A stretch of DNA of 64,000 nucleotides, taken from assembly GCF_024139115.2 (NCBI RefSeq), contig NC_085139.1, forward strand, positions 9,023,533 through 9,087,532. The letters are read 5' to 3'. This DNA is from Armigeres subalbatus. Taxonomy: Eukaryota; Arthropoda; Insecta; Diptera; Culicidae. Shown here piece by piece: positions 1 through 64,000 of the stretch. Within the stretch, counting starts at the first letter, position 1, and each line of letters starts with the position of its first letter. The notes under the pieces are model-generated. The model made no database searches, had not been told where the DNA came from, and worked only from the letters and a program-made list of their open reading frames with translations. The translations under genes and the position numbers were made by a program.

Positions 1-2
1 TG

Positions 3-113
3 GCTTTTGTTACTCGATTTTTAAAATCTGTTTTGCTGGAAACAAAGAGGCGGTACTTCGACGGAAAAGATCCTAAAAATGGATTAAATTCCGGTTATAA
101 AATAATTGTGTAG
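3..113 (+). other. Possible 3' tail of a DUF4806-like terminal exon
   Basis: An open frame enters from the left window edge and stops at TAG 111-113. The peptide is basic and begins FVTRFLKSVLLETKRR. It weakly recalls the last exon of the DUF4806-like unit at 15732-16408, which has GVTEKAIRQMMGKVVRK. The stop overlaps a TAGTACTAGA element. The resemblance is slight and the start is outside the window, so this may be chance. Confidence 0.22.
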
Positions 114-120
114 TACTAGA
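112..120 (-). promoter_or_regulatory. TCTAGTACT element, copy 1
   Basis: Perfect 9-mer on the minus strand (AGTACTAGA on +). It begins at the stop of the possible left-edge exon. The next intact exon is F1 at 894. Confidence 0.5.
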
Positions 121-560
121 AGCCGCTCACAGATTCAATTGCGAATAGCGAAAAAAGCCAGTGCTGCGATAAATTAGCAAGTTTAATGAGTTGAAAGAAT
201 AGCTTTTTCTATCACTTCTATAAGCTTTTTTTTATTTAAAAGTTTCGTTGGCTTTTCTTATTAGAAGATTTTAAATATATAGTCAATTGACATGCAAATG
301 CAAATGTAACTTATTTAATGAAAAATCAGGAAAGGCAACTATCAATCGACGGACATTTGTTCTCTTTGAACAGAACATCTTTGAGAAGAACATCCGAATT
401 GCAATATGGTGATGCTTTTGATTTTAAGATAAAGAGTGTGTAATGACAATTTAGCGTAGTAGTAGAATGCATTCTTATCGAACAGTTATCGAAGTTAATG
501 TCCTATTTGCTTATGTTTTCATATTGGTTATTAATATTTTTTTCATTTATATTTTTTTAG

Positions 561-700
561 CGAGCGTATATCGATGGAGCCATCAGTGTGGTCGAGCCGA
601 TTACCTATTACCGATCTAGGGGAAACATAATCATTTTCTTGCTCCTGATCGTCCAAATCCTTCAAAGAAATCCTATTGTGGAAAGAAGCCCATGCCTTAG
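561..700 (+). pseudogene. Probable FLYWCH exon relic
   Basis: A T-rich acceptor ends at 560. The following DNA reads EPITYYRSRGNIIIF, like the opening strand of a FLYWCH finger. After a frame change, SYCGKKPM recalls the YW-C segment. The frame is not the one shared by intact units, and no second Cys or H-x-H follows. It looks like a decayed copy. Confidence 0.33.
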
Positions 701-893
701 ATGTGTCAATATTTTAGTTTAGCAATGGCTGTGGAAATATATTCAGAAGGGATGTGATATTGTTATGATAGAATAAATATATGCATTTAATTTCTGACTC
801 CAAACGAATATAACAATTCAATGTTATCAGTTCAAGCATGATTATTAAATTGTTTCTCATAAAAATAGAATCATCTTTACTTCTATTTTTTAG

Positions 894-1205
894 TGAAATA
901 CACCAAAAATCGTCGAGGCAATCGCCAAATCTCCCATCTCGGATACCTTTTCGAAATAGAGAAAAAGCATAGCTGCTCCGTCAGTTGGCGGTGCTGCCAA
1001 GCAAAAAGGCTCAAGTGAGTGTCAATTAGGTTCTTGAGATAAATTAGCTTATATTATAAAAACAAATTTCTCTTTTTTTTTCAGATGCAAAGCTCGAATA
1101 ATCGAACGATTCTCCAAACCGGGTAGACCTACACATGACATTATGTGGCCGGTGCATAATCATGTAATAATAAATACCCAACCGGAAGTTAAAAGGAAAC
1201 AATAA
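894..1205 (+). CDS. mod(mdg4): F1: FLYWCH alternative terminal unit, two exons
   Basis: Exons 894-1014 and 1085-1205 flank a 70-bp GT-AG intron. The first acceptor (TTTTTTAG) leaves two nucleotides before codon AAA, the phase shared across the window. The 79-residue product is a FLYWCH finger: the opening strand contains NRRGN, then SWRC (Cys33), CKAR (Cys41) and VHNH (His64, His66) as the zinc ligands. The intron is phase 2, one base before the second Cys codon, as in F4, F11, F12, F22 and F26. The tail is short and basic. Stop TAA lies inside AATAAA at 1201-1206, so it probably has a minimal 3' UTR. Family knowledge: FLYWCH tails give BTB isoforms their partner or DNA specificity. Membership of mod(mdg4) is inferred from the array. 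Confidence 0.85.
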
Positions 1206-1960
1206 ATTATTATGTGTCATATTTTGTGGATATGTGATAAAATTGAAAGGAAGCTAATTTTTTTTAAACATAATCTTTATTTGAGTGACTTTTTCACGAA
1301 AAGAAGTTCACCACTTAAAGGAAGCTAAAAGGATTACCCGAAAAGCGGACAAACTTATCTTTTTGCTGCTTGGATTTTATTGTATTTGAATTTCTGTTTG
1401 AAAAGTAGAAAAACGAAAGATTCATTTTGAACAAACGTACGATATTTTCTTGAGAAGTGACTATTTCATTAGAGACTTGTTGGCGGGAGACGTTATCCTG
1501 TATAGTAGACAAAAATGCGCGTTGTGAACTGTCCATGCGAAATTACCATATTAATTTTAATTTTAGTTTTTGACGATTTAATTTACTATATTCGTGATTT
1601 TTGGATGTGGAAATATCGTATTAAGTCCGGAAACAACAGACAACAACGAGTGATTATGTGGATACTAACAAAGGACATTTCATTTTTATGTTTACAGATG
1701 ATTAAAATATTATTTATTAAATAACCTTCATTAAATAGAAGTATGAAAAGCTTCAAAAGTGTCAACTAAGTGCAAAGGAAAGCTGTTACGCTATTTTAAC
1801 GGGATCTCGCTGGCACGAGTGTCCTAGGAAAGGTTGAACTAGAAAGACTGAAAGCATCGGAAGGCCCAAATGTATCGAAAGGCTGAAATCGGCGGATGGA
1901 ATAAATCACAAACCGTTCGATGGGGTACAAGTTGAGTGGTGAGTAAAGAATAATAAAAAA
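1206..1960. other. AT-rich spacer without recognised gene
   Basis: Short open frames occur on both strands but none has a domain, a suitable acceptor or plausible composition. It leads into the heptamer satellite. Confidence 0.5.
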
Positions 1961-2753
1961 AGAAGACTGAAAACTGTAGATTAAAGACTGGAGGCTGAAG
2001 TCTGAAGATTGAAGACTTAAGGCTGAAGGCTGGAGACTGAACACTTTCGGCTGGAGGCTGAAGATTGAAGATTGTAGGCTGAAGACTGTTGGCTGAAGAC
2101 GGGAGACTGAAGACTGTTGGCTGAAGACGGGAGACTGAAGCCTGAGCACTAAGACTAAGGACTGACTACTGCAGACTCAAGACTGAAGACTGAAGGCTGA
2201 AAACTAAAGACTAAAGACTGGATATTGAAGACTGAAGACGGAATACTAAAGATTGAAGGCTGGAGACTGAAGGCTGAAGACTGAATAATGAATACTGAAG
2301 GATGATGAATGAAGACTGAAGTCTGAAGACTGAAGACTTAAGACTAAAAGCTGGAGACTGAAGACTTAGATTGAAGACTGAAGGCTGAATGCTGAAGTCT
2401 GGTGGCTGAAGACGGGAGACTGAAGCCTGAATGACTGAACACTGATGACTGAAGACTGAAGGCTGAAAATTTAAGAAGATTGAAGGCTGAAGACTGAAGA
2501 CCAAAAGCTGGAGACTGAATACTTATGGCTGGAAGCTGAAGACTGAAGATTGAAAACCTAAGGCTGAAGATTGAAGATAGGAGGCTGAAGACTGGTGGCT
2601 GAAGACGGGAGTCTGAAGTTTGAACATTAAAGACTAAAGGCTAAATACTGGAGACTCTAGACTGAAAACTGAAGACTGGATATTGAAGACTGAAGGCTGA
2701 AGACTGAAAATTGAAAACTGAAGACTAAAGATTGCAGGCTGAAGGCTGGAGAC
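1961..2753. repeat. Degenerate CTGAAGA heptamer array, left part
   Basis: About 0.8 kb of imperfect 7-bp units (CTGAAGA, CTGAAGG, CTGGAGA). Because 7 is not a multiple of 3, the same short peptides recur in every frame, so the minus-strand open frames rich in LQSSVFS are not genes. The array is split by a hAT copy and resumes at 4692. Confidence 0.9.
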
Positions 2754-3224
2754 TAGGGTGGTCGGTATTGGCCATTTTTAACAAATACCGGTATTCGGTA
2801 TTTGGTGGAGTCAATACCGGTAATACCGGTAGAATACCGTTTTTTTCCAAATCCTTACCCCGTCCATCCTGAATTAAGTAAAATATAACCTTGAGTCACC
2901 ACGAGTATCATGGTCTATGTCCCTCCTCTACTAACTGTTAATGATAAGGGAACATCCATAAAGTACGTCACGCAAAAATTGGCGATTTTCGACCCCCCTC
3001 CCCCCTTTGTCACACTTTTTGTATTAAACCTCTAAAATTTTTGTATGAGTCGTCACGCTGTTCGGAACCCCCCCTCCCCCCTAGGAGCGTGACGTGACGA
3101 TGATACAAATTATAAAGATATCATACTTAAGAATTGCGGCTCCGCAACGTGTCACACACGACTGAGCCCACCAAATAAATGAAATGGTTAAAAAAAAAAA
3201 AGAATACCGGTTTTTGTAAAAATG

Positions 3225-3566
3225 TCAGGTATTAAAAGAAAAACTTTTGATTTGGACTTTTGATGTAAAACAACATTTGTTGACAAACTTCAAATGTAAA
3301 AAACATTGCTTGTTGAGCTTGGAAAAGCAAAACTTAAGTAGACATAACATACTGAGCGACTCATCTCCCAATCCGCATTGGGTTTTGTTGGCAATGTTGC
3401 CAACTACTGAAAAATCCCTCTCTGGTTCAACCGAAGTTGGACGAATGGTTCCAAGACCGTCGAAAATCAGTGTCAAATACTTATTAATCCCTCCAGATTC
3501 ATAGTAGGAGAATTCCTTACGGATTGCATGCAAGGATCCTGGCGTCAACGTATTTGCCACCAGCAA
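3225..3566 (-). pseudogene. hAT transposase C-terminal fragment
   Basis: A 113-codon minus-strand frame inside the hAT copy. Residues about 40-80 carry the conserved hAT C-terminal block with SVEPERDFSVVG, followed by LGDESLSMLCLLKF. It lacks the catalytic N-terminal part in frame; a second fragment lies at 3898-4380 in a broken reading frame. This is a remnant of transposase. Confidence 0.8.
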
Positions 3567-3897
3567 CGCAAGTGTTTTGCTACAGTCTCTTCACGAGTTG
3601 TTCTTTAATCGATGAACCAGAAAAAATATCCACAGAGGCATCTTCTTCGTACCGATTATCAGGTATGGTCGTTGTCTCAGTTTCAACGATTGCTTCACAA
3701 ATTACGACGCTTCAAAATCTCGTCCGCTTGCTTAATCAAAATAGCTCTAGATGTCTTGAAGAAAATGACAAAATCGTTTCTGATCAATTGCTTCACGGCA
3801 GAACTATTCAAAAAAGCAAAAAGATCGGCGTATTCTGATCAGCTCTCTTGGATTTATTCCTTCAAAGCATAGAATAAGTGGCGGAAATTCCTTTGGT

Positions 3898-4380
3898 TTA
3901 ATTTGATAATTGTTCCAATGTAGATTGGAGCTCCACGTCGGCTTCATATAGAGTGCAGAACTCACAGCAGAGTAGTTCCACATCAGCTTGACCAGGTTCG
4001 AGGGCTTGAATTATTTCACCAACCGTCAAACAATCACTGAGGTAGAATTTGGAATAAAGCTGCAACTCATCGATCCGTTTGAGCATAGATAACAAGCTAT
4101 TCCAGCGTGCCTTGGCATCAGCCACAAATTTAAATTCTTTTCCGAATTCAGAACGGACATATTTTTGCAAAAAATTGTTTTTCACAGATGATCCACGAAA
4201 AAGAACTACTACGACACGTGCCTCATTCACAATTTCATATATTGCGGGAAAACTTTGGAAGATGTCAACAATGTTGAGAAAAAAGTCATTCGCAGTTTGA
4301 CAGATGGCTAAGAGAATGAAGCAACACGTATGATTAATGACGAAGATGATCGATTTTTGTTGTATCGTGAACGTCGTCAA
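3898..4380 (-). pseudogene. hAT transposase central fragment
   Basis: A 160-codon minus-strand frame upstream, in transposase order, of the C-terminal fragment. It includes KFVADAKARWNSLLSMLKR and LLEALEPG-like text (IIQALEPGQADVELL), typical of hAT transposases between the RNase H-like core segments. No intact DDE set can be assembled from it. Inactive. Confidence 0.7.
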
Positions 4381-4691
4381 TGATGCTTACTTGGACAAAG
4401 TTACTCATGCGCGCATTTAATTGTTTTTTTGCACGATGCTTTACTGCTGGTAATCAAATATTTGTCATATTTATGCTGGATTTCCTATTTATATGGGACA
4501 GATATGCAATTACATGCGGTTTAGCTGATATATTTGGGTGAAAACTATTCGAGATTTATCATACTGACAGCGAAATTCAGAATACCGAAAATACCGGTAT
4601 TTTCCGTCTCTAATACCGGTATTTTCGGTACCCAAAATTGGCCGGTAATACCGGTATTACCGGTTTCGGTACTACCGGTTAGACCACCCTA

Positions 4692-5084
4692 CTGGAGACT
4701 GAATACTGAAGATTGACTGAATATTGAAGACTGAATACTGAAGATTATAGACTGAAGACTGAAGGATGAAGACTGAAAATTGAAGACTGAAGGCTAAAAG
4801 CTGAAGCCTGACGAATGAAGACAGTAGTTTGAACATTTAAGACTTAAGACTAAAAGCTGGTGACGGGCGGAATGACTGAAGGCTGAACATTGATGTCTGA
4901 AGACTGGGCTGAAGGCTGATAATTGAAGACTGAAGGGTAAAACTGAAGACTCAAGACTGAAGGCTGAAGACTGGAATGAAGACTGAAAAGCTGAAGATTA
5001 AAGACTGATAACTGAAGACTGGGATGAAGGCTGATGATTAAAGGCTGAAGACTGGACGCTGAAGACTGAAGGTTGAAGACTGCA
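4692..5084. repeat. Degenerate CTGAAGA heptamer array, right part
   Basis: Continuation of the array interrupted by the hAT insertion. Unit type and degeneracy match the left part. It ends where an inverted-repeat element begins. Confidence 0.88.
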
Positions 5085-6545
5085 GGGGTGCCAATGAAAA
5101 TGACATTTTCGAATTAAAAAACGACATTGCTCACAAGTTTCATTACCCAAAAATATGACCCCATGCAAAATTTGAGCTAAATCAGACATGATTTAGGGGT
5201 GCCTAAAATTCATCAAAGTTTTGAAATTTTTACCCATGAACATTTTTCCAAGGGGGGAACAAAGGAAAAGTCGAAAATCGAATTTTTGTTTTTGATGTCA
5301 AATTACTTAAAATGCATGAAACGTCGAGATCTGATGTTATTCCAAAAACATTTTTTTTTAAAACAATTGATTTTTTCTCTTAGAACATTTTTGGTACTTT
5401 TTTCGTAGAATTTTAACACCGGACGATACGCAAACGTTTTCGTAGCCAAAAGTATTCCCCTTTGCAAAATTCGAGTTAAATCGGACATGATTTAGTGGTG
5501 CTTAAAAATAAATCAAATTTTTTCGGTTGTTTTATACCTCAAAATGCATGAAACTTTGAGAATTTATTTTAAAAAAAATCTACTGTTTTGGAACTACGAA
5601 AAATTTTCATCGAATTTAAATATCGGACGTTACGCAAACATTTCCTAAGCCCTAAAATATGCCTCTATGCAAAATTTGAGCTCCATCGGACATGATTTAG
5701 GAGTGCTCAAAATCTTGCTATCAAAATTTTGAATTTTTGTGTAACTTGATTTTTACACATTGTGTTTTAATTCATGTGGTACCGCGTAATAAAAACCGCA
5801 ATCTGATAATTTTCTCCGTAAATCTGATCTCAAAAGTTTTCAAAGTAAAAAAAAAAAATCAAAATTTTGAGCACCCCTAAATTATGTCCGATGGAGCTTG
5901 CATAGGGGCATATTTTAAGAATATGCACCGACGATTTTCAGCAGAAAACAAACCCGTTTGATTTTACTATGCGCAAAAATCAACTGTGGCCCTTGCGGAA
6001 TGTTGTCACTTGAACTGAAACCATGGTATAATTTAACAAAATTCCATGGTTGTTTTAAAAACAGAGTGTAGTCTACGAAATAGTAGTTTCTACCACGGTA
6101 TTTTTTTTGGGTGTATTGTTCGTTTTTTGAATTCGATGAAAAATTGTTTTCGCCATAAGATTTTTTTTCCGAAGTCCCAAAACAGTTTTATTTTTTTTTC
6201 AAATTAATTCTTAAAGTTTCATGCATTTTGAGTCCTTCGGCATAAAAAAAACAGAAAAAATCCCCCTTGTGAGAAAAAAAAAAGTTAATTTTGAGCAACC
6301 CTAAATCATGTCCGATTTAGCTCAAATTTTGCATAGGGGGATATTTTTGGCTACGAAAACGTTTGCGTATCGTCCGGCGTTAAAATTCGACGAAAAAATG
6401 TTCATCATCTGAAAAAAAAATCCCAAAAATGCTCTAAGAGAAAATATCGATTTTTCTTTAATTTTTTTTTTTTGAATAACATCAGATCTCGACGTTTCAT
6501 GCATTTTTAAGTCATTTGGCACCGATCGGCGTGAAAATTTGTATT
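5085..6545. repeat. Large palindromic (foldback) repeat
   Basis: The two halves are inverted, diverged copies. CATGATTTAGGGGTGC-type blocks near 5187, 5487 and 5691 recur as reverse complements near 5868 and 6291. ATGCATGAAACGTCGAGATC at 5311 recurs reversed near 6490. No coding capacity. Boundaries are approximate. A short relative occurs at about 29925-30130. Confidence 0.75.
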
Positions 6546-6860
6546 TAGAAGTTTTTGGGGCCGGGGAAGGTTCTTAAGATGGTTCAAGATCCCTCCCCCG
6601 TTTGGAAAAGGGGGCTCCCATACAAATGAAACACCAATTTCGTCATAACTCGAGAATTAATCAAGCAAATGGAACCAAATGTGAAAAATGTGAAGGTTTT
6701 GGAAGAGAAGATATGGTTTTGTGGTGGTTCGAGACTTCTCCCCCTTCTGGAAAGGGGGGCTCTCATACAAATGAAACAGAAATTTCTTCATAACTCGAGA
6801 GCTAATCGTCACATAATAAATAATTTTTAGGCGAAACGAAGTTTGTCAGGTCTGCTAGTA
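6546..6860 (+). repeat. Dispersed mosquito-type repeat with internal duplication
   Basis: Two direct copies of a block containing CATACAAATGAAACA and CATAACTCGAGA lie at about 6600 and 6760. The stretch ends GTCAGGTCTGCTAGTA. A CTAGT end would suit a Helitron terminus, but I see no convincing hairpin, so the class is open. Confidence 0.45.
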
Positions 6861-7447
6861 AAGAATGAAAATTTCACATCAACATGGTAATAAGAAGTCG
6901 CAAGAAGTGTTCGTATAATCCTTTTTGTTCGGCCTACTAACATTAAATAAGACTTTTTGCGCTAAAATCTGTTTCTTACGGTTTTTCAGTCCGGTGATAG
7001 TTTTTTACTTTTTTGACCTTGTCAAAACAAGAACCCGAAAGTTATAAGAAAACTATTGTGCGGAAGATCATCATGCAAGGTTAGTGAAATGGGTGGCCTA
7101 TGAGCGAGATAAATGTTCTTTCTTGAATTAACACGTCAGAACGCTACGATGTCCAGAAGTCAAGAGAGCGACTAGTTCGTTTTGTCAGGTCTATCGCCGA
7201 TGGTTGTCTGTTAATTCCGATTGGTATGTGTGTATTCGACCCATCATTCAATAAAACAACTTCGCTATTTGTTATCATGTCGGCCAAAATGGTCCCTTTC
7301 CTGTCATTAGACGTGTGGCCCCATAATTCATGATGTGCGTTCCTCTCCTACTAGAACCCTTCGTTCTGTCAAGTATCTTTGTGGCATCATCTTCAAAAGC
7401 GCCTACCGTTATAGAGGGACCCTTTCGATATGTTGTATTTGTTTGTT
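6861..7447. other. Spacer, no recognised feature
   Basis: No domain-bearing frame, acceptor-plus-FLYWCH signature or obvious repeat was recognised on either strand. Confidence 0.4.
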
Positions 7448-7689
7448 TCTTTTTTTTTTTTTATTATTTAACTATTTTTATTTGCTAATTTTCTAATACA
7501 TGCATTTATCTCTTAGACTAGGTGTTCCGTGTTTTCTTAACACTATCATCCTTATTTGCTATGTTACGCTTTTATTTATTATTAATATATTTCAATTGCC
7601 TCTGGCAGTTAGGATATTTCCTCTGGTTGAATTAAACCGTGTAGGAATTACAATGTTTTCTACTTAAACTAAACTTAACCTAATTTATA

Positions 7690-9033
7690 CTAAGGGTACA
7701 AGGAGCTAATCGTTGCAATAGAAGATTGCAACGATTTTTGTCTAAAATTGGAAATTATTTTGTTGGACATTTGTTGCAATGCCTCAATATTAGAAATTCT
7801 ATGAAGTTCATTGGTACTATACCACGGAGGCAACTTCAGAATCATTTTCAAAATTTTGTTTTGAATCCTCTGAAGTGCCTTCTTTCTAGTATTGCAGCAA
7901 CTAGTCCATATTGGCACAGCATACAACATGGCTGGTCTAAAAAATTGTTTGTCAATCAAAAGTTTGTTCTTAAGACAAAGTTTTGATTTTCTGTTTATAA
8001 GTGGATATAGACACTTAATATATTTGTTACATTTGGCTTGAAGGCCTTCAATGTGATTTTTAAAAGTTAATTTCTGGTCCAGCAGAAGTCCTAAATATTT
8101 GGCTTCGCTAGACCAATTAATTGGAACCCCATTCATAGTGACAATATGTCTGCTAGAAGGTTTCAAATAAGAAGCTCTCGGCTTATGTGGGAAAATTATA
8201 AGCTGAGTTTTGGAAGCATTCGGGGAAATTTTCCATTTTTGCAAGTAAGTGGAGAAAATATCCAAACTTTTTTGCAATCTACTACAAATGACACGAAGGC
8301 TTCGCCCTTTGGCTGAGAGACCTGTGTCATCTGCAAACAAAGATTTTTGACACCCTGGTGGTAAATCAGGTAAGTCAGAAGTAAAAATGTTATACAATAT
8401 GGGCCCCAGTATGCTGCCTTGGGGGACACCAACCCTTACAGGTAATCTATCAGATTTAGAATTCTGATAGTTTACCTGCAGTGAGCGATCTGATAAATAA
8501 TTTTGGATCATTTTAATGATGTACAGAGGAAAATTAAAATTCATCAATTTTACAATCAAACCTTCATGCCAAACACTGTCAAATGCTTTCTCTATATCAA
8601 GAAGAGCAACTCCAGTCGAATATCCTTCAGATTTGTTGAGCCGAATTAAGTTCGTAACTCTTAATAACTGATGAGTGGTTGAATGCCCATGGCGAAAACC
8701 AAATTGCTCATCAGCAAAAATAGAATTGTCATTAATATGAACCATCATTCTATTTAAAATAATCTTTTCAAACAGTTTGCTTATTGAAGAAGGCAAACTG
8801 ATTAGATAACTAGAAGCCTCAGCTGGATTTTTGTCCGGCTTCAAAATTGGAACAACTTTGGCGTTTTTCCATTTATCTGGAAAGTATGCCAATTGAAAAC
8901 ATTTGTTAAATAAATTAACCAAAAAGGATAAAGAGCTCTCAGGAAGTTTTTTGATAAGTATGTAGAAGATACCATCATCACCCGGGGCTTTCATATTTTT
9001 AAATTTTCTAGTAATAGATCTCACTTCATCCAA
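7690..9033 (-). pseudogene. Non-LTR ORF2, reverse transcriptase part
   Basis: A 447-codon frame carrying reverse transcriptase blocks in order: KAPGDDGI at residues 15-22, LDIEKAFDSVWHEGL at 145-159, GVPQGSILGP at 202-211 and the catalytic FADD at 233-236. A thumb and C-terminal domain follow. Upstream coding (9053-9394) is in another frame, so ORF2 is broken near 9050-9110. In Jockey-type elements this enzyme copies the element RNA at a nicked target. This copy lacks an intact endonuclease. Confidence 0.9.
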
Positions 9034-9052
9034 ATTAGTTCCCGACGAATGG

Positions 9053-9719
9053 TCAAAAACATTCTCTTGATTGATAATATCTTCGTATTGGACTCGTGAG
9101 ACCTAGACTAAAATTATGGGCACTCTCGAACTGCTGAGCAAGTTTTTGAGCCTTTTCACCATTTGTGAATAAAATTTTATTTCCCTCTTTAAGCGCTGGA
9201 ATTGGCTTTTGAGGTTTTTTAAGAATTTTCGTTAATTTCCAAAAGGGTTTCGAACTGGGATCCAACTTCGAGACATTATTCTCAAAGTTGGTATTTCTCA
9301 GAATAGCGAAACGTTTTTTAATTTCATTTTGCAAATCTCGCCAAATAACTTTCAACGCGGGATCGCGAGTTCTTTGGTATTGCCTTCTTCTCACATTTTT
9401 AAGACGGATCAGTAGCTGAAGATCGTCGTCAATAATAATGGAGTTGAATTTAATTTCACTTGTATTTGTTTGTGTTTTCTAATTCCAACGATGTCCATGT
9501 TTCCGATAGAATTGCTGCTACGTAATTTTCTTGACGTAGCACTCGTGATAATTCTTCTTTATTTTTGTTCACTGACTGAATGTTACATTGTATTATTTTA
9601 TTCCACTTATTCATTTCTGCTTTATTTATTGTTTTCACTATTTTTCCCCCTTTTCCTTGATTCCTAAACGAGATATTCTTTCGACCACTTTTTGAACTTT
9701 CCTGCCATTTCACTATCAC
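9053..9719 (-). pseudogene. Non-LTR ORF2, endonuclease start and linker, deleted
   Basis: 9456-9719 encodes IIQCNIQSVNKNKEEL and ILSETW, the first strands of an APE-type endonuclease. The next frame (9053-9394) already encodes the pre-reverse-transcriptase linker with NNVSKLDPSSKPFWKLTK. Most of the roughly 220-residue endonuclease is therefore missing between them, a deletion joined near 9440. Not functional. Confidence 0.75.
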
Positions 9720-9825
9720 TTCCCTCCTGGACTATGAAGTCCGTGTAGAACTTAATGATAACGCTATTTATTCGCTGCGTGGCCTCTTGTTGAGCCGCTG
9801 CCTTTTCTTTCAAGATTAACTATTT

Positions 9826-10056
9826 CTCGGGTACTTATTCAAAAGGACGTATGTGATTTTGTAAACAAAGATTCAAACGTCGATTAGTCCGATCTGATGG
9901 CACTCCCACGCAAACCAACACTACCAACAGGTAGCCGAAGCCTCCCCCTATCTGTCTATGGTGATGGTTTGCGTGGGAGGGCTATCAGATCAGACTAATC
10001 GACGTTTGAATCTTTGTTTACAAAATCAAATACGTCCTTTTGAATAAGTACCCGAG
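9826..10056. mobile_element. Palindromic MITE nested in the Juan-like element
   Basis: Inverted arms of about 90 bp begin CTCGGGTACTTATTC at the left and end GAATAAGTACCCGAG at the right, with a short loop near 9920-9965. An ATTT at each side may be the target duplication. No coding capacity. It interrupts the 3' part of ORF1. Confidence 0.85.
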
Positions 10057-10139
10057 ATTTTTCGTTTTCACTGGTCTTTTGTGTGCGTTGTGCAATCCTA
10101 CTCCCGCCATCGAGGGAAACTGCTCTGCTTCTTTAGGCT

Positions 10140-11210
10140 TAGCACCATTGATCCTGGGTTCGTCGCCAATTCTCGGTCTTTTGTTTTGCCTGCTTACATT
10201 TCGTCCCCTTTTCCTTTGTTGTATGCTGTTGGGGTGCGTTCATAACTGGCTTGTGATGTCCCTCGTTTTGTCTGGGTCTTTGCAGTTTCTGGCTGTGGCC
10301 ATTTGCAACTGTGTTAGCAAAGGTATCGTTTATGGTTGGAAATTCTTCCAGTTTGCTCAAAGGTTCGTAGTTATTGGAAATCCTGGCAGGTATCATTCTC
10401 TTCGCTTCCAGTTGTGTTAGACTCTGCTTTGACATGATGGATTTCACCGCTGTGTTTCATCGCCAGCTGTTGCCCCGGACCGGTGTGATTCTGACTTGCA
10501 GTAGATGCATTTTTGCTGTTATTTACAGTCGTTGTACTCCTCGCTGTCCTAATGTGTTTTTCCACAGTGCTACATCTTTGCCTTCCTTTGCAGTTTCCTG
10601 TCATGTGACCGTACCGCGGACATTTTGCACAGAAAACTAATCTTTGTGCAAACGGGTAAACTCTTGTATGGCAACAAAACAGTTTAACACTATCCGGAAG
10701 CTCTTTCGAGCGGAATGTTACACTTACTCGTAAATTTTGCATCTTGCTTCCGTCAACATACCTGTGCAGTCGTTTGACACTCATTACTGGTACTCTCGAT
10801 TGAACGTCCTCCAATATACCGTCTTCCGTTATGTTTGGCGTACAGTATGAAGTATTGTATTTTGGATTTTCCTCAAGTATGAGCCGAGTGTGTATTTGTT
10901 GATGGATGTCTTCTCACTGCTGTTCTTGAGCTCAATGAAAACCTGACGTACTGGTAGCTGATTTTTTCCGCATTTGCTTTTGTTTGTGTGTTCGTATTCT
11001 GGTTCGTCAGCGTCGGATTGGTGTTAGTGTTGGTATCTCCTCGCGTTTCCATATTCCAACTAGTACTCCACTCATTCTCCCCTCCATCTGGTGGTGTTCC
11101 ACCAGTGGCCATTTTGTATCCCACTACTGGTATCGTTATCTTTTCTTCTTATCTTTTTTAAATCTTCTTCACTTCAAAGATAGTGATTTTTTTTCGGCGT
11201 ACAGCCATGG
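10140..11210 (-). pseudogene. Non-LTR ORF1 (gag-like), frameshifted
   Basis: Minus-strand pieces 10873-11124, 10371-10814 and 10139-10447 are in different frames. The middle piece has FCAKCPRYGHMTGNC followed by KGRQRC, a CCHC zinc knuckle typical of ORF1 RNA-binding proteins of Jockey elements. The first piece is rich in Asn and Thr. Broken. Confidence 0.75.
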
Positions 11211-11539
11211 CGTCCTCTCGTCTTTCAAATTTAACTATTTCACTGCACTTCTCAGTTTTCACCAATTTCTTCTTGATATTCACTAATTTATACAACCGTT
11301 CCCAACTCGCGTGATCACTTTTCCCAAACTTTAATTTCCACGGAAATCGACGAAAACACTATCTGATCGCGAAGCACGTGTCGACCGACCGACGTTTACC
11401 TATCGAATCAGCTATTTTCTAAATACTGGGTTCGCCGTGGAATGTGTTTAACAACTCTGAAAAAAAGGTAAGACTGATCTCAATATGTTTTGAATACGAA
11501 GAAATAATTAGTCAAAGTGAATAGTTCTGGTGTGTTTGT

Positions 11540-11548
11540 AGTACTAGA
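11540..11548 (-). promoter_or_regulatory. TCTAGTACT element, copy 2
   Basis: Perfect 9-mer in minus orientation, continuing ACAA. It lies between the Juan-like insertion and the first exon-like sequences, 531 bp before the F2 acceptor. Confidence 0.5.
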
Positions 11549-11677
11549 TTTTGGCTTTTCCTTTTGATAATGCATTAATTCGCAGATGTTTGGAACCTGA
11601 TTGGAAAGCAAGGTAAACTAATCATACTCGTGAAAACTACCTTCTGTTGATAAGATATGAAATCCTTGTTTCGGCAG

Positions 11678-11937
11678 ATCTACGAACCGGGGAAAACTGT
11701 CTGCTGAGGAATGGATGATAAGCCAACCCTCCGAATTCGAGACTTTCACGACGTCCGTAAACAAAGGAAGCGATTTCGGGCCAATGAAAACGGTTTCCGG
11801 GATAATAAGGGCTAAACAACAGTGTCGAAACAATGAAAACAACATACCTAGTAAGCAAGGAAGTATTGTGCAAAAAACCGTGGTCATGTTGATTGGGAAT
11901 GTTTCTCGCCATAAGATTCTGTATTGCAGTTACTAAG
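11678..11937 (+). pseudogene. Possible degenerate FLYWCH exon
   Basis: After acceptor TTTCGGCAG an open frame runs to TAA at about 11937. It contains FTTSVNKGSD, then IIRAKQQCRNN, and ends near VSRHKI, a faint FLYWCH outline without the W-C segment or a clean H-x-H. The frame needs one rather than two leading nucleotides, so it would not join the shared phase. Probably a relic. Confidence 0.3.
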
Positions 11938-12078
11938 ATCGAAAATCAACTGACGTGTAATAGTAATAAAATTTGATGAGGCAAATCAAATGTTTTATTT
12001 TTTTAATTTTACTAACGTAGATACACAATATTCATGAATTAGTTATATGATTAATCGGTAATTCTATTTTATTTACAG

Positions 12079-12407
12079 TTTTTGAGTATACCACAGAGTA
12101 TCGCACATTTATTAGAAGTCAGCGTGGGGCACCCCTGCTAACCCTTGATGATTTCATTTACCGCTGTGAACGAGTCCGGAAAACACGGTCCTATTGGCTG
12201 TGCATTCGCTACAAAAGCTCAAAATGCAACGGACGCGTCATTTGTCAGGATAACAAAATTATCAAGCTGACGGAGCACTGCCACGCGAATGACCAGAAGC
12301 GCATCAGATCGTCGACTCTCGAGGAAACGGATTTATCCAGCATCAATTTGGAAGACTGGTATAAACAGACGTTGGGCCAAAAGAGGCGAATAGTGGTTCG
12401 GAAATAA
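12079..12407 (+). CDS. mod(mdg4): F2: FLYWCH alternative terminal unit
   Basis: Single exon after acceptor TTTATTTACAG; two nucleotides then TTT. The 108-residue product has FIRSQRG at 10-16, SYWLC (Cys41), Cys49 and EHCH (His66, His68), a complete C2H2 FLYWCH set. No ATG opens it, so it must be joined to upstream coding. The last 40 residues are mixed acidic and basic and end VVRK. TAA lies inside AATAAA at 12403-12408. F3 starts only 121 bp downstream. Confidence 0.86.
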
Positions 12408-12482
12408 AACAATTTGTGTATATTCTTAGCATTTGTGCAGAGTGTGATCAATATGTCCAAAATCCATCATGTAACGAACTAT

Positions 12483-12491
12483 TCTAGTACT
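12483..12491 (+). promoter_or_regulatory. TCTAGTACT element, copy 3
   Basis: Perfect 9-mer, plus orientation, continuing TCG. It lies 76 bp after the F2 stop and 37 bp before the F3 acceptor, in the 120-bp gap between two coding units. Confidence 0.55.
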
Positions 12492-12527
12492 TCGTTCGAC
12501 CAATAACGGATGCATTTCTCTTCGTAG

Positions 12528-12886
12528 GCTACATAACGACAACTATCATACCCAGTTCCAGAGTGGTCGGGGGTCAGGCATTGCAGAGCATCTACTATCG
12601 TAACGATTTGAGGGATCAGCTGTACCCGGAAGCAGTTCAGTACATTCGCAGTCGCCGGGGCCATCCGCTGCTGGTATTTCGTGGATACAAATTCCGTCGG
12701 AATGGTGGCTGCAAGGAGAAGGGCTACTGGCGGTGCGCATCGTTCTGCAAGTGCCCCGGGAGAGTTACAACCATCGGGGGGACTATTGTGAAATACCACG
12801 TGCACAATCACGAGCCTCCGTTTGCCGAAGAGTCCGTCGGTCATTCGAAAATGTCGGCTGGTCTTCCGCTGGATATTATTATCTAA
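12528..12886 (+). CDS. mod(mdg4): F3: FLYWCH alternative terminal unit
   Basis: Acceptor TCTCTTCGTAG, then two nucleotides and codon TAC. The 118-residue product has a 37-residue lead, then YIRSRRGHPLLVFRGYKF at 38-55, GYWRC (Cys69), CPGR (Cys75) and VHNH (His92, His94). An additional Cys at 73 gives a CKC cluster that could shift zinc binding. The tail is short and ends in three isoleucines. GC content is clearly higher than in the flanks, consistent with selection on coding. A shorter reading from the GTG at 12563 has no support, because the acceptor phase matches the array. Confidence 0.85.
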
Positions 12887-13312
12887 GGAAGTCATATATT
12901 TTGCTCTGGCTGAATGCAGAATAAAGTGAGAGGGTTAGAGGCAAAGTGGTGTGATAAGCAAACATCAATGTTTCCGAGTATTTTTCTATAAGATTAATAT
13001 AAGAGTTACCAAATTAACTATTTTACCACGAATTGTTACATTTATTACGATTGACGTAGACATTTTACCATCATATCGATGTAAAAATACTACTATTCGA
13101 GATTTTTGGCTGAATCCAAAATCGACCAAAACATCACTTTGCTCCTTACCTCCATCAGTAAACTTTAGAGCTTTCAAGTGTTTCAATAGTTGCGGATTGA
13201 AATATTTACGGCATTTGTACGACTACTGTTGGTCAATTGCAGCACAAAAAGGTATTCTCAAACAAGATAGTCCTCGGTCTTTCATTATTGTTTCCATTTC
13301 CAAGGTAAATGC

Positions 13313-13320
13313 AGTACTAG
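13313..13320 (-). promoter_or_regulatory. TCTAGTACT-like element (8 of 9)
   Basis: AGTACTAG followed by C on the plus strand; the minus strand continues GCATT as in copies 6 and 7. It lies about 309 bp before the F4 acceptor. Confidence 0.4.
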
Positions 13321-13628
13321 CACAGTTGCAGTTTGTCTTTCGAGCATTCTTTTGGATGTAATTCTCGACTTTATTGCTTAGAATAATTTGTTTAATCAAA
13401 ATTTGTAATGACTATTTCTGATTTTAAAGCTTATTTTATATATGTTAGCAACAAAATTGTTTTTCAATTTGCGTTTGTTTTGTAGTAGGTTTTTTTAAGC
13501 GATGACAGTGTTATTCCAACCAAATTCTAGGATTTTGTAGATTAGAACTATTTTTAAGCCATACATGGTAGTACTCAACAATTTTATCAAATAAAGCTTC
13601 TTATACCATTTTTTTTCTTTCATTACAG

Positions 13629-13986
13629 TTATCTCTCCGGAGGAAATTTCATTTGTAATGAATATTCGAGGAACGCAAAACATGGTGATACGGAATCACT
13701 CTTTTGTGCGAAACAAAGTTTCACATAGGTACATTTTCTGGAACTGCACTCAGAAAAGAGCATTGGGGTAAGATTCATTACTAAATATTTTTGAATTGAC
13801 ATTATTTATTGACGAATTGGTCTTACTTCTAGCTGTCGCGTCTGTGTTTCACTGCCGCGTTTACATGGAAAAGGTCCTATAATATGCCGAGGAGAGCACA
13901 ACCATGAAATCATATCCGAACGACGGAAGAAAGGTTCTCTAAGAGAGCTACTAAGCAAGCCGAAGCGCGGTCATCAGTATCGATAG
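13629..13986 (+). CDS. mod(mdg4): F4: FLYWCH alternative terminal unit, two exons
   Basis: Exons 13629-13767 and 13833-13986 with a 65-bp intron. The acceptor TTTCATTACAG gives the shared phase. The 96-residue product has FVMNIRGTQ at 8-16, FWNC (Cys39), GCRV (Cys47) and EHNH (His68, His70). The intron is phase 2 just before the second Cys codon. The tail, with SERRKKGSLRELLSK, resembles F26 (RQRRKRGELRELLAK) and F11, marking a subfamily with basic helical tails. The ligands and intron borders are intact. Confidence 0.85.
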
Positions 13987-14212
13987 GTTGACCAATTCAA
14001 TAAATTGAAACAAATAAATTGTTACGCGTTGCTCCAATGTTTAACATTTTGTTTATGTCTGTTGAAAATTCGTATCATCAATTTTCCGTTTCTTTTATTT
14101 CATTCCGTTTTCTTAAACGTCTCATACTTTTACAGTTTCTCATTTTAAGGTAAAGATTAAGGACTTGCAGCTGTTGCAGTACAAAACATTTGAACACAAT
14201 GATCAACCGCTG

Positions 14213-14809
14213 TAAGGGGGGTCCCGTAGCGTAGTTGGCTACACGTTCGCCTTACAAGCGAATGGTCATGGGTTCGGTTCCCAGCCCCTCCACCAAACCC
14301 ACGTCAGTCGCCGGATCCGCAGCCCACACGGTGGCGTTTGGCGCGTACCCCGTCACGGCTGCCTAATGACGACTGACAACTTGTTCTTCTTAGAGGCATT
14401 CCTCCAACGTTACCCGGATAAATGGCAACCGAACAATGCAACGATCATTGGATATACGATATGGATAAACGGACACAATGGACTGACGATGAGATGGACA
14501 AGCAACGACAACAATAAGGCTTGCTGACATTTAATCATCTTTCTCTTGCACGCGCACAGAGTGAACGGGTTTTGTTTTCATCGGGAAACGCTTCCGAAGC
14601 GTTTCCCGATGAAAACAAATCCTATCCTCCCCAAGCGATTAAAAGAGAAGGGTGAGTAAACGTCAGCAAGCTCTATAATGATAATGGAAAATCTAAAAAT
14701 AGATTCTGTGTGGATTCTGGCAGCAGAATGCCACAGTAGATCTCGGCACAGTAGCGGTTAAGTAACACAGAGTGCCTACCAAATAAAGAAAGGAATAAAA
14801 AATAAAAAA
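14213..14809 (+). mobile_element. tRNA-derived SINE (Feilai-like) with nested foldback
   Basis: The head resembles a tRNA gene with polymerase III boxes: TAGCGTAGTTGG (A box) and GGTTCGGTTCC (B box). The end is A-rich (AATAAAAAATAAAAAAA). ATCAACCGCTG flanks it at 14202-14212 and 14810-14820, an 11-bp target duplication. A palindrome fills about 14517-14672: arms GCTTGCTGAC and GTCAGCAAGC enclose a perfect 24-bp hairpin at 14571-14619. That insert may be a separate MITE. Confidence 0.85.
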
Positions 14810-15238
14810 ATCAACCGCTGCATAAATTGTCTGCTGTGGAAGGATTCTCCTTTCCTATTTACACCGCCGACGAAATTGAACGCCTGGAGAAAGCCGTACG
14901 ATCAAGCAGAAACATGTGGCCTATCTGGTCGAGCGAAAACCTCTCTACGTGGACATTCCGGACTGTTCCGCCAAATTATTCACCGACGAAGCGATGATAC
15001 CCTACGCGTGGCACAGGTACTAGAATCCAAGGTATCTACGTAGACCGATGAAAACTGTGGACATCTTCTCGGATTGTTTCATACGGAATTGTTATGAGGT
15101 TACTGCCATGCTGATAATAGGAGAAACGAATATGAATAATGGTTTGTTCGAACGCTATTAAGCTAATTTTACTACACAAACACATGATTTATTCGAATAT
15201 GCATGTACGTTCGTCTATCTAGAATATTTATTCGGCGC

Positions 15239-15247
15239 AGTACTAGA
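15239..15247 (-). promoter_or_regulatory. TCTAGTACT element, copy 4
   Basis: Perfect 9-mer, minus orientation, continuing GCGC. It lies within the decayed DUF4806-like unit, 52 bp before its last exon and 485 bp before the intact unit. Confidence 0.45.
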
Positions 15248-15731
15248 ATAAAAAAACATTCTGTAGATAGCATAATAAAATCTGTTTATGCATTTCAGAG
15301 GCCTGGAAGATGTATGGCGTTACTTCGTACGACGACCTAGCGGACATTCTATCAAAAGTCACCATAAAAATTTCCGGTCGTCGAAGGTCTAACAACACAA
15401 TCAACGGAAACGTATTCAACAGTTTTGTAGCAAACCTAATAAAGATAAAAAAATGTTGGTAATGTTATTGACGTGTTTACTCTCTTTAACATATTTGAGG
15501 TTGTCCTGATTTATTTATTTGTTTATTATTACAAGAATCAGTTTTTTAGACATTTTCATTTTTTCTATGTTCTGTCAAAAAATATTGTCGACTGTTGAAT
15601 AGATTTTATTTCCTAGTTACGTGCAAAAAAGGAAGAAAAAAAAAATCAGAAAAGTATGCATTCAAAATGTTACCATTTTTCGGAATATCTGTCAACCAAA
15701 TTATTAATTAGTTTTTCTTTTAATTTTTCAG

Positions 15732-16408
15732 ATACTGGTTGTGAAGTAAAACAAAGATCGTTTATAATCATAACCAAGCGACAAAAATCCGAACATTCAA
15801 AGCAATCCTTCCTACATCGAGTTGCTCAAAAACCAGACAGTGTTCCGGGATTCAAATTCCCCATAGAAACCGAAAGCGACATCGAGCGGCTGGAGAAAGC
15901 TATCCGCACCAGCCCGGCAATGCGTCAAAAATACGTAAGTCATGACATTGCTCAGATATGACGAGTTTATTTTCAATTTTTTTTTCTAGATTGATCACCT
16001 AAATCGGATAAAAAAGCTGGGTAAGGACGTACCGATCGAAAACCTCTTCAAGTTGGTTTTCTTCGATGAGGCTCTGATCGGATACAACTACAACGGATAT
16101 TGCAATAGTCGCCGGGAGAAGAAGCACGCGATGAAAAACTATGATATTTTTTCCACCTGTTTCCACGGTTCGTTTGTATTAAATTTGAATCGACATGCAT
16201 TCGGCAACTAACGTGAAGATTTTATTTTATTTTTGCGATAGAGGCCTGGTTACAGCATGGCGTTACGGAAAAAGCAATCCGGCAGATGATGGGTAAAGTT
16301 GTACGTAAGGTACATGGCCGCAACCGTTTCCGCCGGTACAAGGATCGTATTCGGGAGAAGAAATTGATTGGAAAAACTGTTCATGTGGAGAACGAGGATA
16401 CTGAATAA
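15732..16408 (+). CDS. DUF4806-like alternative terminal unit, three exons
   Basis: Exons 15732-15934, 15990-16167 and 16242-16408, all with GT-AG borders. The first acceptor TAATTTTTCAG gives the same phase as the FLYWCH units, and no ATG starts it. The 181-residue product has a basic lead, then FPIETESDIERLEKAI, a linker with GKDVPIENLFKLVFFDEAL, a YNYNGY motif, and a C-terminal arginine-lysine-rich segment (VVRKVHGRNRFRRYKDRIR). This order recalls DUF4806, an insect domain of unknown function; the match is from memory. No FLYWCH residues are present. It probably supplies a different C-terminus to the same common part. TAA lies inside AATAAA at 16404-16409. Confidence 0.75.
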
Positions 16409-16451
16409 AAAAATTCTGACATTTCTGCACACAGCATTCGAATTATATTGC

Positions 16452-16459
16452 AGTACTAG
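16452..16459 (-). promoter_or_regulatory. TCTAGTACT-like element (8 of 9)
   Basis: AGTACTAG followed by T on the plus strand; the minus strand continues GCAAT. It lies 44 bp after the DUF4806-like stop and 305 bp before F5. Confidence 0.42.
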
Positions 16460-16763
16460 TTTTTTTATTAGTAAATTGGATCGGTAACCATTATTTTGCT
16501 GAAACATTTTACTATATTTTAACACAATTTCAGACTTCAACGTCCGAAATGTGTCCGCATTCACTATATTTCCTTTGTTTAAAACGTTCACGGTACAAGT
16601 CTGAGCAGCGGCAAAGCACGTGTTTAACGTTCGTTATGATTGGTTCGTAATCAAAAATAATAAATGGTTTTTCCACTTGATCGATGTTTGCGTATTCTTT
16701 CCAATTCATTGCAGGACTGTATCAATAACATGATTAGAACTAAGCAATTCTTTCCCATTCTAG

Positions 16764-17056
16764 CGGTAAACGTTACTGACCAGTTCTACATCCTTACGGA
16801 GATTCTTGCACCGGAAGAGACCGATGATACTGAACAAGTTGTCAAACCAACAACAAAGCCAACGTACACCAGTGGCCGTGGAAATAACGTGCTCATTTAC
16901 GAGGGCCATCGGTACATTAAAAACAACTCACACAGTGGAAAAATCTACTGGAAGTGCACAAAATGGCACAGCGGATGCAAGGGACGAGCTATTACCAACG
17001 TGCTGACTCCGGAAACGTGCATGTTGAAGAATACACACAATCATGAGAAAATATGA
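16764..17056 (+). CDS. mod(mdg4): F5: FLYWCH alternative terminal unit
   Basis: Acceptor TTCCCATTCTAG, then CG and codon GTA, the shared phase. The 96-residue product has an acidic lead (LAPEETDDTEQ) then YTSGRGNNVLIYEGHRY at 34-50, IYWKC (Cys64), GCKGR (Cys71) and THNH (His91, His93). It ends three residues after the last His, so there is essentially no tail beyond the finger. An upstream ATG frame from 16664 passes through the acceptor and is not needed. Confidence 0.86.
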
Positions 17057-17223
17057 TCAACATGGACATTTTTGGTTGAAAAACTTTTTTTTATGGTGCC
17101 GTTGATAATTAAAAATAAATATAATGAATCGTGATTATCCTACCGTTCTTTTAACGTATTTTTCAATAGTAATCGTCAGATCATTTTCTTGTTTGAATAA
17201 CGCGTTTCTGTTTTCCATTTTAG

Positions 17224-17669
17224 CATCATTAAACACTGCCTTTTTGAATCAGTTACAACCGATCCAGGCCTCACCGCAGTTCAGCTTCAAAACATCCCAG
17301 CGAAGCGGCCGTCACCTGCTGGTGGTGAACGGGGTAACCTTTTTCCGAAATCGCCATCGCAACAACAAGCAGTACTGGAAGTGCAACCAATACTACAAGT
17401 GCAAGTGTCCGTGCATCGTGGTGATCGACGAAGTGAACTCTCGAATGAACGTAAAGCACGCCCACAATCACGAATTATCGGGCGCCGTCGGCATAAGCAA
17501 TAAAAGTAGCAATAGATTGCCGCCCATGCTAGGTGGGCTTCGTTCGTCCGCCTTTGGGGGATCTTTTCTAAACGATGCACTGCTCGGCGGAAGTAGTGGC
17601 ACGCTGGCCGTCGCGGCTTCTTTCGCGCAACCCATGCAACCTAGAACGTTTATGAACAAAAGAGAATAA
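17224..17669 (+). CDS. mod(mdg4): F6: FLYWCH unit with long Gly/Ser/Leu tail
   Basis: Acceptor TTTTCCATTTTAG, then CA and TCA. The 147-residue product has a lead SLNTAFLNQLQP, then FKTSQRSGRHLLVVNG at 21-36, QYWKC (Cys53), CKCPC (Cys59, 61, 63) and AHNH (His80, His82). The arginine normally after the second Cys is Cys63. It carries an unusually long tail of about 65 residues rich in Gly, Ser, Ala and Leu, low in charge. Stop TAA is inside AATAAA at 17665-17670. The first 30 bp resemble those of the exon-like frame at 60621. Confidence 0.85.
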
Positions 17670-17944
17670 ATGTAATTACCGTTTCCGTTGACGCCTTTCT
17701 GTGATTGATTTGAATTGAAAAACAAGTCCTTATTGAATTTGGAAGCTGTTCTCGGTGAAGACTCTGATAATCAAGCTAAAGTTTCAAATCTAGTTTTTCA
17801 GGAAGTAATAGATTGACGGTGTCATAGTCCATGTGGGCAAAAGAGTGATTTGGCGTTGGTGTTTGCATCGAATGGATGAGCTGGCGATGACATTTAAGGT
17901 GAGTTTGTTCCAATTTGTATTGCTTTCAATTTAGGTCGGTTACT

Positions 17945-20925
17945 TCAATACTTCGTCCAATCCAATCCAAATCCAATCAAAATCCAATCCAAATTCGATC
18001 CAAATCCAATGTAAATCCAATCCAAAGTCAATCCAAATCTAATCAAATTCCAATCCAAATCCAATCCAATCCGAATCCAATCCAAATCCAATTTAAATTC
18101 AATCCGAATCCAAATCCAATCCAAATTTGATCAAAATCCAATCCAAATTCGATCTAAATTGAATCCGAATCCAATCCAAATCCAATACATATTTGATCCA
18201 AATCCAATCCAAATTCGATCAAAATCCAAATCCATTCTAATTCAAGTTCAATCCAAATTCAATCCAAATCCAATCCAAATCCAATCCGAATTCAATCCAA
18301 ATCTAATCCAAATCAAATCCAAATCCAATCCAAATCCAATCTAAAGTCGATCCAAATCTAATCAAATTCCAATCCAAATCCAATCCAAATCCAATCCAAT
18401 TCCAATCCGAATCCAATCCAAATCCAATCTAAATTCAATCCGAATCCAAATCCAATCCGAATTTGATCAAAATCCAAATCCATTCTAATTCAAGTTCAAT
18501 CCAAATTCAATCCAAATCCAATCAAAATCCAATTCGAATCCAATCCAAATCCAATACATATTTGATCCAAATCCAATCCAAATTCGATCAAAATCCAAAT
18601 CCATTCTAATTCAAGTTCAATCCAAATTCAATCCAAATCCAATCCAAATCCAATCCGAATTCAATCCAAATCCAATCTAAATCCAAATTCGATCCAAATC
18701 CAAATCCAATCCAAATCCAATACAAATTCAATTCAAATTCAATCCAAGTCCAATCCAAGTCCAATCCAAATTCAATCCAAATCCAATCCAAATTCGATCC
18801 AAATCCAATCCAAATTCGATCCAAATCCAATTCAAATTCGATCCAAATCCAATCCAAATCCAATCCATATCCAATCCAAATCCAATCCTATCCAATCCTA
18901 AATATCCGAATCCAATCTAAATCCAATCAAAATTTGATCCAAATTCGATCCAAATCCAATCCAAATCCATTCTAATCCAAATCCAATCCAAGTTCAAGCC
19001 AAATCCAATCAAAATCCAATCAAAATCCAATCCAAATTCAATCCAAATCCAATCCAAATTCGATCCAAATCCAATCCAAATCCAATCCAATTCCAATCTA
19101 AATTCAATCCAAATCCAATCAAAATTTGATCCAAATCCAGTCCAAATTCGATCCAAATCCAATCCAAATTCGATCCAATTTCAATCCAAATCCAATCCAA
19201 TTCCAATCTAAATTCAATCCGAATCCAATCCAAATCCATTCAAAGTTGGATTGGATTGGAGTCCAAATTCGATCCAAATATAGTCCAAACCCATTCCAAA
19301 TCCATTCTAATCCAAATCCAATCCAAGTTCAAGCCAAATCCAATCCAAATTCAATCCAAATTCAATCCAAATCCTATCCGAATCCAGTCCAAATCAAATC
19401 CAAATTCAATCCAAATCCAATCCAAATCCAGTCCAAACATAATCCAAATCAAATCCAAATTCAAACCAAATTCAATCCAAATCCAATCCAAATTCAATCC
19501 AAACCCAATCCAAATCCAATTCTAATCCAATCCTAATCCAATCCAAATCCAATCCAAATCCAATCCAAATCCAATCCAATTCCAATCTAAATCCAATCCA
19601 ATTTCAATCCTGATCCCAATACAAATCCAATCAAAATCCAATCCAAATTCAATCCGAATCCAATCCAAATACAATCCAAATTCGATCCAAATCCAATCAA
19701 AATTTGATCCCAATCCAGTCCAAATTCGATCCAAATTCAATCCAAACCCAATCCAAATCCAATCCAAATTCGATCCATATCCAATCCAAATCCAATCCAA
19801 TTCCAATCTAAATTCAATCCGAATCCAATCCAAATCCAATCAAAGTTGGATTGGATTGGAGTCCAAATTCGATCCAAATCCAATCCAAACCCAATCCAAA
19901 TCCATTCTAATCCAAATCCAATCCAAGTTCAAGCCAAATCCAATCCAAATTCAATCCAAATCCAATCAAAATCCAATCCAAATCCAATCCAAATTCGATC
20001 CATATCCAATCCAAATCCAATCCAATTCCAATCTAAATTCAATCCAAATCCAATCAAAATTTGATCCAAATCCAGTCCAAATTCGATCCAAATCCAATCC
20101 AAACCCAATCCAAATCCATTCTAATCCAAATCCAATCCAAGTTCAAGCCAAATCCAATCCAAATTCAATCCAAATCCAATTCAAATCCAATCCAAATTCA
20201 ATCCAAATCCAGTCCAAACATAATCCAAATCAAATCCAAATTCAAACCAAATTCAATCCAAATCCAATCTAATCCAAATTCAATCCAAACCCAATCCAAA
20301 TCCAATCCAATCCAAATCCAATCCAATCCAAATCCAATCCAAATCCAATCCAAATCCAATCCAAATCCAATCCTAATCCAATCTAAATCCAATCCAATCC
20401 AAATCCAATCCAATTCCAATCCAAATCCAATCCAATTTCAATCCTGATCCCAATACAAATCCAATCAAAATCCAATCCAAATTCAATCCGAATCCAATCC
20501 AAATGCAATCCAAATTCGATCCAAATCTAATCCAAATTCGATAAAAATCTAATTAAAATCCAATCCAAATCCAATCCAAGTTCAATCCAAATCCAATCAA
20601 AATTCAATTCAAATCCATTCCAAATTCTATACAAATCCAATCCAAATTCGATCCAAATCTAATCCAAATCCGATTCAAATCCAATCCAAATTCGATCCAA
20701 ATCTAATCCAAATCCGATCCAAATTCAATCCAAATACGATCCAAATGCAATCCAAATCCATTAAAAATCCAATACAAATTCGAACCAAATCCAATCAAAA
20801 TTCGATCCAAATCCAATCCAAATTCTATCCAATTCCAATCCAAATCCAATTCAAGTAAAAAAAAAACCAATCCAAATCCAATTCACATCAAATCCAATTC
20901 CAATCCCAATCCAAATCCAATTTAT
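17945..20925. repeat. 11-bp satellite, AATCCAATCCA type
   Basis: About 3 kb of degenerate 11-bp and 6-bp units (AATCCAATCCA, ATCCAA). The period is not a multiple of three, so all frames rotate through the same peptides. That produces long false frames rich in NPIQIQSK on plus and LDWIWIEF on minus. Two short inverted islands, GTTGGATTGGATTGGAG, near 19246 and 19850 lie about 604 bp apart within matching flanks, indicating a higher-order duplication of about 600 bp. Confidence 0.93.
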
Positions 20926-21903
20926 TACACACATACATACATACACACAGAGACCTCAGTTTTTTTTCGAGCCTTATTGATTTGTATAAAATATTGTGTT
21001 TTCGGTCGTTTGTTTTTGGAGTGATCTTATTTATATCCTTTACTTACATTAAGTGAAGTGAAGTGTTCAAAATACATCTTGAGAAATATTTAATTTTCAA
21101 GTCTTACTTTCCAGTTTAAGGAGAGAAAACACATAAATATGAGGAGGTTGTGGTAATTGATCAACAAATTAGTTGCATTTGAACTCTCAACACAACCATA
21201 AATCATGAGGTTGGCGTGTTTCGGCTTAATTCTCTAATATCCAGTCCAAGTAAGTAATCGATTCGGTTAATAAGGCCTTAAGAAATAGTTTTTTTTTTCT
21301 TTTTTGTCCTGATGGTCTTTGCATAAAAATCAATGAAAATCAAGAAAGCTTGACTAAAAAATCAGGAAGCCTGTAGTTCACTCTTTGTTTAATCATCATA
21401 TATTTGCATAGTTCATCCATTCAGATTTTACTAATAGCATAATTCATGATATAGATGAAAGTTGATTAATTTTAAATTTTATTCAATAGATTTCAACGAA
21501 AGCCAAATTGCTCAGCACAGGTTTTTGAAGTCAACGCAACGGTTGAAAGGAGTTAGATGTCAAGCGTAAATACCAGAAGCGGTTACAAATGTGTGAAGGA
21601 ATGAGATTTTCTTGACTGTTGCTGTTCTTTGTTTCGCCGCGTCGTCGCCTGGAATACCGTGCCGAAGTCATGTTGTTGGTCAAATCAGCTTAACAAACGG
21701 TGCGCGCCATCACAGCCATTATTATCATAAAATTGTAGTTATGATTCCGAAAACATCATAAGAATAAATAAGCAGATTCATTACCGATTTATAAGGAAAA
21801 ATATAAACATGATTTACAACTGAATTACTTAATTTATTAAATCTATGCCTTTCACATATCATACATAATAACGCCATGCTAATATGTCTTATTTGTATTT
21901 TAG
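20926..21903. other. Spacer with short ACAT microsatellite
   Basis: A short (ACAT)n run lies at about 20927-20950. The rest is AT-rich intronic DNA with no recognised exon on either strand up to the F7 acceptor. Confidence 0.45.
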
Positions 21904-22214
21904 GCGTTTTCGAACCGGCTGTGTTTGGCACTACTCGCCGGGGGCAGCAGAAACTGTTATACAACGGGCACGCGTACACCAAGGATAGACAGTCGGCCAA
22001 AACGTGTAACTGGAAGTGTTCCCTATTCACCCGATACAAATGCAAAGCTCGAGCCGTTACCCGCGAAATCAACGGGATCGTGTATGTAAAAGTAACCAAC
22101 ACGTTGCACTACCATCCGATGGAGCAGTACAAGGTCAGCTACCGTCGATTGGGTATCAATACCATGGCACTATCGGACTCGTTTATGTCGAACGAGAAGG
22201 AGCCGTCGTTCTGA
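21904..22214 (+). CDS. mod(mdg4): F7: FLYWCH alternative terminal unit
   Basis: Acceptor TTTGTATTTTAG then GC and GTT. The 102-residue product has [18 protein letters not shown] at 7-24, CNWKC (Cys38), KCKAR (Cys46) and LHYH (His68, His70). F7, F9 and F25 form a subfamily sharing NWKC, a KxR-rich linker and ARAVT after the second Cys. The tail of about 30 residues is Ser- and Met-rich and ends EKEPSF. Confidence 0.87.
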
Positions 22215-22229
22215 GTCAGTTTAGCATTT

Positions 22230-22238
22230 TCTAGTACT
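22230..22238 (+). promoter_or_regulatory. TCTAGTACT element, copy 5
   Basis: Perfect 9-mer, plus orientation, continuing ACG. Only 16 bp after the F7 stop and 230 bp before the F8 acceptor. Confidence 0.55.
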
Positions 22239-22467
22239 ACGCTTAAGATTTTGAAACTACGTCGTTCACATTGGATGTTAAATATATGCCTGCAGTCAAT
22301 CATAATCAGGTTGTGTTACTTATTTGGACAGCTCGGAATTATCAGTTTTTCCTAGTATCGTGCTTCTCGTTATCGTGCCATCAATAATAACACACGCATT
22401 TTCGTTTACGCTACACCTTCAACTTTGACTTAACTGTTTTCGATCTGATAATTATTTGTTTTCTCAG

Positions 22468-22784
22468 TGAAGCTCGATATCCATCCTGTCAAGCTGTCGT
22501 TCGGTGGTGGTACCCAAGAATTCGATGACGAAGAAGGAGACGACGAAGCAAGTACTCAATTTCCGATGGATTTGAAAATGGTGGTGGGCCGAAAGGGACG
22601 CCCCATGCTGTTGATGGGTGGCCACGCCTTTTTCCGCAACAACACCCACAAAGGCAAAACGTACTGGCTGTGCGCCAAGAGTCGTTCGATAAAGTGTCGC
22701 GCGCGAATAATTACACTGGATAACAGCACAAGTTTAATTTTGAAAAATCAAATTCATAACCATCCGCCTAATGAAAAGTCGTAA
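22468..22784 (+). CDS. mod(mdg4): F8: FLYWCH unit with acidic lead
   Basis: Acceptor TTGTTTTCTCAG then TG and AAG. The 104-residue product opens with a strongly acidic stretch (EFDDEEGDDEAS at 17-28), then MVVGRKGRPMLLMGGHAFF at 37-55, TYWLC (Cys68), KCRAR (Cys76) and IHNH (His96, His98). It ends six residues after the last His. The acidic lead would sit between the common region and the finger and is not shared with neighbours. Confidence 0.87.
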
Positions 22785-23492
22785 TCTTTTCATTCTAGTT
22801 AAATTGATTGAGCGATTTGACAATTGTGTGAATTACAAATTGAACAAAAGCAACAATTCTGGAAAGATTTTCTAAAGTTCAAATATCATTTATTGTTAAA
22901 TAGTTCGTAATTTCATTGAATCGAATTTCTCATTTGCTTCCAGATGGAATAAATACTTAAATATCAATTATGAAATTTGTTGTCTTCTTATCTATTTCGC
23001 ATTTTTGAATACCGTACCGTAAGTATAAACAAAATAATGCTTGTCCTTTTTTGATGACTAGATTGTTTCTTATATTTGAAAACACAATGGCATTCACTAT
23101 TTATACTTTTTTTAGAATTACCAAGTTGGAAGCCCGGTTGAACCTGATTTATCAAAAACTTGTACTACTGCGATAAGTAATTGTATTACCGGAACCGGCG
23201 GTTCGTCATTCAAGTTGGAGATTGATGTGCCCAGACGACATTCTAGTACTGCATTGTTTATTTAAAAAAATATGATTTATTTCAGAGATATGGTCAAATC
23301 AATGGATTACGCAAATCATTTCGTCGTGTTCGTCACAAAAAGTGCTAATGTATGTGTAAAACCAATTATCGAAAGCACAGTCATGATCATTGGAATTTGG
23401 AAGAAAAATTATGTAAAAAATATATATAAAGTATTTTATTCTGAAGACCATAAACAGACTTTTCACAATAGTTTCTCCAATATCTTCGGCAG
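22785..23492. other. Spacer between F8 and F9
   Basis: AT-rich. An exon-like frame at 23116-23265 follows a good T-rich acceptor, but its open frame is in phase 0, not the shared phase, and it lacks any domain. Copy 6 of the repeated element lies at its end. Confidence 0.4.
23242..23250 (+). promoter_or_regulatory. TCTAGTACT element, copy 6
   Basis: Perfect 9-mer continuing GCATT, the same extension as copy 7. It lies 243 bp before the more distal F9 acceptor. Confidence 0.52.
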
Positions 23493-23797
23493 GTGTTAAC
23501 ACCGTTTTTGTACGACTCGTTCCAGGTGCAACGAAATTCCGGATGGCCAAATTTGGATTCACCCAGAAGGGAAAATCGATGCTACTGTACAACGGATATG
23601 CCTACATCAAGGATCGCCAGGCAATGAAGAGCTGCAACTGGAAGTGTTCACTATTCGGAAAGCTAAAGTGCCGTGCAAGAGCTGTTACGAAGACGGTTGA
23701 TGGACGGCAAATGATGAAAATCACCAAACCGCTCCATAATCATACTCGTCAGGCGTATTGTCCCGATGAGAAATCAAGGAAGACTCCTAAGAAATAA
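23493..23797 (+). CDS. mod(mdg4): F9: FLYWCH alternative terminal unit
   Basis: Two acceptors in the same frame are possible: CTTCGGCAG ending 23492 (100 residues) or CGTTCCAG ending 23525 (89 residues). Both leave GT before the first codon. The finger has FGFTQKGKSMLLYNGYAY at 20-37 (long form), CNWKC (Cys51), KCRAR (Cys59) and LHNH (His81, His83). Close paralogue of F7 and F25. The short basic tail ends SRKTPKK. Confidence 0.86.
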
Positions 23798-24460
23798 GTT
23801 TTTTTTATCTTTTCAGCGAGTTATCAATATTTCATTATGTCAACCAAACTTATAATTCATCAATTACTCCCATAATTATTTTTGTTTGAAAACCAAATTT
23901 TGTTCCTATTTTCTTAAAAGAAATATCTAACAATTGGGTGGAATCGGGATTGAAATTGAAAAAAATGTGCATTTGGAATCAGCTAAGTGAGTATAAATAA
24001 GTCATTACCGCAATTTCGTGTTGCAGGATTATTTTATCTTTAGAATATCCGTCTGACGAGTTCGCAAACACAATCCTCGGGTCTAGACTCTGAGTATTAG
24101 GAAGTCACTTCTAGATTAAATAACATTGAAATCGATGAAAAATTGCATCGCATAGCAACAATAATCGCAAACAAAATTAGCATCTGTAATAATCATTAAA
24201 ATACTTAGTATTTATATTCATGAAAATGTTGAAGCCTGTAGAGTAACAATAAAAGAAAAAAAAAAAGAAAAAAATGTGGAAATTGTTTCTTTTGGTATTC
24301 TAGTACTGCATTCACAGTTTATTACTTGGTTGGTGTAATATTCTGAAAAATATCGAAAGGCGCGAACGTCTGCTATGTGGTTTTCTACTATCAAATTTGA
24401 TTGAATGCAAAATCGATTGTAAATGATAAATTTATCGTTCTTACTATCGATTGTGCCACG
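23798..24460. other. Spacer between F9 and the foldback
   Basis: AT-rich with an A-rich stretch near 24250. Nothing else recognised apart from copy 7 of the element. Confidence 0.4.
24299..24307 (+). promoter_or_regulatory. TCTAGTACT element, copy 7
   Basis: Perfect 9-mer continuing GCATTCAC. If the 24461-26165 repeat is discounted it would lie about 0.7 kb before F10. Confidence 0.48.
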
Positions 24461-26165
24461 TTTGGCCTAAAGTCGTTTGGCCTAATGCCGTTTGGCATAA
24501 GGTCGTTTGGCCTAAAGTCATTTGGCCTAATGGTCGTTTGGCCTAATGGACGATTGGCCTAATGGTCGTTTGGCCTAATGGTCGTTTGGCATAATAGGTA
24601 CATATAGGCGTAAACGATTGAAATATATTGTTTATATGAAATTATTTTTGTAGGGGCAAAATAAAGCCATGTGCAGTGATCAAAAAGCGAAATGCAAACT
24701 AATGTTAAATATTGCAAATCACTTTTACAATACAATAAAACCAGGAATTTATAAAAGGAAGGTATAAAAATGAATCAGATATGTTTTGGCAATGTCGACA
24801 TATGAAAACAGTATAACTTGAAAGAACTGATTATGCTTTAAAGAAGGCATCAACATTTTTGGAAAATGCTTGTCATATGCAATACCAAAGCAACATGCAA
24901 TAAAACTTGAAAGGAAAGCACATGCTTTAAAGAAGGTGTCAACCATAGAGTAAAGATTGTATGTTTCCTATACAATGTCAAAACTGTAAAACTCAAAATA
25001 CAAACCCCAATCGATTTTGGCATCACGTTCAGAACATTTATGTTGCCAAAATCGAATGGTTTTTGTTTTCTTATGATACTTTAGCATTTCTTCACTTTTT
25101 GTGACGCTAGCCACACTGTGACCCTTTTTTACATTAAGATACTCATTTTTCTTTTATTTATGTTGTAAAACTATGTTGATTTTTCTCAAAATTGAGCCCA
25201 CAGAATTTTATTTCGAAATGAAACCCAATTTTAATCATCTTTGAGGGGAATTAATGATTCTTCGGCGGAAACATGTTGTTTTATTTTTTAAAATCAAAAT
25301 CTTTATCCAAAATATTATTTTTCAGGCAAATTATACATTGAAGAAAGTGAGTTTCCAAACAAAACATCAAAAACTGTACTCCAGGCAATATTCGGCTAAA
25401 ATTGAATTAAATCGCTTATCAGCAGAGTGAACCCAAACTTATGGCCATATAGTGAATGAACTTAAACTTTTGGCCGCCAGCCGTCTCCCTAATAAAGAAA
25501 ATAATAATAATAATAAAAAAAAACTTTTAGCCAATGCATACTATGCACTTGAGTAAACATTTTGATTTTTAAAATAAAACAAAAATTTTCCGCCGTAAAT
25601 CATCAATGCCCCTCAAAGATGATTAAAATTGGGTTCCATATCACTTTTCATTTCGAAATTGGTGGGCTCAATTTAGAGAAAAATCAACATATTTTTACAA
25701 CATAATAATAAGACAAATGAGTATCTTAATGTAATATTTTAGAACATAAAAAAATGGAAATTGTTAGTTTAAAATACCTACGGTGTAAGATCTACTCAAA
25801 TTCTTTGTATCGAGCTAACAATACCCGAAATCGGATGTAAGATTTATGAAAATACGACCAAAAACTTTTGCCTATATTTTAAGAGGGCGAACCCAAACTT
25901 TTGGCCGGGAGTGTACATATCGTATGTGACTGACGATGACTATCGGATAATGTTGTTGTACACCAATAATAGTAATGTGAACATTTTCACATATTTTACT
26001 AGAAAGAATAATTTACGTTTTTCAAATTATGCCAAACGACCATTAGGCCAAACAACCATTAGGCCAAACAACCATTAGGCCAAACGACTTTAGGCCAAAT
26101 GACGATTAGGCCAAACGGCCTTATGCCAAACGTCATTAGGCCAAACGACTTTAGGCCAAATGACC
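24461..26165. mobile_element. Foldback element with GGCCTAAA-repeat termini
   Basis: The left end has tandem GTCGTTTGGCCTAATG units (24461-24600); the right end has them inverted (CATTAGGCCAAACGAC, 26028-26165). Inner inverted arms pair at about 25129-25315 and 25555-25735. Blocks with AACCCAAACTTTTGGCC near 25430-25480 and 25870-25905 look like termini of a nested MITE. No coding capacity. Confidence 0.75.
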
Positions 26166-26398
26166 TACAACCCTTACTATCTACTCTGAATAGTTTTAGT
26201 ACAATCAATCCTATTCTATATTACAGCCAGCAAACCAGAAAAGGAATATGTTAGAGCTTAAAATAAAAAAAAAACAAGAAGTACGATATATTGTTATCAA
26301 ACTGCGATATGTCGAAGATGCCACTTAATGGATAGCTAGATTGGAATGCATGGATCGCTACTAAGTTTAACTACTTAGCGAGGAAAACACAAATCCTC

Positions 26399-26465
26399 CA
26401 TTGCGGCTCCGCAAAGTGTCACACACGACTGAGCCTACCAAATAAATGAACTGGTTAAAAAAAAA
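26399..26465 (+). repeat. SINE-tail-like fragment
   Basis: TTGCGGCTCCGCAAAG, GTGTCACACACGACTGAGC and CCAAATAAATGAACTGG with an A-run recur almost unchanged at about 3131-3200. The CTACCAAATAAA part is shared with the SINE end at 14778. A dispersed repeat tail. Confidence 0.6.
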
Positions 26466-26687
26466 CCTCCAAAATCAGCATTGATTGTGATTGAATTTGG
26501 TCGTAAATCGTGTGAATGAATTGAAAAACAATACAAAAGTCAAAAATCAAATACAGAAATTAAGCTTTGTTAAGTGTGTAAATGAACAGCTTTTGTAGAG
26601 ATCAGTTAATGAATATGCTGTTCTTATAGCTGTGACTATTTTTGTACTGCGCAAAATAATTACATAATTTGTTTCGTTCTTTTTCAG

Positions 26688-26920
26688 ATCCTCTGAACCA
26701 TTTGGTACTGACGTTCACAACAGGCCAACGTGGCCCAAAACTGATCTTCAATGGGTACTCGTACAATCGAAATAAGGGCAATTTTCGCTCCATGTACTGG
26801 CGCTGCTCGAAACGTCATTTGCTTGGCTGTAGAGCCACAATGATTACGTATCGTGACAATAAGATATTGTCGAGCAATCCCAATCATTGTCACGAACCTG
26901 ATTCGTTGAATTTAAAATAA
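26688..26920 (+). CDS. mod(mdg4): F10: FLYWCH alternative terminal unit
   Basis: Acceptor TTCTTTTTCAG then AT and CCT. The compact 76-residue product has LTFTTGQRGPKLIFNGYSY at 7-25, MYWRC (Cys39), GCRATM (Cys47) and NHCH (His66, His68). Eight residues follow. It is a close paralogue of F27 about 36 kb away, sharing GQRG, LIFNGY, YWRCSKRH and CRATMITY. Confidence 0.87.
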
Positions 26921-27372
26921 CTGATATTTCTCTGTTCCCCATTGCATTCCTCTGGTACCACAATTCAGCAAATCTAATATGAGTTGAATCGGTAATAAGT
27001 AAGAAACATAAACTCGTTTATACGTCTACGACAAGTTGCTCGGTTTTCTTCATTAATGTCGGAGTAAAAATCATGATACTGGCCATTAATTTTTCGTACC
27101 TGATAAGGCAATCGAAACCACACTTTATTACAGCGAAATATGAGAGGAAATTACCAAATACCTTAGCTGGCGATGGCAGATAGAGACAGGCTAGAGTAAG
27201 TGCCGCTCAATAAAGTTAAAACTTTTTTTTAAATTTATGTTCTGTATTTTCGTTTATTGTTTTGCAATAATAATTTTTTTCTGCAATGGTAATGGTAATT
27301 TTGTTGAGTTCAAAAATTGGTAAAGGATGTAAAATTTATATTGTTTTCAAATCCACTGTTTTTATATTTCAG

Positions 27373-27769
27373 ACAACAATTATGAAATACAGTACGTGCT
27401 GAGTGCTCGCGGTGGATTACAATTGTGCATCGACGGCTTCCGTTACACGCGAGATAGGATCAAGGATGCGAAAATTATCTATCGTTGCGTGCACTATAAA
27501 CCGCTAGGGTGAGTATTGCGAGATTGTAGCTCATAAAAAGCTTCATAATATGTACTGATTTTTTTATACCGTCCCGCCAAAGATGCAAAGCACGTGCCCA
27601 CACCGATAAAGACAACCCAAAGGTGAGGATCATTGATGCCGAGCACAACCATCAGCGGAACATGGATCGCCGAAAAAATGGTGCACTACGGAAGCTGTTG
27701 GAGCAACGCAAACGAGAACACCGCAAGAATGCCGAAAGTCGAGCGATGGAAAAGGACAATAATGTTTGA
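27373..27769 (+). CDS. mod(mdg4): F11: FLYWCH unit, two exons, Trp replaced
   Basis: Exons 27373-27508 and 27583-27769, intron 74 bp. Acceptor TTATATTTCAG gives the shared phase. The 106-residue product has YVLSARGGLQLCIDGFRY at 7-24, IYRC (Cys38), GCKAR (Cys46) and EHNH (His66, His68). The near-invariant Trp before the first Cys is Tyr36 here. The intron is phase 2 before the second Cys. The tail of about 38 residues is very basic (RKLLEQRKREHRKN), probably helical. Confidence 0.84.
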
Positions 27770-28560
27770 AACCGTTTTTCTAACATTTATGGTTTAACAT
27801 TTACATATATACATCTGTTTGAGTTATATGAAGAATAAAATTCTTCCTAAACAACATAGTTAACACATTGCAAATCGTCTCAATCGCCAATTATCATTTA
27901 TGAATTATGGCATTCCAAGTTAGTTCTGGTTCGAATCAGTCGTAGTCATAACAATAATAGTTAACAATGAATTTATCCTATTTTGAAGTACTAGAACGTA
28001 TTGTTTTCTGCATCTTTTTATCTTCGAATTTGGATCTCAAATGTGAATATTACTCGACAGTTAGAGTGTAAATTGGATCGTGTTTTTACGTGATGCGAAA
28101 TCTCAATCGGGAAGATCGCGAAGTGGAAAAGAGCAACTTCTGATTTGTATAGTAGAACTCATTAGTGCGCGTTGAATTCTTTGATCGCTTTAATTCTTAT
28201 TCATCATTTAAAACTTCTGAACACATCGTTCTTCTAATTCTTTGCTTTCCATTTTTAATTTTTATTTTTTCACTTTTCTCTTCTCACTTTTCATAATTTT
28301 TCCTCGCCTTCCACTTCTCACTACTTATTTCTAATTTTACTTCTTTCCTTATTCCTATTTATCTCGTCTCATTTCTTGCTTATCACTTTTTCTTTCTCAT
28401 TTCTAACTTCTCGATTCTTAATTTTCATTTCACACATCTTACTTTTCATATCTCAATATTCGTTTTTCACATTTCTCTGTTTACTTCTCTTTCCTCATCT
28501 GACATTTTTTATTATTTCTCATGTCATGTAAAGTGAGAAATGCTTCGCACATTTCTCACT
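27770..28560. repeat. Spacer ending in degenerate TTCTCACTT array
   Basis: 27770-28190 shows nothing but copy 8 of the element. About 28200-28560 is a loose array of TTCTCACTT-like words with an inverted GTGAGAAATG turn near 28535. From 28570 short GGCCAAATG-type repeat words appear. Confidence 0.6.
27987..27995 (-). promoter_or_regulatory. TCTAGTACT element, copy 8
   Basis: Perfect 9-mer in minus orientation, continuing TCAAA. It lies 218 bp after the F11 stop and 1.2 kb before F12. Confidence 0.48.
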
Positions 28561-28897
28561 TTTTCACCATGTATTAACAACTATTCGGCCAAATGGCGTT
28601 CGGTCAAACGGCAGTCGGCCAAATGTCCTTTGGTTGGTATGTCGTTTCCCGCTACTGCCATATAAACCATCACCGTCTTTCTAGAGGTATAATGGAAAGC
28701 GCACAAAACCAGTCATTTCTTCCGTTCAGCGTTTTATGAAGCGAGTCACCTCACCTATCCGCAATCTGTTGCCGAGGAAAACAAATGACAACGTAAATTT
28801 ACCTGCAACTTTATTCGGCTTCGCTTGTTCGGACGATCAAAAACGGAACCGAATTCAAAACATCGATTGAACACAATAAAGCACTTCCAATATTTCA

Positions 28898-29041
28898 GAC
28901 TATTACTACAATGTGTTTTATGTTACCAGAGAAGAACACAATGGGAACGGACACCACTTTACGTAAGATATAACAATGGGAAAAAATGCAATACAGCATA
29001 TAGTCGTAGAATCCAGCAAAGGTCAAAAGAAGAAAGGTTGT
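28898..29041 (+). pseudogene. Possible FLYWCH relic
   Basis: After AATATTTCAG the shared phase gives YYYNVFYVTREEHNGNG, like the first strand of F11, then a stop. Another frame continues with KKCNTAYSRRIQQRSKEER, recalling a second-Cys region with a basic tail. No W-C or H-x-H set. Low support. Confidence 0.28.
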
Positions 29042-29201
29042 GATGCTTTATGGTTGGCAGTTGTTTTATTCTGTTCAATAGCATTTTACAAATATTTAAC
29101 CAGTCAGTCAGTTGATTAGTTTACAATACTTGCCTATTCCAGTTTCCTCCTTCATAATAAATCATAACATCAACTAAAAAAATTCATTATTTTAATTTCA
29201 G

Positions 29202-29629
29202 ATGTATCGTTTGTGATAAGTGCGCGTGGCAAAATTCAGCTCAATGTCAACGGATATCTCTACACACGTGGAAAAACAACAGACGAATCCCAGTACTGGT
29301 CGTGCAATCAATATCGAGTGCTGAGGTAAACCATAAACCAAGCTTATAGAAGGAAGCCTCCTAACTTTGTATCACCATTTTCATGTAGCTGTTCCGCCCG
29401 GGCATCTACCGGCCGTGGCAGCCAGGGTGAAAAACCAATAGTGAAACTTCGTGGCTTTCACAATCATCCGATCATCGTGGATCGGCGCAAACCGGGGGAG
29501 TGTGCACGGCTCAAGGAAATGTATGGCACGTTGTCCAGGAAAAGGAAACACTGTGCAGTGGAACAGAAGGGCTTGGAAACGCTGCAAGTGCCACCCGACG
29601 AACTCAGTTTCATAAAGACGGAAAAATAA
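29202..29629 (+). CDS. mod(mdg4): F12: FLYWCH unit, two exons
   Basis: Exons 29202-29325 and 29389-29629, intron 63 bp. Acceptor TTTAATTTCAG then AT and GTA. The 120-residue product has FVISARGKIQLNVNGYLY at 3-20, QYWSC (Cys34), SCSAR (Cys42) and FHNH (His65, His67). The split codon at the intron makes Ser41. Between the second Cys and H-x-H it has a Gly/Ser loop (STGRGSQGEK). The 53-residue tail is basic then acidic. No ATG at the true start. Confidence 0.85.
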
Positions 29630-29924
29630 TCAGTTTTCGAATAATATAATCTCGTGGACGTTAATCAATAGTTTTTGTTCGGTTCGTGCAAGAATAATTG
29701 ATTTATATTTTTTTAGAAGATTTTTTTTTCTGACCAATGCCGCAATCGAGGTTGACAATGTTATTCATGCATGTATTTCTTCTTCGACAAGGTCGTCTTC
29801 AACATCTTAAAAACTAATTGAAGAAAAAAATACACAGGATCAATTGGTTCAAACATAAACTATGATAAATTTACAATACATTGATAGCAAACCTGAAGCT
29901 AGAGATGTATATTATATATAAGAG

Positions 29925-30130
29925 GGTGGCAATGAATATCGACTTTTCGAATTTTAAAAACGGGTAGGGCTCAAAAGTTGCATCTCCTCGAAAAAAGTCC
30001 CTATGAAAAATGTCAGCTCCATCGGACTTCGTTAAGTATTTGACCAAAGCGGTCGAAGTTTGACTGTTTTGAAACACGAAAATCTTTTGTGCAACACATG
30101 TTCCACAAAAGTTTCTGTGACCCATATGCA
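29925..30130. repeat. Fragment related to the 5085-6545 foldback
   Basis: GGGTGGCAATGAATATCGAC, TTTCGAATTTTAAAAACG and GCTCCATCGGAC match the style and order of blocks at the left of the large palindrome near 5090-5700, diverged. Confidence 0.5.
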
Positions 30131-30139
30131 ATTGATTTC

Positions 30140-30391
30140 AGTCACATTTGAGTTGTTGTAAACAAATCGGTCTGGATTGTGCTCCTAGGGGAAAGCACAC
30201 CTGGAGACACCCAAATGGTGAAACTTGCAACCGCATGGTTGAGCGCTATTTCTCGGATGTTATCGATGTGCGGACATTCAGCGGTCCGAATATTGACTCT
30301 GATTACTACCTCGTTGTCAGTAAAATTCGATCACGGTTGTCAACTGTATCGAACGATAGATCACAGCTAACGATGCGTAACAATATCCAAC
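30140..30391 (+). pseudogene. Non-LTR retrotransposon endonuclease fragment
   Basis: The frame reads CAPRGKHTWRHPNGETCN, then a Met-Val-Glu stretch and VIDVRTFSGPNIDSDYYLVV. This is the end of an APE-type endonuclease of a mosquito non-LTR element. The catalytic SDH motif is SDY here, so it would be dead even if intact. Coding resumes after a 4-kb insertion at 34384. Confidence 0.75.
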
Positions 30392-30399
30392 AGCGTGAG

Positions 30400-33300
30400 T
30401 AGAGGTGTGCGTCGGTCCGAAATTCGGCGGCGGCGGCGTGAATCGGCGTGGCGATTTTTTTTATTACGTTTCTTTAAGATTTTCTTTTGCTTTTTTTTGG
30501 GATATTTTCAAGACATTAAAGGAAGAATCTTTTTAATTTCGCCTAAAAACTTGAGTTGTGTTTTCCAAAATATTCATTTGGAAATTATGTTCGCATTTTC
30601 CACGAGAACTATTCTTTGATGTTTCGAGAATTCTTTGGAATTACCAACAGAAGCTCTTTGGAATACCCAAAAAACATTTGGAAGTTTAGCAGGAAATTCG
30701 TCGGAATTTACATGAGAAATTCTTCAGAATTTTCACGAGGAATTGTTCCAAATTTCTACAGAAAAATGTTCGGAATATCCACGGAAAGCTCCTGTTGAGT
30801 ATTTTTCGAAATTTACATAAAATTTTTCATAATTGTAGAAGAGTGCGGCTGGTAGAATGCGTGTGTTAATGTTGGCTTGGTCTAGAATCATTAGGACGGC
30901 TAGTTTGGCATAGCATAGAGAGAAGGAGCTTTCAAGGAAAATTCTCCGGAATTTCAACGGCAAATTCTTAGGGATTTCCGAGGAAGATTGTTCAAAATGT
31001 ATTCTACGAGTAATTCTTGGTACAGTAGACGTTCGATAACAACAAGTAATTTAACTGCAATTCGATTACACTTCTATTGCATCTGACGTCGACTGACAAC
31101 TGTTTGAATGCGTCTAGAATGCGTTGCAGTTATTGAACAGTATCGCCAACTGAAACGTAAACATGTTGCTAGTATCTAACGACTAGTGTATTGTCCATAA
31201 GAAATTCTTGGGAAATTCCATTGGCCGAAACTAATATCAGGTGGTTTGACCGAAAATGTAGTTTGGCCAAAAGCGACATATAACCGAAAGGGACATTCGG
31301 CCGAACTGGGAATTTGGTCGTTAAAAATCGTTAGACCGAATAGATCATTTGACCGAAAATGCCGTTTAGGAGGAATGGCCATTTGACAGAAAGAACCATT
31401 TGGCTTGGAAATGTCCTTTCTGTAAAACAACCCTTTCGGTCAAACGGCATTTTTTTGTCACATGACCTTATCGGCTAAACGACTTTTTGGCCAAATGATC
31501 AATTCAGTCGAACGCACTTTTCGCAGAAAATGCCATTTGGCCGAAATGGTTGTTTTTTCAAAAGGGAATTGTTTACGCATAAATTGAATATCGGATAGAA
31601 GAGATCGTACTGTAGAACATTGGTAGCAGTTAAAGTAGCTTGCTCATAACAATTGTCGACATAACTGAGCAGTGGGATATGCGTATGTGTATTGCGCGCC
31701 AAAATATTATAAACCTTAGTTATCCAATAGTTACAAACTACTGAGCTTATTGAGATTCTCACGTCCGAATGTGTGAGTGGTGATAAAAGGAAAACAAACA
31801 CTCCTAGATGGTGCAACTCAGCAAAGATTGGGTAAAAATTAGTATATTTCCATATATTTTTTTTACTCTTTTGAAATCATTGTGATGACCCGATCATTTT
31901 TGAGGTTATGAGCTGAAGGAAAACAAACATGTTTTTACACATGACGAATTGCACATTAGTGTGCGAGCGCTAAACGTCACTCATCTCTATTGTCTGCATA
32001 GAAATCTATGTCATTAGTCCGTCTATAAAACCGCCAAAGTAGCAAGAATCAGTAATAGTCCTTGAGACTCGTTGTCCAAGCGACATACAGTTTGTAATTC
32101 ATGCGCAGTTTGAAGCAATAAAGTTAAAACAAATAGTTTGTTCAGTTGTTCAATAAATTGGTCCGTTTTGTTCGTACATAATAGACTAGTTATGTGAAAG
32201 TCAGGCTCTTTCTCCTGCAAATGATCATTATCTGGTCAAAATACTTTTTCGGTGGAACGGCATTTTCAGTCAAATGACCTGTTAGGGCAAACAAATTTTT
32301 CGGTCAAATTACCAGTTCGGCCGAATGTTACTTTTGGCTACATGTCGCTTTCCGCCAAACCATTGTTGACCTGATAACAGAGTTTCAGATAAACATTCAG
32401 TTCGGCTCGGCTAAATGAAATTTTTCTAGGTGACTTTTGGTTTAAGGGCCAGTATCGACTTAGAAAGTAGATGTTACGGTGTTTTGTCTCAAAAAGGCCA
32501 TTTAACCAAACGAGTGGCCAGTTGAGACCATATGATCCGTTCAGTAATTGATATTTGGCCGTATGCCAAATAACATTTTCGGCCAAACGGTACTTCCGAG
32601 GATGCCGAGCCTCTTGAAAGAAGGCTTCCGAACCACTTGAAAGTTGACTTCCGAGCCTCTTGGAAGCAGGCTTACAAGCCTCTTGAAAGAAGGCAACCTA
32701 ACGGAGCCTCTTGAAAGAAGCCTTCGAGCTGCTTGGAAGAAGAGAGAGAGAGGCGTAAAAGGATGCTTCTAATCCTATTGCAACGAAGCAACCGAGTTTT
32801 AGTGAAAAAAAAAATCATTTTGTTCATTTGTCGTTTTGTTCGTTTGATCTTTTGTTCCGCAACCCTTCATACTTTGTGCTGGTTGTGTCAATTGGGATTC
32901 ATTGATCGCATTACATATTATGTAAAATATAAATTTTTGAAATAGAAAATACACAATTATCAAAACTTTATCAATGAATTTTGATTGAAATTGTAATATG
33001 TCCGCCATTACGCATTTTTGTCCGAGGTACCCGCTAGGGCCAGCGAAGGTATCCCCAGGGGTACATGTACCCCAGGTTGAGAACCGCTGATCTAAATTGA
33101 AAAATTCAACGTAGAAGCATCCCTTCTACCAGTCACAAGCTCCAACAATTATGGTGGGTTTTCTGTGTAAATTTTGAAGAATATATTCCTGTAGTAATTT
33201 GGAACAACTTCCCGTGAAAGAGATTCTCATGTAAAATCCGAAGAATTTCCCGCTGAAATTCCAAACATTTTTCCTTAGTGCTCATCTTGGTAATTGCAAA

Positions 33301-34375
33301 GAATTCTCAAAACTTCAAAGTAGTTCCCGTGGAAAATGTGAAAATAAATTAAAGAATTTTCTGGGGAAGTTGATCCAATTTTTCCGGCGAAATTCAAAAT
33401 ATTCTTCCGAATGTCTTGAAAATAACCAAAATGGGCTGTAGCCGAACGACACTTTTGGCCGAATGTCATTTTGGCCAAAGGGCAAATTCGGCCAATTGAG
33501 CTATTCGGCCAACCGATTTTTTTCAGCCAAATGAACTGTTCGACCGAATGACAAAGGCCAAATAACTTTAAGCTAGATAGTCTTTTACCAAATGGTCTAT
33601 TCGGTCAAGCGACACATTCGACCAAACAACTATCAGCCTTGTAGTCTTCGGCCAAATGGCTTTCTGCCGAACTAGAGGCCTAAATAAAAGAAACGCGGAT
33701 AGAAAATATGACTCTGCCAACACTCCATTCAATCTGCTTCATCAAATAGCTACACATGAAAAGGAAGAAATGGTTTATGTAGATAAAATCTCACAATCCG
33801 CTATTTGATGTGTCCACATCACAATAAACAATGCAATTTTATTTCAGAATCTATAAAATGACTTGCACATATTATTGTAAACTAATGTAAAATTCATTCA
33901 AATTTGTTTATTTAAAAATGGCAAATTTAGCCGTTTTCAGTATTTGAGCCAACATTTTGGCTGCTTGACAGGTCTCCTGATCGATTGGCTGCTGTTTTTT
34001 GACGGTTCGATTGGCGGCACATACCTATCCGCGTTTCTCTTATTCAGGCCTCTAGCCGAACTATCCTTTTCCGTACAAAAATTCAACGAGAAATTCTTTG
34101 GATTTCAACGGGTAATCCTCCGCAATTTCCGCACGATTTTTTCTTAGTTTTTACGGAAAGTTTTTTAAAAATTTTAGCAAGAAGTTGTTCGGAATTTTAA
34201 AGAAAATCAATCAGAAAGTTTTACGGAAATTCCACTGAATCTCCGGCATTTCCACTGAAAATTCGGCGGACTTCCTCAAATATGAATCGGCGCGGAAAAC
34301 TTAAGATCAGAGGCGTGACAAATTTGAAACGGCGGCGCGCTGATGCAAAAATGTCGACGGCGGCGCACACCTCTA
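30400..34375. mobile_element. hAT-type non-autonomous element, composite
   Basis: TAGAGGTGTGCG at the left mirrors CGCACACCTCTA at the right. The 8-bp AGCGTGAG at 30392-30399 and 34376-34383 is the target duplication, and the split retroelement frame continues across it. The inside lacks transposase. It holds GGAATTTC-type words (30590-31010, 33130-33420), GGCCGAATG minisatellites (31210-31560, 32230-32600, 33430-33680) and an array of roughly 30-bp CGAGCCTCTTGAAAGAAGG units (32620-32745). A nested element end, CAGCGGTTCTCAACCTGGGG, lies on minus near 33060-33090. Confidence 0.85.
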
Positions 34376-34383
34376 AGCGTGAG

Positions 34384-35290
34384 CACAACAGTACAAGAAG
34401 TGGTGGTAGGCACTGCACACAGGCAACCCAGGACGCGTTGGTTCGAAGTGGAGTGTCAGAGATTGACAGACGAGATGAACGTTGCCAAAAGCCGGAGGTT
34501 GGTGTCGAGTACCCGATCGAATAGAAATCGGTACAAGGAAGCAATAGTATAAAGAACAAGTGATTACTGAAGCGCAGGAACGAATGGAGCCGAATGATGT
34601 GTAGAGGTTTTATGAGACTGTCAATGTTTTGCCATGTGCAACGACCAAGAAAGGAAATTGTTGACCGACAAAACCGAAGGGGCTGCCAGGTGGAAGCAAC
34701 ACTTCGAGACTTTGTTGAATTGTGGAAGTGCCGATGTATCGGTGATTAGAATAAACATTGGCGACGATAGACAATCCTTGATAAATTACGAGAGTACAAT
34801 TTGCGGATTTGTTTATTGATTTCAATGCGGCGTCAGTGAAAAGGGATGATTATGGCAAATTATGTTAGAACATGGTTTTCCAGCGAAACTGATACGGCTG
34901 CATACTACTCTGATTCTTCCGGTTTTAAACGACCATGAAACATGGACGTTAAAGGAGGTTGATTGGAGAGCTTTCGGAGTGTTTGAGAGTAAGGTACTGC
35001 GGACAATACTCGACGGTAAACAGGAGAACGGCATCTGGCGGCGTCGCATGAATCACGAGTTTTACCAGGTGTATAAAGGGCTGGATATTGTTAAATTTAT
35101 ACAACATGGCAGATTGCGGTGGGCTGTACATGTTGTGCGCATTCCGGAAGAGTGTCAAGCTACGATAATATTCAGTAGAGAAACCGGAAGAGGCCGTAGG
35201 CTTCGTAGAAGGCCGCGTACATGATGGCCTTTTGCAGTTGAAGAGGACCTGAGGGCGCTCAACGTTCAGGACGACTGGAAGTGATTGGCC
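34384..35290 (+). pseudogene. Non-LTR retrotransposon, reverse transcriptase remnants and 3' end
   Basis: Continuation of the element at 30140. It has RWFEVECQRLTDEMN-like sequence, LLTDKTEGAARWKQHFETLL (about 34652), then a jump over most of the polymerase. The 3' region reads TWTLKEVDWRAFGVFE, RTILDGKQENGIWRRRMN and GRLRWAVHVVRIPEE. Several frameshifts and a large internal deletion are evident. Inactive. Confidence 0.75.
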
Positions 35291-35509
35291 CAGGATCGAG
35301 TCCAATGGGGGAGGATAGTCCATTCGGCGTAGGCTCATCGAGGAAGAGCTGTAGCCCATCAAGTATCATGTAACGTATGTATTCCCGGCCACGATGACAC
35401 TAAAACCCGTTCTGGAATCAGGTTTTGGTCCGTCAGTATAGATGGCTGAGTGAAATCTATATTTAGTTTGAAGTCGTTGCGCAAATAATTTCCGCAGATC
35501 GATATTGTT

Positions 35510-36860
35510 CTTCCCGTTTCGGCTAGCGCATAGTATAATCCACTAATATGTTTTTCTTTGCCATTTTTTGCGCACTGATTGGAGTATCTTGGAAATCGTG
35601 GATGTCGGAGTCGGAGGGATGAACGACATCCCGCCTTCGTTGCATCCTCTCATTCGTTTCCCTGACGATCACCTCCTGTAGACCTGGAGCAGCGCTCACA
35701 GGTTCAGATGGTTCTTCCCAAACTGCCGCAGCCGTAACAGAAAATGACTTCCGGTTTTTGGCACTGCCTCCAACCATGACCTTGCTCTTGGCAATTCCAG
35801 CATGCGAAGAGACTTGAACTTGCTACCTAGCCAGAAGTTGTGTTCCGCTGTCCGCTTCAGCTGCGTGTGCCGTCCCTCTTCCACCGTCTCAGAAGTTTCG
35901 ACCACCAATCGCGTTAATTGAAGGTGATTGCTCGCCCTCACTATCACTGTAGTCTGCTGATATCTGGTTTACTGGTCTACGAAAATGATGATCTCCAGGC
36001 TGCTGTTGGAATTGAGGATCAGCAGCGTCAATCCGATGATTTAGCCGGATCAGCTGCTGGAGATCTTCTACCTCCACACTGTCCCACACTACCTCAAACT
36101 TGCGACACTTTGAAAGTGGCCGAGACAACAAACGATCCAACTTCTCAATCTCCGAAACGAACGCGATGAAGGACTCTCCCCTGAGCTGCTTCCTTTCATG
36201 GATCTTAGACCTTATACCCTGGTCCATGTTCGGGTTTCCGAATCTGTACGTAATCGAGGTTTCAAAGTTATCCCACGTTACTAACTCATCTATAAAAGTA
36301 AAAAACCAGTCCGAAGCTGGTCCCTCTAGCAACATGTGGATATCCCTTAATAAGATTTCCTTCGAAATCCCTTCGCGCTCTGCCAACTTCTTGGTTTTAT
36401 ACAGAAAATTTTCGACAGACCCGGATCTCTGCTCACCGCGGTGAATCTTAATTTCCACTTCTCGATGCGGCTCTGATACAGTTGTCTGTGGTTTGGTCCT
36501 ACTCCATGTGGTCTGACGCGATAACAGTTGTCATAATCCGAGCTAGAATGATCCTCTGCTTCAACCCTCGGATCCCTACCTCTTCGGTTATTCTGTTGGA
36601 TGTTCCCTGTCGTCCCATGATACCATCTGGAGGCCGAGTATGGTTGCCGTGCTGCTCTTCCCATGCTGGGTTGAAGGAATACTTCATCGTCGCTACTCGT
36701 CTCTCGATCGTTGGCCCGGTGCCCAGGTGAGTTACGCTGGGCCCGACGGATATCCGAATCTGGTGCACCTATGAGAAGCCCTAGTTGCCGGGATGTTGGC
36801 TTCAATGTATTTTATGATTTTGCTGCTTCTGCTGTTATTTTATCCGGTTCAACAGTTGAC
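35510..36860 (-). pseudogene. LTR-retrotransposon gag remnant
   Basis: On minus, 36458-35889 encodes a gag-type region (VENFLYKTKKLAEREGI, LEGPASDWFFTF, SITYRFGNPN, IHERKQLRGESFIAFVSE). Downstream, in another frame near 35815-35740, is a zinc knuckle, CWNCQEQGHGWRQC, and a second partial knuckle CYGCGSLG. An N-terminal basic part lies at 36805-36347. Frames are broken and no pol or LTRs were found. Ty3/gypsy or related; class not fixed. Confidence 0.72.
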
Positions 36861-36920
36861 GTCTGATTCCATATTTCTGCTGAACTGTGGCTGCTTACTC
36901 CTTCTGTTTCTTTGTTACAG

Positions 36921-37108
36921 GACCATCGAAAGTTATTAAAAGACTTCACTATTCCATTTACTTCCACTATAATCACTTTGCGTCAACAAATACGTATTTC
37001 GTTTTCTGCTTCAAAACTTCTTCGGTTTTGTTATCAACGTCTAGAAAACGAAATACGTATCTGTTGATACAAATTAATAATAGTGGACGTAAATGGAATA
37101 ATGAATAG
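36921..37108 (+). other. Exon-like frame in the shared phase, no clear domain
   Basis: TTTCTTTGTTACAG precedes 62 open codons in the array phase. NTYFVFCFKTSS and RKRNTY could be a ruined FLYWCH core, but the ligands are absent. An inverted AATACGTATTTCGTTTTC pair lies inside. Could be a relic or chance. Confidence 0.25.
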
Positions 37109-37747
37109 CCCTGTAACATTTCCCCTAAGACGCTCAATAATAATTAATCATCGAATATTGTTGATTTTCTTTGCTACGGATATCGCCAGTCTATGGTTCA
37201 AAAGTAACCTTATGTTGGGAATATTTGTTTCAGTCTGTGTATACTTGCTTCCGGACAACTTCAGAATGTACACTCGAAATAAATATATGCTAACCGCGTT
37301 TTCCTGGTCGACCCTAGGTTTGTTTATGTTGCAGGTCATAATTGATTAGTACAAGCTCCGTATCCTCTCTGTACAAATTTTTAATCTGAAATAGATTACT
37401 TTTCAAAGCTAGCTTAGTAGAAACTTTGCAAATATAAAAAATGATTTGTTTGCATCTTATTACAGGCTTGGAATATTTTTTACATTAAAAAAAGTACTAG
37501 ATTGACATCATTCATCATTTTTAATTATCGCACAGTATCGCAAACGTTGGCCATTTTATCAAGCCGTCTGGAAGATTCAAGCATGGTTGTAGCAATAAGA
37601 ACTGAATTTACTCAAATATAATTTTCAAGAAACTTCACTTATTTCGATGTTTTCTTTTATATTTCAACATTTATATTATTTTCTAAGCTTTTTTTCAGTC
37701 TTTCCGATATCGATAAATCTCTAATATCCTTCTTTCCATTATTTCAG
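37109..37747. other. Spacer before F13
   Basis: AT-rich. Contains copy 9 of the element and no recognised coding sequence. Confidence 0.45.
37493..37501 (-). promoter_or_regulatory. TCTAGTACT element, copy 9
   Basis: Perfect 9-mer in minus orientation. It lies 247 bp before the F13 acceptor, the same spacing class as copies 5 and 6. Confidence 0.5.
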
Positions 37748-38139
37748 ATTTTGAAGAATACTTCGACACACTGGAACCGATTTCGGTCAAAAAGTCCATC
37801 GTTAGCCTCGACAACCAGGAGCTGGAGTTTGTTCCCGGTCAGCGGGGTACCAGTTTGCTCCGAATCGACGGGTATTGCTATACGAAAAACAACGTTTCGC
37901 ACAACTCGACCTACTGGTTGTGTCGCACTCGAGTGGACCGTCGCCCCTGTAATGCCCGGCTCGTCACTACACTGAAAAGCAATGGACTGTACCGCATATT
38001 GATAACGAATCCGGTGCACATTCACGAACCGACTAAGCATCCTCCGGCAGCGGTGAGGGCCTACCCAAGGAGTACGAGGAACAAGCCGGCGAAACCCATA
38101 GTGGAGCATGTTTATTCCTTTTCGTTGGACTCGGAATAA
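37748..38139 (+). CDS. mod(mdg4): F13: FLYWCH alternative terminal unit
   Basis: Acceptor TCCATTATTTCAG then AT and TTT. The 129-residue product has an acidic lead, LEFVPGQRGTSLLRIDGYCY at 25-44, TYWLC (Cys58), PCNAR (Cys67) and VHIH (His90, His92). The tail of about 37 residues is Pro-, Arg- and Ala-rich, then ends FSLDSE. TAA lies inside AATAAA at 38135-38140. Its GC content contrasts sharply with the AT-rich flanks. Confidence 0.88.
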
Positions 38140-38375
38140 ATTGTGCAGAAGTGTGAGTTGTGTTTATACATTGGCAGTAGGGCTTGAATTGAAATTATTT
38201 CATTGAAAATAATTGATTCTAACAATACTAATATAGGTTGTGAATAAAATAATATTTCCAACAGCGAATACACATTTTTAGTGTTATTCATTAAAGTTTT
38301 ATGACGCTGCATTATTTTTAATGTTTTTTAAATTTATATTCTTTTTAATTTTGTTTATAATTTTATTCATTTCAG

Positions 38376-38740
38376 CATACACGAATCCATGTCCAAAACG
38401 TGCGATAGATCTACAATGGAAAGAGTGGCAAACTGTGAACCAGTTTAGGTATATAAGGAACCGGAGAGGAAATTTGAATCTGATCTACCAGGGCTACGAG
38501 TATCTGAAAAGGCGCGTCAACGAACACTCTGTCATGTGGGAATGCAGCAAGAAGAGAACCTGCAAGGCACGCGTTTTCACCCGCAATGACAATCAGATAA
38601 AGATGAGCCAGTTTTCGCACAGCCATCCTTACCCGACACTGGGATATGAGGAAATAATAGTAAGGTGCGATCAGCCCCGGTCGATTGCTGTCAAGGATGA
38701 ACCCTTAGAGATAGATTCTGCGGACGAAAATGTGTTGTAG
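38376..38740 (+). CDS. mod(mdg4): F14: FLYWCH unit with acidic VKDE tail
   Basis: Acceptor TTATTCATTTCAG then CA and TAC. The 120-residue product has FRYIRNRRGNLNLIYQGYEY at 23-42, MWEC (Cys56), TCKAR (Cys62) and SHSH (His81, His83). Only five residues separate the two Cys, the shortest spacing here. The tail carries AVKDEPLEIDSADE: VKDE at 105-108 fits the SUMO consensus (hydrophobic-K-x-E) in an acidic context. SUMO attachment is inferred, not shown. Confidence 0.88.
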
Positions 38741-39551
38741 TGAGGAATTTTGAAATTTAGTTTTTAGTTTCCGTATGAATAAAATACAAAAAAAATAGTC
38801 AAAACTATTATCATTTACCATTGTTAATCATCTTATTATTCATTTCAGTACCTAATATATTTAGAGATGTTTTCTTACAAGTGTCCCAGTAACACAGAGG
38901 AAAGTAACTTTTGCGGTGGATTCATTGGTAAAGCATGCGGGGTTCCATCACGCAAAATTGTGATTATTCTAACCCACAATAACTTTTTCCATTATTATTT
39001 ACTATTCTTCTTGCGGGTGATTCACAATTAACGGTATTTTTCCTACGGGCGTCTCACCAACGCAGAGGAGGAAACTCTTACACAATAAAGTAAAAAACGG
39101 AGATACATACATTCGGGAGTCTCACTTCGCAGAATTGCAGTCATTATTGTTCACAAGAACACTACTCTTCTTGCGGGCGTGACACCAACGCATAAGAGTA
39201 AACTGTTTCAAAATTCAAAGGCGATATATTCGGGCGTCTTACTTCGAGCCTTTTTGTTCTGGGTTCTGTCGTTGTGAATGAGTTCTTTGAACAAGAGTTT
39301 GTCCATGGGCGTGTTATGTGTCTCATTTTTATTAACTGCATTTCAACATCTACTGCACGTATTTCCCTCAATTACAAAAGGATCTCAATTAGGTTGTTGA
39401 AAGTTGAATTTTAAAGTCTTATCAATATTTGTCAAAGGCATACCATGCAAAATGTTGATCTCCGTGGTGTACAACGACAGTCAAAATTCACGGAGCATAT
39501 TTTTTTCAAGCAATTCATTCATTTTATATTTTCTTACATTTTAAACTGCAG
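38741..39551. other. Spacer with loose 100-bp-scale repeats
   Basis: About 38900-39250 contains three diverged copies of a block with CTTCTTGCGGGCGTG, CACCAACGCAGAGGA and a GGGAGTCTCACTTCGCA-like part. No coding. The rest is plain AT-rich DNA. Confidence 0.45.
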
Positions 39552-39924
39552 GGCTGGATTTTATTTTCAGTCAACGAGGCCATCCTTTACTCGTTGTCGA
39601 CAACTACTTGTATCGCAAAAACAGAGAAAATTATTGGCGCTGTATACGGTGAGTTACTATTCAATATCACTATCAAATGATTATTATAATTACTCTAAAA
39701 CGTATATTTATAGTGGCACCAAAAACAAATGTCGCAGCCGGTTGGTTGCCAAACCGGGCCAGATTCCTACCCGAATCGGGAACCACACGCACGGACCAGA
39801 AACGCAGAAAATTAACTGGGGTCGCACGGTGATAGAAAATGTGAAGTGCCAAGAGCAGGATGCTTTTCGGATCCGAGAGCCGCACTGCAAAGCTAGATAT
39901 GTGATACTTCCAAGAAAGGATTGA
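39552..39924 (+). CDS. mod(mdg4): F15: FLYWCH unit, two exons, compact start
   Basis: Exons 39552-39648 and 39714-39924, intron 65 bp. The acceptor ACATTTTAAACTGCAG gives GG then CTG, in phase. A stronger-looking TTATTTTCAG at 39570 lies inside the coding and would put the finger out of frame. The product of 101 residues has FIFSQRGHPLLVVDNYLY at 3-20, NYWRC (Cys30), KCRSR (Cys38) and NHTH (His56, His58). The phase-2 intron sits six codons before the second Cys. The tail ends with EPHCKARYVI, which mimics a second-Cys segment. Confidence 0.8.
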
Positions 39925-41020
39925 ATGTTGCATAATTTCGTGTTATAATTATTTCCTCATGTGCCTTGAGCGACAGTGATCAGGATTCGTTCGCAATTGA
40001 TAATTTTCAAAACAATTCTCTCAAAATCGCTGCCAGTCAAATAGATAAACCTTTCACAACTTTTTACGCGTGCTAAGTGAATTGATCAAAACTTAACCCC
40101 TTCTGAAAGAAGCTGATAAAACGCTTCGGTTCCATTTTTTATCGTTGAAGACGCGCTTATTTTGCAAAGCTGGGTAAACCAAAAAAAATCACATAATCAG
40201 CACAGATGGCCCCCTCATAAGCAATAAACACAACTAACATTTTTGTTTCCTGATGTAAATAACGTATTTTTTAAGAATTGATTGAATATTACTATTCACA
40301 ACATACGGATAGTTGTAATAACCTATTATTCTAATTGATGACCAATTTTGTATCATTACATATTTGAGAAGAACCAAGTCGGTTAAAAATAATTTGTAAG
40401 CGAAAACATAAGCTGAACGAATGTGTTATAAATCTCTTGATCTAATACCGAAATCTATTCTTTATCTAATTTGAAGTTATATTTAAAATATAATTAAGAA
40501 GGTCGCGTCTCCGACTTATTGATAAAAACCTATTTCAACTAATAGTATTGTCTACGTTCCAGGAATTTATTTAGCGAATCGAACCTAGTTTGCCCAGCTT
40601 TTATCATCAATGGTACTAAATACCTAATTATGTTGGAGAATGACGAACCCACAGCTATCCCTCTTTACCTCTGGACCCACAGCTCGGATATAGCAGCACA
40701 AGGATTCGTCGTGGTTGGAGATATTGTATTGCCCAATGTTTGAAAATTATTTTTATTGTTTGGACAACTGGATAGTACCGTGGACGTCACCAAAGCATGG
40801 AAATCTTTATGGAAGAGAAGGATTTCCTTCCATTTTTTTCCGTATTATAAGGCGTTTATAATTGCCTTTTTTGCCAGTCTGCCACTGAGAAAAGACTGAA
40901 TTTCGTCTAAATTGTTAACAGCGCTCGAATAAATTCCTAAAATTGAAAGTAATTGATTACTTAATCATTTAAATAAAAACTTGAATCTCACTGACTAACA
41001 TCCTATCATTATACTTGCAG
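39925..41020. other. Spacer before F16
   Basis: AT-rich. A 60-codon frame at about 40563-40741 follows an AG but in the wrong phase and has no domain. No other feature seen. Confidence 0.4.
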
Positions 41021-41307
41021 TATCGATCACGGCCTGCCCGCCGTCCGAAGTGCCGCAGTACGTGCTTAGTAAATGCGGAACCATCCAGATACGTCACCGG
41101 GGCCATCTGTTCAATCGGCACGTGCAGCGCGACGATATCATCTACTGGCGCTGTTCGCAGTTCTGCGTGTACAAGTGTCGCGCCCGGCTGAAGTCCGTCC
41201 TGGAAACGTTTTCCATACTGAACGAGGAACACAATCATCCGGTGGTGGCCTCACCCCGCGCGTACGGATCTTTGAAACGGTTGAAGCAGAAACTAGCGAA
41301 AGATTAA
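41021..41307 (+). CDS. mod(mdg4): F16: FLYWCH alternative terminal unit
   Basis: Acceptor TATACTTGCAG then TA and TCG. The 94-residue product has YVLSKCGTIQIRHRGHLF at 13-30, IYWRC (Cys44), KCRAR (Cys52) and EHNH (His70, His72). The tail is short and basic (LKRLKQKLAKD). GC-rich relative to its surroundings. The stop lies 28 bp before a perfect copy of the repeated element. Confidence 0.87.
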
Positions 41308-41333
41308 TCAAGAGTGCTCCGTGTGGAGTCTAA

Positions 41334-41342
41334 TCTAGTACT
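41334..41342 (+). promoter_or_regulatory. TCTAGTACT element, copy 10
   Basis: Perfect 9-mer continuing TCAGTT, which also resembles an arthropod initiator. It lies 28 bp after the F16 stop. Confidence 0.52.
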
Positions 41343-41570
41343 TCAGTTTAATTGGAACCAACACAATTATAGTGCTATTCACAACAATCCAAATGATTTC
41401 AGATCTTTATGATCGGCAAGTGGGTACGTGTAGAGGAAGGAACAAGCTAACAATAGGGCATTTAAGTTTTGTCAAAATTAAGGAAAGTGCACATGGAACG
41501 TAAAGGACATGCGCTAGAGCAAACAAATCGAAAGGACGTACGATTATGGGTCGCGAAAGTTCTAGTACTA

Positions 41571-41579
41571 CAATGTTGT
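41571..41579 (+). promoter_or_regulatory. TCTAGTACT element, copy 11
   Basis: Perfect 9-mer continuing ACAATGTTGTTG and AAAATGCATTTT. This longer block recurs at 43413 and 55341. Confidence 0.5.
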
Positions 41580-41699
41580 TGTTACTCAAAATGCATTTTA
41601 TTTTGAATTGAAAAGTTTTCTGCTTATCACGATTTTGAGTTCAGGGTCGTTTGCCTTAATGCGGTCTGACCGAATAGTTGTAAATAATTTCCTTAATCT

Positions 41700-41990
41700 T
41701 CTTCTTCTTCATTGGCATTACATCCCCCACTGGGACATTGCCGCCTCGCAGCTTAGTGTTCATTGAGCACTTCCCCAGTTATTAACTGCGAGGTTTCTAA
41801 GCCAAGTAACCATTTCTGCATTTGCATATCATGAGGCTAACACGACGATACTTTTATGCCCAGGGAAGTCGAGACAATTTCCAATCCGAAAATTGTCTAG
41901 ACTGGCACCGGAAATCGAACCCAACCACCCTCAGCATGATCTTGCTTTGTAACCGCGCGTCTTACCGCACGGCTAAGGAGGGCCCCTGGG
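41700..41990 (-). mobile_element. tRNA-derived SINE
   Basis: On minus the head reads CTCCTTAGCCGTGCGGTAAG (A box) and GGTTCGATTTCC (B box), followed by a unique body ending near CCAATGAAGAAGAAG. A shorter relative lies at 43185-43315. It is not a functional tRNA gene, because no cloverleaf with proper acceptor stem is seen. Confidence 0.75.
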
Positions 41991-41999
41991 TAGTGTGTG

Positions 42000-42524
42000 G
42001 TAAGAAGAGATGTGATAGGTGAAAAGTGAGAGGCGACCATGAGTAATGTGAATAGTTCGAAGTTAGTAAAGCTAAATTAGAAGTAAGGGATGATAATAGG
42101 AAAGTGAGAAACGTGACTTGAAAAATGAGTGATTAGAAGTGAAACAGAAGCAAGGAGGAAGAATGAATAGTGAAGAAAAAAAGCACAAAGTAATAAGAAA
42201 TAATAAGAAAGAAGCAAGACGGGTGCATGAAGATGAAAAAAGAAGAAAATAAAATGAAAAAGGAAGAAAGAATGATAAAAAGAAAAGGAACAAGGAAATC
42301 TAAAGAAGAAAGAAGGAATGCGGAAAAAAGGTAGAAGAACGAATTTTTCTCTTCGCACTTCTCATTTTTCTCTTCGCACTTCTAATTTTTTTCTTCGCAC
42401 TTCTCATTTTTCTCTTCGCACTTCTCATTTCTCTCTTTGCACTTCTCATTTTTCTCTTCGCACTTCACATTTTTCTCTTCGCACTTCTTATTTTTCTCTT
42501 CGAACTTCTCATTTTTCTCTTCGC

Positions 42525-42588
<64 letters not shown>

Positions 42589-42600
42589 CATTTTTACATT
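42000..42600. repeat. Minisatellite and CT microsatellite
   Basis: 42000-42330 is a loose AAGTGAGAA/GAAGAA array. 42345-42525 has about 21-bp units, TCTCTTCGCACTTCTCATTTT; the period is a multiple of three, so a false frame of SLRTSHF repeats appears. 42528-42587 is a (CT)n run of about 60 bp. Confidence 0.88.
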
Positions 42601-43184
42601 CGTATATCCTGAGGCTTGCACGCAGGGACGGGAATGGTTGACATTTCTTTTTACCATTCCTTCTTCTATGCAAAAAAATAAAAACAAAACCACGGCAGCC
42701 ACAGCAGCAGCCACGCCAAGCAGACGACAGTCAGCACATGCTTTTACCATTTTCTCTCCCCCACAATTAATGTTTTCGTACAATAATTTCACAGCGTATA
42801 ACCGTTTTTGGTGGGAAATATTCATTTCATTACTACTTGCTTGATTTAGAGACAAGAACGAATAAATCAGTACCTACGGATAGCACTCCTTCTAGGCTTT
42901 GCGCCACAGGTAATTGAACTCGATTCTGCACTGTTTGCGCTGCGCACGAGCCGAAACAAAAAATCTCACGCAAATGTTGACCGCGCGCCGGCACGAATCT
43001 AACGTAGCAGCAAGCAAACAGTTTGCTTCATCGGAAAAATAAATGTCACGATGTCGCGTACATTTTTTTTAGCAAACTGTTTCGGCTTGTTTGGCGCAAG
43101 AAATTTGACTGAAAAAAAGATAAACATTCGCATAATCAATGTGTTTTAATGTACATTTCCCAACACTGCTTGCACGACTTTCCT

Positions 43185-43315
43185 GCTCTGGGAAGCCGAT
43201 AAAATTTCCAATCCGAAAATTGCCTAGACCGGCACCGGAAACCGAACCCAGCCACCTTCAGCATGGTCTTGCTTTATAGCCGCGCGTCTTACCGCACGGC
43301 TAAGGAGGGCCCCAA
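43185..43315 (-). mobile_element. tRNA-derived SINE, truncated copy
   Basis: It matches the tRNA-like head of the 41700-41990 SINE (CCGTGCGGTAAGACGCGCGG and GGTTCGGTTTCC on minus) and breaks off after about 130 bp. Confidence 0.72.
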
Positions 43316-43412
43316 TTTCTCATTTTTAACTACTTGCAATTTGAGGGATACGTTTTCAACTATTTAGTCAAACAGCATTCAGGTAAATGCCACTCATTTC
43401 CAACCGAACCAA

Positions 43413-43421
43413 TCTAGTACT
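43413..43421 (+). promoter_or_regulatory. TCTAGTACT element, copy 12
   Basis: Perfect 9-mer at the start of the duplicated module, continuing ATTATGTTGATGCATTGC; equivalent to copy 16. Confidence 0.5.
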
Positions 43422-44181
43422 ATTATGTTGATGCATTGCATTCAAAATGCGGTTTTTGAGTTGTACATAGAATAATTAATTTTAAATATCAGTCTAGGAA
43501 AATATTAATTAGATTACTACTTTTAAAAATTAGAAGTGGAAATCCAATAAATTTTCAATTTTACCATATTTGATTCACTCAATTCAGAGCATTTTTTCCA
43601 TATTCTGCCGCCTCCAACTGTCTTAACAAATGATAACAAACAATTTGAAAAGATGCGTACTCCAATTCTGGGCTGTACATGTTAAACAACTGGTGCCAGA
43701 TGGTGAACATTAACGCTAGAACCCAAGAGAAGATTCGTGTTCTACATATAATCACCTCATTGTAAAGTATAAAATGTGGTACAACAGGACAAGATAACAA
43801 ATGTGTGATTATTCTTATATTTTTGATACATTATTCTTTAATTTGCAGATCGAACGTTCAGAGCTCATCCTATCAGCATTAGGTGATCGCTTTCCGGTCT
43901 GTATGTATGGTACTCTTTATATCTGTATCAAATGGTTGATATGCCACTGTACCGAACATGCACATACTGTATTGAAATAAACTTGCAACAGAAGCAGCTC
44001 AACGCAATCAAGCTGCATGGTGAAGATTCGCACCGAAGCATGCAACAAGCATCCCCAAACTGGATGGAAAGGGTTACGAATTAAATGCGATTGATTTAAA
44101 CCTAAATATGAGTTTCATTTCATTAGTTATCATAGACGATTTTCATTTTTAACAACTCGTAAAATTGTTTTAAATCGACAG

Positions 44182-44453
44182 GCTCGTCCGATCTAGTACT
44201 ACCGGGAATCTATGCGGGCGTTTGGTACAATGCGAATCTGGAGTTCGTCGAGAATCGCCGTGGCAGTTTCAGTTTGAAGTACAAGGGCTATATGTTTACC
44301 CTCGAACGCCGGCATAATAATACGGTAAATTGGGTCTGCAACAAGAGTCGCAGTCCATCGTTACGCTGCCCGGCTCGGTGCGTTACCCAGGGCCCCCAAA
44401 TGATTAAATTCAGCAAAAGGAAACATAATCATGATATATTTTATGATGTTTAA
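44182..44453 (+). CDS. mod(mdg4): F17: FLYWCH unit, module copy 1
   Basis: Acceptor TTAAATCGACAG then GC and TCG. The 89-residue product has FVENRRGSFSLKYKGYMF at 21-38, NWVC (Cys52), RCPAR (Cys62) and KHNH (His81, His83). It ends six residues later. F17, F18 and F21 are nearly identical. The 9-mer TCTAGTACT lies within the coding start (44192) and reads as Leu-Val-Leu. No ATG at the start. Confidence 0.87.
44192..44200 (+). promoter_or_regulatory. TCTAGTACT element, copy 13 (in coding)
   Basis: Ten bases after the F17 acceptor, conserved in F18 and F21. Being inside an exon, it may be coincidental or an exonic version. Confidence 0.3.
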
Positions 44454-44560
44454 GAAAATATATGAACTTTCAATAACTTTTTTTTTCATTGCATGCTGCA
44501 TCAGAACGTAGAACGATTTTTTAAAAACATGCTAATTTATTTCTTTGCATTTTTTTTCTA

Positions 44561-44600
44561 TTTTTAGGACGAAAAAAAAAGAAAGAAAGAAAAAGATTTC
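44561..44600 (+). pseudogene. Acceptor remnant of a lost FLYWCH exon
   Basis: TTTCTATTTTTAGGAC matches the acceptor and first bases of F19 at 45605-45620, but the next bases are an A/G-rich run leading into a TTCTCAC array. The exon body is gone. This marks a duplication or deletion breakpoint. Confidence 0.6.
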
Positions 44601-45015
44601 TGGTTTCTTACTTCTGTTATCTCACTTGTTACTTCTGATTTTTTTTCTCAGGTTTCACTTTTCATTCATTACTCACTTCCTACCTGTCACTCATTATTTT
44701 CAATTTTTCACTACTCGGCCTTTATTTCTCAATTCTCACTTCTCACCTTTCACTCCTTATTTTTTGATTCTCACTTCTTATTTCTCAATTCTCACTTCTA
44801 ATTTCTCAGATCTCACATCTCGTTTTTCACTTGGGACTTCTCACTTCTGACTAATCAATTTTCTCTCTCTCTACCCTTATTTGTGAATTGTCACGATTAT
44901 CTGTTTCTTATGTGAGGTGAGAACTGAGAAACATCTCATTCCTCACTTCTAATTTCACACTTAGCAATCCCTTCTATTTACTTCTTATTTTTCACTTTTC
45001 ACTATTTGCAATTCA
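44600..45015. repeat. TTCTCACTT array
   Basis: A loose array of TTCTCACTTC-like words in the place where copy 1 of the second exon would have been. Similar arrays occur at 28200-28560, 48670-49330 and 54960-55250. Confidence 0.75.
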
Positions 45016-45175
45016 AGGGAAATTTTTTCAATTATTTTTTTAAACGGCATTCAGGCAATGGAAAGGGCTACGAATTAAATGCGATTGATATAAATCTAAT
45101 TATGAGTTTCATTTCATTAGTTATCATAGACGATTTTCATTTTTAACAACTCGCAAATTTGTTCTAAATCGACAG

Positions 45176-45447
45176 GCTCGTCCGATCTAGTACTACCGGG
45201 AATCTATGCGGGCGTTTGGTACAATGCGAATCTGGAGTTCGTCGAGAATCGCCGTGGCAGCTTCAGTTTGAAGTACAAGGGATATATGTTTACCCTCGAA
45301 CGCCGGCATAATAATACGGTAAATTGGGTCTGCAACAAGAGTGGAAGTCCATCGTTACGCTGCCCGGCTCGGTGCGTTACCCAGGGCCCCCAAATGATCA
45401 AATTCAGCAAAAGGAAACATAATCATGATAAATTTTATGATGATTAA
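45176..45447 (+). CDS. mod(mdg4): F18: FLYWCH unit, module copy 2
   Basis: Acceptor TTCTAAATCGACAG, the same phase and 89-residue length as F17. Differences are few: GSPSLRC for RSPSLRC in the linker and DKFYDD at the end. Ligands Cys52, Cys62, His81 and His83 are kept. It is followed 170 bp later by the intact partner F19, so this is the only complete two-exon module of the three. Confidence 0.88.
45186..45194 (+). promoter_or_regulatory. TCTAGTACT element, copy 14 (in coding)
   Basis: Exonic copy in F18, equivalent to that in F17. Confidence 0.3.
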
Positions 45448-45617
45448 GAAAATATATGAACTTTCAATAAATAGTGATCCTGAATTAAAAAAAAACAGAT
45501 TAACAAAGATAGAAAAATATGTATTTTTTTTCATTGCATGCTGCATCAGAATGTAGAATGGTTTGTTAAATGCGTTCTAATTTATTTCTCTCCATTTTTC
45601 TTTCTTTCTATTTTTAG

Positions 45618-45973
45618 GACGTTCCCATAGGATGTCAGTTCGTAAATTCTCGTATGGCGAACAATATGAACTGATTCACAATCGTAAGGGTGGGCAAAAT
45701 CTGCGCTATCAAGGCTATACCTATCGTAAGAAGACGCAGTATGCGAACACGTTGAACTGGGTTTGCGCAAATCCCAACTATAATCGGTTCGTCGGCTATC
45801 GAGGCACACAACCTGGCACGTGTAGAGCCCGGTGCGTTACTAACAATGGGGGTGGCATAAGGCTGAGCAAGAAGGGCCATAATCATCCTCCATTGTTCGA
45901 ATTCGTCGAAGAAGGGGGTATCAAACAGTGCGTAGATAGTGATGGGGAGTACTTATCCGAAGATGATCTGTAA
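45618..45973 (+). CDS. mod(mdg4): F19: FLYWCH unit with long Cys-Cys loop
   Basis: Acceptor TTTCTATTTTTAG then GA and CGT. The 117-residue product has YELIHNRKGGQNLRYQGYTY at 16-35, NWVC (Cys49), TCRAR (Cys68) and GHNH (His87, His89). Eighteen residues separate the Cys pair, against five to ten elsewhere; the insert is rich in Asn, Gly and Tyr. The tail is acidic (SDGEYLSEDDL). Its copies beside F17 and F21 are lost or broken. Confidence 0.88.
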
Positions 45974-46074
45974 TGAATTAATGATAGGTACACGATACAC
46001 GAATATACTTAATGATACTCAACAATATTGCCGAAAAGTTGTCGTTTTTACAATATGTCAACTTATTCGGAAAT

Positions 46075-46083
46075 TCTAGTACT
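46075..46083 (+). promoter_or_regulatory. TCTAGTACT element, copy 15
   Basis: Perfect 9-mer continuing TCAATTC. It lies 102 bp after the F19 stop and 63 bp before the F20 acceptor. Confidence 0.53.
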
Positions 46084-46145
46084 TCAATTCACCTTTGTAT
46101 ACTAAATAATATTAGTTTTTTTGTTTTTTTTTCAACCAAATACAG

Positions 46146-46498
46146 AAACAACTGCTGAGAATGTAGCCATTTTTACCAGAACCATGCGGGGCAAGCAACA
46201 GCTGCTGTACCTCGGTCAGCCGTTCGTTTTTGAGAAACTGGTGGTCATAAAGAACTCCACACCGAAGAAAATCTGGCGCTGCAACCAGTGGTGGAACCAA
46301 AAATGTCGCGCCCGAGTATTCACCATTGGCAGCGAAATTACCCCGCTGAACCGCTTCCATACGCACTCGGAAATAGTGAAGCGAAAGCAGAGGGAGGCGA
46401 GGAAGAAATCTACCGTAATATCCAGTGCTTTCGGCAACCAATCTAGTACGCCGATAAAGAAATCAACTACTGAATATGTGGTGAAAATTGATGTGTAA
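46146..46498 (+). CDS. mod(mdg4): F20: FLYWCH unit with basic, Ser/Thr-rich tail
   Basis: Acceptor TCAACCAAATACAG then AA and ACA. The 116-residue product has FTRTMRGKQQLLYLGQPFVF at 9-28, IWRC (Cys45), KCRAR (Cys53) and FHTH (His71, His73). The tail of 43 residues starts KRKQREARKK, a possible nuclear-localisation stretch, then Ser/Thr-rich. The bases TCTAGTACG in the tail (46442) are one change from the spacer element. Confidence 0.87.
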
Positions 46499-48300
46499 AA
46501 AAAAGTATTGATTTATTAGAATAATTTATTTGGATACACTTCAAATTGATTTCGGAGCAGAGTCAGAAGCCAACCGACTTGAGTTTTGAGTTAATGAGTT
46601 GGCGATTTCTCTGTAGTCGGAACACTTGATCAACCCGTTTTCAAGCACTTTTTCAATCATTTTTCATATAAAAGCTTTTTTTATTAAGTGGAAATATAAA
46701 ATAAGAAATCTCCGGATAGCTGTCGGAAAACAATTTTCAAAATATAGACACAAAGATAAATTTTTGTAATACGTGATAATTCTTGTTTTGCTTTGACATA
46801 TAACAAAAATGATTATGACTTTCTTCCCCATGAACTTAAATTGGGTCATGGGTAATAAAGTCATGATTGCATCCAGCGAAAGAACAGAAAAAATACTCTA
46901 TATGTGAACGCGTTGTGATGACATTTAGGCGAACAGAGAAATGACACGCATTGACGCATCGTCCTAAATTTGAATAACATAAGGACAATAATGTTGAGGA
47001 ATTTGCTGCGCGTTTTTGTTCGTTTCCGGATGTGTGCTCAGAATGTGAGCGACTGATTTGCCATAGTTGGAATTAACAGCATAATAGTTTAAGATTTAGA
47101 AGAACGGTAAATGATACATTTTTTTTTCTAGTAGTGTGCAGATCCAGAAGTCGATGAAGTCCTCAACCAAAGACTAATTCCTCAACTGTTGTAACATCCG
47201 TATAATCGATCGGCAGCGGTGCGTGGTAGCCAAGCGCTATACGGGGCGCTGAGGGACGGCGCGAATGTCTAGCAGAGAAAGCAGCTAAGGAGAGTCAATT
47301 TAGTGGAGCAATCATTTGACGACGAATATCGTTTATGCAAATGACCGGATAAATCTTTACTGAACTGTTACTAAATTCGTTGTTTGGTGTCCACACCAAA
47401 AAAAGGTTTGTCCTGGCCATCAGTGCCCAAAACTATTCCAAAATTCATGTTTTATTCGACCGTTTGTAGCGTGGTTCCATGAAAAATTATTTACTTCGTA
47501 TTGATGAGATTCTTCCAACTTAATCTTCACAATTGAATAATTTATAAAACTAAATATTATTTATGGATTTTTGTCTAATTTCCGGCATAACATGCGTAGG
47601 GCTGCATTGATTAATTGACATTTATTACAAGAAGCAACATGGTCATAGTTTTTTTTTAGTTCTAGTTAACAGAGAAAATGGAAATAATAGGCGTGTGCAG
47701 ATTAAAACTAATTCTGCGCTGACTATTTAATGATGATTGGATGGAGAAATGCGACAATTTCCAGGTAGGCAGACGATACCGAATTGGAAGAATGAAAAGA
47801 TTTTCTCCGGCATAGTGTCTTCAGGCGAAGTGAACAAGTTTGGGATTCGAGTTTTATTTCCCATAATTAGAAGAATAAGGAGACGTTCGGTTGATATTCA
47901 GTATGGTGCACTTTTTGAAAATTGTCAAACATAAACTTCTGGTTTTCTAAATTGCAAGCATAATTAGTTTCTGTACAGTTTGCTGGAAATTCGTCCAAGT
48001 GCCCAAGTATTGAATCAAAATTGTCGAAATTCTATTTTTGCGTATCTGTGCGGAAAATAAATCATTTTTTTTACAAAACAGCTACTTTTAAGAAGAATAA
48101 AATGCGACTATCAATCTTCAAGATTCTGCAAAGCGATAACTTCTGAAACATGTTCAGCACCACGAAAGGAACTGACTGTTCTTTAGCAGAAATCTGGTGC
48201 CCACAGTAATGTAGTCAGTTTTGAGATCATCTAAAATCATGGTGTTCGATACCCGTATCTGATGGTTCTGGGAGTACGAGTTTACGCGTGATCAATGGGT
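46499..48300. other. Long spacer without recognised gene
   Basis: AT-rich. A 65-codon frame at 47737-47934 follows an AG in the array phase but has no FLYWCH or other motif. A GC-richer patch at 47210-47290 was not recognised. Confidence 0.4.
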
Positions 48301-48330
48301 GCTCAAGGTGGGTTGAGTGACATTGAATGA

Positions 48331-48417
48331 CTATACTGCCGTTATACGCATATTTGTCCCATGTTTGCTGGGATTTCCTATGTACATGGGACAGTTATGC
48401 GTAGAACGGCAGTATAG
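48331..48417. repeat. Palindromic MITE of about 87 bp
   Basis: CTATACTGCCGTTATACGCA at the left pairs with TGCGTAGAACGGCAGTATAG at the right, with CCCATGT/ACATGGG inside. A decayed relative (TTTCCTATTTATATGGGACA) lies near 4480-4510. Confidence 0.8.
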
Positions 48418-48669
48418 CGTCACCTAGAGGTAAAATAGTCTATGGAAATAATTTTCTCATATGCTTAGTTCATTTTTTTTATAAGTGTCATGTTCGTTGA
48501 GCACCCACTTAGACTTGACGAATCTGGTTGATATTATTAGAGTAGCTTCTGTGAACAGAAAATTTCCCTTTCAGGGAGTATCAGCCTCCAATCAACATTG
48601 CTTATAAGCATATGGTGTCAGACCAAATTGAATGACGCTTGGCCGAATAAATGAGAAACAAAATTCCTT

Positions 48670-49330
48670 AGATTGCGAGTAGTGAAAAGTAAGAAATGAT
48701 TAGTGTGAATGGCGAAGTGTGAAGTGAGATATAAGGAATGAGAAGTGAGAAGTTGAAAATTCGAAAAGTGAGAAGTTAGGAGTGAAAAGTGTGATGTGAA
48801 ATATGAGAAGTGAGAAATTAGAATTGAGAAGGGGAAAATTAATCCTTTTCTTTCCTTTTTCTTTTTTCTTCCTTTCGTCTACTTCCTGATTCCTACTTAC
48901 TTCTTCCTTCTTTTTTCTTCAACATTTCTGCCTTCTTCCATCTTCCTGATCCCTTCTTCGTTTTTAGTTCTTGCTTCTATCTATTTTGTTTTCTTCTTCT
49001 TTCTTCATTTTTCATTCTTCTGTTCTTCTTCCTCTCTTTTCTTTCTCATTTCTCACTTCTCAAGTATCGCTTTTTACTTTCCAATTATCCTCTCTCTTGT
49101 CACCTCTCGCTTCTTGTTTCTCACTTTTCACCTATCCTGTTTCACTTCTCACAACTCACTTCCCTTTTCTCATTTTTTTATTTATTTCATACATTAAATC
49201 CCCACTTCTCGCTTCTCACTTTTCACTATTCACTTCTCGTCTTGAACATTTCAATTTCCAATACTCACATCTCACTACTCTGTACTTAGTTCTCAATTCT
49301 CGATACTCACTATTTATTTTTCACAAACTA
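48670..49330. repeat. Inverted arrays of GAGAAGTGA and TTCTCACTT words
   Basis: 48670-48840 is GAGAAGTGA-rich; 48841-49330 is its pyrimidine complement TTCTCACTT. The pair could fold back. The open frames are compositional artefacts. Confidence 0.75.
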
Positions 49331-49752
49331 ACCCTCACTGTCTGGCAGTTATGTTATGGAAGAGAGTTGTAATGTCCGTTTTCCAGTCAGATTTAATCCG
49401 GGAGGCAGAAAGTGCTAGCTCTATTGCAGCTCCCGTGACCCATTTAAGAATGCCTGACATTTCATGTCCACTCCAAGGTCACTATCACTAACAATAAATC
49501 CCGTCTGATTTTGCTACCGTTCATAAAATGGATATCATAATCAAACTTCTAGATTCAAAATAATTTATCTTGAATAGTTCTTTTTTACCATTTTCCAATC
49601 TTTTATCAAGACCTAATTTGAATATTGAGCCAAAATTGCAGAAGACTGCGTTTGATCGGCAGCGTGATCAAAAATCTTCAAAAACCCCTCCACGTAACGT
49701 ATCCAATATGTGCAAAACACCTAGTAATGATAGTGACTTTCTCGCTTTTCTA

Positions 49753-49972
49753 AGGAACTGTTCACAAATTACGTAACGCTTTAGGGGAAATAAGGAATTC
49801 AGACCAAGGGTAACGATCCGTACACAAACAAAAATAAACCTTCTATAAGATACGAGAGGGAGGGTAACGTTTTTTATATGGAAGGTTTAATTAGTTTGTA
49901 TGAATCGTAACGCACGGCCTGACCCCCTCCCTCTCCTTCCAGCATTACGTAATTTGTGAACATCCTCAATAT
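49753..49972. mobile_element. MITE with TTACGTAACGC termini, copy 1
   Basis: Left TTCACAAATTACGTAACGCT, right AGCATTACGTAATTTGTGAA, with a C-rich/G-rich strand pair inside (GGGAGGGTAACG, CCCCCTCCCTCTCC). Confidence 0.75.
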
Positions 49973-50069
49973 TTATATGAAAAAAATAATTATTTCACCA
50001 ACGGTGGTCCATGTATGGATTAAAACACCAGTTCTATATTCAAATGGTGCTGGAAAATCCTTGTGTTTA

Positions 50070-50235
50070 GGGAGCATCCGTAAATTACGTAACGCTTAGA
50101 AGGGGGAGGGGGTTTCCTGAAGAGTAACAATCCATAAAAAAATAAGATACCTCATACAAAAAGTTTGACATAGGGGAAGGGGGGATTGCAAATGGCCATT
50201 TTTGCGTTACGTAATTAATGGATCTTCCCTAATGA
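50070..50235. mobile_element. MITE with TTACGTAACGC termini, copy 2
   Basis: Left AGGGAGCATCCGTAAATTAC then GTAACGC; right GCGTTACGTAATTAATGGAT then CTTCCCT. About 165 bp, inverted ends. Confidence 0.8.
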
Positions 50236-50774
50236 TGAAATGAATATTTTCATTTTCAAAAGAATCACTCGGTGGCCAAGGTGATCCATACACAACGATT
50301 CATGCTTAACGATAAAATTTAGAAGTTTTCATTTTTGGGATCGTTCAGACTTCCCGGAGGACCACACGGTGGTTAGAGGAGTGCGCCGTCGCCGCCGACA
50401 GTTTATGGCAATCCCGTTGAAACACCAGAAAAAAGTGAAAAAAGCTATTTTTCTTGAAAATTCCATACAATTTTTCTTGAAAAAACGAAAAAGCTTTTTG
50501 TAAAACTAAGAACTTTTATTGGAAATTCAGAAGAATTTCCTTAGATATCTCGAAAATAGGGGAACGGTTCGGCACTTCATCCCATAGATCCTATTTCCAT
50601 CCCACCAAAAACAAAGCAATGAAAAGGAATTTGGTTTGTTTCTTATTTTTGTGATTTTTTTCACCTGTGAGCACGCGTGTTAGCAAAAAGAAGCGAAGAG
50701 ATTAGTGCTGTATTTCTTTGTTTTGCGATGAGATGGAAAACTGAACAGTTCCCCTACTACCGTTGATTCTAAGT

Positions 50775-50935
50775 AAGGGAAGATTCATTAAATACGTAAC
50801 GCAAAATTTGGTCATTTTCAACCCCTCCTCCCCCTATGTCACACTTTTTGTATGAAGCATCTGGATTTTTGTATGGGTCGTCACATTTGAAGCAACCCCC
50901 CTAAGCGTTACGTAATTTATGGATGTTTCCTAAAT
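50775..50935. mobile_element. MITE with TTACGTAACGC termini, copy 3
   Basis: Left AGGGAAGATTCATTAAATAC then GTAACGC; right AAGCGTTACGTAATTTATGG then ATGTTTCCT. Contains CCCTATGTCACACTTTTTGT, shared with the fragment inside the hAT at 2998. Confidence 0.8.
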
Positions 50936-51041
50936 TTCCTTAAAAATTTGGAAGATCTTTTTGTGGAATTTAAAAGAAAGGAAGACAGGATCACCGTCTT
51001 TGACCAGAGGTCGCACAGACTGAAAACTTAACACTTAGCAT

Positions 51042-52163
51042 TAGGGACGTTCCGATACTTCAAAATATCGATATTTGATTCGATACGATAATCGAATCAA
51101 AGTATCGATATCACCGATATATTGGAATGAAAATATCGATATATCGAAAAATCATATGATATTTCAAAAATGAGAAAATTTAGAATATGTATATTTATTG
51201 TGGTTATTCAATTCCTATCGTATTACCGTATTACCACTTCACAATAATTATTAGAAATGACTTATCTATTAATTGATCCAATCTGTTTCAAGAGTGTACC
51301 AGTCCAAAAATTATCGGCGGCGTCGTACATCATAGTTTTAACTATTTTCCGTTCGCTCGTATTTCTCCACAGGTTATTCTAATTCTTGACAACCGAGAAT
51401 TCAAGAACCGAGAATTTCAAATAAAAATCAGAATTTTCATAAGATAATGCATTTAAATATTCTTAACTAAGAAGGAGACTCTCTAAGACATTCACGGGAA
51501 ATTATCTTTTTGTTTCACATGGAATTTCCTTGAATTTCAGCAGGAAATTCTCATGAAGTTCTCACGGGCCTTCTTCAAAATTTACGCAAAAAGTTTCATA
51601 AGAAAAAAAAAATAAAATTTTCATCCGAAAACCCGTAGAAATATTTAAAGGAAATTCTCTTTAACTCCTACGGGGCATTATTTTTAAGGAAATTTTCATA
51701 TATTTTCCAATTCTTCTGAATTCCCATTTCCACAAATCACTACATAATTCCTAAAGCTAATTTATCTAATTTATTATTGGAACACGTCAAATATATGATT
51801 GAGTTCGCATAAGAATTCAAGGATCAGCGGCATGACAGATGTTGCACAACTGCGCGTCAATGCAAAATGTCGAGTTGCCAAACCATTTGTGATGGCAGCG
51901 CAAACCTCGACCTCATACCACCTGCGCTACCAAGAAAAATCATCTGAATCATTAAAAAATCGGCATTTCAGATCCAATTTGAAGTATTTTCTTTCACAAA
52001 ACACAATGCAATTGTTATTATGTCCTGATTCAATATATCGATATCGAAAGCAAACATATCGATATGACCGATATATTGAAAGCAAAATATCGATACAAAA
52101 ATATCGGATATCGAAACAAAAATATCGATATTCCGATATATCGGAAGTATCGGAACGTCCCTA
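51042..52163. mobile_element. hAT-type non-autonomous element
   Basis: The inverted ends are TAGGGACGTTCCGATACTTC and GAAGTATCGGAACGTCCCTA, 20 bp without mismatch. CTTAGCAT flanks both sides (51034-51041 and 52164-52171), an 8-bp target duplication. Subterminal ATATCGATA repeats bind-site-like arrays occur at both ends. The inside has GGAAATTCTC-type words and a GATCAGCGGCATGACA block like that near 34306 in the 30400 element. No transposase. Confidence 0.9.
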
Positions 52164-52171
52164 CTTAGCAT

Positions 52172-53690
52172 AAGACAATAGAAAGGACCGCTTCACGAAA
52201 TGTTTTCTCCTTGCTAGGGCGGGAATCAAACTCACACTCCATTGAACTTTTTTACGCTCCCTTCAACCATTTTCAATGTACTCAATAGATTTTTTTATGC
52301 TGAATTCAGATACATATTCAGATTTTCTGTTAGACGTCCAGTTTTTGAGATGAAAGGATTTGAATTCACAAAAGTACGTATTTTCATAGAAATTTGGTTT
52401 CTCTCCTCTGCAAAGCTGAATTTCTGCTCCTCACTTTGAGAATGAACTTTGAAATAAGTAGAATGGGCCTTGTAGAATGCATGTGGATTGTTGAATTTAA
52501 TTTGGCACGTACATTTGTTGTGAAAAACGGAATTTAATTCCCAAAAGTATTACGGAGAAAAAGAAAAATTTGGATAGCTTCGCGGAAATAACGCGCAGAG
52601 GGAAATCCCCGCATAGAACAAATCACACATAGTGTGCGTTGAATGGATATAACAACAAATCTGCTGCCGTGAAGTTCAATGATTTGACGTACACAGATAT
52701 GAAAAGATTAAATAATAATCAGTACCTGGCGGAGGAGTCAACTAACCCGAAACTTTTCTTTTGAGGTGCCGATGTACGCGTCGGTTTTAACGTGTGGTAT
52801 ACTAGAAATACTACAATAAGAGATCGGCGATGTTTCCAATCGAACCGTCAAAAGCGGTTCCAATTCGACTTGTTTACATTTTGCATCCATAAGAAGCAAG
52901 CAAAAAGTTCAAGTGCTGCCAGTCTTATTTTTACGATATCATGCATTTTCATACGTTGCCATTTCGACAGTTTTTCACTCCGCCGGTCTCTGGTTATAGG
53001 GTTGCTATGGTATACCTCAGTTCGTATCGGTTAGTTTTATAGGCGGCTCATTGAGCTGGGCCTACAACCTATCGCCGAGTTGGGTCTCACCCAACACCAA
53101 GACTTGGGCTAGCGTACTTTAAGCGGTACACGGTCTCTTTAGTAGAAACTACTTGTGGATACAATGTAGGTTTTTAATTAATTGAACCGTGCTCATTTTC
53201 AAATGCAATCCCATCCTAAACAATCCCCACAACTTGCAGTGACCAGAGGACGGTTTGTCAGGCACTTGAACATAGTTCCCGCTGTCCCGAAAACTCCCAA
53301 ACATTAAATATAACTGAATTTCCCTTTTCTATTCTGCAAGGCATCGTTTTTTCTCCAGTAAAATATTTTTATTTTAAATTTGTTCATTTAGGCGTAGAAT
53401 GTTTTAGGATGAAATGTCATAAGTATAAACATAAACAAAACATTGCAAATTTCACAATAGGTGCCTTTGATCATTTTCCAGGAAAATATTCATTGGAGGC
53501 GCTTTGAATTATACTGTATTCCAAATTTTTCTTGCAATGCGTAATACGTATTTTCATAGAAGTTTGCTTTCTCTGCTCTGCAAAGCTGAATTTTAGCTTC
53601 TCATTTTGGAAATAAAGTTTGAATATCCTAGAATAGTAAACGTTTTTTTTGTGTCTTTATTAAGGAGCCTTTCAGCCCGAGTTTGGCTCA
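52172..53690. other. Spacer of repeat fragments
   Basis: About 52310-52560 is a diverged copy of an arm of the following palindrome (GCAAAGCTGAATTTC, TTGAATTTAATTTGGCACG). The rest, including 52690-53330, shows no gene. Confidence 0.45.
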
Positions 53691-53694
53691 TCTC

Positions 53695-54295
53695 CGAATA
53701 GTAAACGTCTTTTTCGGCCAAATTATCAGTTCGGCCGTATGATCTCGTCGCTTTCAGCAAAATGACATTTTTGACCAAACCGTTTTCGACCTTATGTCAC
53801 CTTGTCCGGCCAAGCAGCATTTCAGCTCTGCAAAGCTGAATTTCAGCTTCTCACTTTGAAAATAAAGTTTGAATATCGTAGAGTAGGCCTTGCAGAATGC
53901 ATATGGTTTGTTGAATTTAATTTGTCACGTACATTTGTTGCGATAAACGGAATTTAATTCACAAGGATACGTATTTTCATAGAAATTTGTTTTCTCTCCA
54001 CTGCAAAGCTTATTTCCGGCTCCTTGTAAATTAAATTCCGTTTTTCACACCAAACGTACGTGCCAAATTCAATCCAACAAACCATATGCATTCTGCAAGG
54101 CCTACTCTACGATATTCAAACTTTATTTTCAAAGTGAGAAGCTGAAATTCAGCTTTGCAGAGCTGAAATGCTGCTTGGCCGGACAAGGTGACATAAGGTC
54201 GAAAACGGTTTGGTCAAAAATGTAATTTAGCTGAAAGCGACGAGATCATACGGCCGAACTGATATTTTGGCCGAAAAAGACGTTTACTCCGATAG
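53695..54295. repeat. Foldback with arms of about 260 bp
   Basis: Left arm 53695-53970, right arm 54030-54295, reverse complements with few changes. Paired blocks include CTGCAAAGCTGAATTTCAGC and its reverse, GGCCGTATGATCTCGTCGCT and its reverse, and CAAGGTGACATAAGG. GGCCGAAT-type words extend to 54620. Likely able to extrude a hairpin. Confidence 0.85.
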
Positions 54296-54959
54296 CTCAT
54301 TTGTTCAAAAATGGCGTTTGGCCGAACGGGTCGACGTGTTTCGCCATATAATCCGATCAGCCGAATAACATTTTCGACCAAATTGCCCTTCCTGCTAAAC
54401 TACCGTTTCGGTCAAATGGAATTTTTGACGACAAGGCCTATTCGACCAAATGACCTGTTAGAGCATATGACTTTTTCAGCCAAATGATTAGTTTGGTCGT
54501 ACCGTCAAACCGCTTTTCACATAATAACCCTATTGAACAAATAGAATTCGGCTAGATAGCTTTCGGCTTGACGTATTATTCGGCCAAGTGGTATTCGGTC
54601 AAATGGGCGTCCACCATCCACCACCAAATCCACCGAATGATTTTCAACCAAACGACCCTTCGTATTTTGCCAGTGGAGATATATCAGCTTCCACACTGAT
54701 ATTCTTCCCTCCCCCTTCATACGGGAGCTTGGCAGAAGGAAGGTCGTGTGATATGTGCCATCACAAATATTGCCCTCCGCTCGCTTTCAAATCGACTTCT
54801 ATAAAAACATTCTTCATGCCTGCCGTATCCTAACAATTCTATACAACAAATGGCTCGATTATCCGGAGGGTTCGATTATCCGGAATGAATTTTTTTTCAA
54901 CACTCCGGATAATCGAGTACGGCCTGTATTTCCAAAAGGTGTATTTCTGATGGAACTGG

Positions 54960-55250
54960 AACTCGAACACATCTCACTTCTCAGAGCTCACATATCACTT
55001 CTCAGAGCTCACATCTCACTTATCAGAACTCACATCTATCTTATCAGAGCTCACATCTCACTTATCAAAGCTCACATCTCAATTCTCAGAACTCACATCT
55101 CACTTCTAAGAGCTCACATCTCATTTCTCATTTTTCACTTCGCACTTCTGACCTCAGACTTTACTCTCTCTCTCTCCTTTTGAGAATCATCTCATTCCTC
55201 ACTTCTCACTTCACACTTTGCAATTTCCTCTATTCATTTTTTATATCTCC
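54960..55250. repeat. 21-bp AGCTCACATCTCACTTCTCAG minisatellite
   Basis: About nine imperfect 21-bp units at 54965-55130, then loose TTCTCACTT words. It leads directly into duplicated module copy B. Confidence 0.8.
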
Positions 55251-55340
55251 CTTTTCACTGCTTGCAATTTGAGGAAAAAAATCTATTTAGTCAAACGGCA
55301 TTCAGGAAAATGGTCTGCCACTAATTATCAATCGAACCAA

Positions 55341-55349
55341 TCTAGTACT
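55341..55349 (+). promoter_or_regulatory. TCTAGTACT element, copy 16
   Basis: Perfect 9-mer continuing ACTATGTTGTTGCATTGCAC, inside duplicated copy B. Confidence 0.5.
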
Positions 55350-56396
55350 ACTATGTTGTTGCATTGCACACAAAATGCATTTTTAATATAACAGTTTTTT
55401 CTTAATTGTGAACATTGAGTTGAGCATGAGCATGAGCATTATGACCGCACAATTCGTAGTTGCTACTCCGTGATTGACTAGAACTTGCGAAATTGTACAG
55501 AGAACACAATAAATGGGGCTTGAGACTAGCAACCCATTCTCAATGTACACGTTTCGGGAGCTCAAATATCTTAAGTCAATAACGGCGCCGGCCACGTCCT
55601 TACGGTCATATAGGAAGGGAAGGATTGTTAGTCCGACTCTCGTTGCTACTAGAGACCGAGTATACCTCTGCATCTCCACGATTGTCTTGGGATGGATATC
55701 GTTTTAGTTACAAAGGATAATTTTTTTTTTCAAAAAACTCATATTTTTATGCCTCCAACTATCTTAAGAATTGATAACAAACAATTTGAAAAGATGCGTA
55801 ATCCAATGCTGGGCTGTAAATGTTAAAGTAACTGGTGTCAGATGGTGAACATTGACGCTAGAACCCAAGAAAAGATTCGTGTTCTATAAAAAATCACCAC
55901 ATTGCAAAGTGTAAAATGTGGTACAACATAGAAAGAAAACAAATGTGTTGGGATATTTCTGATACATTATTCTTTAATTTGCAGATCGAACGTTAAGAGG
56001 TCATCCACAGTCCATACTGACTATCAACATTAGAGATCGCTTTTCAGTCTGATGGCCGTTGTATAGTGAACATGCACAGACTGTTCAGTCTGTATGTATG
56101 GTACTCTTTCATTCTGTATCCAATAATTGATGGCCGTTGTATAGTGGACATGCTCAGACTGTATTGGCATCCAGAAGCTACACACTTGATCAATGAATTC
56201 AATTTGCAACAAAAGCAGCTCAACGCAATCAATCTGCATGGTGAAGATTCTCACCGAAGCATGCAACAAGCATCCCTAAATTGCATGGAAAGGGGAATTA
56301 AATGCGATTGATTTAAATCTAAATATGAGTTTCATTTCATTAGTTATCATAGTCGATTCTCATTTTTAACAACCTGTATTTTTTTTAATTCGGCAG

Positions 56397-56668
56397 ACTC
56401 GTCCGATCTAGTACTACCGGGAATCTATGCGGGCGTTTGGTACAAGGCGAATCTGGAGTTCGTCGAAAATCGCCGTGGCAGCTTCAGTTTGAAGTACCAG
56501 GGATATATGTTTACCCTCGAACGCCGGCATAATAATACGGTAAATTGGGTCTGCAACAAGAGTGGCAATCCATCGTTACGCTGCCCGGCTCGGTGCGTTA
56601 CCCAGGGCCCCCAAATGATTAAATTCAGCAAAAGAAAACATAATCATGATATATTTTATGATGTTTAA
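56397..56668 (+). CDS. mod(mdg4): F21: FLYWCH unit, module copy 3
   Basis: Acceptor TTTAATTCGGCAG then AC and TCG. An 89-residue product like F17 and F18, with KANLEF, KYQGYMF and GNPSLRC as the changes. Cys52, Cys62, His81 and His83 are intact, and the frame is open. Its partner exon downstream is a pseudogene, so of the duplicated pair only this half has been kept. Confidence 0.86.
56407..56415 (+). promoter_or_regulatory. TCTAGTACT element, copy 17 (in coding)
   Basis: Exonic copy in F21, equivalent to those in F17 and F18. Confidence 0.3.
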
Positions 56669-56771
56669 GAAAATATATAAAGTATCAATAACTTTTTTTT
56701 CATTGGATGCTGCATCATAATGTAGAACGGTTTTGTTAAATGCGTTCTAATTTCTTTCTTTCTATTTTTAG

Positions 56772-57035
56772 GACATTTCTATAGAATGTCATGAATTCTC
56801 GTATGACGAACAATAAGAACTGATCCACAATCGTAGGAAGGATGGGCAATCTGCGATATCGTAAGAAGACGCAGTATGCGAACACGTTGAACTGGGTTTG
56901 CGCAAATCCCAACTATAATCGGTTCGTCGGCTATCGAGGCAAACAAACGTGTAGAGCCCGGTGCGCTACTAACAATGAGGGTGGCATAAGGCTGAGCAAG
57001 AAGGGCCATAATCATCCTCCATTGTTCGAATTCCA
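56772..57035 (+). pseudogene. Broken copy of F19
   Basis: Acceptor TTTCTATTTTTAG is kept. In the array phase the frame meets TGA after eight codons, then TAG. A block around the first strand (RYQGYTY in F19) is deleted, and a second deletion shortens the Cys-Cys loop (GKQTCRAR). The 3' half still reads NWVCANPNYNRF and GHNHPPLFEF before diverging at about 57035. Multiple independent lesions make sequencing error unlikely. Confidence 0.82.
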
Positions 57036-57262
57036 AAATCCGATATTGCGTAAACCTTTCATTAGCTTATCATATGACATCATGAAGTCCTATATCTTGG
57101 GAAAATTTTCATGTGTGGGCTCATTAAAATTTTGCATAAAGGATTTTTTTCCATACATTTTATTTGCACTCTAGTGGCCAGTTAGTGCAACGGTTCTTAA
57201 AATGTCTTCATAGTCCGATTGAAACCATCTAAATGTCGTATCGATATGTCAATTGATTGTAG

Positions 57263-57462
57263 ATTCTAAAGAGCGTGAAAACTTACTAATTGATGTCAAA
57301 AAATTGCTTGCGCCTAGAATAGCATTCGTCTTCAGTCGCAACTCCTCTATTCGCTCACTTAAAAAAAAATATGACGCTGAAAATTTTACTTTCCGTACTG
57401 GTCAGAAGTTTTCCGTAAATGGTTCCAGTTATATTTCAATTGGCAAAGTTATGTTAATTTGA
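57263..57462 (+). pseudogene. Probable truncated FLYWCH exon
   Basis: AG at 57261-57262 opens 66 codons in the array phase. Near the end it reads FTFRTGQKFSVNGSSYI, close to the first two strands of F10, F13 and F27 (GQRG, NGYSY), and then stops before any W-C or H-x-H. The acceptor tract is weak. Likely a finger cut off by a premature stop. Confidence 0.42.
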
Positions 57463-57506
57463 ACTTGTTAATATCATCTCTAATTCAAATGAAATCCTAT
57501 TTGTAG

Positions 57507-57658
57507 ATCTTCGTCCGTTTCCTGAGGACACGCAATTGGCCACCTATTCAGTGACACCAACAAAATCTCCTTCGACGCTTCTCACTATGATACATACGTG
57601 TTTTATTTCAAAGTTGAATAAACTCATGGGACGGCTCCCAATTCCAAGCGATTCGTAA
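57507..57658 (+). pseudogene. Probable decayed FLYWCH exon beside F22
   Basis: CTATTTGTAG opens 49 codons in phase. SVTPTKSPSTLL aligns with VISTKGSPQLC of F22, which begins 93 bp after this stop, suggesting a neighbouring relic of the same subfamily. No zinc ligands. Confidence 0.35.
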
Positions 57659-57750
57659 TGATAATAGCTGAAGTTATTATCATAATTGAATGTCGTAACG
57701 AAATCTTATCAACGAAAAGGAAACTAATGCAAACCTTTTTTTTTTCACAG

Positions 57751-58195
57751 CACCAATACCCGAGGCACAGTTCGTCATAAGCACCAAGGGATCACCGCAG
57801 CTGTGCATCGATGGATTCACATTTACTCGGCACATCGTGAAGGAAGACACCATCTATTGGCGGTGCACGCAATTTCGAGCCTTACGGTATGTAGTTTAAC
57901 TCAACCTGAACAGCAAACACTCTAAAGAACACGTTGTTTCCTGTATAGCTGTCCGGCGCGCCACCGTCAGCGACGAACTACCGGAGTGTTGGAAGTTGTT
58001 TGGGCAAAGCACAACCATGGCATAATGAAGCGCAGAAAACGTGGCATACTGCGTGACATTCTACTCCAGCGTAAACAGGAAAATCAGCAAGCGGTGTTTT
58101 CCGATGTGAAATATGGATCCGGGAGTAATGTTCCGGAGGAAGATTTTCCTGCCGATTACCTAGAACTCGAAGATTTTAATGTTGAATCAAAATAA
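57751..58195 (+). CDS. mod(mdg4): F22: FLYWCH unit, two exons, acidic tail
   Basis: Exons 57751-57886 and 57949-58195, intron 62 bp, acceptor TTTTTTTTTCACAG. The 126-residue product has FVISTKGSPQLCIDGFTF at 7-24, IYWRC (Cys38), RCPAR (Cys46) and KHNH (His66, His68). The phase-2 intron precedes the second Cys. The tail has a basic half (MKRRKRGILRDILLQRKQ) and an acidic half (EEDFPADYLELEDFNVE). TAA lies inside AATAAA at 58191-58196. Confidence 0.87.
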
Positions 58196-58677
58196 AAAAG
58201 TGCATTCGTACCATATTTATTATATCAGAAGTCTAAAATAAGTCATTTTTATTAACTTATTTTATGTACTACTACTAACATACATGCCAGATTTATGTTT
58301 AATCATTTCCAAATGACAAATATTGCATTTCTTATTTGAGATTTTTTTTCTAAAATTTTGTAATTAATTATTAGCTACTTCTGTTTGTCATTCTGTTTCA
58401 GTGGTATGTGTATAAATAACTTTCAAATGTTCTAATGCTAGAAATGATTTTCAAACTTTTCTCACTTTACGCTGATTTCATCAGAATTAAAGGTTCATTT
58501 CACCTCCCATAGTAGGTGATCAATCAGTATCATCCTTATTTAACATAATATTTGATTATATTTTCATTAACTTAGGTAAGTTAAGATTTTTTCACAGGTT
58601 CTATTAAACCTGCATGAATTACAGTATTTTTAATTTAAACTAAATACAATGTGATAAATTACCTTTCATTTTTTCAG
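58196..58677. other. Spacer, right part duplicated with F23
   Basis: 58490-58677 matches 59600-59762 and was duplicated together with F23/F24. Nothing else seen. Confidence 0.5.
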
Positions 58678-59100
58678 ATACCTTGACATACGACAGAAGA
58701 AATCCCGAACCACCGGCAAAGCAAGACGAATGTGAAACTGATGACGACAATCAACGGTACATGTTCATCGTCAGCCGCCGGGGAGGCATTCTTCTGGTGC
58801 ACGACAATCACATCTATCGGTCCAACATGCGACGTCAGGGACCTCAGAAGAATATACTCTACTGGGAATGCATCCGTAACCGGTCGGGGAAATGTCGCGG
58901 GCGACTCAAAAGCGAGGGAAACTGTCTCTACGTTTCCAATACATATGGTACGAATGGAATGATGAATTGTAGTACCAGATCAACTGAATTGCTGTTTATT
59001 TTCAGTGTCTCATAATCATCGTGAAGACGTGGATCGAATCAAGTGTGCTGAAGACGGTGGAACGATCACATATCGCACGTTTTTCTCAATATTTAAATAA
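58678..59100 (+). CDS. mod(mdg4): F23: FLYWCH unit with late intron
   Basis: Exons 58678-58947 and 59006-59100, intron only 58 bp and phase 1. Acceptor TTCATTTTTTCAG. The 120-residue product has FIVSRRGGILLVHDNHIY at 29-46, LYWEC (Cys64), KCRGR (Cys72), and after the intron SHNH (His92, His94). Reading through the intron loses the His pair, so splicing decides whether the finger is complete. The tail ends TYRTFFSIFK. Tandem duplicate of F24. Confidence 0.85.
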
Positions 59101-59118
59101 CTCCTGAAAAATTGTAAT

Positions 59119-59127
59119 CTGGTACTA
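59119..59127 (+). promoter_or_regulatory. TCTGGTACT variant
   Basis: One change from the element, continuing ACGTTATC. It lies 18 bp after the F23 stop and is duplicated at 60212 after F24. Another one-change copy, TAGTACCAGA at 58970, lies in the F23 intron. Confidence 0.35.
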
Positions 59128-59762
59128 CGTTATCATCTCCTATTATTCGGTACGACTGAGACGACAGTCACTACGAGTTGATAGAAAGTTATTATGTAGC
59201 CTTTCAGCCCAAGGCTGGGGAAGCAATAATGTTTCCTCAAAACAAGTCGATGTCGTGTTCCATCAACTATTAAGTTATCGTGTAGTTTGCATTATTTTGA
59301 ATAATTCATCTACTATTAGCGGAGAGAAATATCAAATAGACATGTGCGTCTAAATTAATAATCTCTCTACTGCCGGAAGTGCTTTAATTTGATTGGTAGT
59401 GTTCAAAACAATATTTCTTAAATTTTGGCTCCAATAAAACAGTTTAAAACTTCTGTTTGTCAAACTTTTTTTTGTGAGGTGTGAAACAATAAGTTTAAAA
59501 TGATTTGAATCAAAATACCAACAACATATTTTTCTCGGTACATTCATGAATTTATGATTTAAGTAAAGGTTGCTCATCCACGGTTTTTAATATTTTTTTT
59601 TCATTTCATCTCTCATGCTGGGTGTTCCATCACAATCACTCTCCTCACGTACCATACTATTTTATTATATTTGCATTATCTTGGGTAGTAATGACTTTTT
59701 AACAGGTCTAACTTTACCTGCGGGAAGTATAATATTTTTCAGTTTAAATTAAATTTTTTTAG

Positions 59763-60188
59763 ATCCTTTTAAATACGACGTCAAAGCGTACAAACCACCT
59801 GCAGAGCACGATGGATATAAAACTGATGACGACAATCAACGGTACATGTTCATCCTCAGTCGCAGGGGAGGCTTTCTACTGGTGCACGACTATCACATCT
59901 ATCGGTCTAACATGAATCGTCAGGGACCTCAGAAGAACATACTCTACTGGGAATGCATCCGTAACCGCACGGGGAAATGTAACCGTAGACTCAAAAGCGA
60001 GGGAAACAGTCTCTATGTTCGCAATACTACATATGGTATGAGTGAAATGTTGCTTTGTAGTAATAGATCAACTGAATTGCAATTTATTTTCAGTGCCCCA
60101 AAATCATCGTGAAGACGTGGATCGAATCAAGTGTGCTGTAGAAGATGGAGCGTTTACATATCGCACGTTTTTCTCGATTTTTAAATAA
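59763..60188 (+). CDS. mod(mdg4): F24: FLYWCH unit with late intron, His ligand lost
   Basis: Exons 59763-60035 and 60094-60188, intron 58 bp. Acceptor AATTTTTTTTAG. The 121-residue product parallels F23: FILSRRGGFLLVHDYHIY, LYWEC (Cys64), KCNRR (Cys72). The His pair reads VPQNH, so the first His is Gln93 and only His95 remains. The frame and splice sites are intact, which suggests either relaxed constraint after duplication or an altered fold. Confidence 0.8.
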
Positions 60189-60211
60189 CTCTGAATTTAT
60201 AAAAAATGTAA

Positions 60212-60220
60212 TCTGGTACT
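60212..60220 (+). promoter_or_regulatory. TCTGGTACT variant, duplicate
   Basis: Twin of the 59119 variant, 23 bp after the F24 stop. Confidence 0.35.
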
Positions 60221-60503
60221 ACGTTTTCATCTACCATGATTCAGAACGACTGCTTAATTAGCTTTATCAGTTGACAATCTTTCTACTGTTGAACATATTT
60301 CTAATTTAATTAGTATACCATTTTGTGATTATTATTTTTTTTTATAAAAAATGAACTGGAATCCCTGAGTGAAATATAATCTAATCATTGTTATGTTTTT
60401 ATACTGCGAATAAAAGTAGGATTGACTCATAGTTTCATTGACGCTAAAGGTCTTAATCGACTTAAACCCACCAGTGTAAAAAAAGAACTGAGTGTAGCCT
60501 AAA

Positions 60504-60512
60504 TCTAGTACC
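60504..60512 (+). promoter_or_regulatory. TCTAGTACC variant
   Basis: One change from the element, continuing ACATTG. It lies 108 bp before the exon-like frame at 60621. Confidence 0.4.
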
Positions 60513-60620
60513 ACATTGATTAACATACATATTGTTTTATAGTCTAATCAGACATAAAACTATATTTCTTGATAAACAGAATCTTGTCTAAGATATGTCG
60601 TTTCATATCAAGGCTGTTAG

Positions 60621-60817
60621 ATCCTTTGAATACTGCGTTTTTGAATCAGTTTTGCACAACATGTAAAAGATTTAATTCGAAAAATGTATTGAAGGTAACC
60701 ACTTGCCTTCCGTGGGGTGTAACCCACGACCCTCAGTACATTTCAGAAGCTAAATTTAGAAATGTGTTGTATGGTGAGCTTATGGTGTTTTTCTCTACAA
60801 CTCTGTCTAATAAATAA
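60621..60817 (+). other. Exon-like frame in array phase without FLYWCH
   Basis: Acceptor AAGGCTGTTAG (weak tract) opens 65 codons to TAA. It begins PLNTAFLNQF, nearly the start of F6 (SLNTAFLNQL), with matching DNA over about 25 bp. The remainder shows no finger. It may be a decayed F6 relative whose core was replaced. Confidence 0.35.
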
Positions 60818-61115
60818 TATCAAGTGCTGCGCTTAATTGTTCCATGTTACCTTTGATGAAAACTTGTCAAACTCGAGTAAATTTGTCCCACTGAAAAAAT
60901 TAACTTATCATTATTATATGAAACATATAATATTGTCATATCCATTCGATTCACAATCAAGTGGAACAAATTGACGCTAGTTTTGTTTAGTGCGTTCAAA
61001 TAACGAACTTAGGCAGAGTTGTCAAAAAAGCTAAAGCACTACAACGCATTTCGAAAAATGACCGCGTCTGATATTCTTCTTACGCCAACATATTTCCAAA
61101 TTGTCTTCCCTACAG

Positions 61116-61375
61116 ATTCGTCACTGGATTTCTCCGAGCGCGCCGTCTACAAGTACACATCTCGAGGAACGCAGCGCTTGTTGTGCGACGGCTTCTACTA
61201 CAGTAAAAACAAATCCTACGAATCCAGGGGCCGGGTGAACTGGAAGTGTCAACTCTACCGACATCTGCGCTGCAAAGCCAGAGCAGTTACCAAGTACATC
61301 AATGGGTATGACTACGTTCAGGTCACCAACAATGAGCACAACCATGGCAGTGATGTTATGAGGGACAAAGTGTAG
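61116..61375 (+). CDS. mod(mdg4): F25: FLYWCH alternative terminal unit
   Basis: Acceptor TGTCTTCCCTACAG then AT and TCG. The 85-residue product has YKYTSRGTQRLLCDGFYY at 11-28, NWKC (Cys44), RCKAR (Cys52) and EHNH (His74, His76). It shares ARAVT and the VxVTN strand with F7 and F9, nearly 40 kb away. The tail is ten residues. GC-rich against AT-rich flanks. Confidence 0.88.
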
Positions 61376-61931
61376 AGAAGATTCAAATTAAGGGTAAATT
61401 GTCTGTTTATGTAATTTAACTAGATTTAATTGGACGTCTCAAATTTGCATTAGAAAAGTTGGAAAACCGTCGCTATACAAATGATTTGATTAGTTGTGTT
61501 ACATGCCAGCAAAATAAAATTATTGAAAAAAAGCAATTCGTGGCACTGAACCAATAAAACAATCTGTGAAGAAAACACATTTTTTTAATACGATTATATT
61601 TTTAGGATACGAATCCGATTCATTTGGCATTCGTGAGGGACCTGCAAACAAATCCATTTCACCGTAAGGTCCGAACAGTTGGTTATCAAACTGGGAACCA
61701 TCCGAAGAAACTTGAATTTTTGTATCAACCAAGCAACATCGACATCATCGACAAGGATGGATAACGAATTAGAGAGGGAGGGAATGCAATCGTTGTAGCA
61801 TTTATTTGTAGGTTTTCAATTGTTGTGAAATAATAAAATAGAAATCAATTCACAATGAAAAACCAGGTGTTATTTTCAATTTCTTCAATATTTTTTGCGT
61901 AACCAAATTAAAATTAATCGAATTTTTGCAG
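61376..61931. other. Spacer before F26
   Basis: 61606-61764 follows a good acceptor (TATATTTTTAG) but the array phase stops after 19 codons; a 51-codon frame in phase 0 has no motif. Not annotated as an exon. Confidence 0.4.
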
Positions 61932-62307
61932 TCAACAGGAAGAAAGGAACATCGCAGTTGATGATCGATTCTCACTGCTTCAGTCGGCAACGGGTTCGGC
62001 AACGCACCATTAGATGGCGATGTGTGCACTTCAAAGCACTTCGGTGAGTGTAATTCCAAAACTTTGTATTGGTTACAAGCAGGAGCTGATGCTACTGTTG
62101 TAAATTTGTTTCCACAATTGCAGATGTATGGCGAGAGCCACAACAGACCGCAAAAATAATGGGCAAATAATTGCCCTTGACAGTGAGCACAACCATGAAG
62201 TCATAAGGCAACGACGGAAGCGAGGGGAACTCCGAGAACTGCTGGCCAAACAGCAGCTTGAGCGTTTAACCGGTCGGGTCAGTGTGAAACAGGAGTGCAA
62301 TATCTGA
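61932..62307 (+). CDS. mod(mdg4): F26: FLYWCH unit, two exons
   Basis: Exons 61932-62043 and 62124-62307, intron 80 bp. Acceptor CGAATTTTTGCAG then TC and AAC, in phase. The 97-residue product begins at the Gly turn (NRKKGTSQLMIDSHCF), so the usual first strand is cut short; the same frame is open for some codons upstream. RWRC (Cys30), RCMAR (Cys38) and EHNH (His59, His61) follow. The basic tail RQRRKRGELRELLAK is shared with F4. It ends VSVKQECNI. Confidence 0.82.
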
Positions 62308-62721
62308 GCGATATCTGATATCAGGGAAACTAACTTCGAACATTTCACTTAAATTTTTAATGCCGAAAAGTTGGAGATTTTCAATGAATCTATAAAAAAA
62401 ATTGCTGGTAAAGTAATCACAACACTGAAATATTTTCCAGTTTCATATTGAATATTGGTGTATAATATCGCTGTTGTCATTAATAAGCACGTGAATACAT
62501 TTCCAACACTAATTAGACTTTTTACAGTTGGGTGTTTGACTTGTTATTCATCATCACCTCCACACTATGCAAGCCGATTTCCAAACCATTATTGAAGTAT
62601 CTACGAAAAAAGAAAGGCCAATGTAGATCATGTGTGATTTTGTTGTTAACAACACAGTTCTGGAGGATAGAATCGAAATCACCTTTATATAATGATCAAG
62701 CGCAACAGTTGGACTGCTTAT

Positions 62722-62730
62722 TCTAGTACT
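62722..62730 (+). promoter_or_regulatory. TCTAGTACT element, copy 18
   Basis: Perfect 9-mer continuing ACACTT, 40 bp before the F27 acceptor. Confidence 0.55.
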
Positions 62731-62769
62731 ACACTTATAACCAACATACATTCCATCGTTTCTTTTCAG

Positions 62770-62984
62770 ATCCTCTTCAACCTCCGGTACTGGAGTTCAC
62801 ACCGGGGCAACGTGGTCTAAGACTAATCTTCAATGGATATACTTACAGCCGAAATGGGGGACATTCGCGCTCCATATATTGGCGTTGCTCGAAGCGCCAC
62901 AAGGGCTGCCGGGCGACAATGATAACATATTCAGACAACAGGATATTAATGAACAATCCTTATCATTGCCACGCACCTGATTGA
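62770..62984 (+). CDS. mod(mdg4): F27: FLYWCH alternative terminal unit, smallest
   Basis: Acceptor TTTCTTTTCAG then AT and CCT. The 70-residue product has LEFTPGQRGLRLIFNGYTY at 7-25, IYWRC (Cys39), GCRATM (Cys46) and YHCH (His65, His67), and stops three residues later. There is no ATG until far into the unit, so it is easily missed by standard ORF calling. Paralogue of F10, including the same first codons after the acceptor. Confidence 0.87.
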
Positions 62985-64000
62985 ACGCACTTCAAATGAA
63001 GTTCTTACCATTTTTTGCATTGTTGTTATATAATGATTGTTGATTTTCATCCTATATTTGCGGAGAAAATTTGGTTATATAAATATGAAATTGAAATATA
63101 AATATAACATATTGCTCTGATTAGTTTTTGCTTACATTGCTATATACAATAGCAATACAGTATATTCTAATGATGTTGTTAAAAAAAATATAAATGCATT
63201 GTACCATAGTACCATTGCTTATCATCAGTTACATAGCAATTAATGTGACATATACAAATATTCAAACTTTCTACAGTGACAGCTACACAAAAATTTCCCC
63301 TTGAGAAAGTCACAATCCTCATGTCGAAACGTCGAATAAATAGAATTAGTCGCCTTATAAATTCAACGACTGAGTAGTCGCCATTTTTTTTAAATTCTGT
63401 AATAAAACACTTGGTAAGCAGAATTCCCCTCGGGAATCTTGTACACGGATTTTGTTCCCATGTACCTTCAAAGAGGCGGGGTTCACCAGATTTCAGATTT
63501 TCCACACTTCTACCATGAAAACGAACAATGAAGGGTCTATTTGTTTATGATATCAGTGATGTCATGTTGCAATCAGCGATTAGCTGTCAAGCAAATTTAA
63601 CAACAACTACAGCAACAGTTTGGTGCTGCAGTTCAAAACAAAAACAAGCATCCCTTTTGGATGGAGGAATGTTTTTGGTAATTTCATTGCAGTAACAAGT
63701 GAGTTGGATGGCATAATAAATAAAAAGCAGCAATTGTTCGTTTACAAGTGACAAAAGTGATTAGTTTTGATAATTTGAATATGATGCATTGTGTTGCTAC
63801 AGGCTAGAAAAGATATTTTCAATAGAACGATGAATGTTGGTTTTTCAACACAAGTGGTTTGTAAACAAATACGTATGTGCTTTATCGGAGAAAATCAAAA
63901 TGTATACATATAATAGTTTGTGATGGTATAATCTTCAACAGCATTTCATGAAACTAATACTCTTATTTAATTGAATAGTTATTTATTTATTTCGATAACT
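62985..64000. other. Right-end spacer, no gene recognised
   Basis: AT-rich. A minus-strand frame at 63179-63505 lies in what looks like a dispersed repeat (CATGTCGAAACGTCGA on the plus strand pattern nearby). No further FLYWCH unit before the window edge. Confidence 0.4.

Follow-up and report, generated by a model that had tools for sequence, protein, structure and literature searches.

A repeated 12-mer among the acceptor exons of a mod(mdg4)-type mosquito locus: a possible protein-binding site beside acceptor exons

In the mod(mdg4) locus of Drosophila melanogaster, which the locus described here resembles, the end-exons form an array and are joined to one common 5' part; in the consulted part of the account in PMC12692577, the acceptor exons have independent promoters, bidirectional in one case, and no shared array-wide motif is named. 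Cis elements of this locus have likewise been described in the consulted part of PMC11727487: trans-splicing motifs of intron 4 and the NTT terminator. Both are found within the donor intron, the NTT as an RNA structure, whereas the motif reported here recurs along the acceptor array and in either orientation. For mosquitoes, the consulted part of PMC4667647 gives 35 and 34 acceptor combinations for mod(mdg4) of Anopheles gambiae and Aedes aegypti, respectively. A. gambiae has the same-strand layout also found here, the layout of A. aegypti being assumed to be the same, and trans-splicing in A. gambiae is called likely from this layout; the mosquito mod(mdg4) section, in the same part, describes no array motif, and the word "promoter" has 0 occurrences in the main text (PMC4667647). 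As mosquito acceptors lie on one strand, strand cannot prove their separate transcription. Our results bear on how the end-exons of mod(mdg4) are chosen and transcribed, above all in mosquitoes.

The acceptor-exon array

The window, i.e. the whole stretch of 64,000 nt of Armigeres subalbatus contig NC_085139.1 within which all motif counts were made, covers the array of acceptor exons belonging to a mosquito locus of the mod(mdg4) type (Table 1). The exons of the common donor 5' part may lie elsewhere. All 28 acceptor units are on the + strand, whereas Drosophila acceptors are partly on opposite strands. The units were called with a profile made from 16 stretches of the window itself, and Pfam PF04500 was matched in 10/10 units scanned, out of the 28. 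A simple home-made score gave a candidate phase-2 splice acceptor for 28/28 units; the best-scoring AG is in phase 2 in 27 of them, and in U5 the phase-2 AG is second-best. With end-exons all of one splice phase, each can follow one common donor. The nearest database relatives of the one unit searched, U9, belong to Aedes (three proteins, all Aedes, 65-75% identity), and none were confirmed in viral and genome contigs. Rfam returned 0 matches at the gathering score. Refined unit ends are 13986 for U4 and 59100 for U25 (13984 was used for U4 in the final distance test); approximate ends (U4 13900, U25 59099) stand behind the distances to polyA words, the AGTACTAG upstream count, the first proximity probability (0.005) and the -1200/+600 test given below.

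Table 1. The acceptor array and the copies of the motif, in window positions; scores in bits are given for variants
Feature	Position	Strand	Location or basis	Score (bits)
Acceptor array, 28 units encoding FLYWCH (U1-U29 minus weak U10)	894..62984	+	profile search, Pfam, splice-acceptor scoring	
Exact motif TCTAGTACTACA	109..120	-	782 bp upstream of U1 acceptor	
Variant TCTACTACT then ACG	458..466	-	436 bp upstream of U1 acceptor	15.9
Exact motif TCTAGTACTACA	11537..11548	-	539 bp upstream of U2 acceptor; downstream end of 10.9 kb spacer	
Exact motif TCTAGTACTTCG	12483..12494	+	121-bp U2-U3 spacer; 45 bp before U3 acceptor	
Variant GCTAGTACT then GCA	13313..13321	-	316 bp before U4 acceptor	16.3
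Exact core then GCG	15239..15247	-	U4-U5 spacer	
Variant ACTAGTACT then GCA	16452..16460	-	312 bp before U5 acceptor	15.6
Exact motif TCTAGTACTACG	22230..22241	+	254-bp spacer: U7 stop +16 bp, U8 acceptor -238 bp	
Exact motif TCTAGTACTGCA	23242..23253	+	251 or 284 bp before U9 acceptor (23493 or alternative 23526)	
Exact motif TCTAGTACTGCA	24299..24310	+	U9-U11 spacer; inverted repeats 24458-24599 / 26026-26166 just downstream	
Exact motif TCTAGTACTTCA	27984..27995	-	U12-U13 spacer	
Exact core then TTT, without C	37493..37501	-	255 bp before U14 acceptor; downstream end of 8.1 kb spacer	
Exact motif TCTAGTACTTCA	41334..41345	+	U17 stop +27 bp	
Exact motif TCTAGTACTACA	41561..41572	+	flank common to 43413 and 55341	
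Exact core then ATT	43413..43421	+	769 bp before U18 acceptor; paralogue of 55341	
Exact core in predicted U18 coding exon, in SSDLVLP	44192..44200	+	starts at U18 acceptor +10 bp	
Exact core in predicted U19 coding exon	45186..45194	+	duplicate of 44192	
Exact motif TCTAGTACTTCA	46075..46086	+	173-bp U20-U21 spacer; 71 bp before U21 acceptor	
Exact core then ACT	55341..55349	+	1056 bp before U22 acceptor, towards downstream end of 9.9 kb spacer; paralogue of 43413	
Exact core in predicted U22 coding exon	56407..56415	+	duplicate of 44192	
Variant TCTGGTACT then ACG	59118..59126	+	U25 stop (59100) +18 bp	15.0
Variant TCTGGTACT then ACG	60212..60220	+	U26 stop (60188) +24 bp	15.0
Variant TCTAGTACC then ACA	60504..60512	+	612 bp before U27 acceptor	15.8
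Exact motif TCTAGTACTACA	62722..62733	+	48 bp before U29 acceptor	

An over-represented motif longer than the 9-mer

The 9-mer TCTAGTACT has 18 exact copies on the two strands of the window, 13 on + and 5 on -. Its expected count is 0.20 by 100 dinucleotide shuffles (largest value 2) and 0.48 by a third-order estimate with tandem repeats (5,515 bases) masked. The approximately 18 perfect copies of the initial annotation are borne out. Words of the motif are at the top of the ranking of over-represented 8-, 9- and 10-mers in the repeat-masked window. The real element is longer than the 9-mer and reads TCTAGTACT-D-C-R, corresponding to the 12-mer pattern TCTAGTACTDCR. C is present at +10 in 13/15 copies (chance 2e-8), the D position is occupied by A, G or T, and TCTAGTACTNCA occurs 9 times in the window vs 0.00 expected. 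AGTACTAG is found in 11/24 upstream regions vs 0.5 expected. Weaker copies of the motif are also present, and six variants were considered in the non-coding counts. The motif is nearly symmetric, with two similar half-sites, TCTAGT and YGHAGT.

Two duplication families of three copies each account for four copies. One of them (44192, 45186 and 56407) lies entirely within one triplicated predicted coding exon; members of the other (41561, 43413 and 55341) have flanks in common. Comparison of the copy surroundings found unrelated flanks outside these families. About 14 independent origins thus remain after the families are collapsed, where a dozen had been suspected. The Poisson probability of at least 14 origins with 0.48 expected is 2.5e-16, and approximately 3e-11 once multiplied by 131,072 9-mer pairs. 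Copies 59118 and 60212, both variants, are paralogues with TCTGGTACT identical in both.

The first family had been taken for spacer elements of a module, but all three of its copies fall within predicted exons and begin 10 bp downstream of the acceptor. The in-exon motif at 44192 was not seen in the two homologues compared: P0005 has different residues at this stretch and P0004 starts, with M, only at its last residue. For this reason the in-exon copies may be coding coincidences.

Position of the copies relative to acceptor units

The non-coding copies are close to the units. Within 600 bp of a unit lie 11/15 exact non-coding copies (P 0.005); with refined unit ends, 17 of 5000 random sets match this proximity, and for independent non-coding copies the figure is 11/13, matched by 2 of 5000 random sets. 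Thirteen of the 14 independent copies fall in the zone from -1200 of an acceptor to +600 of a stop, which covers 54% of the window (P 0.002), the copy at 15239 being the sole one outside every such zone. The three longest spacers (10.9, 8.1 and 9.9 kb) hold one exact copy each, at 0.95, 0.97 and 0.89 of the way towards the downstream acceptor, and 3/7 spacers of at most 254 bp hold an exact copy, where simple arithmetic from the counts gives approximately 0.01 expected.

The distances themselves vary. The initial annotation had described copies shortly after stops, and those checked are indeed found there (22230 and 41334, at 16 and 27 bp), as are the copies it had seen close before acceptors (12483, 46075 and 62722, with the predicted acceptor 45, 71 and 48 bp downstream). 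From its group at 230-310 bp before an acceptor, 22230, 23242 and 37493 are in place at 238, 251 and 255 bp, but 13313 and 16452 are one-mismatch copies at 316 and 312 bp. Fourteen exact non-coding copies have a unit on either side; eight of these are nearer the next acceptor and six nearer the preceding stop. A non-coding copy, counting 15 exact ones and 6 variants, stands upstream of 16/28 units; the other 12 (U6, U7, U12, U15, U16, U17, U19, U20, U23, U24, U25 and U28) have neither an exact nor a variant one between the preceding stop and the acceptor.

Possible roles of the motif

Three roles had been proposed for the motif at the outset: an internal promoter, a boundary site or a trans-splicing signal. 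A DNA-level element tied to acceptor units fits best, because copies occur in both orientations, at varied distances, with independent flanks and in 3/7 short spacers; an RNA trans-splicing signal fits worst, since 5/15 exact non-coding copies are antisense and only 3/15 lie within 100 bp of an acceptor. The best explanation, to which we give a little less than an even chance, would be an orientation-tolerant, putative protein-binding site in or beside acceptor promoters. Judging from the letters of the window, TCTAGTACT-D-C-R would be a recurring site for one sequence-specific DNA-binding protein, probably contacting the two half-sites. By analogy with Drosophila, we infer that the acceptors of A. 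subalbatus have promoters of their own, in or beside which the sites would lie. Binding of the protein would activate these small promoters, or hold them open, and the individual acceptor pre-mRNAs that they transcribe would then be trans-spliced to the common 5' transcript. Independent promoters would lead one to expect a copy upstream of every acceptor, and 16/28 have one. Where the motif is 45-48 bp before the acceptor, a start site downstream of it would leave an outron below approximately 40 nt; this geometry, the six copies nearer the preceding stop and the 12 units lacking an upstream copy count against a promoter role. So does the result for known insect core-promoter elements, which show no enrichment at up to 100 bp from the 15 copies: TATAWA is near 3/15 sites vs 2.5 expected, TCAKTY near 6/15 vs 5.9, TCAGT near 4 vs 3.7, DPE near 0/15 vs 0.2, DRE near 0 vs 0.6 and GAGAG near 0 vs 0.7.

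Other readings have to be weighed against a site at promoters. The bound protein could, outside any promoter role, separate neighbouring units, by blocking read-through or promoter cross-talk, or tether them near the common 5' transcript. Such a boundary or architectural site is rather unlikely in our estimate; it agrees with copies at joints between units in both orientations, with two exact and two variant copies 16-27 bp after stops and with the insulation that compact spacers would need, but 12/28 units have no non-coding copy upstream and no DRE word lies within 100 bp of the 15 copies. By sequence alone it is inseparable from the promoter reading. An element for the 3' end or termination of the preceding unit would explain why 22230, 41334 and the paralogous pair 59118 and 60212 follow stops by 16, 27, 18 and 24 bp and why the preceding stop is nearer for 6/14 exact copies. 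This is distinctly improbable, as the copies of the three longest spacers lie 7.9-10.3 kb past the preceding stop and less than 1.1 kb from the next acceptor, and AATAAA/ATTAAA are at no fixed distance from the motif. An AATAAA begins 80 bp ahead of the copy at 12483. It is unlikely, too, that one DNA-binding protein, perhaps an isoform encoded by the locus, reads the 12-mer across the array as a dedicated code. Were this true, the protein would pick which acceptor transcripts are made, or bring them together to be trans-spliced onto the common 5' part, and isoform choice would be set by site occupancy and not by splice-site competition. Nothing in the motif itself is array-specific, which speaks for a general regulatory motif of the species, common in promoters or enhancers genome-wide and frequent here for no other reason than the crowding of many promoters into the 64 kb of the array; we hold this to be quite unlikely.

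A signal in the acceptor pre-mRNA (outron), promoting trans-splicing via a protein or by pairing, is improbable. The three exact copies that precede an acceptor by 45-71 bp all lie on the sense strand, and U11, paralogous to U29, carries a related but changed sequence at the same distance to its acceptor as the 62722 copy, which such a signal would account for; against it stand the antisense copies (5/15) and the 12/15 exact non-coding copies whose distance to the next acceptor exceeds 200 bp. A branch site is a sense-strand adenosine in CTnA context, some 18-40 nt upstream of the acceptor. The common C of the motif stands where the branch A is needed (13/15 copies), 5/15 non-coding copies are antisense and the nearest copy is 45 bp away, and a branch site was rejected. 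Self-complementary RNA pairing was discarded as well, since the D position varies and pairing is therefore not kept; pairing with U2 snRNA was considered and set aside. Finally, a transposon remnant or a by-product of duplication is hardly credible as the source of the motif. The two duplication families do exist, and the copy at 11540 could, by eye, sit in the leader of a LINE-like element; yet collapsing the families leaves 14 copies without shared flanks, so no transposon accounts for them. Clear flank sharing in the window is confined to the two families, and the suspicion that the 9-mer is part of a transposon is unsupported there.

A 12-mer shared by the surroundings of many acceptors predicts positions of start sites, provides bait for the binding protein and names base changes expected to silence single isoforms. 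Among the literature matches listed, those for the 9-mer itself are unrelated by title, none for AGTACTAG with Drosophila concern the locus by title, and the word CTAGTACT is absent, which carries no weight; in the open-access literature, titles and abstract starts among the matches listed name no such motif at the mod(mdg4) locus. The Drosophila core-promoter element "Motif 6" has a faint likeness to the motif around RGTA, with about two mismatches to its consensus. A fused initiator, i.e. the motif followed by C-R-n-T, was a weak hint that we did not retain: T is present in 10/15, as one of 79 columns, and Inr is not enriched nearby. Other over-represented words of the window, ATCGATA, AATACCGGT, TTCGGYCAA and TTCTCACTT, are mostly clustered in a few stretches.

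Abundance and independent origins of the motif

The near-palindromic nine-base word TCTAGTACT is present in 18 exact copies on the two strands of the window, 13 on the plus and 5 on the minus strand, as the initial annotation had estimated (about 18 perfect copies). In 100 shuffles of the window its mean count was 0.20 and the maximum 2. The word TCTAGTACTNCA occurs nine times. When 5,515 bases of tandem repeats were masked, motif words ranked top among the 8-, 9- and 10-mers with four or more occurrences (nine-base word, 18 observed vs 0.48 expected); the remaining over-represented words are mostly clustered in few stretches.

Self-comparison and flank comparison revealed two duplication families of three copies each. 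Pairs outside them have flank scores of at most 22 (99th percentile of random pairs, 23), in a test biased towards finding relatedness, because the masked core bases were able to align with one another and inflate the scores. Collapsing the families leaves 14 independent origins of exact copies, which bears out the duplicated triplets and the dozen independent copies proposed originally.

The extended consensus was derived from 15 copies, with duplicates 45186, 55341 and 56407 dropped and the related 41561 and 43413 both kept. The core is followed by D (A 7, T 5, G 3), by C in 13 of 15 copies (chance of at least 13 C, 2e-8) and by a purine in 12 of 15. The dyad TCTAGT|ACTDCR is near-symmetric, yet it has polarity, since a C/C mismatch breaks the symmetry. 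A weight matrix of 15 columns, trained on 15 exact copies, gave 27 matches of at least 13 bits, whereas six simulated windows gave 3, 0, 1, 1, 3 and 0; the 18 exact copies among them score high by construction. Six of the nine non-exact matches were counted as variants.

Position of the motif in the acceptor array

A profile search based on 16 FLYWCH stretches taken from the window itself identified 28 clear FLYWCH-encoding units (end-exons), all on the plus strand, after weak U10 was dropped; Pfam FLYWCH matched all ten units scanned. Each of the 28 has a phase-2 splice-acceptor candidate, and the best-scoring AG is in phase 2 for 27. Such a layout is that of a mod(mdg4)-type acceptor array whose units share a single donor phase, known here from the acceptor side only. 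Acceptor positions are predictions, with alternatives for U6, U9 and U28 and differences of up to 54 bp between analyses. Three proteins matched U9, from Aedes albopictus and Aedes aegypti (65-75% identity), which upholds the mosquito assignment of the initial annotation; a search of viral_contigs and genome_contigs with U9 found no relative. U23, a copy in the duplicated FLYWCH module, looks degenerate, its profile match beginning only at position 18.

Exact non-coding copies lie close to these units, 11 of 15 being within 600 bp (P 0.005). With refined unit ends, this proximity was reached in 17 of 5000 random sets; without the two extra family members (11/13 copies) in 2, and with the six variants added (17/21) in none of 5000. 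Of the 14 independent copies, which include a single exonic one, 13 fall between -1200 of an acceptor and +600 of a stop (P 0.002). AGTACTAG is present in 11 of 24 upstream regions (U19, U22, U23 and U26 excluded as duplicates) vs 0.5 expected. The three longest spacers, measured from stop to next acceptor, contain one exact copy each, towards the downstream acceptor, at 539, 255 and 1056 bp. In the 121-bp U2-U3 spacer AATAAA overlaps the U2 stop, and the motif starts 80 bp past the AATAAA start and 45 bp before the U3 acceptor. Exon-internal copies precede U19, U20 and U23 and may be coincidental.

A putative promoter-proximal site

A tie of the motif to acceptors is opposed by two counts: among the 14 exact non-coding copies flanked by units, 8 are closer to the next acceptor and 6 to the preceding stop; and in only 16 of 28 units does the stretch from the preceding stop to the acceptor contain a non-coding copy, exact or variant. 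The motif's tolerance of either orientation, its varying distance and its near-symmetry point to a motif read as double-stranded DNA by its putative recognising factor. In Drosophila, independent promoters serve the mod(mdg4) acceptors (PMC12692577), and a donor-intron terminator blocks read-through (PMC11727487). In mosquito mod(mdg4), the same-strand layout has left separate acceptor transcription unproven (our inference from PMC4667647). From these DNA-type features and the Drosophila promoters we favour the motif as a putative promoter-proximal binding site of acceptor units. No core-promoter element was enriched within 100 bp of 15 copies, so the motif may act at some distance from the start, or starts may lie elsewhere.

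In pair 43413/55341 the core is kept between flanks about 83% alike, and in 59118/60212 all 15 matrix positions are kept between flanks about 85% alike; this upkeep is weak evidence alone, because the flanks themselves are so alike. In the older pair U11/U29 (75% alike) a related sequence occupies the corresponding place, and 4 of its 12 positions are changed in U11. About 45 bp downstream of 41561, 43413 and 55341 a block around ATGTTGNTG ... CAAAATGC is kept with the motif in flanks that have otherwise diverged, and this block may belong to the same promoter as a second element.

Other repeats

Motif copies, duplications and other repeats in the window
Feature	Positions	Observation
Duplication family 1	44192, 45186, 56407	inside predicted U18, U19, U22 coding exons
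Duplication family 2	41561, 43413, 55341	
Counted variants	458, 13313, 16452, 59118, 60212, 60504	
Match not counted	7885	within reverse-transcriptase-like frame (by eye)
Matches not counted	58971 (in U25), 60059 (in U26)	unit-internal, unlike each other
Duplicated FLYWCH module	44064-45904, 56194-57033	84-97% alike
Inverted copies of 90-136 bp repeat	24458-24599, 26026-26166	up to 93% alike; resemble foldback-element ends; between motif 24299 and U11
Long diverged tandem array	17956-20922	open frames with IQIQSKSNPNP-like repeats
Seven TATCGATA palindromes	51066-51141, 52036-52130	two clusters; probably inside repeat
AATACCGGT words	2784-4658	clustered, several as palindromic pairs
TTCGGYCAA clusters	28584-33655, 53713-54602	both strands; probably repeat-derived
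LINE-like element	7690-10913 (-)	reverse-transcriptase frame and zinc-knuckle frame (by eye)

The window-wide word count placed zero exact motif copies inside the tandem array. Motif copy 11540 could lie inside the 5' leader of the LINE-like element.
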